From Mesodorylaimus sp. YZB2_4 (taxonomy: Eukaryota > Nematoda > Enoplea > Dorylaimida > Dorylaimidae): 64,000 nucleotides of DNA. Under the pieces are notes generated by a model. That model saw nothing but the letters and a program-made list of their open reading frames with translations. It had not been told where the DNA came from and searched no databases. Below, piece after piece: positions 1 through 64,000 of this stretch. Numbering within the stretch: position 1 is the first letter of the stretch; each line of letters begins with the position of its first letter. Made by a program: the position numbers and the translations under genes. The stretch covers positions 62,001-126,000 of the forward strand of contig JASANH010000514.1 of assembly GCA_030248295.1 (NCBI GenBank), read 5' to 3'.

Positions 1-48
1 TGTCAGAGGTAGAAAGAAAACGCAATATTTGGGACAAAGCTGACTTGA
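1..48 (+). pseudogene. 3' tail of an MSWQPP-family copy, cut by window edge
   Basis: These 16 codons align with the last 16 codons of the copy at 4820-5008, sharing AIFGTK near the end and the same TGA position. A TAG stands where the full copy has CGG, so either the protein was shorter or the copy is dead. Similarity to the 3' flank of the 4820 copy continues to about position 270. The N-terminal motif lies outside the window. Confidence 0.55.
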
Positions 49-269
49 AATCAAGATGCTGTGACTTTGACATGGTTAGATTGCTTAAGGATGAGCGCTG
101 CTTTTATAGTGCCCCTAGTTTATGGTTGTTAATATACGGTTTATGGTGCTGGTTACTGCGAGTCATCCATCGTATTAGTGTTTTGATCATTTAGATGGCG
201 CAGTCGCGGTTCGGCTTTTGTAATTTGGAACGTGAACTCGTTCTTTGAGATTAAAACGTATACTTTGTG

Positions 270-1476
270 TGAAATCACACTGTACTGTGATTGCCTGTCT
301 AAAATTATGCACTGCTGGGCATGCAATCTCTTGCGGCTCTGTGCTCGATTGTGTCTAGCTATCCACTGCCCCGCTGCAGTATCCGCGGCTAACTAAAATA
401 TTGCGATCCCGCAATAAATGTCCTGGTGTATTTCTCTTCCATCTGAACCTCACGTGCCTCAATTCTTGCATCTACTGAAACCACACATTTTTCGAAATTT
501 GGATTTTTCCTGGCAGTAATCTTGCAATCGTGCATTCCACCTGAAGGCCCTTGACCGCAACTGGCCTAACGTGTGAGCCCAAGCCCTTGTTTAGCAAATA
601 ACTAAAACTGAATGCCTTATTATTAGCGCTCGTTCTAGAATAGGGCTATTCAGCAAGTGAGATTAAAGCAGTCCCTGAAAATTCTTCTTGCGCTTTTGCA
701 GCACATGTACAGTACGACGTAAAATGAAGAAATCAACAGACTCACCGACGTGACACAATAGCTTTTAAAAATTCAGAACACATCAAATCAAGTCTCGTCT
801 CGTTGGTTAGACCATACGGAACTTGTTGCAAAAACTAGCGACAAGCACATATAGCAGAGGCTAAATATAAGCACACGTAAGCCCTTTTGTATGAGTATTT
901 CTTTGAACCCGTGAACCCGTAGATAGCTAGAAAAAACGTTGTGTTCGGGCGTGCTGCACTGTAATCGTACAGTAGATATACTTCCAGTCATACTGTTACG
1001 GTAAGCTGGTGGGTGGAGCCAAACAGAAAAAACAATATGGCTGCCAGCGATTCCTGTAACCATTAATAAAGCAAGGCTGGCCAGAAAATTTGTGTTTATC
1101 GCCTCTCATATATTCGTGCAACTTTTGTATGACCGGTTTCACATTCAGACTTCACAATTATCAATATTACGACTACTGACGAGTGACCAACATCCATGTT
1201 ATTATTACACAAGCAAACAATTCATTGAGCAGCCACTGTTCATTACCACAATGATGTTGATTCGTTAAAAACCTGTTTGATTGCCATTATTCTTTATTTC
1301 CAAGACTAATGTCGACCTAAATCGAAACCCCATACAAAGTTCATTCTTCTGTGCTAATGCTTACTGCACTGCATATACAGTACATTATTATAATCTGGGT
1401 TGGCCTGCGTCAGTCCTGATCATTTTGGCGTTAGCGGTGTGGCCGACAACCTGACAGCTTTTTTTAGGTAGCCGAA
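270..1476. other. Non-coding stretch; partly duplicated at 52.0-53.0 kb
   Basis: No credible gene is seen. From about 950 to 1300 the sequence is a diverged direct copy of about 52000-52250, and the last 60 bases before the ATG at 1477 resemble the flank at 52930-52990. The upstream region was therefore duplicated together with the cysteine-rich gene. Confidence 0.5.
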
Positions 1477-2068
1477 ATGAAAGCAAAAATATACCTGGCC
1501 CTATTTCTAATCACTTTGTTCCTACCTTTCGTTCTTGCGGCCAGCCTAAGTACTCGTAGTTTCAGCGGAGCGAACTTCCAACCGATGGAGAAATCTCGTT
1601 GCGCAAGCAAAAATCCTTGCCCCTGTAAGTCAGTATAACAACATATTCCCTGATTCCTTCCTTACCTCATCATCAGCTCAACCCGCCCCCCCCCCAGGCC
1701 ATGAAAAATTCAGCTTAAATCTGTCATTTATAATTGATGCAGCAAACGACGTAGGAGCTCATCAATCCGCTTACAAATCCCTTCCCTGAGGCATAGGACC
1801 AATGCATGATCTCCTTTTAGACTTTGGAAGTTTCACAATTTCTGGCACCAATTGCGGCTACATGCCTGACAATGGGCCTTCTGCGAGTGTATCAGCCAGT
1901 GCCTATGGACTGCAAGCCGCAGGTTTCTCGGCTGGGATATTCAACGAGCTTCGCTGTCCTAAGGGATCGTATTGTTATTGCGGCACCTGTTGTACTGATC
2001 CTGTCCTTAGAAACTACGCGTACAAAAAACCACGTCAATCCACCGTCAATGACACTGTTGCTACGTGA
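1477..2068 (+). CDS. Small secreted cysteine-rich protein, two exons
   Basis: The family is not recognised. Exon 1 (1477-1624) encodes a clear signal peptide: KAKIY, then a hydrophobic core to about residue 21. It ends in phase 1 at a GTAAGT donor. Exon 2 (1821-2068) follows a pyrimidine-rich TTTTAG acceptor and restores the frame, giving 131 residues. Eight cysteines remain in the mature chain, ending in a tight cluster RCPKGSYCYCGTCC, which could make four disulfides. An AATAAA lies at 2164-2169, 96 bases past the stop. A decayed relative lies at 52990-53581, and conservation of both signal peptide and cluster supports this model. An extracellular or venom/defence-like role would be a guess from the cysteine pattern only. 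Confidence 0.7.
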
Positions 2069-2163
2069 CGATGTGCGAAAGCGCAAGGTGGCTCCGCAAT
2101 GTGGTGCGCAGTATGTTACTGTGTATTGGACGCTGTATTTTCAGTACGGTTCAAATCTCGAAG

Positions 2164-2169
2164 AATAAA
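2164..2169 (+). terminator. AATAAA polyadenylation signal
   Basis: Canonical hexamer in the expected place downstream of the stop at 2068. Confidence 0.5.
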
Positions 2170-4490
2170 TGTAATCGTACAGTGCACCCCCACAGTAATA
2201 TGTACCTGCTATGTTTCCCTGGGCACCAAACTCTGCAGGAAGGGCCTTCCTGCCCCCATGGTAGCGAAAATGCTACCAAAAGCTTCCACAATGGATGCCT
2301 TTGAAATTACCTCTATAATGGCGGAGAAGCTAGCAGTAGAGGTCTAATTTCCGCGAAGTTCCCGATTGATGCGAGGAAGCGGCGCCTTACGCGATGTTCG
2401 AGAATGAAACATCTTACCGTTCCACGTGAAATGTGATTCAGTCTGATTTTTTAAAATTTTAGTTGCCAATGATTATTTTGAAAATATCAAAATGCGCAGA
2501 AATAAATGAGGCGCCATGCTAAAGAGACCAAAATATCCGATATCCAGCACAACATTTCACAAGATCAACATCGGTTTGCAGCGCTTCGATGGCGGGCTTG
2601 TGAGAAAATGCGAATGGAAGGTTGAAAGAGGGGTGAACTCTTGTCCTCGGTGAACCACGTAGCTGGACTCATCGACTCGTGCACTTTACCCGCATGGTGA
2701 TAAAGGCGCAATTGCTAGGAGTATGTGCCTTTGATTCACTTATTGCGAGTCTTTCCCCGCGTTAGAACATTATCGCTGCACTTTGCTATCGCTACTACCG
2801 CTACATTTGAGGAGTCGGTCAAGGTCGAGGTCAGGTCAGAAAACTTTTGGGGGTCCAGTCAAGATCAGATCAGGTCGGAGGTGAAAAACCCCTGGTCTTT
2901 CAAACGTGTGCCGTCGAGGTCTTCGATTACGGCAAATCTCATAAACTGAATTCCCCCCTCCCCCCGCCGACCAGCTACAAACTCGTGCTAACGAATAAGG
3001 CTGAAGCCAAGTGGAAAAGTGGTTCTTTTGGGTTTGCTTCGAAGGAAGGTCAACCTTCACAGCCTAAAACCACCCCGTCTAAAAACCAAACCAAACCCTA
3101 AAGCTTAAAAGAATGTGTTAGGTTTTGGGACTGGATGTCAGACCTGGCCGCTGATCCGTTTGCCATTTCCTGCCATGCCATTCACTCTATGCCTCAATCG
3201 GATATTCTGAACCCACAGCCAACTTAGCTGTGCTGTAATTGTCTTAGTGATTTCTTAAGATTAGTGAATCACCTGTCCAAATGTGGTGTTTTGGTCAGGT
3301 CGAAGCAGAGAAATCCTGGAAAATATCTTCCTTGCCCAGAGCTTTCTGACAGCTCAACTGAAATTCGTTTCGCTTCGTTTTCTTTACAACGCTCTCTGTC
3401 ACTGTTACTGAAGCAATAATTCCTGGGCCGCTCTTGACGGTTTCTACAACATTCGTTTTTATAATTCTATAATAATATAATTTTATAAGTGGTACCTTTG
3501 TGCGAATATTAAAGCAGATTTTAAGGCTTCTTGAGACGTCCGTGATATCACTCCCCGATACCCTTACCTATTTGTCATTTTTCAAAAAAACGATGCTGGT
3601 AAATGGACAAGACTGTGTCTGTCAAGGAATAAACTGCCGATAAGTCCATAAAGATCTGTAATTTAAGCTGTCAAACAAATACTGCATATTATACACTACT
3701 GTGTAGTATAGTTTTAAGGAAACATTTTAATGCCAGCGCTGCCTGAACTTTCTGTTCCGCCTCCGCACAAGAAAACTTTAAATGGTACTGTCGCGAAATG
3801 CGCGATTGATACGAGGAAGCAGCGCCTCGCCAACTGCACAACGCCCGAGAATGGAACACGTTACACCTCTAAATGATATGTGATTTGGTCTCGTTCATGC
3901 TAGGTGGGCGTTTTCTCTGTTGACCTGAACGGTCTGTTCCTTCTGTTTCTCTTGATTACTGTAAAGCACCAGACTCGAAGCATTGTCGCCTCTCTCCATA
4001 TTTATATCTCGCGACAGGTACTATTTTTGTGCTTGGCTGTGCTCGAAGGCTTTTCAAGTTTATTAGTCCGAGCGTACGCTCCCTTAATCGAATCAGTCCT
4101 CAGGCTTTGCTAATTTGCTTTTTAACGGTCAAAACTGTTGACCGTAAAACCATTAGACTGTGGACTGAAAAAGGACCTACTGGCGGGTGATGACACGTTT
4201 TCTACTAATGATCAGCGTTATCGCACTTCCTGAACCATCGAGAAGGAGGTGGCTGATGCTCTTGTGTCTAATTGGTCACGATGTCACGCTCACAGTTATT
4301 GGGTTTGTCTAACCAGTCACGATGTTTTGAAACTGCCCTCATCAGTTTTGTGTCTTTATGGCATATGAAACTAAGCCAAGCATTCCAGCAGGGAAGGCAC
4401 TGCCAAATAGTAGACACTGCCTTATCACGAACTGTCGACACCCTTTGTTCTGAGGCTATTTGAGATTGCTGTCGAGGGCAGTAGGCTAAC
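2170..4490. repeat. Non-coding stretch with diverged direct repeats
   Basis: No gene is supported. The block at about 2350-2450 (GATTGATGCGAGGAAGC) is repeated, diverged, at 3785-3890. The block at 2600-2750 is repeated at about 5780-5940. A GGTCAAGGTCAGGTCAG repeat sits at 2812-2884, with relatives at 28.3 and 29.2 kb. Confidence 0.5.
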
Positions 4491-4520
4491 AGCAGGAAGG
4501 TGCAGGAACATGCGAGCTAT

Positions 4521-4690
4521 GTGACCTTCTGATAAAAGCCTGATCAACATCAAAGGCTAAAGTTCAACTTACACATGGCAACAAGAACCCAGGGCGCTTT
4601 TATAATTCCAACAAAACAGCTACACGCGACTTTCACGCAGCGCATCGAGCAAGAATTTTCAGCGTGATTAGCATTGAAAGGTTCGCGCAG
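4521..4690 (+). promoter_or_regulatory. Upstream conserved blocks of the 4820 copy
   Basis: Two blocks are shared with other MSWQPP copies at matching distances. The distal one (4521-4550) carries TGATCAACATC, about 280 bases before the ATG. The proximal one (4661-4690) is a GTGATTAGCATTGAAAGG-like block, about 130-160 bases before the ATG. A TTTTAAAG box at 4766-4773 occupies the TATA position. Confidence 0.5.
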
Positions 4691-4819
4691 CGGTGACGCA
4701 TTTGTCATGAGACAAAATATTTTTGTTCTGTTTAAAGAAAAGACATTAATTGTTTCTAAAATTGCTTTTAAAGACTAGCTTATGGCAAGTAAGCTCACAT
4801 CGGCTGATATCTTGTCGCA

Positions 4820-5008
4820 ATGTCGTGGCAACCACCTTGCGAGGATCTCTTGTCCACTGTAGTGATGACAAGAGAAAATTTGGAAATCATGGTTTCTATC
4901 TCAACGTTCAGTGAGGAGCGACTGATGATGGAGCGGATGGTGACGCTCGATCAAGGGATGCGTCACAGGCGGAATGAAAAAGCGATATTTGGGACAAAAA
5001 TGACATGA
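4820..5008 (+). CDS. MSWQPP-family small protein, copy 1
   Basis: Intronless ORF of 62 residues and unknown function. Residues 1-16 carry the family motif MSWQPPCEDLL followed by a hydrophobic VV. The rest is charged, with SIS, EER, a methionine-rich stretch, then HRRNEK. There is no signal peptide or membrane segment, so a cytosolic or nuclear product is expected. Its C-terminal half aligns best with the 17060 copy (SIS...ER...EK) and with the fragment at the window start, and its 3' flank is duplicated at 1-270. The ATG is fixed by the motif itself, which starts at the same residue in every copy. Confidence 0.75.
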   Translation: MSWQPPCEDLLSTVVMTRENLEIMVSISTFSEERLMMERMVTLDQGMRHRRNEKAIFGTKMT

Positions 5009-5329
5009 AATCAAGATACCATACCCTTGACTTGACGGTGAGATCGCATGAAGAAAATATGTGCTGTTCATTTTATGGTGTTCCTAGGTTACGGTTATTT
5101 GTCGTCATTATTTGACTCTACTGCTAGTCACGATGTACAGTATACTTTATGTGTTTATTATCAATTTGGCTTAGTCTTTTCGATTCGGTTTTGTCATAAT
5201 GATGCAATGAGGGACTGTAGACCAGTGTTCTTTGAGGGTGCCGTTCAGTTGCTTTTGTGCCACAATTGAAGTTTAGCTTAAAATCTCTGTCCGAGGCTTT
5301 TTTTCTTGTGCTGTCTCTCACGACAGGCG

Positions 5330-6240
5330 CTCAGTTACAGGCTGTACGACTCGCAATTGGGAAAATCATTTTGTGAGTAATGTGCATAGTAACTGTGTAA
5401 GTAAACTTTCGCTTCTCACGACTCGTCTGCGTCGCTTCGGGAACAGAGTCAAAGAAACTCCGCCAGCGCTCTGCGTCGCTGTAGTGGAGCATCCTCATGA
5501 TTCCCGGCTTTATAAGATACCAGCAATGGAATAAAATAGCTCAACATTCCCATATCAGAAACCTAAAGTGTCATAGTCTTCGTTGGTTCAGCCTTCCTTA
5601 GCTTATCTCTGCGGTAAAGCATCTTGCGGAAACTATGCATTATCAGTGAAGTTCTGCGTGAACACAAATCTTTTCCGATATTTTTTATCAGCCAAAATTT
5701 GAAGGAAAGCAGCCACCATTCCCGACAATTCTGTTGACCGATCCGGCGGTAGAGTTTTTTTTTGGCTCCTGTACTGACCTCACTTATAATCGAAACAGTC
5801 GAAAAGGGGTGAGCTCTCGTCCTCCGTGAGCCTCGCAGCTGAGAAAGTCCTCGACTCATGGAATCTATCCGCATGTTGCTGGTTCTAAATCAGGCGCAGT
5901 TGCTCGAAGTAGGTGCTTTAGGTTCATTTATTGACCTCCTTGCTTTAGGCTCATTTATTAGAGTACCCATATAATCTGCACGTGCATTTCTGTCATAATC
6001 CTTCTGATTTCCCGTCAATTATTAGTCTTGGTCCTTCCGCAGAGCGAGCAAGAGCTGGCCTGGATGCCGAGCACCAGCCATCGATGGTCATGTACACAAA
6101 CGTTGATTACCCAGTACGTGCACGTGTACTTTGGAAAAGTCTGCAGCTATCACTCGCGCCATAGGGTTCAAGAAGTGGTTCCAAAAATGATCCCTATGTT
6201 TACGTCGGGGCAAATTATAGGTTGCTCCTAATTATTGCAA
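5330..6240. other. Non-coding stretch
   Basis: No supported gene. About 5780-5940 is a diverged direct copy of 2600-2750. Confidence 0.5.
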
Positions 6241-6336
6241 TTATTAGTGTGCCGTGTTTTGATCCAGATGAGGCCGTCTTCATAATCCAAGCTCCGATGG
6301 CAGCGCAACTCTTCTGCGACAGAGGCGACGTGAAAC

Positions 6337-6525
6337 ATGTCTTGGCAACCTCCCGGTGAAGATATCATGTCTTCAGTCTTGATAACGAAGTGGAGAAGAC
6401 CTGATTTGTGCACAGTGACTGGGGAAATATCGCATTCGGCGCATTCACGTGAGTGCAGCGCAAGATACACGAAGTTATTGTCGTCTTCTTTCCAGACCGT
6501 CGAAATGCCGAATCCAAGCTTATGA
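6337..6525 (+). CDS. MSWQPP-family small protein, copy 2 (subgroup B)
   Basis: Intronless, 62 residues. It begins MSWQPPGEDIMSSVLI and then reads RRPDL, TGE, REC, SSSFQ and ends NPSL. It groups with the copies at 21546 and 24041 on three points: Gly at position 7, Met at position 11, and PDL/E/S/RE spacing in the tail. The codons TCT, CCT, CCC and GAA replace the TCG, CCA and GAG of subgroup A while the peptide is kept, which argues that it is translated. In place of TATAAA the -55 region has CATAATCCAAGCT, shared in variant form by the other subgroup B copies. Function unknown. Confidence 0.72.
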   Translation: MSWQPPGEDIMSSVLITKWRRPDLCTVTGEISHSAHSRECSARYTKLLSSSFQTVEMPNPSL

Positions 6526-7886
6526 AATGGTTGAGTGGTTGGTTCAGTGATACGTTGTGGGTATAAAGTGCGTGTCTCGTGTTTGTGTGTACTCGCATTC
6601 GTGATATCACCCCAATAGTCTGCACCCTGTGTAGCAACACTTTACTGTACCAACCTAAACCTAAATTAAGTTTTTATCGATATGCCGGGCGTAAACGGGT
6701 TTGTAGTCATGTCAGACCTTACTATACTGTAGAAATATTTGAACAAGCCGCGACGCAGCACTGTGCTCTATGTAACTAACGATAAGCCTGTCAGACGAAG
6801 GGGAGCAGCATTGCCAGAAGCAAAATAAAAACCCGCTGCCAGGTCCAGACACCAGACTGAGAGCGATATTGAGGTCGAGTGACTTATTTGGTTTGCAGGC
6901 ATCGGGTGATTAATTGGTATTGAGTCCCCGGTCTGAATTGCACTTCACGCAGTTTGGGTCCAGGACCATCAAAACCTCCTTGGGGCCATCCATAAAGGAC
7001 GTCCGCCCAACCCAGGAGGGGGGCAGGATATCGTGAGGAGGAGCCATCCTATAAAGCCTGTTTGACCTAAAAGTGGTGTTTTTTTATTGTATCTCTGCGT
7101 GTAAGCTCTACACAGTGCCCTCTTTGGTACAGTGTAGCTTGATGCATTTTTTAGTAAGACATACGACCTCTGGCTAAACACGATGTGACGAGTTTCTCAC
7201 TATCTCAGTTCCAGCATGTGCAGTATATCAACTCTTAATAGCATGCTAAACTAAAATTGAGTATAAAGATGTGCATGCTATCAAACATATGTGATTTTAT
7301 GCGCACAATGTCCCTGCATATGCAGTATATCTACACTTGTAAGAGCACTTTGGCTGAAAGTAATTGGGATTGTTTTTAATTGAAAAACTATTCAGTACCA
7401 ATGTATGCAGGTCTGATCCTGTGAGAGGAGTTTGGACACTGGCGTTCATTGCACAGCGTCTCATACCGCATCCAATGTGAGAGGATTGAATTTGAGCACA
7501 CATGTCTTTGGTTGTTTTTAAGAGGCACGGATAGTTGCTGTGTCATATATACCTTCGCTCAAACAACAACGCGCTTTGCATGAAAACAGCTTATAAAATT
7601 TGCGCTTGTATATTTTTCCAAGTCCCAAGTTAAAACAATGATTCTCTCCTAAAGCAGCATAACCCCAGACAAATAACAGGCAGGCCCACAAAGGCGTATT
7701 CATGTTGCTGACATACGTGTGCAGTTTATAACCAGGAGTAAAATGGTAGGTATATATAAAGTTGCGGGTAAGAGGTATCGCACATGCACGCGTGGCTATA
7801 ACTTGATCGAGCCGACATTGCAGAAACATAACAGTCAGAACTGCATATTCTACTGATAAGGCATATGAATGCTTCATATAGCATTT
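6526..7886. repeat. Non-coding; 7.10-7.56 kb is a direct repeat of 8.70-9.19 kb
   Basis: No gene is supported. Recognisable shared landmarks are GTGTAGCTYGATG, the CAGTTCCA/GTGCA.TATAT block, GAGAGGATTGAA and CTTTGGYTGTT. They occur in the same order and orientation at about 1.6 kb spacing. Confidence 0.5.
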
Positions 7887-7976
7887 TTATGTAGCCTTCA
7901 CAGCTAGTATTTCCCGTAACTTTTGCGACATTAGAACAGTGGCCAGGAGATCCTCGGACGGTGGTTGCCACGACAT
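7887..7976 (-). pseudogene. MSWQPP-family copy 3, truncated
   Basis: The ATG at 7976 opens MSWQPPSEDLLATVLMSQ, nearly identical to the 32902 copy, but a TAA ends the frame after 29 codons, just after AVK. The intact paralogue continues with SISREEG. The TATA position reads TTTGTAAG in place of TTATAAAG, so both promoter and ORF look decayed. The upstream blocks are still present (8104-8135 and 8258-8289). It forms a head-to-head pair with the copy at 9677, mirrored by the pair at 30777 and 32902. A functional short form cannot be excluded. Confidence 0.6.
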
Positions 7977-9500
7977 CGCGTCAAGGAAGCGGCTGGTAAT
8001 TAGCTAACTTGCCTCAAAGTAAGCCTTACAAAGCAGTTTTTCAGGTAAACGAGCTTTTGGTTTTCAAACAAATGTTAATATGTACGGTACATAAATGCCA
8101 GCACTGCGTGAATCTTGAATCTTTTATGCTGATCACGTTTCTCTTCCTGTGAAAGCGAACATGCCTGTCGCCCTGTTTTCTAAAAGGTTTCATAGCCGCA
8201 ACCTACGGTAGGTTCTTAAAATTGTCCTGATTTCCGAGTAAGCTAAAACGGACAGGTGATGTTGACAAGGTGTTTATCGAAAGGTCACGTTAGAATGCCT
8301 CAACCTTCCTGCTTTTATTACGCTTTTTACAACGAGCTGAAAACGCACTTATTTTATTCCATGACTGTAGATATACGTCTCTCATCTCTCTCGGATCCTA
8401 AAATTAAAGTTTTCCACAGCAAGCGATTAACCAGTACTATGAGCTACTGGGCTCACGCTCACACTGTAGTGGCAGAACTAGCTGCTTTACCTGCAGAGCT
8501 TGATACATTTCTAATTAACATCATAGGACATACCTCACCTCTGCATGGCATCGTGACAGTTTGGACGTTTGACACGGCGTATTGACCAATTAAAGGATAA
8601 TTTGCGGGTGCATCAGAAACCTGCAGGTGCTCCTTTGTTTGCCAGCATGTTCTCGTTTTAGGCCGTGCGGAAGGTCTATTTTGTAGGGTGCATCCCTGTC
8701 CATACACTCTGCAGGGTGCCATAGTTGGCGCGGTGTAGCTCGATGTTCTACGTCAGACATGAGACATCCAGTTTGTTACTACATCAGTTCCAAAGTGTGC
8801 AATATATTAAACACGTACTAAAAATCAATCAAACTAAAAATGACGATAATCACTAATAAGATTATACTTATAAGACTTGGTGCGCTTTATTTGTCACAAG
8901 CGGAACAGTCCCAGCATGTTATTGCTACGCATAAAATCATGAATGTAAGCTATTGTGTGAAATGGAAATGTAAATTCACTTTATGCGACTACATTGCACA
9001 TCTGTCTCCCTAACATACACCACGCACAGTTACCGGTACTTCAGTACAATTCTATTCATACTCCTGCTCCTCTGAACCACAGCAAGTTTGTTCATCCTGC
9101 AGACCAACGCGAGAGGATTGAAGTCAAGTACGCATGCCTTTGGCTGTTGTTACAAGGCACAGATAGTTCATGGGTCATCCATACCTCTTCTCTTCTAGCA
9201 ACAATCAGTCACCTCAATAAAGAGCGGCAGGCGATTATCCCTACTATTCACGAGTTTGTTGCACCTTCGGGTCACATGAACTATATGATCATGATCGTTT
9301 CGTGCCTAAGGCATGCACTAAACCTAAAGCCAGTCGACTCTATTGTTGCAGTGTCCGGACCAGCGGGTTCATGATCAACATCAAATCTAAACTGGCATTT
9401 TAGAATAATCTATTCGACCGGGCAAAATGGATGCTGAGGTCACTTTCAAATTAGCGATTGTCTAGCACTAATCAGCTGCCCCTTTTAAAAACATCTTATT
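7977..9500. other. Region between divergent copies 3 and 4
   Basis: No other gene is supported. It holds the promoter blocks of copy 3 and an inverted unit at about 8530-8660, also found at 10430-10690, 29920-30030 and 31710-31970. It also holds the second copy of the 7.1 kb direct repeat. Confidence 0.5.
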
Positions 9501-9514
9501 CCACAGGAAATGAA

Positions 9515-9627
9515 GCATGACCAGCAAAGAAGGTTCACGCAGCAATGACGCACTTGCCTGATGGGATATACAAAATTTTTGTTTTCCCATCAGCGACAGA
9601 TCATCTCTTCTAAGATTGCTATATAAA
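9515..9627 (+). promoter_or_regulatory. Promoter of MSWQPP copy 4
   Basis: TATAAA at 9622-9627 lies about 50 bases before the ATG. The conserved GCATGACCAGCAAAG...TTCACGCAG block is at 9515-9542. Both recur in mirror image before the 30777 copy. Confidence 0.6.
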
Positions 9628-9676
9628 GCTGGACTCAAACGAGCTCTCATTACCTGCATATTTGCCCCAAAGCGTG

Positions 9677-9865
9677 ATGTCGTGGCAGCCACCGTGCGAG
9701 GATCTCCTGGCCGCTGTTTTAATGACGAACAAACCAAAAAACATTCTGGTCGTGGCGTCTGAATCAAGACAAGAAAGGGTACCGATGGCGTGGACGCTGG
9801 TTGGAAGAACGGACTCTAAGACGACTGGGAAAAACAGCTTCTCACAATTTGCCCAGATAAACTGA
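9677..9865 (+). CDS. MSWQPP-family small protein, copy 4
   Basis: Intronless, 62 residues, starting MSWQPPCEDLLAAVLM. The tail contains ESRQER, a TLVG turn, then polar residues ending SQFAQIN. It is the near-identical partner of the 30589-30777 copy: the two differ at only a few residues and lie in opposite arms of the inverted duplication. In-frame codons extend upstream without a Met, so the ATG at the family motif is the start. No targeting signal is visible and the function is unknown. That two duplicated copies both keep the full frame suggests the product is retained. Confidence 0.77.
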   Translation: MSWQPPCEDLLAAVLMTNKPKNILVVASESRQERVPMAWTLVGRTDSKTTGKNSFSQFAQIN

Positions 9866-12598
9866 AGAGAATGGGTGCCTTTGTACGTAGTTTGCCTCTG
9901 ATCATGTGCAGATCATTCGTCAGACGCAAAGCATGCGTTTTCTGTGTGTCGACCTGTAACAATTTTTTAAAATGATTCGAATGTTGCATCCCCTTTTGTG
10001 CTCTGTGTTCCATGTTCAGTCCGATGATAATAATTGTGACGCAAACATAAAAAATCGTAACATCGATATGCTTTACTCCTGTATAGATGACCATTCCATA
10101 ATTCCTGAGGTGCCCCATCCACCAATGTGAAAAATGAAACAACACGCTGCAATACTTTAAAAGTATATTTTAACCCTGGGAATAATCTTTTCAAATTCCT
10201 GTTACAGAAGCCTAATCTATGATTGCTGAAAATTGCTGTGAAACACTGAAAAACATGGCAATCAAGCAATTGGTCACGTGTTGAGATTTTTGTCCCTCCT
10301 GAAAAAGTACACACATGAAGGCGATAGGGGGTACATAGTATACTATTGCCCGTATACGACGTGTCAAACCAAACACGCCACCTCGCCCAGGCTAAGCACC
10401 CTGCAGGGTAGCTCATGATCAAGGTCTAAAACGAGAACATGCTGGCACCATAGAAAGCTGCGGGAATCTGCCGCACCCGTAAAAGTAGCACTTACTTGGT
10501 CGAATACGCCGTGCTAAGTCAGAAGTCAAAACAGCCGTGGTGACTTGCTGTGTTTTACAATATTAATTAGACATTCCTCGCGCAATGCTTTTAAGGCAGC
10601 TGATTTGCCAGTATCATTGAACAATACCTCAGCAGGTCAGATAGTAAATCGCCAATCGTGCTAGAAGCCTTATTTTAGAACTCCATAGTAGTAGTAAATA
10701 ATCGTAAATTTCAAACAGCCTACTTTTACTGTGCGTTACTACGCACGTGGTACTGAACATAGAATACGGCTTTTCGAATTTCGCTTAAAATTACCAGAAC
10801 CATGAAAGATACCGCAAACAAATGAAATAGGGATTATTGTTCATCGAACTCTGGTCTCGTAGCATTTTTATCTCCAAACAGACGGAAATTTTTCGGCCCT
10901 TCGGTAGATTGACGGGGTTTATAAGTTTTACGTAAAGGGGGAATTATAGGGTGCGCCTAATCTAAAAAAACAGTAACGGCTTGGCAGCAATGTCATTGGT
11001 TTATGATAACCAGGCTATTTTAGGCACGTACCCAGTAGCTGCCTTGGGGACCGGAGAATGGAACTAACATTACTCGTCCGAACGCATTACATGCGTTTGC
11101 TGTAAGCGGGCAAAAGTTATGATTGTCCTTGTGGGTTTGATAATAGCCATCCCAAATATCCCAACAAATCCACTGAATTGCCCTCAAAATGTCGGACGTC
11201 AGCACCGGTAATTTGACTCATGACCTAGTCGCATTGATGTTGACTATTCAGATTTCTCATCCCAAGATTATCCCAAGTGGCAATTTTGGGGATTCCATGT
11301 GTCATAAACTCCCCCAAATCCCACATAGGACTAATCGTGAACCATCCCAAAACCTCGCCCTGTCCTAGGTGCTAACCTGGTGTCATGTACGCATCAGTAG
11401 TGTGCATACTTGCCAGGTCATAATTTACGGCCGGATAGGATCAGATCCCATCCGTTCGGATCGGTTCATTCGGTCCGCGTTATCCGATCCGAAGTTCCAA
11501 GCCAATGGTGTTCAGATAACCGCAGGCAAACAACTATTAAAACTTTTCCCGATCCCCTCTGTAGTATAATGAATTAGATGAGATCAATATTGCGCATTGA
11601 TACTTTTCCCTGCTCACAAATAGAGACACGAGTCATCTTGTCGTTATTATTAACTATTTGAGACCGTAGAAAACATGGATGACTCAGATTTTGCAAATAG
11701 TTTGGAGTTAGTTAACAGAATTATTATTATTATATAAGCACATGCTTCACTGATTGAAACGAGCTAGCAGACTAATTGCCTCATATGTTGACTGTGAAGC
11801 CACTAAACCGAGTGCTGAAATAATAGGGCCATTGCTGGTGGTGCTATAGTCGGGGACATCACTGCCAAGTGTCACGAGTTACTGTCCTTGCAGGTACTCT
11901 ACAGACTAGAGCCTCGCTTGTTCCTTAGTGCGATCCCCAGGATTCTGTTTTCTATCATGTTCAGGACACACTTTTAAAATATAGAACGGTTCCTGGTTGG
12001 GTTGGCTTATTTCAGTCCTCACGGGGGGCTTCCCGGTTCTAAACGGGGCCATCAGATACGTAAGTTCCCGTCAAAAGCACGCGCAGGCCTTCACTAGTAT
12101 TTAGGCCTTTACTGTAGGCATTTTTGTCAGTGATAACAAAAGGTTGACAAGGAAGAGAGAAATGGCGTCAAGAATAAAAAATGTCTGCTCAATCAAAAAT
12201 CTAATGTCGAAACGGAACAACAGTTTTACTTGAGGTTGATATACCCGTATTCAGGGTTCTCTAAATTTTTATATGCGCCCGACCAGAGTTCATAGATGAC
12301 GGAGTAAAAGCAAGAATTTACGGCATGGTCACTGAAAGTACGCTATAACACAGCTAGATAAGTGAAGTCCTCGTGTCGTGGCTCGTGATTCGTGGTTCCT
12401 GCTTTCTAATAAAGGGTCCTAGAGAGAACTGTAGTAGTGAGAGAGTTAAGCCCAGAACCACCTTTGTGCGAGTGTTTATCTCAACAGACACATGCAGAGT
12501 ACAGGCGAAGGCTCATAGGAAAGATGTAGCAGGAGAAAGTGGAAAGGGTTTGCGGGTGGCAGAAGAGTCAAAAATGTTTCTTAGAAGAAAAGCATAAA
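9866..12598. other. Non-coding stretch
   Basis: No supported gene. The inverted-duplication arm continues to about 10690. An AAAATGTCGGACGTCAGC block at about 11187 recurs exactly near 27853. A GATCGG-rich patch lies near 11430-11510. Confidence 0.5.
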
Positions 12599-14452
12599 AT
12601 GGAATTCGAAAATCGCTACATTACGAGGCAAGTAGTCTGTGCAGCTATGATGAGCATCAATATGTACTATAAGAGGAGAAGTGGGAGAATACTCAGAGTT
12701 TGTCTGAGTTTTGTGCTGTTTTTGCTCGCGCAGATTGTATCTTCCCAGGACAAGATCGATGGCCCCATTCACTCCCTTCCACACCATCCCGTGATCACAC
12801 CTGATCGAGCCACGACCAAGGTACGGATCGTCTACGATGGCTCTGCCAAGACAAGAAATCAACCGCGCAGCCTGAACGAATGCCTGTACAGGGGACCAGT
12901 CATTCTAGACGACTTGGCCCAACTGCTGCTGCGCTTCCGGATGAACAAGGTGGCGCTGATCGCGGACATCGAGAAAGCATTCTTACAAGTCGGACTCCAA
13001 CCCGTATCAAGGGACGTCACGCGATTTCTTTGGCTCAAGAACCCCAAGAATCCAAGTGTCGAGGGCAACTTGCAAATCTATCGCTTCAAACGAGTGCCAT
13101 TCGGCGTAATATCAAGCCCGTTCCTGCTCGGGGCAACTATCAAGCACCGCCTGCAACTCTGTGGCGGTTCGGTAGCGAAGGAAATACAAGAACACATATA
13201 TGTAGACAACATGATCACAGGCGTGCAATCAACAGCTGATGCAATCGATTTCTATCAAATCGCAAAGAAGCTTTTCGATGAAGTATCAATGAATCTGCGA
13301 GAGTGGAACTCAAATGATCAAGAATTACTCAAAGCGATTCCAGAAGTGGACCGAGCAAAAGCGGCTCAAACGAAGGTCTTGGGCATCAAGTGGGACACTG
13401 GTTCTGACGTGATCTCGATCAACCATGCAGGGCCTGTCATCGAAGGTGAGCCTACAAAGCAGTCGGTACTCAGCTTCATTCATAAGGCCTTCGATCTTCT
13501 TGGCCTCATGTGCCCAGTAATGGTCAATGTCCCCCACTCCTTTCAAAGTCTATGGACGACAGATCTCAAATGGGATGATCAATTAACGAAATCCAACAAA
13601 GACAAATTGGATCAGATTCGAACAGAAATCAATGGCCTCAATCAATTCAAGTTAACGAGGTACCTAGGCAGCGGCCATGGACTGTATCAACTTCATGTCT
13701 TTTACGATGCATCAGAAAAGGCGTATGGGGCGGGCGTATATTTGCAATCTCAAACAGGCAAACCAAACCTCGTTTTTGCAAAGAGTCGGATGAAACCGAA
13801 GCGAGCAGACCAGTGGAAGGCGAAGGAACCGACAATTCCACGACTCGAACTGTTGGCAGCACATATTGGAGCGAAGATCCTCACCTTTGTCCGTGATGGA
13901 CTACAGGTTCAAATCGAAAGCACCTTCATGTGGATCGATTCCCAATGCGTCCTCCGGTGGCTTCAATCAAACAAGCAGCTTCAGACATTCGAGGCAAACC
14001 GAGTCGTCAAATACATTACAAGCATCAAGTCCATTAAATTTCACTATGTTACCAAGGAGGAAAATCCAGCCGATCTCCTGTCCAGAGGGACAGCGGCCAT
14101 GACTCTCAAAGACAAGTCAATATGGAGGCATGGACTGCAGTGGCTACGCCAGGCTGAAAAAACGTGGCCCGTGGTAGACGGATTCACGTTTGACCAGGAA
14201 GATATCAACAAAGGCAACATCGAGCCTCCCACAATTTATACAGCAACGACTAATTTCGCGGCGGAGGGTTCAGACGAGGTCAGCCGAATCTTTGTTGAAA
14301 GTCGATACTCAAGTTGGAGGAAACTGATACGTATCACCATCCTTTGCATGCGATTTGTGGCCAAGGTGAGGGGGAAGAGACGATCCTGCAGCAAAGCAGG
14401 CGAATTGGAACCATCGACGCCAGAAGAGATCGATATGGCGGAGAACTTATGA
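12599..14452 (+). CDS. BEL/Pao pol fragment: reverse transcriptase and RNase H
   Basis: From about 12760 the frame encodes the BEL/Pao RT: LPHHPV, KVRIVYDGSAKT, LNECLYRGP, IADIEKAFLQV, VPFGVISSPFLL and YVDNMITG. The polymerase box reads YVDN, where most RTs have YVDD; as I recall, BEL elements often carry N. It then continues into the DUF1759-type region (WDTGSD, FDLLG) and RNase H (FYDASEKAYGAG, PRLELLAA, WIDSQCVLRWL, NPADLLSRG). The first 50 residues are not pol: they include a hydrophobic, signal-peptide-like stretch (VCLSFVLFLLAQIVSSQ) fused directly before the RT. The frame ends at 14452, before the integrase. Confidence 0.85.
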   Translation: MEFENRYITRQVVCAAMMSINMYYKRRSGRILRVCLSFVLFLLAQIVSSQDKIDGPIHSLPHHPVITPDRATTKVRIVYDGSAKTRNQPRSLNECLYRGPVILDDLAQLLLRFRMNKVALIADIEKAFLQVGLQPVSRDVTRFLWLKNPKNPSVEGNLQIYRFKRVPFGVISSPFLLGATIKHRLQLCGGSVAKEIQEHIYVDNMITGVQSTADAIDFYQIAKKLFDEVSMNLREWNSNDQELLKAIPEVDRAKAAQTKVLGIKWDTGSDVISINHAGPVIEGEPTKQSVLSFIHKAFDLLGLMCPVMVNVPHSFQSLWTTDLKWDDQLTKSNKDKLDQIRTEINGLNQFKLTRYLGSGHGLYQLHVFYDASEKAYGAGVYLQSQTGKPNLVFAKSRMKPKRADQWKAKEPTIPRLELLAAHIGAKILTFVRDGLQVQIESTFMWIDSQCVLRWLQSNKQLQTFEANRVVKYITSIKSIKFHYVTKEENPADLLSRGTAAMTLKDKSIWRHGLQWLRQAEKTWPVVDGFTFDQEDINKGNIEPPTIYTATTNFAAEGSDEVSRIFVESRYSSWRKLIRITILCMRFVAKVRGKRRSCSKAGELEPSTPEEIDMAENL

Positions 14453-15174
14453 ATCAAAGCGAAGCAAGCAAAGTATTTCCCAGACGAGGTGGTGCGCCTG
14501 AAGAGGGTGCAGGTCGATCAGAAGGCAGTTCTCCTCAACAATGCAATACCGCTCCTATTAGATGAAGATGGCATTATTCGATGCGGTGGTAGAATTGGGC
14601 AATCTCAATTGATGCGATCAATCCTACACTCCTTCCGAAGAAGTCAAGGTTCACCCACCTGGTGATCAAAAAAGCTCATGAACAAACTGCATTGCGGCAT
14701 TTCGCACACCCTGGCTCAACTTCGAATGCGATTCTGGGTTCCAAACAGGTCGAGCAGAAGTCAATCGAGTAATCAAAAGATGTGGTGTCTCGTCGATGGG
14801 ACGGTGGACCGTACAAGCCTCCTCCAATGCCCGACTTGCCAAAGCCACGAGTCCAAGAATCGAAGGCGTTCTCCCACGTGGGCATCGATTACTTCGGCCC
14901 GCTCTACACAAGAGACAAGGGGTGCCAGCCGAAGTGGATCAGTATTGTAGCGTGTATGGTTACTCGAGCGATCCCTTTGGAACTGGTCGATGATATGACA
15001 AGCGAACAACTACTTCTGGGTCTCCAACGATTCATCGCCCGCCGAGGAGTACCACAGCTCATAATCTCTGACCATGGAGGCAATTTTAAACCCCCAAAAG
15101 TGCGTCTGCCAAGCGGGCAATCAATCAACCGATCAATCATGCACCTGTATCCAATCGAGATACCAGAGGATTAA
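14453..15174 (+). pseudogene. BEL/Pao zinc-finger and integrase region, frameshifted
   Basis: Pieces in different frames give GIIRCGGRIG (14570-14610), then HLVIKKAHEQTALRHFAHPG, then HCGISHTLAQLRMRFW. From 14782 follows the integrase core: VGIDYFGPLY, VTRAIPLELV, FIARRGVPQLIISDHGGNF. The D,D pair is visible, but the chain stops at 15174, soon after the second Asp, without the usual glutamate. Several frameshifts make this a fossil. Confidence 0.8.
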
Positions 15175-15200
15175 GATGGATCTTTCAAATAAGCGGCGGA

Positions 15201-15470
15201 GTGTCGCGAACGCGAGCTAAGATCAAGAGCGTCACAGCCCAGGCATGTTGGAAATGTGAAGTGATAATGTAAAGGTGGTGATAGAAGAATCGAGAGATCA
15301 TAGGGTAGTGTCGTTTTATGTGAAGCGAGTGTACGGTCGTTTATCAAGTACTCTATCGAAATATAACCTATATAAATCAAATCAACGTGTGATTCCGTCG
15401 TCGCAACATCAATTTCCACTGCGCGATCAATCGACGACAGAATTATTTGGTAGCAGAGCGTGGTTCGGCC
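15201..15470 (+). repeat. Putative BEL/Pao LTR and primer-binding site
   Basis: A segment beginning TGTCGCG and ending CGACGACA (15201-15439) is followed by TTTGGTAGCAGAGC at 15446-15459, which resembles the primer-binding area after BEL LTRs. A TATATAAA-like box lies near 15370. Only one LTR-like copy was seen, so the exact limits are unproven. Confidence 0.45.
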
Positions 15471-15589
15471 GAACCAAGAATCAAATCGAAAGCGCTGAGC
15501 CAGCCTCAACATTCAACTGCTTTGTCTCGTCAGCCGCAATCAACAATCAAGAGCTGAATCACCTCGAGCCACACATCAAGGATCAAGCT

Positions 15590-15880
15590 CAAACCAACGA
15601 CCTGTGGGAGCTCGAGAAGATTGGCATCACTGATCAAATCAATGAACGTGACGACGCGAAAGCCATGCAGATATTCAATGAAACTATCCACTTCGAGGAC
15701 AATCGATATCAAGTTCAATGGCCGCAAAAAGGTGAACATCTCGATCTGACAGACAACTACGGGCTATCCATCGGGCGACTCAAGTCAGTGATCCGTCGCC
15801 TCCAATACGACCCCGAGCTGATGATCAAGTACGATGCTATAATCCAGGATCAGCTGCAAAACCAGGATCAGCTGATTTGA
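15590..15880 (+). pseudogene. BEL/Pao pol segment preceding RT
   Basis: The frame reads LWELEKIGI, DDAKAMQIFNETI, NRYQVQWPQK, LTDNYGLSIGRLKSVIRRL and ends at IIQDQL, then a stop. In intact BEL/Pao polyproteins this stretch lies just N-terminal to the LPHHPV start of RT. Here it is found 3 kb downstream of that RT. Confidence 0.75.
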
Positions 15881-16740
15881 GTGAATATCTCTCGTTTTTC
15901 CAAGTTTTCTTGGTGTCATAAACAGGTTTCTAAAATGGCAATGCTTTTTATTTTCTGCAGTCGTTTTATAGTGTATTCATTTTCTATGTCTGGGGTCCTG
16001 AGTGCGCATGCGCTTGGCTGCTTGAACTTGAACTAATGTGTTTTAATAAAAGTTTTGCGTGAGAGCACCGAGACTTGCTGGCTTTTCAAACTTGCGAGTT
16101 TTTGGAGTTCGGGAGTGCGGGAAGTGTGAGTTTTTGAAGTATGATATGGTTCTGGTCGATTAAGACGCAGGCTTTGGACTGATCGCTTTTATCACCGTTT
16201 TGCTCGCAGCTTAGAAGAACTTGGCCGACGCACGCGAGTCAACACGTTATCCTAATTGGTCATAAGGTTTCTGAACTGTTGTTATCATTTTTATGCTGTT
16301 CAAAATGCACCGCGGATGATAATGGGCAGATAATAATTGGGAGGTCACGTCTGTTGTTGGCTGGTCGGTACTCCTATCGAGAAGTTAGCATTTCAACATC
16401 CTTTTGCCTTCAAATAGTAAAATATCGCTGAAAAAAATTCCTGCCGCGAGAGAGGTTCGTTTCTGACCCCAGGGGATGATGTAAAACATTTCTGATCTCG
16501 TCGTTCGAAGTTTCCCGAATATCTGACCTTCTTCTTGCACTAATTTAACAAGAACGTTAACTGGAGTTCGGACATGACCGTGAAATCTAAGAGCTTCGTT
16601 ACAAAACTAATGCAATCTTTTCCGATGGACAAACATCAATTATTTCTAGGTGCAGCATTTCATCTCGGACCGGCGACAGCCTTTGTTTCATGGATTTCTG
16701 AAAAAATAGCCGAATGTTTTGCGCATGCTCACAAAGTCCA
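15881..16740. other. Non-coding stretch
   Basis: No gene or clear repeat recognised. Confidence 0.4.
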
Positions 16741-16775
16741 ATAGCACGAAGGTGCGGGAAGGTCGCGCTACGTGC

Positions 16776-17010
16776 CCTTTCGATAAAACCTGATCAACAT
16801 CAAAGGTTAAAGTTCGACTTGCATGGCTAAACACCCGGGTGCTTTCATAAACAAAGGGCATACACTCGATTTTTACCAAGCACCTCGCGCATGAAATCAA
16901 GCATGATCAGCATAAAAGATTCGTGCAGAGCTGGCAAAGTTGTCTAATCAGAGAAAACAGCTTTGTTTTTCAAAGGAAAAGATATCGTTTGTTTCTTGGC
17001 CCCTTTATAA
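16776..17010 (+). promoter_or_regulatory. Promoter region of MSWQPP copy 5
   Basis: The distal block CCTGATCAACATCAAAGG lies at about 16789-16806, the proximal block GCATGATCAGCATAAAAG at 16901-16918, and TTTATAAG at 17004-17011. All sit at the distances seen before copies 1 and 10. Confidence 0.6.
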
Positions 17011-17059
17011 GACTAGCTTAAGCCATGTGAGGCCATTATTAGCTGCTTCCTCAGAAGCG

Positions 17060-17248
17060 ATGTCGTGGCAGCCACCTTGCGAGGATCTCCTGACCACAAT
17101 GGTAATCGCAAGAGAAAATAAGGGAATCATGGCTTCTATCTCGATGTCAGGCCAGGAACGACTACGAACGGAATGGATGGCGCAATTGGATCCATGGCTG
17201 TGTCAACGGCGCCAAGAAAAGTTATTATTGCAGGCGAATTCACAATAA
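17060..17248 (+). CDS. MSWQPP-family small protein, copy 5
   Basis: Intronless, 62 residues, starting MSWQPPCEDLLTTMVI. The tail has SISMSGQER, EWM, QLD and QRRQEKLL, which aligns across its full length with the 4820 copy and partly with the 32902 copy. The tail could form an amphipathic helix rich in Gln and Arg. The longer in-frame ORF upstream (from 16940) lies over the promoter blocks, so the motif ATG after the TATA box is preferred. Function unknown. Confidence 0.76.
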   Translation: MSWQPPCEDLLTTMVIARENKGIMASISMSGQERLRTEWMAQLDPWLCQRRQEKLLLQANSQ

Positions 17249-18471
17249 CATGCCTCGGCTTGATACTTGGGGAAAGAGGTACATTCTGTAATATTCGCAG
17301 GTTATGTTTTATTGCCGCTTGACAAACTTATTTGAAGCCGTTCACCGCGTCTCTTTTTGTTTAATGAGTAAAAGCTTGTGCTGTGATTATTTGTACAATG
17401 CTGCTCGTAACACAATCAAATGTAAGCTTGCCGTTTCAAGGTATCCAAAGTCGTGACAGTTTAGATCTACAGTACTTTTCAAAATGGATTTGGATAAGTA
17501 CAGCTAGAACTATCGTTGTGCGGGCGCGGAGGCGCTGCGGTTCGGCGCTCTCTACGCGTTTGCCAGGCAGAGAGCAGCTGGACTCGTCCCGGGTTGATCC
17601 CTGGTGCTGGAGGTCGGTTTGCGAACCATAACCCTTCGCTGACCTCGCATGCCAGGCCGTGGGTGACTCCCTAGTCGGCTGTTTACCTCGACAAGGTTCA
17701 CAACCCACCCACCGTTGAGGAAGGCGGTCCAGTCCCGGATGCCCTCGTGTGGACATGCTCGCAGTGGAGACGCATAGAGGGACGCTGCTGTGAGAGCTGG
17801 TCCCCGCACAGGCTCTATGGTTAGAAGGTCTAAACAGGTCAGTTGCATCAGTTGCAGCAGCGATTCTCAGATGGACCAGCACAACCTCTCGCATGAAGTC
17901 TGTTTTCATAGGCTCGTATGGTGAAGTGTTTCGAAACAGGAAAAGGTTAGCGCCAAGTCGGGGCTATGCAGCGACAGAAGTTCAGGGTCGTTGCTGCCAA
18001 ATCATGTTAGTCACCAAAAAAGCATGGAAAGACTTTATGCACGCTCGTGGTCGACAACCTCGTACTGGGACAAGAGATAACCTGCTTCAGGCTCTGGGTA
18101 GAGTTTCGGGAACCTATTACATCCAAAAATGCCGCATCCTACGCATCGCAGCGAGCTATGTTTTTATGTTAGTGCCAATTCCAATCCATCGTGTCCTAGC
18201 AGGGAAAAAGGTGTACAGAAGATAAGTGTAAACCCCGCTGGGCACGCCATGGCGAGAGGGAGAGGCTATCGATACGCTCCCCTGACTGGGACGTCAACCT
18301 TCCCGGTTGATGTTTCGGGCAGGTATACTGTAGTCGCTTGACTAACCTTCCCTAGAAACAAGAGAGTAACTGCCCTGAAACACTAACAAGGGAACATCGC
18401 CAACCGGGAACATTGTAAGCTGCAAGAGCGTTGCTGTTGTTCTCCTTCCAGAAGCATAAAATAAGATCAAA
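17249..18471. repeat. Non-coding; two dispersed repeat blocks
   Basis: About 17465-17850 is a diverged copy, on the - strand, of the repeat at 56850-57070 (CTCCAC...GCGAGGGCATCC). About 18240-18345 resembles 56740-56830 on the + strand, sharing GGTTGATGTTTC and TAGTCGC. No host gene is supported. Confidence 0.5.
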
Positions 18472-19726
18472 TCAGATTAAATCAGAATATTCGTTCCTGC
18501 GAAGATTTGTCAGCGACGAGCAATAAGCTCCGTTTCTATATTCTAACATTGCTGGCCAATCATCGGCAAACTCCTTGTCTCGGGGCTTGGAGCGTCTTTT
18601 GATGAAAAGTATGAAGAATATTGAACAGATCAACAAAATGAGCGAACAGACTCCGATTAAAAGTGCTAACACGTGGGTATGTGGAATTGTTGTCTGGACT
18701 GAAGTACCTGAAAGAAAAGAATCGAACAAGAAATTTTCCAGGAAGAGGTTTCCTCCACGTCACTCGAAGCTCCTAGGTGACCTCACTTATCGACTATGAG
18801 ATGGGGGATTCCTATCGTTACCCCGATCAGATTAAAAGTAATAAAGTCTTGTTTAGAATCAAAGAGCATTGAAGAAAATACGGACTCTCTTGACTATTTT
18901 GCGTAGCCCAGATTATTTTTGCTTTCCAACAGAAACTTTAAAAATGAGGCAGATATGGGCAAGCAGACGCGAGAAGATATGGTCAAAATTCTGATTGAAA
19001 CCACCCCTAACGAATTGTCACCTAGGAAACTGTCCTGATGAAATATAATTGTTTCAGCAAAAACCGCCTCGCTAATGGCAACAGAAAAACCATGCGACTT
19101 TCAGTGACCTATCGTTGGCTTAAAAATCCTAGAATTTATCTACGACAACAAACTTAGATGAAATAAAAAGAAAATCTTTCGCCATATTCTAAAATTGGCC
19201 TTTTTCTGCGAAATGCTGATATCTCAAGCAGGCAATTTAGTTTATTTCCACTAAAATATTTCTTACTCTTGCTTTCATTTTGCGAATACTCTTCCAACGA
19301 TCGGTCGGATGAGAAACCCGTTTCGTTAAAATTAAATACCGCCCAACAAATTTTTCCCCTGTATTCTGTGGACACATTCAGAACTTTGCCATTCAATCCA
19401 CAGCAACCAGCATAATGATAAGTAAGTGATGTTGGACATTTCGGCCCGCGGTGGGCCAAATATTGGCTGCCAACGTCAAATATTACAAGATGATTGTTGT
19501 CAGTGAGGGAAAAATTCTCGAGTAGATCTGACAAATTATCAAAGAATGCGACTAAACTTTCATTTGCATTGATTTTATGACCTCTTAGTCTGTGGTAAGA
19601 ATGAAATTGATTTAAACAACTGGAAACACCCGTTTCACACACGCACGATGAACAGGGTTGGAGATTTCCGAATCTGAACTGGATCAGAATCAAAAGGAAA
19701 ATAGGGAAAACGGAACATGTGGCCAT
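18472..19726 (-). CDS. Orphan type I membrane protein, two exons
   Basis: The family is not recognised. Exon 1 (19726-19267) encodes a signal peptide (residues 1-21) and a cysteine-rich ectodomain with five N-glycosylation sequons (NES, NFS, NVS, NET, NES). It ends in phase 1 at AAGA|GTAAGA. Exon 2 (18707-18472) follows a TTCTTTCAG acceptor, keeps the frame, and encodes a transmembrane helix (LALLIGVCSLILLICSIFFI) and a basic then tyrosine-containing tail ending NEYSDLI. The total is 231 residues. A small extra exon in the 559-base intron is possible. The topology fits a surface receptor or adhesion protein, but there is no domain evidence for this. Confidence 0.65.
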
Positions 19727-20133
19727 TTTACTTTCTTCTCGTTGGAACGCAGATGCACGTTTGTGGCGTGTGTGTTCGTCCCATGCCACGTGCCCCAACG
19801 TACTCGTATACTGCCTGATAACGCAGTTTACAACCAAGACAGCAATTTGTAACCGTTTTTATGCCCAATGCAAGAAGACAGTAAAATTTGGCAGACTTTA
19901 CTTTGCGCTATTTTCTAATGCTCGACCTAAGACCAGTTTTAAGACAGAAGTCATAAATCATTTTGGAGGTTTCCATGGCGAAAAATCATAAAATTTGACA
20001 AGTTCTTTTGCTGCCTTGCTGCCTTAAAATGTCCTCAAGGAGAATTTAGTGTGTGCTTAGATGGTAAAGTTATTGTTCGAATATACGGATTTTTGAAGAA
20101 TATATAAGCGAAAAACCATGATTAGACAAGTAT

Positions 20134-20184
20134 AAAGATATAAATTTGTAAAAGATCCTGTAAAAAATACAAATTTATATCTTT
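20134..20184. repeat. Perfect 17-bp inverted repeat (hairpin)
   Basis: AAAGATATAAATTTGTA (20134-20150) is followed after 17 bases by its exact complement (20168-20184). No host gene overlaps it. Confidence 0.85.
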
Positions 20185-20299
20185 CACAGGATACACGGGC
20201 ATGCTTTCGTGTTTTGTCAGGGATTACTTGGCTACTTCTTGGGCAGTTGCGATTGGGATGGACGCTTCTTCTACTACGCATACACATGCTAAGAAGGCG

Positions 20300-20455
20300 A
20301 AGATCGCGTAACTCGTCATCGACTAGCAACGGGTTACGGCGTCTGCCTCTCACGCTGGGTGCGCACTTACAGGGAAAGGCTCGACTCCCGCCTCGGTACA
20401 AGATGATTGTCAAATATGTGTTCCTAGCCCTCGAGTGCTCTATATATTGCGTGGC
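20300..20455 (+). repeat. tRNA-derived SINE copy
   Basis: It contains GGCGTCTGCCTCTCACG, a B-box-like GGCTCGACTC, and the family tail ending CCCTCGAGTGC. It is diverged from the copies at 26299 and 63656. Confidence 0.55.
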
Positions 20456-20724
20456 AAAGTAGCCACAGTAGAGAAAGCATAAACCTCGCCGCATCGCGGC
20501 CATCCTGGAAATAAGAAAACATAATCATAACGCTGATCGTGCCTGATCGCCAGCGCTATCTATGTACAAAATCTTTTACAAAAAAGTCACCCGAACCCTA
20601 TTTCCAAATTTCGCGCCTTTTCCTGATGCTCCTCCTTATCGATCGAATCGAGCCAAGGATCCATACAATTACTGATTAGCCTATTCTGTCCTTTTCTTTC
20701 ATCATGCTTCTATGCGTGGTCTTG

Positions 20725-20960
20725 CGGCCTGAATTTCAAATTGGCGCCTCCAGAGTAGGATCTAGTAGCGTTTATGACGGCCTTTGACTTTGAATTGGAA
20801 GCAAACAAGTCCGTCAGCCGCTTCATCGTCGAATGATGTCCAGTCGATACTCCCTTACGGACGATCGTTTGGTAGCTGTTTTGAATGTGGTGGGCGTATC
20901 TTCGCCAGTCGGTGAAGTTTCGCTTCTACGCGTAACCTCTTCACCCACGATACGTTGCGC
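20725..20960 (+). repeat. Dispersed block duplicated at 52.25-52.74 kb
   Basis: TGAATTTCAAATTGGC and GTAGCGTTTATGAC are shared, followed further on by CGTTTGGTA.GCTGTT and GAATGTGGTG. About 250 extra bases lie inside the 52 kb copy. Confidence 0.55.
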
Positions 20961-21545
20961 TCTCTCAGCGGCATTATTATGCAAAATACAGTCGGGTAGT
21001 TGAATTCCATGCCCGATCTCAGAAAATCTCTTGGTTGAGCCTATGATTGCTTGCGCTTCTGATTTTCACGACCCTTGGTCGTTGGTACACGTTTTACATT
21101 ATTGCGCCTACATGGTGCTAGGCCTAAAGCAGACAACGTTGGAGGGAATGCGACGTTTGCTTCTTGTACGATCATCATACATTCGCGTACGTTAGAGAAT
21201 GTCACACGTATTGCTGTCATAGCCATCTTATAAAATTTTGATTCCTCCAAAACAAATTAGATCGAGCTAGTCCAGTTAATTGCCTCCATCCATCGATGAC
21301 AATATACGCGATCTTCGCCTACCTAGCATGTGTGCACGTGCGCAGTGGAACAAGCTTCCATCCCGATCACATGTGACTGCTCGAGAAGTAGCCAAGTAAT
21401 TCCTCTGCTTGCGTCAATACAAATTATAGACTGGTGATCATTGCAATTATAGTGAGGTGTCTTTGCCTTGTTTTTCTCCATGAGGGTGACTTTATTATGA
21501 TCCGAGCTTTGATAGATGGACCAGTCTGGCACGAAAGGCAGAACC

Positions 21546-21737
21546 ATGTCTTGGCAACCTCCTGGCGAAGATATGATGGCTTTGATTTCTAAAGCAAAAA
21601 TGAGCCCTGATTTGAGTTTGACGACCGAAGAAACGTCAAGCTCGACGCAATTGCGTGAATTCAACATCACCACGAGATGCGTTATTGTCGCCAGCTGTCA
21701 AGATTGCCTGAAAGATAAAAACCCAAACACCTGCTAA
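21546..21737 (+). CDS. MSWQPP-family small protein, copy 6 (subgroup B)
   Basis: Intronless, 63 residues, starting MSWQPPGEDMMALISKAK. The tail carries PDLSLTTEE, REF, a short hydrophobic VIVAS, and CQDC near the end. It aligns with copy 2 in the order PDL, TxE, S-rich, RE, S.Q, NP. The -50 region reads TTATTATGATCCGAGCTT, the subgroup B variant of the TATA zone. Two cysteines near the C-terminus are particular to this copy. Function unknown. Confidence 0.72.
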   Translation: MSWQPPGEDMMALISKAKMSPDLSLTTEETSSSTQLREFNITTRCVIVASCQDCLKDKNPNTC

Positions 21738-24040
21738 ATTCGGACAAGTGATTTTATATGTTGGTGGAAGGAAGTGAGTTGGTTTTATGCACTTCTTTGT
21801 AACCGACCCAAATTATGCTCACCGTGAAAAGTACGGATCATTTGCACTGCTGATCTTTTTGTCGCTATCCATTTTTAAAGATCCGCGCATAATAAAAAAT
21901 TGTTGACAAAAAGTGAAAGGGAGGGGATGTGGAGGAGGGGGGGGCTGATCAATAATTTAGAGTCTGTCAAATAAAAGTATTCTATAGTTCGTGTGATGTG
22001 CCCTTTCACCTTTGAGTGCGCACACTCGTTTGATGATTGTAAAACTTGAATTGGATGCAGAAAATAGGTATTTCTTCGAGCTTGCATGCTTTGCATGTTA
22101 TGCCGATTGTGGCAATCCTTTCGCAGCGTTTCCTAACGCTATCAGTTAAGCTATCTGCTGGCTTATCTGATCTTCGCTCTGCAGCATTAGAAAGCCACGA
22201 GAATTTTATCACCTATGCATTGCATCCTAAAACTGCCATAATCTTATCGATTCGGCCGAAGCACGATGTCACAAACTCAATAGCCGACGAGACTTATCCG
22301 TCCTATCAAAACTCACAATTAGCAAATCCCACTCTGATGGCCCATGAGCCACGGGATAGCACACTATGTGATTATGCATCATTTCAACACATGAGCCGGT
22401 GTCCTTAACTAATGAGTCCAGGCGGAAGCATCAAACGCCGTGCCTGTCGGTGTTAGCTTACGGACTGTTTACTGGAGCCTGGAGGAGGCGTCGGGTTAAT
22501 TTGCTACTCTCAATGGACAAGAAACAATCTCTATGCATTTGGACGCATCTTAGATTATTAGAAAAACCCTTTGGCCCAGGCATGCGTAGCGGCTAAAATG
22601 GTTTAGGAAAGATAGTCTACTTGACCAGGCGCAGAGAGCCTCACATATAATTTATGCAGGCGGGGGCGGGCATCAAAGCCACCATGTGCGCTAAAATAAT
22701 ATTAATTACGAGTATACTGCTGTTGCTGCTGCTGCTGCTTTTCTTTGTCTTTCACAGACACAATTATAGCATCCCATATCTCTTGCACCTTTGAAATACA
22801 TGTACGTTATTCGTCAAATATGACATTTTGTCTCGATAAACCAATTCCATCTGGAAATGAACCTAATCGCAGGGTCGTGTGCCACTGCTGACCAACCGGG
22901 TTGCACTATCGCAATTGATTTGCATGCCTTATTTAGACAGCCTGGCACGGACGCATTTCAGCGCGACATCTGGTTCCTTGCGCATGTATCAGGACATAGC
23001 AGGCCGCACCCCGTTCTTGTATGGCAAGCGTAGAATAAGGAAAAGGTCTGACACGAGTACAACCATGTCCTCGCATGTTATGGTGTGTCCTTACGCCCCT
23101 CGTAGTGTTACTCCCCTGTAAGCCGGAAGCTATGTAATCAAGCGACCCTGCTTGTCTCTCCAATTGACTTTGAGTACGTTTCCTCAGAAAGGAACAAAGA
23201 AAAGATGACTCCAACTGACAAAGCAAGATGCACTATGTGTTTGCCAAAAAAATTTTCCTTCAGTTTTCTCCATAAGGGATGAAAGCGATGAGCAGAGTTG
23301 TACCTGGAAATTTCAAGCCCCCAAATACCAGTCAGCAGACTCGATAATGATTAATCGAGCATCGAGCGACATATTGAGTCCAAACTGCTCTCGACCAAAT
23401 CCAAAAACAGCATCGAGAACAGCCCCACCCCTTCCCGCCCCACTATGATAAAACAGCCTGGAAACAAATATTTTCAATCATGATAAGACTGAGGACCATA
23501 TGGACATATGTTTTTGTTTTGAATAAGAAACTGATGTTCAGAGTAGAACTTGTTTTAAACACTGGTGAGGCCCATCTGAGCAGGTAAATAGATGAAGCTT
23601 ATGATACATATAGACGTCACAAAAGTCAAATCAGTTTTTGCAGCCTCATTAGGGCCGAGCCTTACTTAGAATATGCTCAGGATAGTTAATTGTTGCCATA
23701 ATTATCACTTCTTCCGCTGCTAGCCCTCATGAGAGTCTAGCTGCCTGGTTAAGCTTTCTCCTTTTTAGGCGCAACGTATCTTGACGATTTCTCATTTCAG
23801 TACTGGCAGGTACATAAAATTGGTTGCCAACTGGCTCGTGCCTTGCCTATACTGCACTAGGACCGCTATAAAAACTTGAAATTAAGGCAAGTATGGAGAT
23901 ATTTGCTGTTGCGCTAGAGCTAATGAGAGGAAGTAATTATTACAATTAGAGAAGGAATCTTGGTCTTGTACACGCAACGAGAAATGATCCGAGGCTTACG
24001 CCCTGAGGAATCACAACGCACAATAGCGTTGAAGTGAGAC
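21738..24040. other. Non-coding stretch
   Basis: About 22000-22052 is a SINE 3' tail (CACCTTTGAGTGCGCACACT). A short CTG repeat lies near 22720. A 120-codon open frame at 22046-22408 has no start context, motif or domain and is not called. Confidence 0.45.
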
Positions 24041-24250
24041 ATGTCTTGGCAACTCCCTGGCGAAGATGTGATGGCTTCGGTCTTGAAAATATGTAAAGCT
24101 CCAATATTTGAGAATTTGCTCGCAGTGAAAGAAGATACCAATTTCAGTCCAGTTGACCTCGCTCAACTGCATGGGCGCGAATTTTCGACGCAGGTGCATC
24201 ACCCACAAAGTAAAGAATCCAAGCTGCAGCTATCGAAGATAGTGCACTGA
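24041..24250 (+). CDS. MSWQPP-family small protein, copy 7 (subgroup B)
   Basis: Intronless, 69 residues, starting MSWQLPGEDVMASVL; Pro5 of the motif is Leu here. The tail holds AVKEDTNFSP, HGREF, then SKESKLQLSK. The REF and following Ser/Gln positions match subgroup B, and the -55 region reads AAATGATCCGAGGCT as in copy 6. It is the most diverged subgroup B member and slightly longer. Function unknown. Confidence 0.68.
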   Translation: MSWQLPGEDVMASVLKICKAPIFENLLAVKEDTNFSPVDLAQLHGREFSTQVHHPQSKESKLQLSKIVH

Positions 24251-24716
24251 TTTTTCGGATACTATGTGCGTCGTACAGATGTTAAAATTCTCTATTCCTA
24301 TTCATTACCTTACATCCCGTAGTGCTACAGCCTGGTTACTTTTGTTCTGGTGATGTTTTTTCCAAAGTGTATGTGTGCTTCCTGGTTGGCATCGCACAGG
24401 AACTGTCTGAAGAGTGGTCGTTCATGATTACGGTCAGGGTGACTTATATACGTGAAAATCGAATTTAACGGTAGGCAGATGGATGTGCTGATTGCGAGCT
24501 TATTTAGGGTGTGATCCGTTCATGCTGCTCATGGTAGTGTATGTTGAATTCTATCAATAACTTGTTGGTCAAATATGGACAACGCGTTTTTTCCGTAGAA
24601 CTTCCTGACTTTGGGATTCTAAATACTGGTTCACTATCCGTCGACGCAATACCAGTGACCTCGGGTTCCACATACACTGTACTGTAGAACACTCAATTCC
24701 CAAATTTTTCAGAGAG

Positions 24717-24911
24717 CTAGCGAGAGACTTTGTCAATTGGCACTCTTTTGAGATACTTTCGACTGGAGCCCGTCTGTACCGGTAAAGGACTTCCAGGCTC
24801 CGATGGGCGGGGTATAAAAAAGGACGGTCGTTCTGGCAACATGCATTTCAGGTCCACTGTTGCGTCGCCTATCAGTGCCAGGAGTGTCAGCAGCGTCAGG
24901 CCCTCGCCCAT
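24717..24911 (-). CDS. Possible small secreted peptide
   Basis: A 64-residue open frame begins MGEGLTLLTLLALIGDA, which resembles a signal peptide, and ends in a basic tail (RKYLKRVP...KVSR). No intron, homologue, TATA box or poly(A) signal was seen, and there is no paralogue in the window. It may be chance or one exon of a longer gene. Confidence 0.25.
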   Translation of the reverse strand: MGEGLTLLTLLALIGDATVDLKCMLPERPSFFIPRPSEPGSPLPVQTGSSRKYLKRVPIDKVSR

Positions 24912-25682
24912 TCGACACTTGCGTCTGGCGCTGACCAAACAGGCGATGCGTAGATTTGGTGATCAGCGTACTGACTAAAGGGGCCGCATTGTATTTTTAT
25001 TCGGGGGTCATCGGGGTTGTTGTTTCCCTATTGGCAGGCGATAGATTTGTGATTCATCCAAGTGCATCGATTGTAACAACTTTTTCAGCCCCTTAGTGAT
25101 CTGATGCTCGCTTGGATATGCTGATCGATTATGCAATAGTACGAGTTTAGCTTCAGAGCTGACTGCTTCAATTGTTGAACGTCTTCCACGACGCACCAAT
25201 CACAGTACACAAACGCCATCAAAATATACAGTACCATTTCATCATCTTTATGAGTGCGGGCTGGGTCAGCTAATTGTATGCCCAGTCGGCCCATGGTCAG
25301 TAAATAAAGACGCAAAAATGTTAGATCTGGCATGTTAAAGCTGCTTCCAAATGCATTTTAGCTTTTTTCATAACGAAACGGGCTAATTCATCGTACGTGA
25401 TCGCATCTATAGGGCATAACCATGCGAAGTACTCTTTTGCTTTTTCCCCAAAGAGGTAATGGCACCTTTTCTGAGCCCTAGTGGGCCTTAGTGGATGGGG
25501 GGGGCGGGGGGGTGGAGGCCGACAGCTTTGCCTCAGCTTTTAGGGAAGCAGACAAAAAGTACTCAAATTAAAGAGCAAATTTACTATCATTTCAAGAGTT
25601 TTAGGTCGAAATTTTTGTCTTCTGTAATACTTTAGATTAACGGTTTCAATGTAAGACAAACAATTGTACCTTCTGGTATGGG

Positions 25683-25748
25683 ACGTGACCTGGTGAGTTA
25701 GGCGTCTGTCTCTCATGCCAGATGCGTTTGGTGATGTATTAAAATAGG
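25683..25748 (+). repeat. SINE copy with internal deletion
   Basis: The tRNA-like head (CCTGGTGAGTTAGGCGTCT...CCAGATGCG) is joined directly to the tail GTTTGGTGATGT. The middle, including the B box, is missing. Confidence 0.55.
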
Positions 25749-26298
25749 AACAGCGACCTGGGGAGGATCGATCGGGTGATGTGATTTCACCACAGTGAAC
25801 TTACTGGATGGATATTATGCGCCTGAGCAGCTACCCATGCCCTGTGCAGGATCCTGGTGCAAGCTTCTAGCTTCCGCTGCTGGTCATCCCGACCCCTTGG
25901 TCAGTTTATGCTGGGTTGTCTGCTGAAGAGACGGCTGGACGTGGACCGTACACTCGATATGTGGGATCTCAGTCCCACTATATGTCGATTTTATTGTATA
26001 AGGATCACGTGCCATGTGGAGTCACTATCATCCGCTGTTTGGGGGAGGGGTAAGCTGACAGCATCGGTCACTCGGGTTTAGTACAGCCCTAATAGTTTGA
26101 CACTGATATTGAAAAGTCAAATTGTAACCCGGGCGCCTGGTGGGCAAAAACCTGGCGTTTCTACCTCTGGCAGTGTGTTCATACCTCACCAATGACCCAT
26201 GCCTGTAGTGACGGAGCAAAAAAGAGACCTCATTCGGCGAATGCCATCTGTTTTCTCTGGGTTTGTGCGGGGCCGTTTAGTGCAAGTGGCCTCCCACT

Positions 26299-26462
26299 GG
26301 CCTCGTGGCCTGGTGGGTCAGGCGTCTGCCTCTCACGCCAGGTGCGCACTTACAAGCGAGTGTTCGACTTGCGGGCCGGTAAATCATTTCGAGTAAAATG
26401 TGTCCCTGGACCCTTGAGTGCGCACAAGCGTTTGATGACGTGGTTAAACATGAAACATGAAG
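26299..26462 (+). repeat. tRNA-derived SINE, near-complete copy
   Basis: The head has GGCCTGGTGGGTCAGGCG (A-box zone) and GAGTGTTCGACTTGCGGGCC (B-box zone). The tail reads AAAATGTGTCCC...GAGTGCGCACAAGCGTTTGATGACG and ends in short ACATGAA repeats. It matches 63656-63820 throughout. Confidence 0.75.
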
Positions 26463-27539
26463 AGGTGCTGTCAGCCGCGCACAATTGGATCGCTAGTCCA
26501 AGCCGTACGCAGGTATATAAATGCCATATGACTACAGTAGGGTTTCAAAAGAGGTCAAGGCACAAAGCGATGAAAAGGAGAACGTTTTGCAATTAAAAAA
26601 ACAGCTTCTTATGCTGGGCAAATAAAAGAAACCACCCAGCTTCAAAAGTGAGACAAGACAATGAGTGACACAAAATTTGGGATATTTTCCAATAAAAACA
26701 TCTGATAAGCTGCCGGAGAGGATTTCGAGTGATGCACAATCGATACTGCTGGTCTCTCATTTACTACACTTGAGTACAGAAGTATATCGGTGCTGCCTAA
26801 TCTACGAGGTGATTATTTGCAGCCGTGTTGATGGCGTCGTGCACTACCCCAATCACATCTGCGCACCGCTTTCCAATAAATCTTAAACTCGCAAAAAAAA
26901 AGTAATCAATAACAATACATGGGCCCATCACTGACACAGTTGTCGATGTGCCCTGCTCTCCCTGCATCTTGGAAATCAATTCTGCCTCTCGCTTCCATGC
27001 TAGACGAAGTGACATCAGACTCCAAAAACCCAAGCTTTGTTTGACGCTTGCAAAACCAATAGCAACCATTTCTGTGCTGATGAATTCTAGGATGTCAAAT
27101 GCGCTGGAAACTTTTTATACCCCACCGAATAGTTCCCCTCTGGTAAATTTGTTGGAGGTGCCCATTTGATACGAGTATCTAGTAAAGTGGATGCCCATCG
27201 GATCAGACCCCCTCATATCCTTGCCTGCTTGAGTAAATGCACGTCATGCCTTCCTACGAGTCATGTTGTTTCCATTCTTCGTTCCTCGAAGCAGCTACTG
27301 GGCACGCCTAATATAACCCGTTTACCATAAATCAAGGACACGACACTTTCTGGTGACCACTCTTACAATATGAAAAAGCAGGATACAGTGGGAGCAAAAC
27401 ATACTGACCAATTGAATCTAACATTTCCAATCCAACAAAAGAACAGATTTAGGTCATGCCGCACACATTGTGGAAAATGTCAACACTTTCCTGACGATAA
27501 TACATCGTAGAACAAGGATTTCACATTCCGGATCTTCAT

Positions 27540-27728
27540 TTAGCTTGCACTCTGAGTGTGCGTCCAGTTACCTGGTTCTGGGCCCATTGTTACGCCGGTC
27601 GGATGGTTCAATGACAGCCATTCTGCTTCTTTATTCGGTATGAAATAGTCAAGGAGCAGCAGCTCTCCTAGTTTTCGTGTAATCAACACACAGACCATCA
27701 GATCCTCGGACGGTGGCTGCCACGACAT
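27540..27728 (-). CDS. MSWQPP-family small protein, copy 8
   Basis: Intronless, 62 residues, starting MSWQPPSEDLMVCVLITRK. A leucine-rich GELLLLDYF follows, then NHPTG and a Trp-containing end. The ITRK join resembles the ITRQ of the copy at 51194, and Met11 is shared with that copy and with 34117. An AATCTATATCC sequence lies at about -55, in the TATA position. Function unknown. Confidence 0.72.
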   Translation of the reverse strand: MSWQPPSEDLMVCVLITRKLGELLLLDYFIPNKEAEWLSLNHPTGVTMGPEPGNWTHTQSAS

Positions 27729-30588
27729 CGCCTGCCGAGTGAGTGCCCCAGAAATGAGCTTCGATAGTCGCTGTTGTCAGGATATAGATTGTTTTCTGCA
27801 CCAGAAAAAAGGTTCCGATATTTTCTAAGAAAAACGATGTCTAAATCTCATAAAATGTCGGACGTCAGCTCTGTAATTAGTGCCGTGTCCTTTGCCTTGT
27901 TATGCGTGTTTTTCTTCCTTGGAAGGGAAATTTAGCGGCACAAGACATTGTGTGCTCCAAAATGCTCATCCTATCAAGCATATCCTATCTAGCTTCTTAT
28001 CTCTCCATGGTAATTTTTGATGTGGATCAGATCTTTTCCTGACCTTCTGGTGTGGATCAAAAGGTCAGGAAGTACGTATGTAGTTATGCACAGCGTATGC
28101 CTAAACTAAGAAAGCCGTAACGGAAAAATGAGCCATGCGAGAAATATTGTGCGTTAAATATTGGGTTATTAATTCAATCTGGACCTTTTCGAAGCGGCGC
28201 GAAACCGTACCGTTATCTGCAGCCAGGGCAAAAGCGGCCGTCCTGTACCTGTTAAGCTTCTGCGATTGGATGGGGACACCGCTGGCCACCTTGCCTTGCG
28301 TCTCGGGGGAGGGGGGTGGTGATGACGTTTGAAGGGTTGGTCGATGTCAAGGTCAGGTCAGAAAACCTTTTGAGGGGTCGGTCAAGGTCAGGGTCAGGTC
28401 AGAATTCCTTGACCTGGTCAGAGTAGTCTGAAAATGAAAGAAGGTGAATTTAGTGGAATCCTAGGTAGAAGATTTTCAAGCTCCAGCCTCCCTGCGTGGG
28501 GATCTAGGGCAGTTTCACAATTCCAAATCCTAAGACATGTCCTAAATTCCAGGAGAGTCCGAAGTCATTTTACAATTAGCTTGGTGTCCTAGGGTGGAAG
28601 GACATGGTCTTTTAAGTCTATGACGACCTCAACCCTGTCCCAAGACACTTTCTGGTGTCTTTATTTCCCAGCAACGCTGCCAGCGCAGGTCAAGTGCCCT
28701 AGATCTGGGAAAATTTCAAGCTGTCAGGGCAGGTTTTATGGCAGTGACCTTTCAAAGGGTAATTTTTAGGGCAATCTTGGGGCGTCTTGAGATTTTGGCA
28801 CTTCGTCTACACGACAGTCAGATTTGTGTATAGCCTTAAAACGAGAACTCCCAAAATAGTTGAATTCATGGCAAAGCTTACAAAATAAACCCAATTGAGC
28901 ATGTTTAGAGCGCTCATATAAAGTGGACCAGCCTGCCTTAACCCAGGCGTCCTCGTAAGACGCAGTAAAATTATTCAAATATAATTATTTCAAATAAAAC
29001 GACACCTCTAGGACAACTATTGTGAAACATCCTAAATTGTTGTCTCACTCAGCGTAATCCGAAGACTGCCCTAAATTCCTACCTGTCCTAAAATTAGGAT
29101 AGCATTGTGAAACTGGCCCTTGCTTATTGTGAGTCTTGTGCTGTTGCAGTTATCCTACTCGTTGTAAAATTTCCTTGTGAACAGGCCAACACAGTGACGC
29201 TTTGTTGCTGGTGCCGATTTCGGGCAAAATGTTTTGTCTAATCCATGTCAAAGTCAGAGCCATAAAATTCACAACTCCTCGCCAAGGTCAGCGGTCGGGT
29301 CAGGAAATTTTTTGAAGGATCGGTTAAGGTCAGGTTCAGCAAAATTTGAAGCATTTCACTCTAACATCAAGCCATATATGTAAGAGTCCCGGAACCTCCT
29401 GCCCAGAAAACCAGCAGGATTTTGCCTACTAGCGTTAACGATATGTGTCCGCGTCTGATTAGTTGAATTTCGTCTCAACAATTTGCTATTGTTTTTTAAA
29501 GTTCAGTATGTCAACTCGATCACTGATTTATATGCGTAGTAATTACCCGAATCCTCAGATTAATCAAACCCTCAAAATGCCCCCAAGAATTTTCTGGTGA
29601 TAAAAACAGTAACTCAAACACAACACAAAGAGTGACCAGACAGATTGGGAGAAACAAAGAAAGATCAAGGATGCGTAATCAGCTTCAGTCATTCGAGTGC
29701 AGTGTAATGCGTAGTACAGCCGCTTATCTTAATTTGCAATGATTTACTATTATCACTCGGGTCTAAAATAATGCTTCTATTGGGATAGCGACTCGCCGTA
29801 CATTACTGTACCGACTGGGGCATTGCTTAAGGCAGTGGCAAAATCGCCTGCATCAGCAACAAACAGCGTGACAAATGTCTAATTAACGTAATACAGCAAG
29901 TCGACATGGCTGTTAGGACAGTTGACGTTTGGCACGGCGTGCTAACCAGGCGCTCTTTCACGGGTGTGGCAGATACCCGCGGTCCTCTATGTTTTTCAGT
30001 GGGTTCTCGTTTTAGATCCTGATGAAGAGCTACACTGCGGGGTGCTTTGCTTGAGCGAGGTGGTGTGTTCGGCTTGGAGCGCCGTATACGAGCAATAGTA
30101 TATGCACTTCCCCTAATCGCTTTCCAAATTTTTGCGGGAGGGACGGAATTCTCAACATGCATCCAGTCGTTGAAATCTCCAACATGATTGCTATGTTTTT
30201 CAGTGTTTCATCGCAATCGCAATTCTTGCAATTACAAATAATTGATTAGACGTCTATAACAGGGTTTTGAGAGATTATTTCAGGGTTAGCATGTAGTTTT
30301 ATATGACTGCAGCCTGTTCTTCCATTTTGCAGGATAGGATGCCTAAAGAAATATGGAGTGTACGTTACATGTAGGAGTAAAGCAGATCGATGTTACCATT
30401 TTTAACGTTTATATGGCAATCATTATCATCACACTGCACTAATGGAACACGTGAACAACTAGCGAATCCTTAATTCAATCACTTTTAAAAATTGTTACTG
30501 GTTGACACACAGAAAACGCACGCTTTGCGTCTGACGAATGATCTGCACATGATCAGACCCAAACTATGTACAAAGGCACCCATTCTCT
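27729..30588. other. Non-coding, repeat-rich stretch
   Basis: Holds a terminal-inverted-repeat element (28506-29120) set between GGTCAAGGTCAGG repeats at 28333-28430 and 29221-29350. TTCCTGACCTT (28036-28046) has its exact complement at 28061-28071. From about 29920 the inverted-duplication arm begins. Confidence 0.5.
28506..29120. mobile_element. Non-autonomous DNA transposon-like element
   Basis: The ends read AGGGCAGTTTCACAAT on the left and, on the complement, AGGGCCAGTTTCACAAT on the right, differing by one base. The body is about 615 bp with no transposase. Ends of this kind resemble PIF/Harbinger termini, but no clear target-site duplication was seen. Confidence 0.6.
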
Positions 30589-30777
30589 TCAGTTTATCTG
30601 GGCAAATTGTGAGAAGCTGCTTTTCCCGTTCGTCTTAGAGTCCGTTCTTCCAACCAGCGTCCACTCCATCGATACCCTTTCTTGTCTTGATTCAGACGCC
30701 ACGGCCAGAATGTCCTTTGGTTTGTTCATCATTAAAACAGTGGCCAGGAGATCCTCGCACGGCGGCTGCCACGACAT
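30589..30777 (-). CDS. MSWQPP-family small protein, copy 9
   Basis: Intronless, 62 residues, starting MSWQPPCEDLLATVLM, with ESRQER, TLVGRTDSK and the SQFAQIN ending shared with the 9677 copy. It lies in the second arm of the inverted duplication and faces away from copy 10, as copy 3 faces away from copy 4. TTTATA at 30828-30833 is the mirror-image TATA box, about 51 bases upstream. Few residues differ from copy 4 and no stop has arisen, which suggests the duplication is fairly recent or the product is under constraint. Confidence 0.77.
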   Translation of the reverse strand: MSWQPPCEDLLATVLMMNKPKDILAVASESRQERVSMEWTLVGRTDSKTNGKSSFSQFAQIN

Positions 30778-32901
30778 CACGCTTCGGGGCAAATATGCAG
30801 GTAATGAGAGCTCGTTTGAATCCAGCTTTATACAGCAATCTTAGAGCATATGATCTGTCGCTGATTTGATATCCCATCAGGCAAGTGCGTCATTGCTGCG
30901 TGAACCTTCTTTGCTGGTCATGCTTCATTTCCTGTGGAATAAGATGTTTTTAAAAGGGGCAGCTGATTAGTGCTAGACAATCGCTAATTTGAAAGTGACC
31001 TCAGCATCCATTTGGCCAGTTGAATAGATTCTTCTAAAATGCCAGTTTAGATTTGATGTTGATCATGAACCCGCTGGTCTGCAACAATAGAGTCGACTGA
31101 TCTTAAAGATTTAGTGCATGCCTTAGGTACCTTATGATCACGATCAAAGCTCGTGTGACCCGCAAATAATGGGTGCAATCGCACCCGGCGCTTCGCGATT
31201 TGACTAGAAGATCAGAGGCATGGATTGATGACCCAGGAACTATCTGTATTCTGTGCCGCTAAAACAACCAAAGATATGCGTGCTCGACTCTGATTCTCTC
31301 GCGTTTGTCTGCAGGATGGACACAGCTGCTGTATTCCAAGAACATAGGCTACAATACAATTGCACTGCTGTATGAGTGTAGGTTAAGGGAAACAGATACT
31401 GTATGTGCCAACAGTGAATAGAACATTCGAACATTGGGTGCGTCGATACAATAAAGGCAAGGATTATTGCATGTAATGTATAAGTAGTGCATATTCTGGT
31501 AATATTCTGCTTGTCAAAAAATGTACAGTATCAGAGCACAAAATGTTTAACTAATGTGTTGTTATCATGTTTAGTTTTAAGAGTGCTATCGAGTGTTAAC
31601 CGTGATAGTAAGAAACTGGATGGTCGCACATCTCTTAAACTGAAAGGTCTCACGTCCCACCGAAAACATTAAGCACCTTGATTAGGCCAAACACCCAACA
31701 GGACTTCTTCAAGGGCTAAAACGTAAAATGCTGGCAAACAAAGGAGCTGCATGTATCTGCCGCACCCTAAAGGAAGCCCCTAATTGGTCAACGCCGTGCT
31801 AAACGTCCAAATTGTCACGATGCCATGCAGTGCTTCTGTATGTCCTATGATGTTAATTAGATATTTATCCATCTCTGATAGCACCTAGAGCAGATGATTG
31901 GGTCACTATAAGCAATGCCCAGCAGGCGATGTAGTAAATCGCTAAGCGTCGAAGCTTTTATTTTAGGGCCCGAGAGGGATAGGAGTAATGTCTTCTTTAC
32001 AACGCATTACATCAAGAGCGCTTACTGTAAACGGACACGGTTTTCAGAATCGGAAGATTATCACAAATGACAGGTCAATATAAGAATGCATGACCTTTAT
32101 TCTATCGACTACCGCATGCAATCCTCAAGTTTCGTAATCCCCTTTATGAATTTATGACTAAGCAACCAAGGATTAATATCCTACACCTCTAATAGTTTCG
32201 ATTTGGCCCAACTTTAAATAATAAAATCTGGGGAAAATATTTCAGTTTTTTTTAAGAGATCATGTTTTCAAACAACAGGTACGAGTACGTCACCGCTTCA
32301 CACACAATGCTACACTTCAAGCCAAAACTATTGTTCACTGCGCCATATCTTTGTAAAGAATGTCTGTTCGAGACATACCCGAGCCAGCTCTGCGTTCTGG
32401 CTACCGATGCTCTAGCTGATGCACTACAGTAGCTACCAAGTGCCAATACATGCTGTCACATTTGGTATTTCAACACCTGCCACAAACAGGACGCTCTTCA
32501 GCAGTCGTGGAATATGTAAGTTCACTATAATTTTACGTACCTATCTGTTAAAAGCGTAATAAAAGCAGGAAGGTCGAAGCATGCTAACGTGACCTTTCGA
32601 TAACATCTAATCAACATCTGGGCACGTTTTAGCTTACTCGATTAGATGGGGACAAATCAAGAACTCACGGTGGATCAGTTATTAGGTATGAAGCCTAGCA
32701 GGTATGTTTTCAAAGGATCCATCGCTCGGGCAGGAAGGCAAACATGACCAACATAAAAGATTCACGCAGTGCCGACATAAAAGGTCATGAGATATTAACA
32801 TTTGTTTGAAAAGAAAAAGCTCGTTTACTTAAAAAAAAGAGCCTTATAAAGCTACTTTAAGGCAAGCTAGCTCATTACCTACTTGACTCTTTTGACTGCC
32901 G
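30778..32901. other. Region between divergent copies 9 and 10
   Basis: Inverted counterpart of 7977-9676. It keeps the 31240-31300 block, the 31710-31970 unit and the promoter blocks of copy 10 (32589-32619, 32743-32769). It is about 420 bases longer than the other arm. No other gene. Confidence 0.5.
32845..32850 (+). promoter_or_regulatory. TATA box of MSWQPP copy 10
   Basis: TATAAA, 52 bases before the ATG at 32902, in the sequence CCTTATAAAGC. Confidence 0.6.
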
Positions 32902-33093
32902 ATGTCGTGGCAACCACCGTCCGAGGATCTCCTGGCCACTGTCCTAATGTCGCAAAAACAAAAGGAAATACGAGCTGTGAAGTCTATATCAAGAGAAGAA
33001 GGTGTATCGGCGGAATGGATGTCGAAATTGGAACTAACAAATCTAAGGATAAGACGATTGGAGAAGAAGATATCTGGGTATCACTTCAAATGA
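32902..33093 (+). CDS. MSWQPP-family small protein, copy 10
   Basis: Intronless, 63 residues, starting MSWQPPSEDLLATVLMSQKQKEI. The tail has SISREEG, EWMSKLE and RIRRLEKK and is strongly basic towards the end. It is the intact partner of truncated copy 3. Its tail aligns with copies 1 and 5 (SIS, E.W/M.., RR.EK), which defines subgroup A. An overlapping frame starting at 32883 covers the same bases but keeps no conserved peptide between copies. Function unknown; the basic C-terminus could bind nucleic acid or membrane, which is speculation. Confidence 0.76.
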   Translation: MSWQPPSEDLLATVLMSQKQKEIRAVKSISREEGVSAEWMSKLELTNLRIRRLEKKISGYHFK

Positions 33094-34116
33094 AGGATTC
33101 GTATGCTTTTATCAGTTTATCAGTTATCAAAATGTGCAGTTTTGTTTTGTTGCTGCAATGACCTTTTGATCAACTTGTAGCCATGCGTGCAAGTGCTATG
33201 TCTTAAGCAAAACTTTTCTTGTGCGATTTAATTCTTGCTTATGATGCAAAGTTTGTGTTGTATATCAGCAGCTCGAATACTGGCCTTTGTGGGCATGAGT
33301 GTTATTTGTTGTGTTACAACAGAATCTTTGTTTGAGCCACTTGGTAAATGTACAAGCGCAATTTTTCCGAAGTTGGCTCCATAAGCTTTGCATAAACACC
33401 AATTGCAAACCCTTTTTCTGCCCGATTCCCAAGCTAGTTTAGGAAGGGTAGCATCATATACTCTCGTAACTGCCTCACCAGCCACCTAAAACTGTCATGA
33501 ATCGCATTTTACTTCCTCTTAAAACAGTACATGGTCGCGAAAGTGAGAATATTTATTGTGATACTTCGATCGGGAGGCGGTTCTAGTCGCAACAAAGGGC
33601 ACAGACATTTTACAATCCCATAAAATCATTCGCAGGTCTCTTTATAATTCAGCAGACAGATGGACAACTTATCGTTAGCCGATACTTCAGACTCGAATAT
33701 TCGAGAGCTCTTATGAGCAGACTTTTTGTTGATAATAAAAAGACACGACAGACGAGCCAGACAGTGTTATTTTCTTTCTTTATTTGCACCTGTTTGCGCC
33801 ATCGGTGCGAAATCGCTCAAATTGAATGCTCTTTTGCAAAAACACCATACTGGGATATTCTCGAATGTTCAACAGCCAGACGTATTGGTTTGCGTAAGAG
33901 TAATATAAGGGGCCAATTAGTGGCTTAACAACAAGTAGCGGTAACGTAGATGCAAGTTGTGCAAGTTACCTTCGCTCCAATCCTAGAAGCTTCTCCGAGC
34001 TTCGTTCTCGACTTGATTATTCGATAATTTTCTGGCACAAGATGCCCAGCCAATGAGCTGGTTATAAAAGGCGACTAGAAGCAGTGATCAACAGTCATCT
34101 TCCGCTACGATGCAAA
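33094..34116. other. Non-coding stretch
   Basis: Only the promoter of copy 11 is recognised, with TATAAA at 34063-34068. Confidence 0.45.
34063..34068 (+). promoter_or_regulatory. TATA box of MSWQPP copy 11
   Basis: TATAAA in GGTTATAAAAGGCG, 49 bases before the ATG at 34117. Confidence 0.6.
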
Positions 34117-34311
34117 ATGTCTTGGCAAACGCCCTGCGAAGACTTGATGGGCTCCGTGCTTGTCATGAAATGCCACCCTGCTTCACCGGTAGAAAAGTTG
34201 CCCTTGTTGCCGAAGGCCAAACAAGCGCCGTCTTTGCAAGAATCGTCATATCCCGTCGCTGATTCGAGAATGCTTCCTCCCCAAATGGACCTGCCCTATT
34301 ATCCGTGCTAA
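34117..34311 (+). CDS. MSWQPP-family small protein, copy 11
   Basis: Intronless, 64 residues, starting MSWQTPCEDLMGSVLVMK; Pro5 is Thr. The tail is proline-rich (HPASPVEKLPLLPKAK, then LPPQMDLPYYPC), unlike other copies, and probably disordered. GSVL after DLM is shared with the 51194 copy. Eleven codons upstream are open in frame, but the TATA-to-ATG spacing matches the family when the motif Met is used. Function unknown. Confidence 0.73.
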   Translation: MSWQTPCEDLMGSVLVMKCHPASPVEKLPLLPKAKQAPSLQESSYPVADSRMLPPQMDLPYYPC

Positions 34312-36769
34312 AAATGGAAAGAAATGCGTCCTGGCTCTTTTTAAACTCGCTAGCTTGCGTAAAGAGTGACGGATATACTGGCTTGACGAGATGCTAAGAA
34401 ACATGTCATCTGGCCGACGTAGACCCGGTATGTCACTCTGCATGTGCGTATTCCGTGCCCTGTGCTTTTAGTGCCTAATCTAATTTGCATGATCTCGCTC
34501 TTGCCATGACTAGCCATTTGTTCAATTCTGTATATTTAGCTGTAGAAAATATTAAAAATGTGATTGTCCCGTTTAGCCATATTGACTGCTGTACTCGACC
34601 CCTCTGCTCCCGTTTATTCGCATGCATACTGTATCCCACGCCAAGCAAAGCAAGTGCTACAGTGCAATTTACATGCACACTACAGTGTGCACTTGCTACA
34701 TGGCGGCTGCTCAACTGTCCCTGCTTCAATCCTTCTATGAAGGTGGCGGTACTTGGTTCCTGGACGAGGAGTACCCGGGGGTGCAGTTCGCTCACTCACC
34801 GCGAGGTCGCTCAGACCAGACACGCAAAGGAAGTCCTGTCTGATGGACACTTCGAGACAGAGTAAAGACGTGAGGGGTACAGATCAGGCAGCTCGTAAGC
34901 CAAAGAGACTCCACGCAGATAGCCAAGTAGAGTGGCAGCCAAAAGGGACCAGTTCCCAGGCAGGCCCATTGCCAAGCCCCAGTGAAAATGGACCCTCATG
35001 TCATGTTATTTGAAATTTGTAGCTCGAAAAGGGAATGGTCGTTGAGATATAAGCAAGATCCTTCTCCGGTCTTAGGTTGTTTTTGAAGGTCCAAAAACCG
35101 AATTTGGAGGTGCAGTCAGATGCGCACGCCAGTTTATCACTCGCTAGACAAGTTGCTTCTATCCCTGGAGATCTTTCGAAAGGTAGATAAAGTTGCGAGT
35201 GGGGCACGACTCTCTCAACGGCTCAAAAACGTGTTCATCGTGAGGTCAACTTTCAGAGTTATGTGCACTGTCAAAATGTGCCCTGGGGAGGCCTGGGGAT
35301 TGCGAGTCCGTTTCGCACGCGGCGTATATACTTGTAGTACAGGCACGTAGAGATAGGCGAACGTATATGCTTACACTACCTACAGGCTGGATGCATTTAT
35401 GATAGGCATTATGGTAGCCTTCAGCGTGGGTTGTCGTGCGCAAGTCGTTACTGTTCCAATTGTTCCAGATCGACAAAGTAAGTGACGATGAGCACCATTC
35501 ATCCACCTCGCGTCAAAGTCTGGAACGAGTGCCTGCAAATTGGCATCAGCTGCTAAAGTAGGCAGCTTCCGGAATTCCAACTTTAATCCAAAACTTTGCT
35601 CCAAGCCAGGTTATGGCTATAGCTTTGACAAAGACTACGGCGAGGCGGCGTCATGACAGCGTTATAAGTCACACTCATATTATTTGCGGGAGTTTAAATC
35701 TGATTGATCCCTGCGTTGCCTATCTTTTAGCGTGTATGTAGTGTGAGTATATCGCTCGTTTATCTCTTAACGTGCCTGTAGTATCAGTGTATACGCCGCG
35801 TGCTGAACGGACTCAGCTCACTCGAACAATAGCGTGTCCGGAACCTGCCCACTCCCGGCCAGGGGAGACTCTTCCACTTTCCTCCCAACCTCTCAGGGAA
35901 TGCATTCGAGTAAAGCCAGTATGCCACGATTGCTATTTCTCAGGTCGTTCAGTGAAGAATGATAGCATTTTCACAAAAACTTGCGTCATACTGGCAATAT
36001 ACTGTACCTCACTGAACAAAAGGGTTTTTTTTGGTTCCAGACAATTGTTTCAAAAATATGGGTTTTTATGGGTTGGGTTTAAGTTTTCAAAGATCGGTTT
36101 CAGTTGAGTTCGTCTTCAAAATTTTTGGGCTGGGTTCGGGTCGGACTGTGAACCCATAGTCGGATCTGGATTGCAAGTGTTTCGCGCCGAGTGAGTACTT
36201 TGAAATCCGAGTCGAAATGGGTCAAAAAGTATCATGGCATAAAAGACTCATCTTCATGTCTAACCTGTGAGTCTCCTCCCACCTCTCGCACTTATTGTGC
36301 ACGCCAAGTCGGTCGGTAAGGCCACGAACCCCATGTAGGTGGGGGCCCAGGAGTTATGGATCAAATCAGCAAAATGTTTTGTTCTTATAGAAGCGTGATC
36401 TTCGTCATAGTCCGCTGGTCCAATCTCTTGACTCATGCTTTTATTCAGAACACCGTGACTTATAGTCTGGCGCCCTGTGCACAATGTAGTAAAATCTGCA
36501 AGAAAATATGCCTTTTCATTAACATACAGACCTCAACCAGACGAAGTGAATGTCTATGAAAAAGTCAACGGCAATGAAACATGCATGCATAAATAGAGTT
36601 CCAATGTGCTGTGCATAAATGTCATGAAGACAGCTGATTCACCAGTCGGAAAGTGCATTGTGGATGACTGGCATGGCCTACATATAATGGGTTAGGCCCA
36701 GCCACTGATCCAGTGGTGCTGCGACGTCAGATTGGCAAGTGAATCGGAAATTGTAGCAGCGTTGGTGCC
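34312..36769. other. Non-coding stretch
   Basis: Open frames at 34485-34865 and 35772-36107 have no domain, conserved relative or splice context. GGGTT/GGTTTG-rich patches at 36020-36140 look like degenerate repeats. AGCAAGTGC near 34650 has its complement near 34690. Confidence 0.4.
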
Positions 36770-38470
36770 ATGTTTGTAGCGGAGTCGATTATTTCTGTTT
36801 GCTTGATTGCCATTGCGGCTGCAGTAAGAATTCAGGGTCGCAGTTTCATTAGATAGCAGTATCTGTAGACAAGTATTTTCCTGTTAGCCGTGCTTTTCAT
36901 TACACTGGTTTTCTTTCAAACTGAGGACCACCAGCAGTCGAAACAGGACTTGATATCTTGACCTAAGCTCCTAAAAACTCGACTATCATTCCCAATGACC
37001 CAGGATTCCTGGGATGAATCCTAGTCCCCTTGTAATCCGCATTTGCTCCAAGAATATTTCTTGTTTAGAACCCATTGTTTACGGGGCTGTGCCACAGAGA
37101 GCACGAAACCTACAGCGCCTGCGGCAGTGCATGCACTCCATCGTGCAGCAACCCACGTCCAAATTGTCAACCTTCATGCGTGCCTGGTTGTTTTTGCGAA
37201 GAAGGCTATGTCAGAGACGCCAGGGGTGAATGCGTTATTCTTGACACATGCCGCTGTAAGTACACTTGCTTGAATTAAAAAATTTTTTAATGTTTCGATA
37301 TTCAGCCAGCTCAAGCGGATATCGTAAGTGCGGACCGAATGAAAGTTTCAAGAAATGCAAGCGAACTTGCGAACCAACGTGCAAGGACAGTGATCCACTT
37401 GAGTGCACTGAGCCGTGCATCGACTACGGTTGTCAATGCAGGCACGGGTTCGTCAGGGACAGGAATGACGACTGCATTCCGAAGGCCATGTGCACTGGTA
37501 AGGCCGCTCATATACTGTAACTTGAACTATTGGCAGCAGCTCACACCTTGAGTGTGCCTCCCTATAAGATTTTTTACTCCAAAGTTCATACCATGTCATG
37601 CCAAGGTTCACTCGTCACCTGCGCAAAGGAAAGCCTTCAAATCTCACTGATGTGAGCCCGGTTGGCTGACTAGGGCAAAACTGAAGCATGGCGGTCAGTC
37701 TATACTCGAACTTTTGTTACTCAGGCTTGGTCTAGAATGAGGTGGGAGTAGATTAAAGGCGTGAAAATGAGTTAGCAATACCTACTATGGGTAGCATATT
37801 CACCACGCGATTGATATCCGTAGAATAGGTGCTGCTGATTAATCGAGTGAAACCTGATGAAGGGTCTTGACTGTTCAGTCCTTGCTACTTGCTAAATCTG
37901 CTGGAGAACGATAACAAAGCAAAAGTCCAACTGCGTACGGCCACACTATAAAGCAATTAGAATATCGACTTTGCCTCAGTGTGACTGCTTCATAAACTGA
38001 AGTCATGTAATCATCATTTATAAACCTTAGCGCAGACTCTAAGGCCACATCGACAAGGAAACTTGGCCCACCCCAGTGCAATCCGGTCGATTTTAAAATA
38101 CCCTGCTTCCATTTCAGGTAAGAAACGTTGCGACAAGAACGAAATGTGGTCGAATGACAGCCATGTGCCAGCCATTGAATGTCAACCACGTTGCGAGAAT
38201 CAAAAACCCAACAAAAAATGTCCCCTTTATTTTACGAATGGCGGATGCGTGTGCAAGGAGGGTTTCGTAAGGACGCGTGATGGCGACTGCGTTGCACCGA
38301 AAAAGTGCAAGAAACTAACTAACAAACCTCGCTGCTGCCGCGATGGGTTCGATAACTCCTGCTCTGCTGAAGAACGCAGGCGCTGCAGGTCGGATCGTCG
38401 ATGTAAGCCCCATATCTACGATCTCATGCCTTCTCTCGAAACAGAACTCGAAATTTTTAGGCCTTGGTGA
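36770..38470 (+). CDS. Secreted protein with three TIL domains
   Basis: Four exons join in frame: 36770-36823, 37069-37255, 37306-37497 and 38118-38470, with GT-AG ends and phases 0, 1 and 1, giving 261 residues. Exon 1 is a signal peptide (VAESIISVCLIAIAAA). Exons 2, 3 and 4 each carry one trypsin-inhibitor-like cysteine-rich (TIL) domain, recognisable by ETYSACGSAC...CVPGCFCEEGYVRD and the parallel GCQCRHGFVRD and GCVCKEGFVRT segments. Such domains usually inhibit serine proteases and are exported. One domain per exon with phase-1 joins allows repeat gain or loss. The last exon adds a cysteine- and arginine-rich tail (CCRDGFDNSC...RRCRSDRRC) outside the TIL pattern. The third domain is less regular than the first two. 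Confidence 0.88.
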
Positions 38471-39417
38471 TGAGAGCTGCGGCAAAAAATAGCGGTGGTG
38501 CAAGAGATGGGCAAGAGATGCGTGACATGAATTAATGAGAATCAAACACAGAACAATAATTATTTGACAAAAAAATATTTGTATGAGTTTTTTGAAGAAA
38601 ATGACTTGTCAGCATGCATACTGTTTCTGACAACTATCATTTGCTTGCCAATTAAAATTAATTTGATTCCGTGCATGTGAATGCTCTGCTGCAAAAAGTC
38701 TCCTGCTCCTGCTTTTTAGAGGCATGAGAATGTTGATTAGAAGTAGAAGACGTACTAGATTCGTTGGGGTACTCTAAATTTGACAGGAGAAGTACAGATC
38801 AACTCAAGCCTTATCGTTAGATTATCAGCAGCGGCAGCATCAGCACCACACCGACTTACATACATGTACAGTACACTCAGAATGGGGAAAATAGGTGTGG
38901 GAAAAGCTGCAGATGGCTTTGAAATGCCGCAAAAGGAAAAACATGTTGGAATTATGTAGTTATCACAAACGGTGATTCAGACATAGAAAAATCGGGTCAA
39001 CTCTAAAGCCCAAAGTACAGTTCGATGCGATGCGTCAATTAAGCGTGCGATGCGACACTTCTGGGTCAACTGACACTGTAAAAAGGTGCCTAAAGGCCGT
39101 AGTATAGTTCGATGCGATGCGACGTGTTGTGTGCGATGCGATCGGTACCAATACGATGCGACGTGAAGCTGTGCGATGCGTCACGTTCCGATGCGCCATA
39201 TTGCTAAATCCATGCAGAATACAGAATGCAAACAGCCTTTACTGTGCCATTCATATCTACCCATCATTTTCCCTGCTTAATCCACATTGCAGAATGACGT
39301 GGACCATTCAAGCATGAGTGCATACCTCGTGCATACAAAACCGGGCTAAACATTTTCAAAAGATAAACACTCAAATGATGCAACCCTGTACCCGCTTACA
39401 ACAGAATTTGAAGCGAA
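38471..39417. repeat. Intergenic region with GCGATGCG array
   Basis: Lies between two convergent genes. From about 39020 to 39195 the octamer GCGATGCG or GCGATGCGA recurs about eight times with irregular spacing. No ORF or RNA gene is recognised. Confidence 0.65.
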
Positions 39418-42400
39418 TCATTTCGGTGAGACTGATTTGTGCAATTTCACCAACTTATCCATCTCCGTATTCAAAATGTCGATTTGCGTAGCTAGCAAGT
39501 CCTGACTACGCCTCATATTTGACAAAGATTGTTGCATTTGATTTTGCAATTTTGGAAGATCAGAGAGTGTGCAGCTTTGCTCGCTCAATCGCCGATGATT
39601 CCACTTGATGCAACGAAAACTAAAATGGCACTAGGAGCTTTGCATATAGTATGTGATAAAGCCTGGTCTCGCATACCGATGAATAGCTGTCAGAAACTTG
39701 CGCTGATGAATTCGCAGTTTGTGCTGATCGATTGCTGTTTGTGATTTTCGATAGCGGTGGATAAACCATGTGTGCTGGAGGATGGCTGCTGCTGTCTCCT
39801 TCTTCTGTAATGATAATAAGAATGTATGACTAGAAGACCAAAATGACACGCGTTCCTAACCGTCTTACTATACTGCATGTATTGCTTAGCATCTCCAGAG
39901 GATACAAGACGCATTCTAGTCTACGCAGTCACTAGCAGAGAGAGAGAGGAAACTGGGATTTCTTGAATGCAGAACTGGCAAATATTCAGCTTCTGCAGTA
40001 GACCTGAACAAAAATCTTCCTAAAAACAAATATCGGGTAGGACGAAAAATCCATAAAATCTAGAAATTTTCTAACTTTTTCTGCATATCACTTATTCCTA
40101 CGTGCGAGCGCTGATACAGTTTTGGAAAAAAGATTCAGTTTCAGTAACAGTCAGCTGAATCAATGAATCTCATTGAACTGAATGATGCAGTTTTTTCAGA
40201 AGAATTTCGCATCTAGCTATGAACACCTGACGAGAAAAATCTCTACTTTTCTTCATTCAAATAACCATTCTTTCGCATTTAAGACTTTAAACAGCTCACA
40301 AGTTAACCTTGCAACCGTTTTTATTCGAACGTGCCATAGCCAATGATTTGAATTCCTTTCGGTGCAAAAGAAAGCTCTGAGCAAAATATTTAGCTCGTCT
40401 GGCCAACTACTCAGCAGAGGTCAGCACCCGATGTCCAGCAAATTTTTTGGAAATCCCTTCGCTTTGTTTGGGTCTTTTGTGAGAAAAAATCAGAAGCAGA
40501 GGGATGGAAGGCGGAACCGAAGCCCATAACCTGAACAGCGAGTTCAGAAGAACCAACTTTCTGTCTCCTCACTACAAGAATACAAGTATTGTACACAAAA
40601 ATTTAACAAACCTGCAGGATTTCAGGCGCTGACCTGTGCGGACCAGCGGACCAGAAGTGTCCAATTTATTCAGTAGAGCTTTCATTCCCACTGGTAACAT
40701 TGCAGTTATCGAATATGTCAAGCTAAACTCATTGATTGGCAAAGCTTTCTAAGATCAAGGAGATGTAACTTTAAAATATTGTTAATAAAATGATTGAAAT
40801 TGAAGAAATCATGTTTTATATATTTTTATATTGCCGACTGCTTTTCACCATGGGCCTCGCACAGCTTTTAAACCTTTACACTCGGCGCTCACCTGGCAGG
40901 AAACGATAAAGCACTACAAATTGTGAAGAGTGGCAAGTTTTCTCTATATTTAGACCGAAATTCGAGCGGATCCATTTTTACGGTCATTCAGGGCTTTTTT
41001 AAGGATGACAAAATATGCCTCTAACACGCGATCAAGATAACTCGAATCAGCAATTCGTCTGGCTGCGTTTCGTTTCTGTTTGAGATCTACACGAACATCC
41101 GCAAACAGATCACTAAATTTCATAAACGCAGTGATTCGAAAATTGAATCTAACTGAATTATTCAGTTACACTTAAATTCAGTTTTGGCGAAGAGATTTAG
41201 TTTCAGTTTTAGTTGCAGTTGACTGCATTAAAAAGATTCAGTTAATTGATAGATTCAGTCTTAGTTTCAGTTAAAAGTATTAACGCTACTCCCTACAGCA
41301 GGTGCCTGGAAATCTTCGTCGGGTGTCTGGCTGATAAAAGCAGAATATAAAGATAAAGGAGAAACCAGCAGATAAAATGAGTAAAAAAGGTCCGTAGCAC
41401 AACATTTTGGGGTATACTGTAAAATTCTTTCTGATGAATACCCTGGTTGCATACTTACCAATCTACCCAATTTCGAATCAGTTATGAAGTTGTTGACTTG
41501 CTTTTCAGCACATGTAAGTTCCATTCGCTTACTGATAACTGCTATCAATGCCGATGAGACACCCGCTCCCTAAATCAGGACCAATATACTTGGCTGCAGG
41601 GGCATGCATATCTTATCGATATACCATTATGCCAGTTGTAATTGCCAGCGCTCGTCCGCAGTAGGTCTGAGGGATTAGGTCCCCGTACCCTATCGATGTG
41701 AACGTGACAATGACCAGCCATATCGAGTTCAGATATTGATTCCGCTCACTCACTCCATTGTACCTGAAAATCGTCAGGGATAAGTTTACAGTAAATATTC
41801 AAAAAATATCCCAGTGAGTCAGAGGCGGGGAATTTATTTGAGGGAAACAAGTTTTGGGGGAATTTATGAATGGGGAGCTGACTTTGTCATCGAAGTCTCC
41901 TAAACAACTGTTTCCTACCGTCTTTACCTCCTTTTCCATTCAAAGTATCATGGGGTGTGTGATCACTGCATACCTATTAATAAACTAGGGAGTAGGGTTA
42001 CTAAAATATGGACGAGGGCAAACCAATGACATGTGCGTGGACTCGAAAACTCACCTTTCACACTGTGTCAGTAGCCAAGACATACTAATCCAAAATGCAA
42101 CGGCAAATGTTATGAGCGCGCTAAGAGGCCTTTCGTGCATCATGGTTTTCAATGCAAACGGGAAATCGACATTGACGTAATTTAAAGCCGCGATGCTTCG
42201 TGTTGCAGGGTCCTGATATCGCCGATTATGCAATGCTATGAATCGGCAAATCAAGAATGAGCGAAGGAACATCGGGACTGACAGTACAGCATCCAGTGGA
42301 ATATAAGTGGATACGGCTGTTCGATGATTTTGTGCGAATCGTTGCCAATCGATTTCGATATTTCCTGAAATCGATAATCTGAGGTACACAGTTTTTTGAT

Positions 42401-43373
42401 TACTCAGAAACTTACCCGGGAAAGGACAAACAGCACAGATAGCCAACTCGACAGCACATTGCAAAACACGTTCGAGCTGCAGTGTCACACGCCAGTCGTC
42501 AGCACCACTGGAGATCAGCGATATCTACAGCATGGCCAAACATTGTTTTTCCTCCTCGATAGAAGTTTCAAAAATCAAACATTACCTTCGCGGTCAGCCA
42601 ATGATACCGTACGATAAAACCCAGTAAAATGCAATTAGTCGACACAATAAACGATTTGATAAAATTTGAAGCGTAGTCACCCTAAAAATATGAAATTTCA
42701 GCGAAATGACTTATAATATTTCTAGTATTTTCGAGCAGCCGATCAGCTAGCGCAAGTCTTACACTGATTGGCACTTCAAGCGACGTCCCATTTTGGGATC
42801 TCAGATCAAATTCAACACAACTAACCAGCAAAAAATGCGTACCTTCGAAATAATTCTAGAAGCGCACAACTCCGATTCGACCACCGTCAATATAATGCCA
42901 ATCATGGCTAGGGCGACACTCCAATCGCAGGCTCTCATTCTTTTATGCATCAATTGCTTCCTCGTGTAATAGACATCATTGCCTTTCTTTTGCAATGCAT
43001 AAAAATTTTGCGGCCTAGCGACGCGCCTGCGCCGTAATGAAATATCGTTTTTCTTTTCTAGTCGATTCGATTTGCACTGCACAGTTTCATCGATCGTAAT
43101 TGCATCAATTTCGTTGCGGTCGCAAGGTGATCTTAGCAGACTTTCTCGTTCAATTTCGATGGTCGGATCAGATACAGCATTTGGTAACTGATCCATCAAC
43201 TCGTGCTCTTCAGCACTAGCCGTCATGGGCGATATGGGAGCGGAGCCATTCGATAGGAGCCATTTGTATTTGGGAGAATAACCCGAAACTTGCATAAATT
43301 GGTGACTGACGTCGTAAAGTGCATTGCAACTTTGATGATCAGACGACCTGACCAAACTCGATTCAATGTTCAT
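39418..43373 (-). CDS. SK-type calcium-activated potassium channel
   Basis: Seven exons join in frame to 558 residues: 43373-42843, 42681-42586, 42524-42055, 41763-41625, 41569-41459, 39804-39677 and 39619-39418, all GT-AG. Residues 150-170 are S1. Exon 2 holds S2 and exon 3 holds S3-S5, with GADDWR, the SVPMFLR S4 region and RSIAALN. Exon 4 has the pore helix and filter TSIGYGDL (GYGD about 391-394), and exon 5 has S6 and the MELTCAEKQVNNF linker. Exons 6-7 carry the calmodulin-binding domain (AAAILQHTWFIHRY, RIHQRKFLTAIH) and a C-terminal coiled coil. SK channels open when calmodulin bound to this region takes up calcium. The protein sits in the plasma membrane and damps excitability. The N-terminal 110 residues are not conserved. 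A further 5' exon cannot be excluded. Confidence 0.93.
40131..41277. repeat. TTCAGTT-rich repeat blocks in SK intron 5
   Basis: Intron 5 (41458-39805) is 1654 bases, against 55-291 for the other introns. It contains two blocks, about 40131-40200 and 41135-41277, built of degenerate TTCAGTT/GATTCAGTT units. Confidence 0.5.
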
Positions 43374-45918
43374 CGCCGCATCCGAGTACGTGTGTCTGAT
43401 GCGACCACCCCGGATGGTTGATGCCTGAAGAAAGGCAAGAAACTCTGCTAAAGCGGATCTACGTGAAGCATTGAAAGTAGGTGAGAGAAAAGATATTTGG
43501 ACCCTGTTTATAAGAAGGACCGCATGATGAGAGGATGCGGTGAAAGAGGGGAGGCAGGTGAAAATTTAATGCCGCTACGAGTGTGCTTATATTGCACTGA
43601 ATCAAAAGCCGCCGCGACCTGTTTAGCGATAAAATCTGCAGGGAATGGACGTGAACTACTTTTAAGAAATCGACTGAGAAAGACCAAGTTTGTCAGTCAA
43701 AGGGAATCCTGGAATCGTTAAAGGCACATCGGATCGTATATATGTCATATGCATCCCAGTGGCCCGATCGAAACTAACAGTATCATGCCCTCGAAAGGCG
43801 AAACTAGAATGAGACTAAAACACATTAGAAGACATTAGCTTCCCCTCGGTCAATGGGGTAGCGCGTGCAGACATCGGAAGCCCGCTCTAATGACCATGTC
43901 TACACTGCCATATGCCACGAAATGGTATGCTAGGAGAAGATGAATTCCCACATTGGCCCCTAAAAAGGCAATGAAAAGACACAAACATCGGGCGCCGTAT
44001 CAGCAGCGATCCTGGACTGGAACAGACACTGCAGTTGGCTTCAGGATTATTAGGAAAATTAGGAGTTTATTAGACGCTAAAAAAGTTTTTAAACAGATGA
44101 GCAAACTTGGACTTATCCAATGATACTCGAACTAGAGTCGATGAAATCGGTCAAACTTGCTTTTATCTGGAAGTTGCTGTAAGCAGAGATAGAATTACGG
44201 TAGAACAGACGGATCAAAGGGTGAGAAATAAGATTTCAATACATTTGAAATGCGGGAATGATTTTGGGACCCATCATTTAATATCAGAAAACTTTTTTTG
44301 ATAACACACTGTATTCGGTAATAAAGACAATTTTTTCCGGACCCGTCATACAGAGGCTGATTTGAGAGGGTGGGGAAGAACAAAGGTTCACTTTGGAACC
44401 CCTTATAATCAATGACATTAGCCAACAAAAAATAAATAACATTAAAATCCAGGACAACACTCCATTGCGCTGGCTCTTGGGGGGGGGGGGGGGGGGGGGA
44501 GGCAGAATTCAAGGTCTAAGATGGGCTTCAGCTGTTTCTAAAGGTTCTTTTTGAGACATGATTGTCAAATAGGCACATTTAAAAAGGTTGCCATACTTGA
44601 TCCAAATTTCCACCCTTCATTTCATAATATAATATGCCCCTCCCCGGGGCTTAATAATTTTAAACTTGGCTCAGGGCTTAGCAGCTCACGGCCAGGCTAA
44701 AACTAGCCACCTAATTAATCGATTCTGGGTCAGGGGGACAGTGAATAAAACGAAGGCACTTTTTCAGGTTGTCAATTTTCAGATTACAAGACCGCTAAAA
44801 CTGTACAGTGAACCTTCAAAACTAAGTCTCTCCTTGAACGTGGGCCACGCCGATCGATCGACTTCCAAGTCGTTTCTAACCAGCGAGGATTAATTACATA
44901 TAAAACCAGTTTCGACAAAGATGTTTAATAGCCGCAAAGAAATCAGTTTTCTGAGCTTTATAATGCGTACAGCTTCGAATAAGTCAGTTTGGGGATTGCT
45001 TGCTTATTGCCGTAACAACGACATAGTTTCGCCTTCAGTTCAGAGAGACACTAATTTTGAGTGCGAGGTAGGCATTGATTAAACAAGTCAAGACAGCAAG
45101 AAGAGGCCAGGAAGTACGGAGAAATTACAAGGATACCTCGGGCTATGTTCCAATTTCGCCCTCCTCCTGTGCAGCAAGCCTGCGGCTATGATCTAAGACG
45201 CTGCACTGGAAACCATGCAAAAATTTCACGCGTTTTTTGCTTTATAGATAATAAACGATAACCATGAAAACCCTATTTAGGCACCCTTAATTTCCCCCAT
45301 AACAAACGCGCGTGTTTAAAAATGCCTTATGCGTGCCTACTTCGAATAACGTGCAAAAATACAGGTAACTTTTTCGGTCTTCCTGCGCGCGAACTCAAAT
45401 TTAAACTTAAATTCGCGCCAATATTTGCTATGACTTTTTGGCGCCTCCTGAAACGCCTGTTATTTTTGCTTGCCCTTCATCGCAAATGCATCCATAAAGA
45501 CGAATAAATTTTTGTATTATTTGCCATGCAACCCCACAATATCGGCTGATGGGAATTATTTGTTCGAATGTTACAGCTATGACATGCGAAGATTGCTTTT
45601 CCGAGGTTTGAATATTGTAAAATCAGCGGCTTAAACGATCAGAGATCTAACATGGGGATACAGAATTTAATTTTTTAAAATAATGCTACGGTACAGTACC
45701 AGAGAATTTGACCAATTGGTACAGCTATATAGTCCCACATTCATTGAACATCAGTCAGTTTCCCACCTAATTCGACTCGAAGGACTATAGATCTCAGCAG
45801 AAAAGGCATAATGGGAATCATTTTGTTTTTAAAACAGGGCCTCAAGACGCGGAAGACAGGTGGCGCGAGAATTAAGATCGATCCGCTTTGTGAATAAGAC
45901 CCCTTATCAAGAAAACTT
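43374..45918. other. Non-coding stretch
   Basis: The 5' side holds the SK promoter. A run of about 20 G lies near 44480-44500. No other gene is supported. Confidence 0.4.
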
Positions 45919-46179
45919 TTAATGATAGAGGGAAAAGCAACCTTTTTCTGCTCCTACCTCGTCAGGTGATGGCGATAGTAAGATACGTCGTTTTTTAAGT
46001 GCAACGGCGCTACCATCGGTTAAGCTATGGTTCCTGGGCATCAGGAACATGACCTTCCTGGTCGGCCCTTTGCATGATTTATTTCTTGATTTCTTAGCAA
46101 AAGAAGATGTAAATGATGAATTCCAATTATAATCAACATCCGACGAATCAAATTGATCTTCGCAACATTCGCTGTCCAT
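45919..46179 (-). CDS. Possible small nuclear protein or first exon
   Basis: An 86-residue open frame starts with an acidic, Ser-rich part (DSECCEDQFDSSDVD). It then has two basic clusters (KKSRNKSCKG and KKRR, possible nuclear localisation signals) and LLSPSPDE. A GAG|GTAGGA donor-like site follows DE, so the conserved part may end there and continue in an exon not identified. The composition looks protein-like, but no family is recognised and no paralogue is present. Confidence 0.35.
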   Translation of the reverse strand: MDSECCEDQFDSSDVDYNWNSSFTSSFAKKSRNKSCKGPTRKVMFLMPRNHSLTDGSAVALKKRRILLSPSPDEVGAEKGCFSLYH

Positions 46180-46757
46180 ATTGATTGATTTCGATCAATT
46201 TTGGAACCACGGGCGGGCAAAAAATAATTACGCTAGGTTGAAGTGGAACAGGACAAAAAAGGGCAGCCGTTAGAAATTAATTGCCACCATTACGGCCTTC
46301 TCCTATGCGACTACGGTCGGCCAATAAAACCTTTTCCGCCATGACACGAGTTCAAGTTTCGTTTGCTTCCATTCCGGCCGAGAGAGTGAGCTACATGCAC
46401 TGACCAATGCACACTCGCCCTCTCACTCGTTGGACAATGAAGCAGAGCGTGAGAATTTTCACAGCAGGAGTAATGAAAAAAGACCAGTAAAAGGATGCTT
46501 GCTGAGTAGGTCTCGTGTTGACATTTCTCGACCGGCTTCACTTTCTAAATCCCCCTAATGGCTGCTATTATTGGCCAGTTTTTTCTACTAAACCAACCAG
46601 TCGTTTTGGTGCGTTATTTCTTTAACAAAAAAGGCTAGCTTAAAGTGGAAGGCAGCGCTAAAAGATGCTCTTTTTTAAAAGCTGAGCACAAATAAGCGGA
46701 CAGGCACAATCCAGAGAATACTAGAACTCTTTTGTGAGAGACGCATGGCTGCGTGCA
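46180..46757. other. Intergenic stretch
   Basis: No supported feature. A 76-codon frame at 46311-46541 (-) has no confirming signal. Confidence 0.4.
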
Positions 46758-47195
46758 CTACTGATACATATTCTTCTGTTCCAACGACCATTGCACGATG
46801 TCGCCACTTTTCAGTTGGCGTGTATCGATTCCACACCGCGTGTCATTCCCGTTTACTTTCAGTTTCCAATAATGATTGGGCCCTGGCAAGATACCGTTGA
46901 TGCTGGTCACCATGTCCCCGTATGGTGCCACAAACAGTGTCTTGAATGTGAACTGTTGATTAGTTCCTTTTGTAGACGCCGCTAAATTCCGCATGGCCAA
47001 GCTGACTGTCATTTGAGGCACGTGAGGAGAATAGCCTTCATAAGAAGGGAGTAGGTTGTTGGCATTCTCGTTGGTTTTGATAAGAATAGTGACAAATTTG
47101 CCCTGAATTGTCTGGCCGCATCGATTATCGCAACTATATGCTGCAGGATGAAATGCATAAGAGAAGAGTAGGAGCGCGATGAATAGTGCAGCCAT
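46758..47195 (-). CDS. Secreted DUF4430-like protein
   Basis: Single-exon ORF of 145 residues with a signal peptide (AALFIALLLFSYAFHPAAYS). The mature part has a CDNRCGQ start, a middle beta-rich region (FKTLFVAPYGDMVTSINGI) and NHYWKLKVNG followed by LKSGDIVQWSLE. That last pair is typical of DUF4430, the domain also found at the C-terminus of cobalamin-binding transcobalamins. Stand-alone secreted DUF4430 proteins are known in invertebrates without assigned function. Three cysteines are visible after the signal peptide. It probably acts outside the cell, and the ligand is unknown. Confidence 0.75.
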   Translation of the reverse strand: MAALFIALLLFSYAFHPAAYSCDNRCGQTIQGKFVTILIKTNENANNLLPSYEGYSPHVPQMTVSLAMRNLAASTKGTNQQFTFKTLFVAPYGDMVTSINGILPGPNHYWKLKVNGNDTRCGIDTRQLKSGDIVQWSLEQKNMYQ

Positions 47196-48066
47196 TTTGT
47201 GACAGATTTCGATGGCTGATATTCATATGCGGGTGCATAGTACGTAGGACCTGTTTTATGAGGGTTGGAGCACTTACTCCCATCGCGAAAAACCAAAAGA
47301 AAAAAGTTTCTGCTGCGCCTCAACATTAAATCGACCCAAATTTCATGGCGTTCTGCTTAGTTTTCAGTCAAAACAGGCTCAGGCTGTTCCATCAATCCTA
47401 GCCTTATCTCTTGATCCCGACAGAAAGGCTTACGTCTGTAGAAAGTAGAGTGGGTGGGTAGCTAGGGGAATGCCATGGTGCTGTTATGGCTGACTGATGC
47501 TCGTGATCTTTAGGCTGCTCGAGTGTGTTGGTTGAGTGAATTAAAACAAAGGTATTGATCTCATGTAGAAATTGGAACACTGACTCACAGGCTGCCCTTC
47601 GAACGAAAGGGAAAAAATAAAGGTCTAAAGTATGAGAACATTCTTTTGGGCCAGTCCCACTGGGCATTTTTGCCTGATATCTGATGTATTTGTTTCAATG
47701 TCTTCTCACGCACGGCAAGAAATAAGGCATTTACTGTATTTTGCCGCAAACTTTATTTTACGCAATGTGTGTCACAGGTTAAACTGTGGGTCCGCTAGCA
47801 AGCGCCACTGACGGTAATAGTCGTGAGGTAAGCAACTGAAACAGTCGGTTTCGCTGTTAGCCATGCTAGGCAGTGTATCTGCATATTGGTAAAATATAGT
47901 TTCAGATCAGCGTTCCTAGGCTACTAACCAAAATTATGAGATGTTTGCCTAACAGATTTGGCTGCACTGTGTCAAATCACTTCACGCATGCTTCCATAGT
48001 TTATTGAAGCCGTCAGCGACAAAAATTAAAAGAATTCACGGCCTTGGCATCGCAACTGTTATTTAC
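47196..48066. other. Intergenic stretch
   Basis: No supported feature. An 87-codon frame at 47404-47667 (-) lacks any recognisable signal. Confidence 0.4.
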
Positions 48067-48401
48067 TTAGCCATACGTTCTTCCACGAAAGGCTTGCCGC
48101 CAGGGATTGGATTTGGCTGACGACGGACGTCCGTCCCCTTCGTCTTCACTAACAAGGATCACGTTTCCATTTTCATCGAATGAAAATGTTTGACTGTCTC
48201 CGGCCCACTTGGCCAGTACGTTACCTATAAGTGAGACTTTATAAAAACCCTAAAATGCATTTGGCACTTTGTCCATTTACCTCGTCCGCCACTTTGAGCT
48301 CTTATGGGTCCTCCGAACATTCGTTGGCCCGATGCCATGTTGAGGACTATGCAGACTAGGAGCAAAGAAAAAACGAATCCACAAGTTCCACTGCTTAGCA
48401 T
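48067..48401 (-). CDS. Small secreted orphan, two exons
   Basis: Exon 1 (48401-48281) encodes a signal peptide (GTCGFVFSLLLVCIVLNMASG) and a short GGPIRAQSGGRG segment, ending in phase 1 at GACGAG|GTAAAT. Exon 2 (48224-48067) follows a CTTATAG acceptor, keeps the frame, and adds AKWAGDSQTFSFDENGNVIL, an acidic EDEGDG, and a basic Trp-containing end (NPWRQAFRGRTYG). The protein is 92 residues and the intron 56 bases. No cysteine is left in the mature chain, so a disulfide-stabilised fold is unlikely. It could be a secreted peptide precursor or a small structural protein. No family recognised. Confidence 0.65.
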
Positions 48402-50975
48402 GATTGTCCACGACTCGACGACCAGACAGCAAATGTCAAACTAACTTCTCTTTTGGACACAATGTGTCTCTTACGTAGAGCGTGGGCAGAGTAAGTGAAC
48501 GGTGGAAAGCTACCAAGGCAGCACCATAGAGGCGCTACGGTTGAATAAGAAAGAGCTTTTTCGCCCAAGGAAACTTCGTTTTTGTATTATCTATGCACAA
48601 TTATAACACTGTGCGGCGCTTTTTGTCGAAACAGGTCAGCAGGGCGAGATGAGGCGACGTTCTGATCGATGCAAAGAAACCGAAGAACGAGAGACGAATT
48701 AAGAAAGAGGCTTCTTAGCTGCTTCAATTATTTATAATGGAAGATCAATGCACCCTTCGTCCCGATCAGCCTAATGTCCAGAACCTTGAGCCAGGCAGAC
48801 TGCCTAATCGGGACGATCTCCGGGTTGTCGGCTCGTGCCACATGACTGGATTCAACCTTGTGTGCCCATCCGTGGCTCCTATTTACCTAATCTTAACATA
48901 AGAAAAAGAAAAAGAAAAGCTCTGATACTTTTTATTAGCAAGATTGGAAAATGCCGACTCAAGTGAAAAAATTTTTTAAAAACTCTAATGAAAAATTGTT
49001 CCAAAAAGTTTTACGAGTACGGGTGCCAGGGTCGACCGTACCGACATTTTTAACTGTACCCGTACTGTACCGTAAACCAAAAACCATCTTAGCAGTTCAA
49101 ATTATCAAAGGGTGTTCCATAACGATAGCAACAGCCTTATGGCCTAAAGACAGAAACTGCAGCCTGGCAGGTCTCTAATTCAGGAACCAACTCCATGAAT
49201 GCTCGCATCCAAACTTCAGAAAGCAACTTTTGCTCAGCATCGAGTAGAATTCGTAAAACTTGGGCCAGAGTCTGCTTTACTTGAACGTGGATTATAAGGT
49301 GGTAACTTTTTAGAACTGCTGATCTCACAAATCATCACACAAAACATTATAAAAGTCGGGACGGCCGTTTTGGCCTACTTTTAGCGCCGTACCTGAACCG
49401 TGCCATATAACCCCCAGTACGGCGGTGCGTCGACCCTGTACCGTTAAGCGTTTTTTGTTCATCCAGCTAGCTATTGTTTTGAAAAGCGCCTTGAAAGTAT
49501 GAAAACCAGCACATGCGCGCCTTTAAAGGCAAACAAATTTGAGATGCATGGCTGGTGTGCGACATGAATAGTTGAAACTATTATTTCCACAGTAAATCGC
49601 GAGCTCGACATCGTATCTGGGAATTTACTCTCAATCAGTACAGCAATGCTAACGTTATTCACACTAATCACACCAAATACGCACTCAAATTTCCCTATCC
49701 TTCAAATGTTACACCTTCCAAAAAATCTGACCCGTATACGCCCCTGCTCTGTTGAGAGCTGTTCCATTATTTCTCTAACATTTGCTTATTTTCGATTCAT
49801 GTCCTTTTCTATTGAGTGCCAGCAGGCGCGATAAACATCATTCAATGCGAAGTTTTCGGTAGAAAGCGAACTCTGCTTGAAAATAGCGTTTGGTCACCGA
49901 AAGTTAAACTCATCAAATTGTTGGACTCAAAACAGCGCTCTATAATAAATCATTGACCTGTCTCTGAGCAGTTTAATTGCAGGCACACGAGGAAAAGATG
50001 AAGTGGTTCAAGGTCATATGGACTGCAGAGATAGATGGTTTTTATTGTGTCTATTGCGACTGACACGGCCTGTCGATCGGCGGAAAAGAAAATTTAGTTT
50101 TTTTGTATCGCTAGGTTTTTCGCCACAAGCTAGACTCCCTATAAACTAATTATCTAGTCTTAGATGATTGAGTCTTTGATAGATGATTATGATCAGATAA
50201 GAACCTAAAGGTCTAACCCGTCGATAGAACACTGATTTTCCGTGTTCCCAATACAAGAACGCTTTTGTGCTTTTTGCTTTGTATTCTTACTTCGCTAATA
50301 ATTTTTGCAGCCCCCCCCCCCCCCCGAATGTGGGTCTAACAATCTGATGTAAACGCTAGCTTTTTGAATAAAGAATGGGAAATTGTGTCAACTGCATCAA
50401 CTCTGGCACAGGAATATATAGCTTATCTTTCTAATGACTAGAGCACACAAGATACAAAAATTGAAAAACTGCAGCACTATTGTACGAGTCTTTGTACATT
50501 CAAGGTTTCATGCGCAACAATTGTAATTTCGGATGGGCTGATCAAGGCTATACGAGTAGCCAGTGGGCAATTGGGTGATCTGTTGGGAGAAGCGACCAGC
50601 GAGGGGTCCAAATGCTGCAGCACGCCCCATTAAGAAACATCACGAAAACTGCAATTGCCCTTGCTCTGATGCTCTGCGATAGGAAACGCCAGACATCCAG
50701 GCTAGGGACTATACATACATGCGGAATTCCAAGCCTCCTAAGGCCCTTTGTTTATAAGCGAGCTGGTTAGATGATTTTTCCGGGGAAACGTTGAGGAAAG
50801 AAGGAAGGCTAGGCTGCAAGAATATCACTCCATGTACAGCGTATAAAAATCACATAAAGTACAGATACAAGAATTCTGGCAGCGCTAATTTCATTGTCAC
50901 TGCACTGTCAAAAAATAAAGGCAAAGGATTGCACACAAAAACGACAAAGCCTTCCAACCAATGATTTAGTATGTC
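48402..50975. other. Non-coding stretch
   Basis: Holds an inverted-repeat element (49015-49447) and a C run at about 50311-50326. No gene is supported. Confidence 0.45.
49015..49447. mobile_element. Possible miniature inverted-repeat element
   Basis: AGGGTCGAC at 49028-49036 has its exact complement at 49429-49437. The flanks on both sides are made of GTAC/ACCG-rich sequence that also pairs imperfectly. No ORF of note lies between. Confidence 0.4.
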
Positions 50976-51194
50976 TTAGAACAAAGACTTGTCCAATTTT
51001 CCAGTTAAGTCTGACTTCGCTTCAATTGCGCGGCATTTTCTAATCATTTCGGGTCCATTATCTGACACTAGTTCCGCTGACGGTGGCTCTGTATTTATCA
51101 GGGGTGCCGCCCAGCCAACGAGCTCCAGTTTCGTTGGTTGCCGTGTGATCAGCACAGAGCCCATGGGATCCTCGCACGGTGGTTGCCAGGACAT
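50976..51194 (-). CDS. MSWQPP-family small protein, copy 12
   Basis: Intronless and the longest copy, 72 residues, starting MSWQPPCEDPMGSVLITRQ, with Leu10 replaced by Pro. The tail has VGWAAPLINTEPPSAE, then a charged stretch with MIRKCRAIEAK. It shares GSVL with copy 11 and ITR with copy 8, forming a loose third subgroup. A TTTTATA (TATAAAA on the coding strand) lies at 51248-51254, 54 bases upstream. It is isolated by 17 kb from the next copy, past three unrelated genes. The motif is kept with different silent codons (TCC for Ser2). Function unknown. Confidence 0.72.
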   Translation of the reverse strand: MSWQPPCEDPMGSVLITRQPTKLELVGWAAPLINTEPPSAELVSDNGPEMIRKCRAIEAKSDLTGKLDKSLF

Positions 51195-51247
51195 CGTAGC
51201 TCAAGGACTGTCTTCAGTAAGGAGCCTGGATAATAGGTTTGCGCTAG

Positions 51248-51254
51248 TTTTATA
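51248..51254 (-). promoter_or_regulatory. TATA box of MSWQPP copy 12
   Basis: TATAAAA on the - strand, 54 bases before the ATG at 51194, the same spacing as in other copies. Confidence 0.55.
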
Positions 51255-52989
51255 TTGTTTTTCATATTCAAACGATAAGGGGAAGGTTACCTTCATCTTC
51301 TGAGAAAAAGTATATAATTTGATAAAATGTTAAACGTTAGATCTAAAAGAAAGCCTTTCTCTTCTGCATGTTTCGCTTCCTAAAGAATAATATTTGGCGG
51401 CAAAAAAATTGTTTGTGCCAAAATGCGTAGGACATTGCAAATCCAATCAATTTTTTTTTTTTTATCCTTATCAGATTTATGGGGGAAGTCGTGTAGGCAT
51501 ATCGATAGCCCTTTGTCGTCCTGTTGATATTACAGTCAATATCCTATTTTTAAAAAGTCGGCATGCTCAGTAGCTTCTTCGAAGGGTATGAAGAAAAAAC
51601 TGAGCCTGTGTCGAGTGCACTGTACTGCTAGTCGGCTTCCAAAGCTAGGACAGGCCATAGCGGCAAGATATGTCGAAACTGATGCCGTATATAAGTCTGT
51701 GCTTGATTTCTGGTTTGCATTAACCCCATCCCCCCCCCCGCCCCCCCAGCTGTAATGTCCTTTAGCCTCTAGAACGAGGCGCCATCCGCTATTTACACCT
51801 GATGGGACGGGAGGCCCCTTTGCTCCCTACCACGAGTGTTTGTGACCGCAACGGAAGCATTTGTATGGCTGTGTAGACAGGGCGTGGACATACGCTTCAC
51901 ATAGACACCCGCAGGAAAAGGTCCGAAAAAGTGATTAGAATAGAAAATAGGAGAGCACAAGAAATTTTATTTGCGCGCCTATGCGTCGCCGCGCTGATCA
52001 TGGGCTGTACTGTAATCATGATTCCAGTCATGTAGTTATGCTCTATTAATGTGATCTGGTGGGCAGAGCCCGATAGAAAAAAATTTGCCTCCTAGCGACC
52101 AACTTAAGCATGAGTCACGCCTGCCCAGAGAAATGTAAGAGTTATACTGTAAAAACATATTTATTCGGCTTTGTATGCAAGACTTCACATCAGTGTCGTT
52201 TTTAATATTACACATGCAAACAATCCCATTGAGCTGTGATGCAGGATAATGTCGTCTCTGAATTTCAAATTGGCACTAACAGAGCAGGATCAAGTAGCGT
52301 TTATGACAAGCTTTGATTTTTGGGAGAAGAGGCAAACCAGCCACCAGCAGGACAACTAGTTTTCTTGTTTTTATGGATCCGTAGTATTTACTTTGGACCC
52401 AGGCCTGAGCCAGCAGGAAATTGATACCTTCTTTGACATCTATCTGGTTTTCTTGACATGACCTGGTCTTATTGTTTTGATTCTTGTTAGACTAGTTTCT
52501 CGACTATACTCCCGTGGAGTAGGAAGGTATATAAGGTGGCGTCTTTCGATGTCTTGACGGCTACTATTATTATTATGTACGCTCAGTAAAGATATTATTC
52601 ACGATGGCTCGCTTTCCGCGTCGAGCGACGGCCAACCGATATTCTCCGTATTCTACACGTTCGTTTGGTAAGCTGTTCTGAATGTGGTGTAGTTTGAGTT
52701 AGTGAACGTTCGCCCCTAGACATCAGTTAGCTCGGTAACTACATCACAGAGCAATGACTGCTCATAGCGCACTTTAAATGTCTATTAAGAACCTGTTTGT
52801 TTGACGTTACACGTATTTTTCATTTCAAAAAGGAATGCCGAAATTAAAAATCTTTACAAATATAGTACTCTGCCCGCAATACTTACTGTATGTATTATAT
52901 TGACTGATGCACAGCCTCATTCTCATTCATAATAATTTCGGCTTTGAATGAGGTGTCGACAATCTGACACCTGGCATTTTAAACAGATC
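51255..52989. repeat. Non-coding; duplicated blocks
   Basis: About 52000-52250 is a diverged copy of 950-1300, and 52250-52740 a diverged copy of 20725-20960 with an insertion. A C run lies near 51731. No gene is supported. Confidence 0.5.
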
Positions 52990-53581
52990 TCAAAATTGGA
53001 AACGAAAATATACCCGGGCCTATTTCTAATGACTTTGTTCTTGCCTTATGTTCTTGTTTTCAGCTTGGATGCTTTATGTGGCGAAAACATCGAAGCGATC
53101 GTGGAAGCGAAAACTCTTGCCCTCCACTTATCAGCTCTACTCGAACATACCTTTCCCAGTGCTCGTTAGCTGATTGCTCAAGCATGTCTACCGCATTTAC
53201 TACGTGTCTGGTACTTTGTACTCAGTCTTGAGCTATGCACACACGCACAAATTCTGTGTTCATCCATCATGAACGATTGACCCGCTCATCAACCCGCTTC
53301 TAGATGACTTACACTAGGATGCATAGGACGAAAACGAGGCAACCTTGCCTTCGGACTTATGTAAATGCACCCTATGTGCTTGTCTTTACAAAACTTTTTA
53401 GACAATGGCGGTCGCCCAGTTTCAGGCATTCATCGTGCCGGGCACTAAGCGTCTAATCGTAAGCCCCCCTATGGGTGTATCTGCTACCGCTTGCCGGTTG
53501 CGAGCTGAACATTCCTCGCCTGGCTGTCCAAATGGAACATACTGGTATTGTGACCGCTGCTGCCCTGGGCCAGTTATTTAA
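52990..53581 (+). pseudogene. Decayed copy of the 1477 cysteine-rich gene
   Basis: The exon 1-like part at 52994-53110 keeps KIY.GLFLMTLFLPYVLV, matching the signal peptide of the gene at 1477. The ATG position reads TTG, and the GTAAGT donor has become CCACTTA. The exon 2-like part (53405-53581) is still open for 58 codons and keeps the cluster GCPNGTYWYC..CC..PV. One cysteine of the YCYC pair is Trp here. Loss of both start and donor points to a pseudogene, though exon 2 alone could be used by another transcript. Confidence 0.65.
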
Positions 53582-54195
53582 ACTGCGGTAATCAAACTTG
53601 GGCAAGCCTTTGTTGAACATGCTGTTACTATACTGTATGATGATGTATACTTGAATTCGGGCCTACCACCGAATGTTACTCTTTTTCACTGTTTTTGGTA
53701 TGACTCAGAAAACCACCCAATGAACTTAGTCGGTTCGAGTCATGGCCATGCACTACACTATGCTACGTTCTTGTATAAAGCATGAATGCGTACCGCAAGG
53801 CGTAGAGCGATGCGCCTAATGTGTCTCAGAAACTTTTTCCAAATCAAATGTCCCTTGAACGATTCCATACAGTACTGTAGAGATCCACCCCTAAAAATCC
53901 ACCGCTCCAGCATTCCTGGAGGTCGGCAGATCGATACTCTCCCCTGGCGCCGTATTATCCAAGAAGCGGGAATTCCTGTAAGGTCCATTCCCCACGCGGG
54001 TGAAAATCCCGCGGGAAACCCAGCCCCCTCACTGGATTCCCGGGTTCCCATTTCACCTACTGTATTCTCAAAGAAACTACTGTATTCTCAAAGAAACTTG
54101 TCAGACTGGATTTTTGCCAGTCTGAGACGGCATGAAGGGAGGGGAAATCTTTCGTGGTCCCAGTGGCAGTTGACGTTGTTGATGTAAATCTAAGC
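53582..54195. other. Non-coding stretch before the Harbinger element
   Basis: GC-rich CCCGCGGG-type sequence at about 53990-54040 resembles sequence at 56690-56715 and could be related to element ends. No gene. Confidence 0.35.
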
Positions 54196-55390
54196 ATGGG
54201 TCTGTTCTCGAAGGAGGAGAGCAAATTAATTGCTGAATTTTATTCTGATCCAAATAATTAAAAAATTTTTGAGCAGTTCTGTTGGAGGTCCAAATGTTAA
54301 TTTCCGTCGTAATGCATTGACGAAGAAGTTGATGGAGTTGTTGAGTTCTAAGTGGCCTACGAATCCAGTTTCTGTTAAGCAAGTGCGCCAGAAAATGCGA
54401 GATATCAAGAAAAGTGCTAAGGAAAAACCTTCCCATAATAATCGAGTCAAGAGGCCCACTGGTGGCGGTCGAGGTGAAACACTTCCTTGGCCGCCGAGGA
54501 GGTCATGGCGCCGAAAATGGGTAATACTCTAGCGTTTCTTGGAATTCTAGGCAGCAGGATTGAAGCTGGTAGCACTTCAGCGATTGCATGTTCAGAGGAT
54601 TGGGATGAAGGTAACTTTGGGAATGGTTTCGGCTTACACCTGCACCATGGAGCACAGGCTGCACCTCGCTCTGCTGCATAGGTACTTGCTATGGGACATT
54701 GACTGTTGGACTGTGACGCATGACTGCTGTGCTGTAATGCTGGCTGGCCAAGACTCCACCTTATCAATGTTCAACCTGTGTGATCTTGCAGACGCATTCC
54801 TGAGAGATGACAATTTGGACTGGGTTGATGGGTACCCGAGTCCAGCGTCGACTGAGCGACAGCAGCCGAGTTCCAAAGCCAGCTCGACATTGGCCACTGT
54901 GAATCACTATCAAGACCGCGCTTATGGCTTATCCAACCAAATACAGTCGAGTGGCAACGAGACGTTCAACAGTTAGCTATTGACTATTGGTCAGCATGAT
55001 GCAGCGAGCCAGTTCATGACACCAAGCCAAGCTGGTGCAACCTCAACTGTTCTGAAACATCGTGCAATCCAGTCTGCTACTCGTACTACAAACCACCAGC
55101 AGAGTAATGCCGCTGGCAACCCCATTTCTCCGATCACTGTCGCTCATGTTGGCTCCTCGAGTAATGGTTCTAATCAAAGCAATGCTTCGAGTGGTTTGGT
55201 CGAAGGTGGACAGCAACTTATAGCCCTAGTCCAGCTGGAAGTGTTGGACAAACAAAAGGAAGTGCTTGAGGAGCAAGCGCGATTATTTGCAATGCAACAA
55301 AAAGCTGTTGCAGAATTCCGCACATTCGTTTTTGAGTATCGCATGCATTTAAGAAATTTGAGCCTGACCGGCCTTGAATGTGCCGAGTGA
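54196..55390 (+). pseudogene. PIF/Harbinger SANT/Myb-like partner gene, broken
   Basis: It starts MGLFSKEESKLIAEFYSDP, then stops at 54259-54261. The next frame continues NALTKKLMELL, VSVKQVRQKMRDIKKSAKEK, the pattern of the Myb/SANT-like DNA-binding proteins carried by PIF/Harbinger elements. The final part (54980-55390) is a Ser/Asn-rich linker and a coiled coil (QLEVLDKQKEVLEEQARLF). Several frame breaks lie between 54480 and 54980. It converges on the transposase at 55630-56520. Confidence 0.6.
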
Positions 55391-55629
55391 CATGCCAAGT
55401 TTGACGGAAACTCTGAATGCAGCCATTGCTCAGCTTTGAAGGCTCTTTTCTGCTGCTCGATGAGTTACACTGATTGATGTGGTAAATTTGATTACATGGA
55501 TGAGAAAAATGATACCGCGGACGTCGTCACGCAGTGGTCCTTTAAAACATGGTCATCACTTTTCAAACAATATCTCATACAGCCGCATGCATGCAAACTT
55601 CCAGCCAAGGGCACTCATAACTGCAGAAT

Positions 55630-56520
55630 TCAAACTCGCCTCTGTCTCCATATACTGGCCGTTATCTGCCTTAGTCTGCACAGTGCACTTCTCTTAGTTT
55701 GTTCACGCTCAGTCCATGGGATCTCAAGACCAATCTGTCGATCCTCATTTCGTATATCTGAATCTTCTAGGAACTCTGGCTGGCCCCGCCGCTTGGCAAT
55801 GTTGTGCAGAATGAAGCAAGCCATAATGTCGTAGGCCGCATTTTTTAGACACCGCCGGTTTTCTTGATGAAGCATATTCAATGATCACACGGGCCCTCGA
55901 GTGGACTTTGTTATAATAGATCTCTTCCGGCGTTGTGGGGCGGAGTACTGGCCGCAGCAACCAATATCTGAGACGGTATGCGCTGTCTCCTAAACAATAC
56001 CCAGCGTTGGGTCCTGCTCCATCCTAGCCCAAAGAGAGCTATCACGTAAAATGAATGCATCATGGGTAGAATCAGGCCATTTGACCGCCACATTAGTGAA
56101 CTCGAAATCAGCGTTGCAAGCGCCTTGAACATTGAGGCTATGGTATCCCTTTCGGTTAACGTACTGTTCCTCACTCTCTTGGAGCTTCACGATCCGAATG
56201 TGCGTGCCATAAAGGCAGCTAATCACGCCAGGAAATCCAGCGATATCATAGAATTTCCGCTTCTGTAAGTCTGCGTTTTCTCCTGTTGGAATCGCGATGC
56301 ATCCCTGCAGACGGCGGCAAATAGGTTTTGCCGTAACGCATTTCGACACTGATGACTGCGACACACCGATAGTATCACCAGTGACCAACTGAACCGACTG
56401 ATAAGGCGTGATTCCTACTGGTCTCTCTTTTCAAATCTCTTCGAAGGTGGTCACATAAATCTCAAACACTGGCTTTGTCAAATCGAAATCTCGCATAAAA
56501 TTCCTCTTCACTGTATTTAA
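55630..56520 (-). pseudogene. PIF/Harbinger transposase, inactive
   Basis: In several frames the - strand gives RFRFDKASV, DLCDHLRRDLKR, then GVSQSSVSKCV, GFPGVISCLYGTHIRI, YVNRKGYHSLNVQ and KWPDSTHDAFILRDSSLW. After a break come LRPTTPEEIYYNKVHSRARVIIE and AAYDIMACFILHNIAKRRG. These are the segments of HARBI1-type DDE nucleases in order. The first catalytic Asp of the usual C-I-D-G-T-H box is Tyr (codon 56209-56211, TAT for GAT), and there is a stop plus frameshifts, so it is dead. Confidence 0.85.
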
Positions 56521-57530
56521 TGAATGGCGAGTTCCGCAGCCTGTACGTCCTTCGTCTTTGATGAGTTACACAGCGATCAAGAAAGTCTATGTTCATGAGC
56601 GCAGCCATGTAGGCGAAAGCAGTCCAAGACACTTAAACCCCGCGCCCATAGTGACTTTCCTTTGCTCAGACAAAGAGAAAATTTTGAAGGGATTCCCGCG
56701 AAAATCCCCGCGGGGAAAATTTTTAAGAATACGATCTCCCTCTACCCTGCGCTGGATTCCTGACAGGGCCCTGGCTGGAGACGCCAGCCTCTCGGGTTGA
56801 TGTTTCAGCGTCATGTATAGTCGCGAGACTTTTTTTATCTAAATTTTTGTGGGTCGAAGCCCGTTTTGGCTCTAGCCGGCCAGCAGTCAAACCGTATAAG
56901 CTGCTGTGTGTGCTGTTCCCCGCACACACAGCAGCATCCCTGTGCGTGTCTCCACTGGGAGCACCTCCACGCGAGGGCATCCTGGACTGGGCGGACACCG
57001 ACCTCCTCGGACGATGGCGGGCGGGTTTTGAACCCTGTTGGTGTTCGACAGCCGAGACATGGCTTTTGTAAACGTCGTGGGACAAATAGTGCTCTCATAT
57101 CATTTTTAATAGAAAAGGAACAGAAACTTGTTAGTATAACTAAAAAAGTAAGATTAAAGCTACTTCAAATGATAAGCTTTGAAGTATTCCTCGTAATCCT
57201 CCTAACTTAGAGAATCATCTAATTCTTCTCAGTCCTGTCAAAATAACAGAATAAGCTCCTTTTCCTGAAAGAGCAAAATTCCGGTTGAATCATATTAGGC
57301 TGTCTGCTAAGAGTTAATATTGGGTTTATATACTGAGGAGTTTATTGTTGAATTACGGTGTTATTTTTTCATAGAGTTTATCCTATTCAACTTTTTTATA
57401 ACGATTGCTTTGATTTACAATAGGGCTACTAACTCTTTGTTGCTAGATCTTTTGCTTTGATTGAAAAGGATGCTAAGACAGGTAGTTGCCCTGTCTACTT
57501 TAAGACACTTGGTGCTAATATATTTAGCTC
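56521..57530. repeat. Non-coding; dispersed repeat copy
   Basis: About 56740-56830 and 56850-57070 are diverged copies of blocks at 18240-18345 and 17465-17850 respectively. No gene. Confidence 0.45.
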
Positions 57531-57971
57531 TTGCTGCTAGTCAATCTACTCATGACTCACTTAACAGTGGAAATAAACATGTTTGATAGAATTTTTCTGG
57601 ATCTGAAGAAAGCGTTTGATCAACTGCCTCATCGTCTGCTATTGGTACGGCTGCAAGCTGATCACCATATACCGCCTGTACTGCTACGCTGGTTAGACTC
57701 TTACCTTTCGAATCAATCGCAGCACGTGGTTGTGGATGGCTCATTGTCGAAGGAAGTCGATATTCCATCTGGCGTCCCTCATGGCAGCATTCTGGGCCCC
57801 ACTTTATTTGTTTCCTACGTCGATTCATTGCTGCATGATTTCCACATCAAAGTCCTAGCTCTTCGACTTCAGGCCTACGCCGACGACACCGGATCGTTCG
57901 TTCACATCATTTTATCTATGTTTTTTTACAATTTTTTTTGTCGCTGCGTTGATAGGAGCTTAGACAGATAA
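57531..57971 (+). mobile_element. Non-LTR retrotransposon RT fragment
   Basis: The frame has FLDLKKAFDQLPHRLLL, GVPHGSILGPTLF and AYADDT, the successive RT boxes of a jockey/CR1-type non-LTR element. The frame carries no endonuclease, thumb region or poly(A) tail. The first codon is CTG, so no natural start exists. A truncated relic. Confidence 0.8.
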
Positions 57972-58171
57972 GCAATAAGCCAGTCAGTCAGTCGTGTCGT
58001 GTGACACCCACCGCTTGTCTTGACGTCCTCCACGGATGGCGCCTTAGCGTCTTTCCGACCTAAACCAGGTTCCTTTTTGCAGTGCACAACAATTTTCGAA
58101 TCTCACAAACGCTTACATATCCGTATTTTTTAATCAATATCTTCATTTTGTGAAAAGATATAATATACAAC

Positions 58172-58232
58172 CTGTTTTCTTTGAGGATTACAAGCCCTTC
58201 ACGTGCCGCTTGTACGTTCCCTAAGAAAACAG
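58172..58232. repeat. Foldback mini-element, copy 1
   Basis: Starts CTGTTTTCTT and ends AAGAAAACAG, an exact 10-base inverted repeat. It is similar throughout to 61412-61483. Confidence 0.6.
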
Positions 58233-58492
58233 ATAGTAGGTATTGACATCCCAAGAGATATGGATATGATTTCGATATCGATAAGATGCAGATTTGGATA
58301 TGGATATCAACAGTAGTCACAACTAGCCTCGAAGTAGCAGACATCAGAACTGTTTCGCTAAAAACAGTCACAAAATGCTTAAGATTCAAATTTACAGCGC
58401 TGTCATAAAAATGAATTTAAAAAAAATTAAACAAGAACGAATACCCGTGCCCAACCCGCACCAGGCGACCCTTACCCAAACCCGCCGGTTAT

Positions 58493-58523
58493 GGGTGGGT
58501 ACGGGTACGGGTGCGGGTATGGG
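58493..58523 (+). other. G-quadruplex-prone repeat with C-rich mirror
   Basis: Six GGG tracts are separated by 1-3 bases (GGGTACGGGTACGGGTGC core). Just upstream, 58444-58483 has the complementary CCC tracts, so a hairpin is also possible. Confidence 0.6.
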
Positions 58524-60415
58524 TAACCATGCAGGACTCTGGATGGGCTGGGTGAACCCAATCGACAGCCGAGGGCGTCTACTCATTTAGCTTCCGTCTC
58601 TTCGCTCAGAGCGCCTCAATAATAACCGGGTAAGTCAACCAAGACCTGCTGGCGAGGGTTTTCGGTTTGAGAACTGAAGTGATTGAAGTGGGGCGGGACG
58701 ACCCCAGCCGCCCGCTACCAAGCAATAGGCAGCGCCGAACCACCACTGCCGGGCATATCATTGTTGGGCCTAATAAAAGCTATATGCAAGTACCTTTATA
58801 CATGGACATAATTTAAGTACTGTATATACTGGCCTGTTCGCTATACTTTCCGAAATGGTCGGACTTGTAATTCTAAGAAGACCCACTGTCGGAGGCATCC
58901 GATATTCTAGCTACTTAGCCTGGCATCTAAAGGTATGTTGTAAAATCAAGTTGGTCAAGCAGAAAAATTGAGTTGCTACTGCACACAAGCTGACCGTGAG
59001 AAAGGTGGCTTACAACTATGTACATATAAAGCGAGTGGTGCATCGTAATTTGCAGAATATGATAAAAGCAATGACCTTACAGAATCACTCAATATCGCGG
59101 TACGCTAAAACCTGACGCCTGAAAGCACCTCACGAAACTATGGTGGCCCAAAACACATCAAAATGATAGGGAATGCTAGAAATTTGTTTCTGATGGAAAG
59201 CATGAGACGTTCACTGGACAAGAAGGCAAAGCGCTCCAAAGCCAGGCAGGCACTGAGCAAAGCACTTAAATGTTCGATCAAATGTGGCTATTCAATTAGC
59301 CCCCCCCCCCCACACCCGAATAAGACCCCCGTAGACCTCGATCGATAATTATGGTCCTCATGAGCCTCCGCCATGTAATTTGGCCTTCATAGCAACGCCA
59401 AATTTGCGGGGAATTAAAACTATTCAATGACATTTGGTCTAGCACGGTCTAGCACAAGTATGGTATGGTGGTGGTATGGTAGCACGCTATATGGCTAATG
59501 GTGTGACGAGACAGCTAACGATGCTTTGTATCGATTAAATAATTTTTTTAAGAGCCATCGTGACAATTAGAAATCCCTGAAATGTGTGCTCTCTGGGGGG
59601 GGGGGGGGGGGGGGGGGGGGGTATTTGAGAAAATATGGGACATGTCAGTGAGAGGCCCTAAAAACTTTAGTTTTACTGGTTCTCCCAGCTGATTAAGAAT
59701 TCATCCAAAGCGCAAAAATAGAATAAAGGGGCGTCATAAAAGCGTCACTGTTTTAAACTTACGTTGCTTACATTAATTATTTAGCATCCATCATGCGTAT
59801 CACACCGCCATGTATGGACTGATATGCGGGTATGGACAACCATGCTTCGCTGCATCTGTCAAAACCATGGTCCTTGAAAGGTTTCTGCCAGCGGGACTTT
59901 CTTGATGATACCATGTCCGTGCTAGTGCATATGGGCAACTATAATTCAATACTTTCGTTCAAGCATCATATAAGCAAGCCGCCTATCCATGGCGATACGA
60001 GGGCGTGTGTGTAATTATTCACGAGAGTAAGGTGTAGAATTTCGTCATATGCCTTATCAAGATGGTTGCGGGGGGGGGGGGGGGGGTTCGCAGAGAACGG
60101 GTTCAAACCGTTTCCTCTCATGTATGGAATCGGACGGTCGCCGTTGGTGACGCTATTATGAGCGAGTATGATAATCACTCACATACTAGCTGTCCGCGCC
60201 GACGTAAGGCTAGTCAATGGTATTGGTTTGCCGTGTCGTTAGCACTTGGTCGATCGAAACCCGTCGACTGGCGATAGCATGCTCCTAGCAACGGCGACGC
60301 GCGGCCTCTTTATTAGGCCCCATGCGAGTGAATAACAAGCCCTACCTGTCGACAGACTTCGCTCGTCGAAGCAGCCTTTCTTATCGACTGCTTTCCCAAA
60401 ATTTTAAAATTATTG

Positions 60416-63387
60416 ATGGCTCGAATTATGAGTGCAGGTTGGAACGGAAAGAAACAAAAGATTTTATGGTTGGTCGTGGTCACTATTTCTATTATGGTAC
60501 CAGTTCTGATATTTGAAACTAATGTTGTTGTCATTGATTTTTCTGCCGTACGTAGTTCGGTGAATACTTTCAAACTTGAGCCAAGCATGGAGGAGACAAA
60601 TTATTCCTTTGATATCACGCTACTCCTCAATGTTTCTTCAGATTCTGGGCTGGTGACAGAAAATGCATGGACCACAGGTAAAGTGTCTCTGACTGCTGAT
60701 AAAAAATATTGCGTGATGCACGGCACAGCACTGGACGGGAGAAAGCGGACAATACTGTTTGCTCTAATTGTGAACACAGATAAGCTGTGCGTGGCCGCAC
60801 ATACCTCTTGGGTGGACGCGCAGTGGCAGGAACCAGGCGACATCGCGCACCCATTGCCCCTTCTAATAATTCTAATCTTCTAATAAAAAAATCGATGGGC
60901 GCTATAAGGACGCTTTAAAACCAAATTCAAAAAAGAACTTATAACAGGGAAAAAGGCCCCCAATGGGACATCATCTGGCTCTGGCTAGTGTGAAGCCCAG
61001 AAACGTTTTGTATCGGGACCATTTTTTTATGTTTACCCCCCATCCTCAAGGACACCAGAGCTGTACAAAGAGCAAGTCTAAAAGTTTATTAGCACTGTCC
61101 CTTATAGGGTTGGGGTTCGAGCAAAGCCTACGTATCATCTCCGCCCTGTTCGATGTGTTCCACTCAAAATGGGATATGGTTTTCGTTAAAATGAGACATA
61201 TCCAGGCGTGTCTAGTAAAAATGGGATAACGGTGCGCCAGCTTCGAGTTATCCCATTTTAGCTGGACATTCGGGGTGTGCGTCATTCGGGCGGGCGGGCG
61301 GGCGTTGCCCGTCTCAGATACTTCAACAACGATTAACTCAAAAGTAGCTTTTTTGCAGTTATCCTATTTTGATTGTAACATTTAAACAGTTTGAGTCTAT
61401 TTAGTTATAACCTGTTTTCTTTGAGTATATACACGCCCTCCACGTTACCGCACAGGCCGCGTGTACATTCCCGAATAAAACAGATAGTACTCATAGTTAC
61501 TCACAGGGTGACAGGTATCAATAAAATATCACGCTCATTATGGCTTGTGTGCTATCCCAGTGTGCAACAGGCTTGAGGTGGACCAAACCAGTTGAGTATA
61601 CTCATGTTGCGAAGAAAAAGTGGGTCGAGTTAGCTCTTCTTATCACTGTCAAAGTCACTCTGTTTTCCACTCCTATTGTGATGTTAACCGCTCGTTTAAC
61701 TACTCTATTTACTCCGCCTCAGCATACAGCGTACCGAGCATAGATCGCAAAGTGCAAGATCTGCCCGTCAGCAAGCAAATTGCAGCTTGCCAGGATTCAA
61801 GCGGCACATAAAATGCATATATAGATGGTTCTCATACAATACTTCTGGGGAAGTTGTGTAGTCATGTTCCAGCTAAATCAGTTCGCGTAACTAGTTCTCC
61901 CCTCTATCTCTTAGTTTGGTGATGTGCTGTGCCGCCAACATGGACATGCATAGCTGCAGTAGTAAAGCATGAGGGCCATTTTTCTGGAAAGAACGAGCAC
62001 ATGAAAAATTCAAAGTTATTGCAAGATTACAATGTCATCAGAACAGGCACTTCCTCTTTCTGATCTAACCTTCGTTACCTCAACATTTTTTCCAGATTCC
62101 GATTCGTTATCCACAATTCGGTTCCACGATTTAACACTTTTTCCCATCCCATTCGATTGGTGTCCTCAAAAATGGTCGAATTACACATCGATGGTCAGCA
62201 ATCGTGCAGATAAGCTCATCAATTGCGATGACCTCATAGCCGGTGACAAAACAGCTATCGAGAAAGCCAAATCGTGGAAGCCACCTTGTTCATACAGCGA
62301 TCAGGACATGGCCACGATTGCTTGCGATTGTTCACTTCTGAAAACTCTATTCCATTTCGAAACAGAACCAATGAGCGAAGAAGAATATAATTATCCTTTA
62401 TCATTCATTCTAGTCGTAGAAAAAAATGTGGAACAAGTGGCCAGATTACTGGCGAGTATTTATCAACCACAAAATCTCTATTGTATCACATACGACGAAC
62501 ACAGCAGTCTCGAATTCAAGAGGGCCATAAGATGTTTGAAAAAATGTTTTGATAATGTGATTACACCTTTAAGACACGTGGAAATATTTTGGGCCGATAT
62601 TTCCATTTTGGATGCAACTATGGCTTGCATGAGAAGACTGGTCAACGCGCATAAGAATCACGCTTGGAAATACGTCCAAATCCTTTCCTGGAATGACTTA
62701 CCATTAAAAACAAATTTAGAAATGGTCAAAATTTTTAAAATTTTGAATGGAAGCAGCGACTCTGAACTGACGTATGGCCAAGCGGATAGATTTCGAAAGT
62801 ATAATTACCGGGGTGGTCCGGATCAAACAAAATTAGGTGTGCCAAGGCCAATACCCCCGGAGGGCCTGACAATGTACAAGGGTAGTTTCGCGGTTAGCTT
62901 GCCCAGAGATTTGTCTGAGTATATGGTACATGATCCAGTGGCCAAACGTCTGCTGGCTTATTCGAGACCAGTGTGGGCCCCGGAGGAACAATTTTGGTCA
63001 ACTCTGATCCACAATCCCAATTTAAATCACACAGCTTTATTCCCAGGCACATGTTTGCATTATTATCAATTAGAGGGCCGAACCAAAGACTGGATTTCAC
63101 GATTCCAAATATGGAATGGCAATGATTGTGCCGGGCAGATGGTCAGCGGGTCGTGTTGTTTCGGTGTTGGTGATATGAAAATGCTTGTCGCTCAGAGGCA
63201 CTTGATTGGGCATAAATTTTACGCCGATTTCCAGCCAGCTCTTTGGTATTGTATGCTCAAATGGCACCACGATAAAACATACAACGCATCCATTGCCTCC
63301 AATTATGCTTTGAACATTACTTATTACGAGAACTTGCCAGCCGTTCGATATCAGAAAATGTCGAACAGGTCGGAATTTCTTTGTTGA
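60416..63387 (+). CDS. Core-2/I-branching (GT14) glycosyltransferase
   Basis: The catalytic exon, open from 62032 to 63387, has GT14 features: YPLSFILVVEKN, IYQPQNLYCITYD, ILSWNDLPLKTN, FAVSLPRDL and WAPEEQFWSTL. Such enzymes add N-acetylglucosamine branches to glycans in the Golgi. I propose an upstream exon, 60416-60677, encoding a type II anchor (KILWLVVVTISIMVPVLIF) and a stem with N-glycosylation sites. Its ACAG|GTAAAG donor joins in phase 1 to CATCAG|AA at 62042, giving 535 residues and the expected topology. Without that join, the ATG at 62032 gives 451 residues and no anchor. An AATAAA lies at 63522. The catalytic exon is secure; the splice is inferred. Confidence 0.8.
61218..61259. 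repeat. 13-bp inverted repeat, AAAATGGGATAAC
   Basis: AAAATGGGATAAC (61218-61230) pairs exactly with 61247-61259, and flanking bases extend the match imperfectly. A third AAAATGGGATA lies near 61167. Confidence 0.65.
61412..61483. repeat. Foldback mini-element, copy 2
   Basis: CTGTTTTCTT...AATAAAACAG. It shares CCTCCACGT/CCTTCACGT, GTGTAC/TTGTAC and the flank ATAGTA with copy 1 at 58172. Confidence 0.6.
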
Positions 63388-63521
63388 CCGTTTTCTAGTC
63401 ATGTGTGAGCTTTGAGCAAAATGTGCAAAAGGTTGCCTAATATGAACGATGTGTACACTAGCGAACAAAAGTGCCCAAGTGAGCAATATATATTCGATGT
63501 GTGCGGTAGAAGGCAATCAAT

Positions 63522-63527
63522 AATAAA
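63522..63527 (+). terminator. AATAAA polyadenylation signal
   Basis: Canonical hexamer 135 bases after the GT14 stop. Confidence 0.5.
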
Positions 63528-63655
63528 TTCCAGATGCCTTTTCTTGCGATGAGTTCGATAGCACGAAACTCATATGTCGAAAACCCTTGAATTTTACAAT
63601 CCACCATAAATTCTCATTTAAAATTTGGTTATCCACCTCGTGCAACCTGGCAACC

Positions 63656-63820
63656 GGCCTCGTGGCCTGGAGGGTTAGGCGTCTGCCTCTCACGCCGGAT
63701 GCGCTGTTACGGGCGAGTGTTCGACTCGCGGGCCGGTCGGGCCATTTCGTGTAAAATGTGTCCCTTCACCCTCGAGTGCGCATAAGTGTTTGGTGATGTG
63801 GTAAAACATGAACATGAACA
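63656..63820 (+). repeat. tRNA-derived SINE, near-complete copy
   Basis: It carries GGCCTCGTGGCCTGG, GGGTTAGGCGTC (A-box zone) and GTGTTCGACTCGCGGG (B-box zone). The common tail AAAATGTGTCCC...GAGTGCGCATAAGTGTTTGG ends in ATGAAC repeats. Confidence 0.75.
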
Positions 63821-64000
63821 TGTTATTTTCTAAAAGCTTGGTTCAACACTATTGGTTTTTGCCTGCTTTAATTAGTACATCAAGGGACAGTTCCTCCACA
63901 CAGCCCGCATCGTCTTCCTCCTCAGGCATTTGTCGGGCACCAAGTCAAAGGCGGGTCTTCTGCTTGTTCTTGGATGGCTCGAGCAAATTTTTCCTCTCCC

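Follow-up and report, generated by a model that had tools for sequence, protein, structure and literature searches.

A nematode family of very small, apparently unspliced proteins with a fixed nine-residue N-terminus and a possible docking role

The stretch of DNA analysed here (the window, 64,000 bases, viz. bases 62001-126000 of contig 262 in a genome of 145.1 Mb and 1067 contigs) contains a number of small open reading frames (ORFs) that begin with nearly the same peptide and then differ, and the question raised by this locus is whether these ORFs represent a protein family or the copies of a DNA repeat, and, if the former, what their common beginning (the head) is likely to do. The host genome is that of a nematode, as seen from PF01484, the N-terminal domain of cuticle collagens, which has 133 matches here and was matched in 0/14 control genomes, and from its TTAGGC arrays (986+958 matches to the TTAGGS tetramer, with 5 of the 7 displayed in letters being pure TTAGGC). 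The SL1 spliced-leader gene pattern is absent from this genome at up to 1 mismatch; an Rfam covariance-model search for SL1 gave no match, its controls being equally blank.

Within the window, 12 heads of the form MSWQxPxED were found (10 exact, 2 with one mismatch), where 100 shuffles gave a mean of 0.01, in agreement with an earlier note on this DNA, which had described twelve ORFs with a common head. Genome-wide, the exact head (ATGTCNTGGCARCCNCC) occurs at 20 places and its reversed control at 0, and when the pattern was extended by GARGAY the same 20 places were recovered; contig 262 carries 11 of them (ten inside the window, the other immediately ahead of it), and the remaining nine are found on other contigs. 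With up to three mismatches, the search gave 41 places (20, 7, 5 and 9 at 0, 1, 2 and 3 mismatches, respectively) with 4 in the control, and the relaxed pattern MxWxxPxED gave 33 places vs 1 in the reversed control. From these 33 places 28 were kept as members, the copy on C90 was dropped (its ORF being of 12 aa) and four were left out of the reading. When serine was coded as AGY in the search pattern and up to 2 mismatches were allowed, the 7 places recovered were all known members that use TCN serine. There were 14 near-matches with 2-3 mismatches, of which the reading covered five and the other nine were left out; four were judged weak (ORFs of 12, 33, 17 and 22 aa) and one is a true member of 77 aa.

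In the 28 heads, residues M1, S2, W3, P6, E8 and D9 are each present in 28/28, Q4 in 25/28 (H in the other 3) and P5 in 23/28, while residue 7 is free and L, V or I is found at residue 10 in 25/28. The constant part thus comprises nine residues and not the 15 proposed earlier, as the longer 'xxxVL' extension is present only in some window-type copies. The position of the motif is also fixed. The peptide WQPPxED, in all of its codings (TGGCARCCNCCNNNNGARGAY), is found at 20 places genome-wide, 20/20 of them directly after ATGTCN, as matched by coordinates to the ATGTCN places; this count covers the exact motif and not the H, L and T variants. Because all 20 places coincide with ATGTCN places, the exact WQPPxED is not seen inside other frames, and it is locked to residues 3-9.

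The codons of the head point to a constraint on the peptide rather than to a DNA repeat, because third positions change freely and the encoded residues stay the same. Over all pairs of the 28 heads, 1210 of the 2268 comparisons at third positions (codons 2, 4, 5, 6, 8 and 9) differ, and 152 of the 5292 at first plus second positions (codons 2-6, 8 and 9), the latter count being biased low, as the search patterns fix many of these positions; the third-position variation and the fall from 20 exact matches to few near-matches are independent of this bias. If the head were instead part of a non-coding DNA or RNA element (a promoter part, a structured RNA or a transposon), with the open frame incidental, then the long flanks (about 70-85% identity) common to the subfamily A and B copies of window type, the ones on C10 and C173 among them, would be in keeping with it. 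However, in addition to the free variation of synonymous positions, the dispersed copies have only about 30 bases in common, stop codons soon end the other frames (medians 4 and 17 codons vs 52), and no Rfam family was matched at the gathering score by the loci in the window. This explanation is thus very improbable, and once the codon pattern is accepted it is hardly tenable. A non-coding repeat without an open frame, the outcome that the earlier note had set against its own proposal, was tested for and not seen, such a repeat being ruled out by the codon pattern and the open frame. In four intact pairs of copies, the gaps within the ORF number 0, 0, 1 and 1, and those in the 350 bases upstream 3, 8, 5 and 12. 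At the level of sequence, a protein family in which the head is fixed and the tails differ, as had been supposed, is strongly supported.

The members in the window fall into four subfamilies. Subfamily A is represented at 9677..9865 (+; 62 aa, with TATATAAA from -57) and at 30589..30777 (-; 62 aa, 87% identity to the 9677 member, with TATAAAGC at -55), and subfamily B at 4820..5008 (+; 62 aa, MSWQPPCEDLLSTVV), 17060..17248 (+; 62 aa, TATAAG at -54) and 32902..33093 (+; 63 aa, TATAAAGC at -57). The subfamily C members are at 27540..27728 (-; 62 aa), 34117..34311 (+; 64 aa, with the variant head MSWQTPCED and TATAAAAG at -54) and 50976..51194 (-; 72 aa, TATAAAAC at -60), and those of subfamily D at 6337..6525 (+; 62 aa, MSWQPPGEDIMSSVL, no TATA found), 21546..21737 (+; 63 aa) and 24041..24250 (+; 69 aa, with the variant head MSWQLPGED). 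The copy at 7887..7976 (-) departs from the size of about 62 residues noted previously: it is shortened to 29 aa and is probably decayed, since its aligned partner at 32902 runs on. The fragment reported at the edge of the window (~2..130, +) is the 3' portion of a further copy, the ATG of which falls 132 bases ahead of window base 1 and the frame of which closes after 17 codons. Both this copy and the one at 7976(-) carry frame-breaking gaps or early stops, and from this they look decayed; the copy on C173 has a one-base gap close to the end of its ORF. Ahead of the 9677 member, a block at 9290..9620 (+), with TGATCAACATCAAA at -305, is conserved in three subfamily A relatives (30777-, L002 and L007) and is a likely promoter. 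The spacer of the head-to-head pair 7976(-)/9677(+), at 8494..8667, is 80% like that of the pair 30777(-)/32902(+), at 31704..31877, and this sharing suggests duplication of one pair block.

The ORFs are apparently unspliced and often have a TATA box. A TATA box at -76..-45 was found in 14 of the 27 scorable members vs 14 of 902 control windows; the remaining 13 failed this strict test, two of them being TATA-like at -54 or -49. A promoter motif common to all members was not found. With up to 2 mismatches allowed, the element TGATCAACATCAAA is present in 8/22 members (subfamily A, part of B and one C), at a position near -269 to -305, and with up to 3 it has 24 matches across the window. The splice acceptor core TTTYAG occurs within 70 bases before the ATG in 1/20, and 6/22 members have an additional ATG within 35 bases upstream. 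If the ORFs were the first coding exons of longer spliced genes, then a part of the visible tail would be intron, and the lack of any enrichment of poly(A) signals behind the stop codons (5/20 vs 7/20 control stretches), due to which the 3' ends were not found, is compatible with this. However, the mean identity within subfamily A falls at the stop codon, from 75-93% between about -320 and the stop to 60-64% over the next 120 bases, and a total length near 62 residues recurs. Further, 18/20 ORFs are without a GTRAG donor, a count not significant vs codon shuffles, and the alignment of the C408 member with its database relative P0001, discussed below, leaves about 7 and 13 residues at their ends uncovered. 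We therefore consider it improbable that the ORFs are first exons.

In the 22 members first collected, at least 49 codons follow the head in 20 and 49-54 codons in 15, where random expectation from 40,000 window positions is 11.5% reaching 49 codons and 2.25% falling in 49-54. Other contigs carry 12 members once those of subfamilies A and B on C10, C173 and C21 are set aside; of these, 12/12 reach 49 codons (the frame of L061 being still open where its piece ends) and 6/12 fall in 49-54, with half of them ending at 60-63 residues. In sequence, ten dispersed members have tails whose mutual similarity does not exceed that of shuffles (1/45 pairs at p<0.05). Across all 231 tail pairs, 14 are significant at p<0.005, mostly within and between subfamilies A and B, which have A-type relatives on C10 and C173 and a B-type relative on C21; the pairs 34117/C672, 34117/21546, 6337/21546 and 51194/C50 are also among them, and by this comparison some tails beyond A and B, one of them dispersed, retain traces of kinship. 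Of 13 window-type pairs, 12 have a tail dN/dS of about 0.4-1.2 and the other is saturated, and because these values are only moderately below 1 or not below it, the window-type tails may be weakly constrained. The tails had also been described as basic, proline-rich and cysteine-bearing. This does not hold for the family, as over 22 members the net charge ranges from -4 to +4 (with one at +8), proline from 3-20% and cysteine from 0-5.

A search of protein databases, called for in the earlier note, was carried out, and it returned a single relative: the profile search of 5.8 billion proteins found P0001 (117 aa) at a weak E of 0.12, and P0001 was the sole match of two further profiles, both of which already contained it. 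With the C408 member (112 aa), P0001 shares 44% identity over 94% (pairwise E 6e-26), including the blocks VPSVQFYSAPPSR and DSLSPY. Given this alignment, the C408 tail is conserved for its own sake, so that conservation extends to at least one of the tails. Other relatives may have escaped the search, as head-only kin would score near its limit, and the protein database may be poor in relatives of this nematode lineage. The statement that no known family is recognisable holds up in the searches made: 0/20 members match Pfam at E 0.01; an earlier Pfam scan of nine members and P0001 gave chance-level matches only (best E 0.044, below cut-offs); and PDB had no match by sequence for the 20-member profile (E 1), P0001 (E 1) or the 25-residue head (E 10). 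A resemblance of the head to the N-terminus of profilin was considered and rejected, as Pfam gave no match. In the open-licence literature, the strings MSWQPP and SWQPP occur only in papers that are off-topic by title or abstract start (reefs, fibronectin, mycobacteria), and among the papers listed there was no apt similar family, except the aphid cassette effectors. As far as the protein, Pfam, PDB and open-licence literature searches reach, this family is not yet described.

As to the function of the head, docking, localisation and degradation, which had been put forward earlier, are all plausible, and we favour docking. The evidence for a family, for the position lock and for a peptide-level constraint comes from the DNA itself, and docking is what we infer from it; we hold, with about even confidence, that these genes form a nematode family restricted to its lineage, and that its very small and apparently unspliced proteins dock to one partner by their nine-residue N-terminus MSW(Q/H)xPxED. 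Removal of the initiator Met is expected before Ser, and after such removal the end Ser-Trp-Gln-x-Pro-x-Glu-Asp would be exposed. This exposed end could then dock to a single conserved partner protein, with the tails of roughly 50 residues acting as a spacer or making contacts particular to each gene; in this way each protein would adapt or compete at a common partner site. Small cytosolic or nuclear proteins that dock by the N-terminus would fit best, because the end is constant, the remainder gene-specific, the N-terminus hydrophilic and a Pfam or PDB match lacking. On hydropathy, 20 members show no strongly hydrophobic N-terminus, the top Kyte-Doolittle mean over 15 residues being 1.68, from residue 12.

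The main rival to docking is that the head is an N-terminal signal for stability or localisation (a degron or an address) and the tails are the acting cargo. The lock to residues 1-9 suits a signal recognised at the end of a protein, and the conserved C408 tail is also in accord with it. However, a Ser after Met normally gives a stable N-terminal end, the head, being hydrophilic, does not look like a secretory signal (this being based on hydropathy only), and the tails have no common charge or composition and are mostly without similarity to each other. We regard this as unlikely, though deserving of some weight. A further possibility is that the head is a W-x-P plug in the style of the Notch pathway, for CSL/LAG-1 or a Groucho-type WD40 partner. 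W3 and P5 are present in most heads, and LIN-12 is anchored to LAG-1 by the peptide VWMP (PMC5100865). The likeness to the RAM-type ligands of CSL (LIN-12, EBNA2, KyoT2 and RITA) lies in a short Trp-x-Pro peptide, but the definition of such ligands by PhiWPhiP, as given in PMC6337844, is fitted by 0/22 heads here, the residues beside Trp being Ser and Gln in place of hydrophobic ones. A PhiWPhiP ligand of CSL is thus excluded by definition. Further, P5 is replaced in 5/28 heads, and the plug as a whole has very little probability.

To return to docking, its nearest working analogy, though not a relative, may be found in the Bearded-type inhibitors. The Bearded family genes are clustered, without introns and divergent outside their motif, and we know of no resemblance of these proteins to the MSWQxPxED head. 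In Drosophila, they are small inhibitors of Neuralized that compete with its substrates via a short motif (PMC5693868, PMC12678834), which is NxxN (PMC12678834). The likeness consists in small proteins acting on one partner via a short motif; the difference is that NxxN, present in 2/22 members here, is their motif, whereas the one described here is locked to the N-terminus. The KQY/KHI cassette effectors of the pea aphid similarly join a conserved N-terminal coding part to a divergent remainder in a small, mostly scattered family (PMC7495047). However, their head is a secretory signal peptide and the one gene described there has 37 exons, whereas the head here is hydrophilic and the ORFs look unspliced.

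We tentatively suggest, as a possible but doubtful extension, that MSWQPPxED is an N-terminal plug, kept over long evolution on ~30 largely dissimilar micro-proteins as their connector to one putative receptor, with the tails being interchangeable. Small orphan protein families are easily written off as annotation noise, and this one carries a selection signature that can be tested; identification of its partner could reveal a new type of pocket for peptide recognition, as well as a new multigene system of micro-proteins in a nematode. The combination of a position lock with synonymous variation is also suggested as a means of recognising genuine micro-proteins in raw genome sequence.

With regard to the surroundings of the members, a scan of their neighbourhoods (20 ORFs out of 13/15 10-kb loci) showed that the Pfam-matching ORFs are unrelated genes, e.g. 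serpin, chemoreceptor, kinesin and bystin. A replication-dependent histone-like 3' stem-loop (Rfam) had no match at the gathering score in the scanned window. No tRNA genes were reported by ARAGORN. Tandem repeats account for five rows in the window, 0 of them within any member ORF, and one lies ~80 bases ahead of the member at 21546.

Upstream of the subfamily A genes (a group of the micro-protein genes with similar tails and flanks), a conserved block is present (9370-9540 and its relatives), in which the conservation, at ~90%, is higher than that seen in the coding tail, and the block contains the motifs CAGCTG and TGACGCA. The micro-protein gene cluster also encloses a fragment of a Pao/BEL retrotransposon (12539-14452, + strand) with reverse transcriptase and Peptidase_A17. 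An interspersed repeat of ~160 bases (87-88% between two copies) is found at 26296-26454 and 63653-63812 and in part at 20313-20397; it has the appearance of a short interspersed element, and no tRNA was detected by ARAGORN.

Other ORFs in the window include a Core-2/I-branching beta-1,6-GlcNAc transferase (62032-63387, + strand), to which the PDB entries 3otk and 2gak are related, and two on the minus strand (42801-43373 and 46758-47195), in which an SK potassium channel segment and a DUF4430 segment are present. A run of 27 consecutive G is present at 59595-59621.

Outside the window, two arrays of the telomere-like repeat TTAGGS are located on another contig of this genome (G000:C15, 246076-246784 and 506545-506994), and because ~260 kb separates them within a single contig, at least one of them is internal; these arrays are either interstitial telomere-like repeats or the mark of an assembly join.
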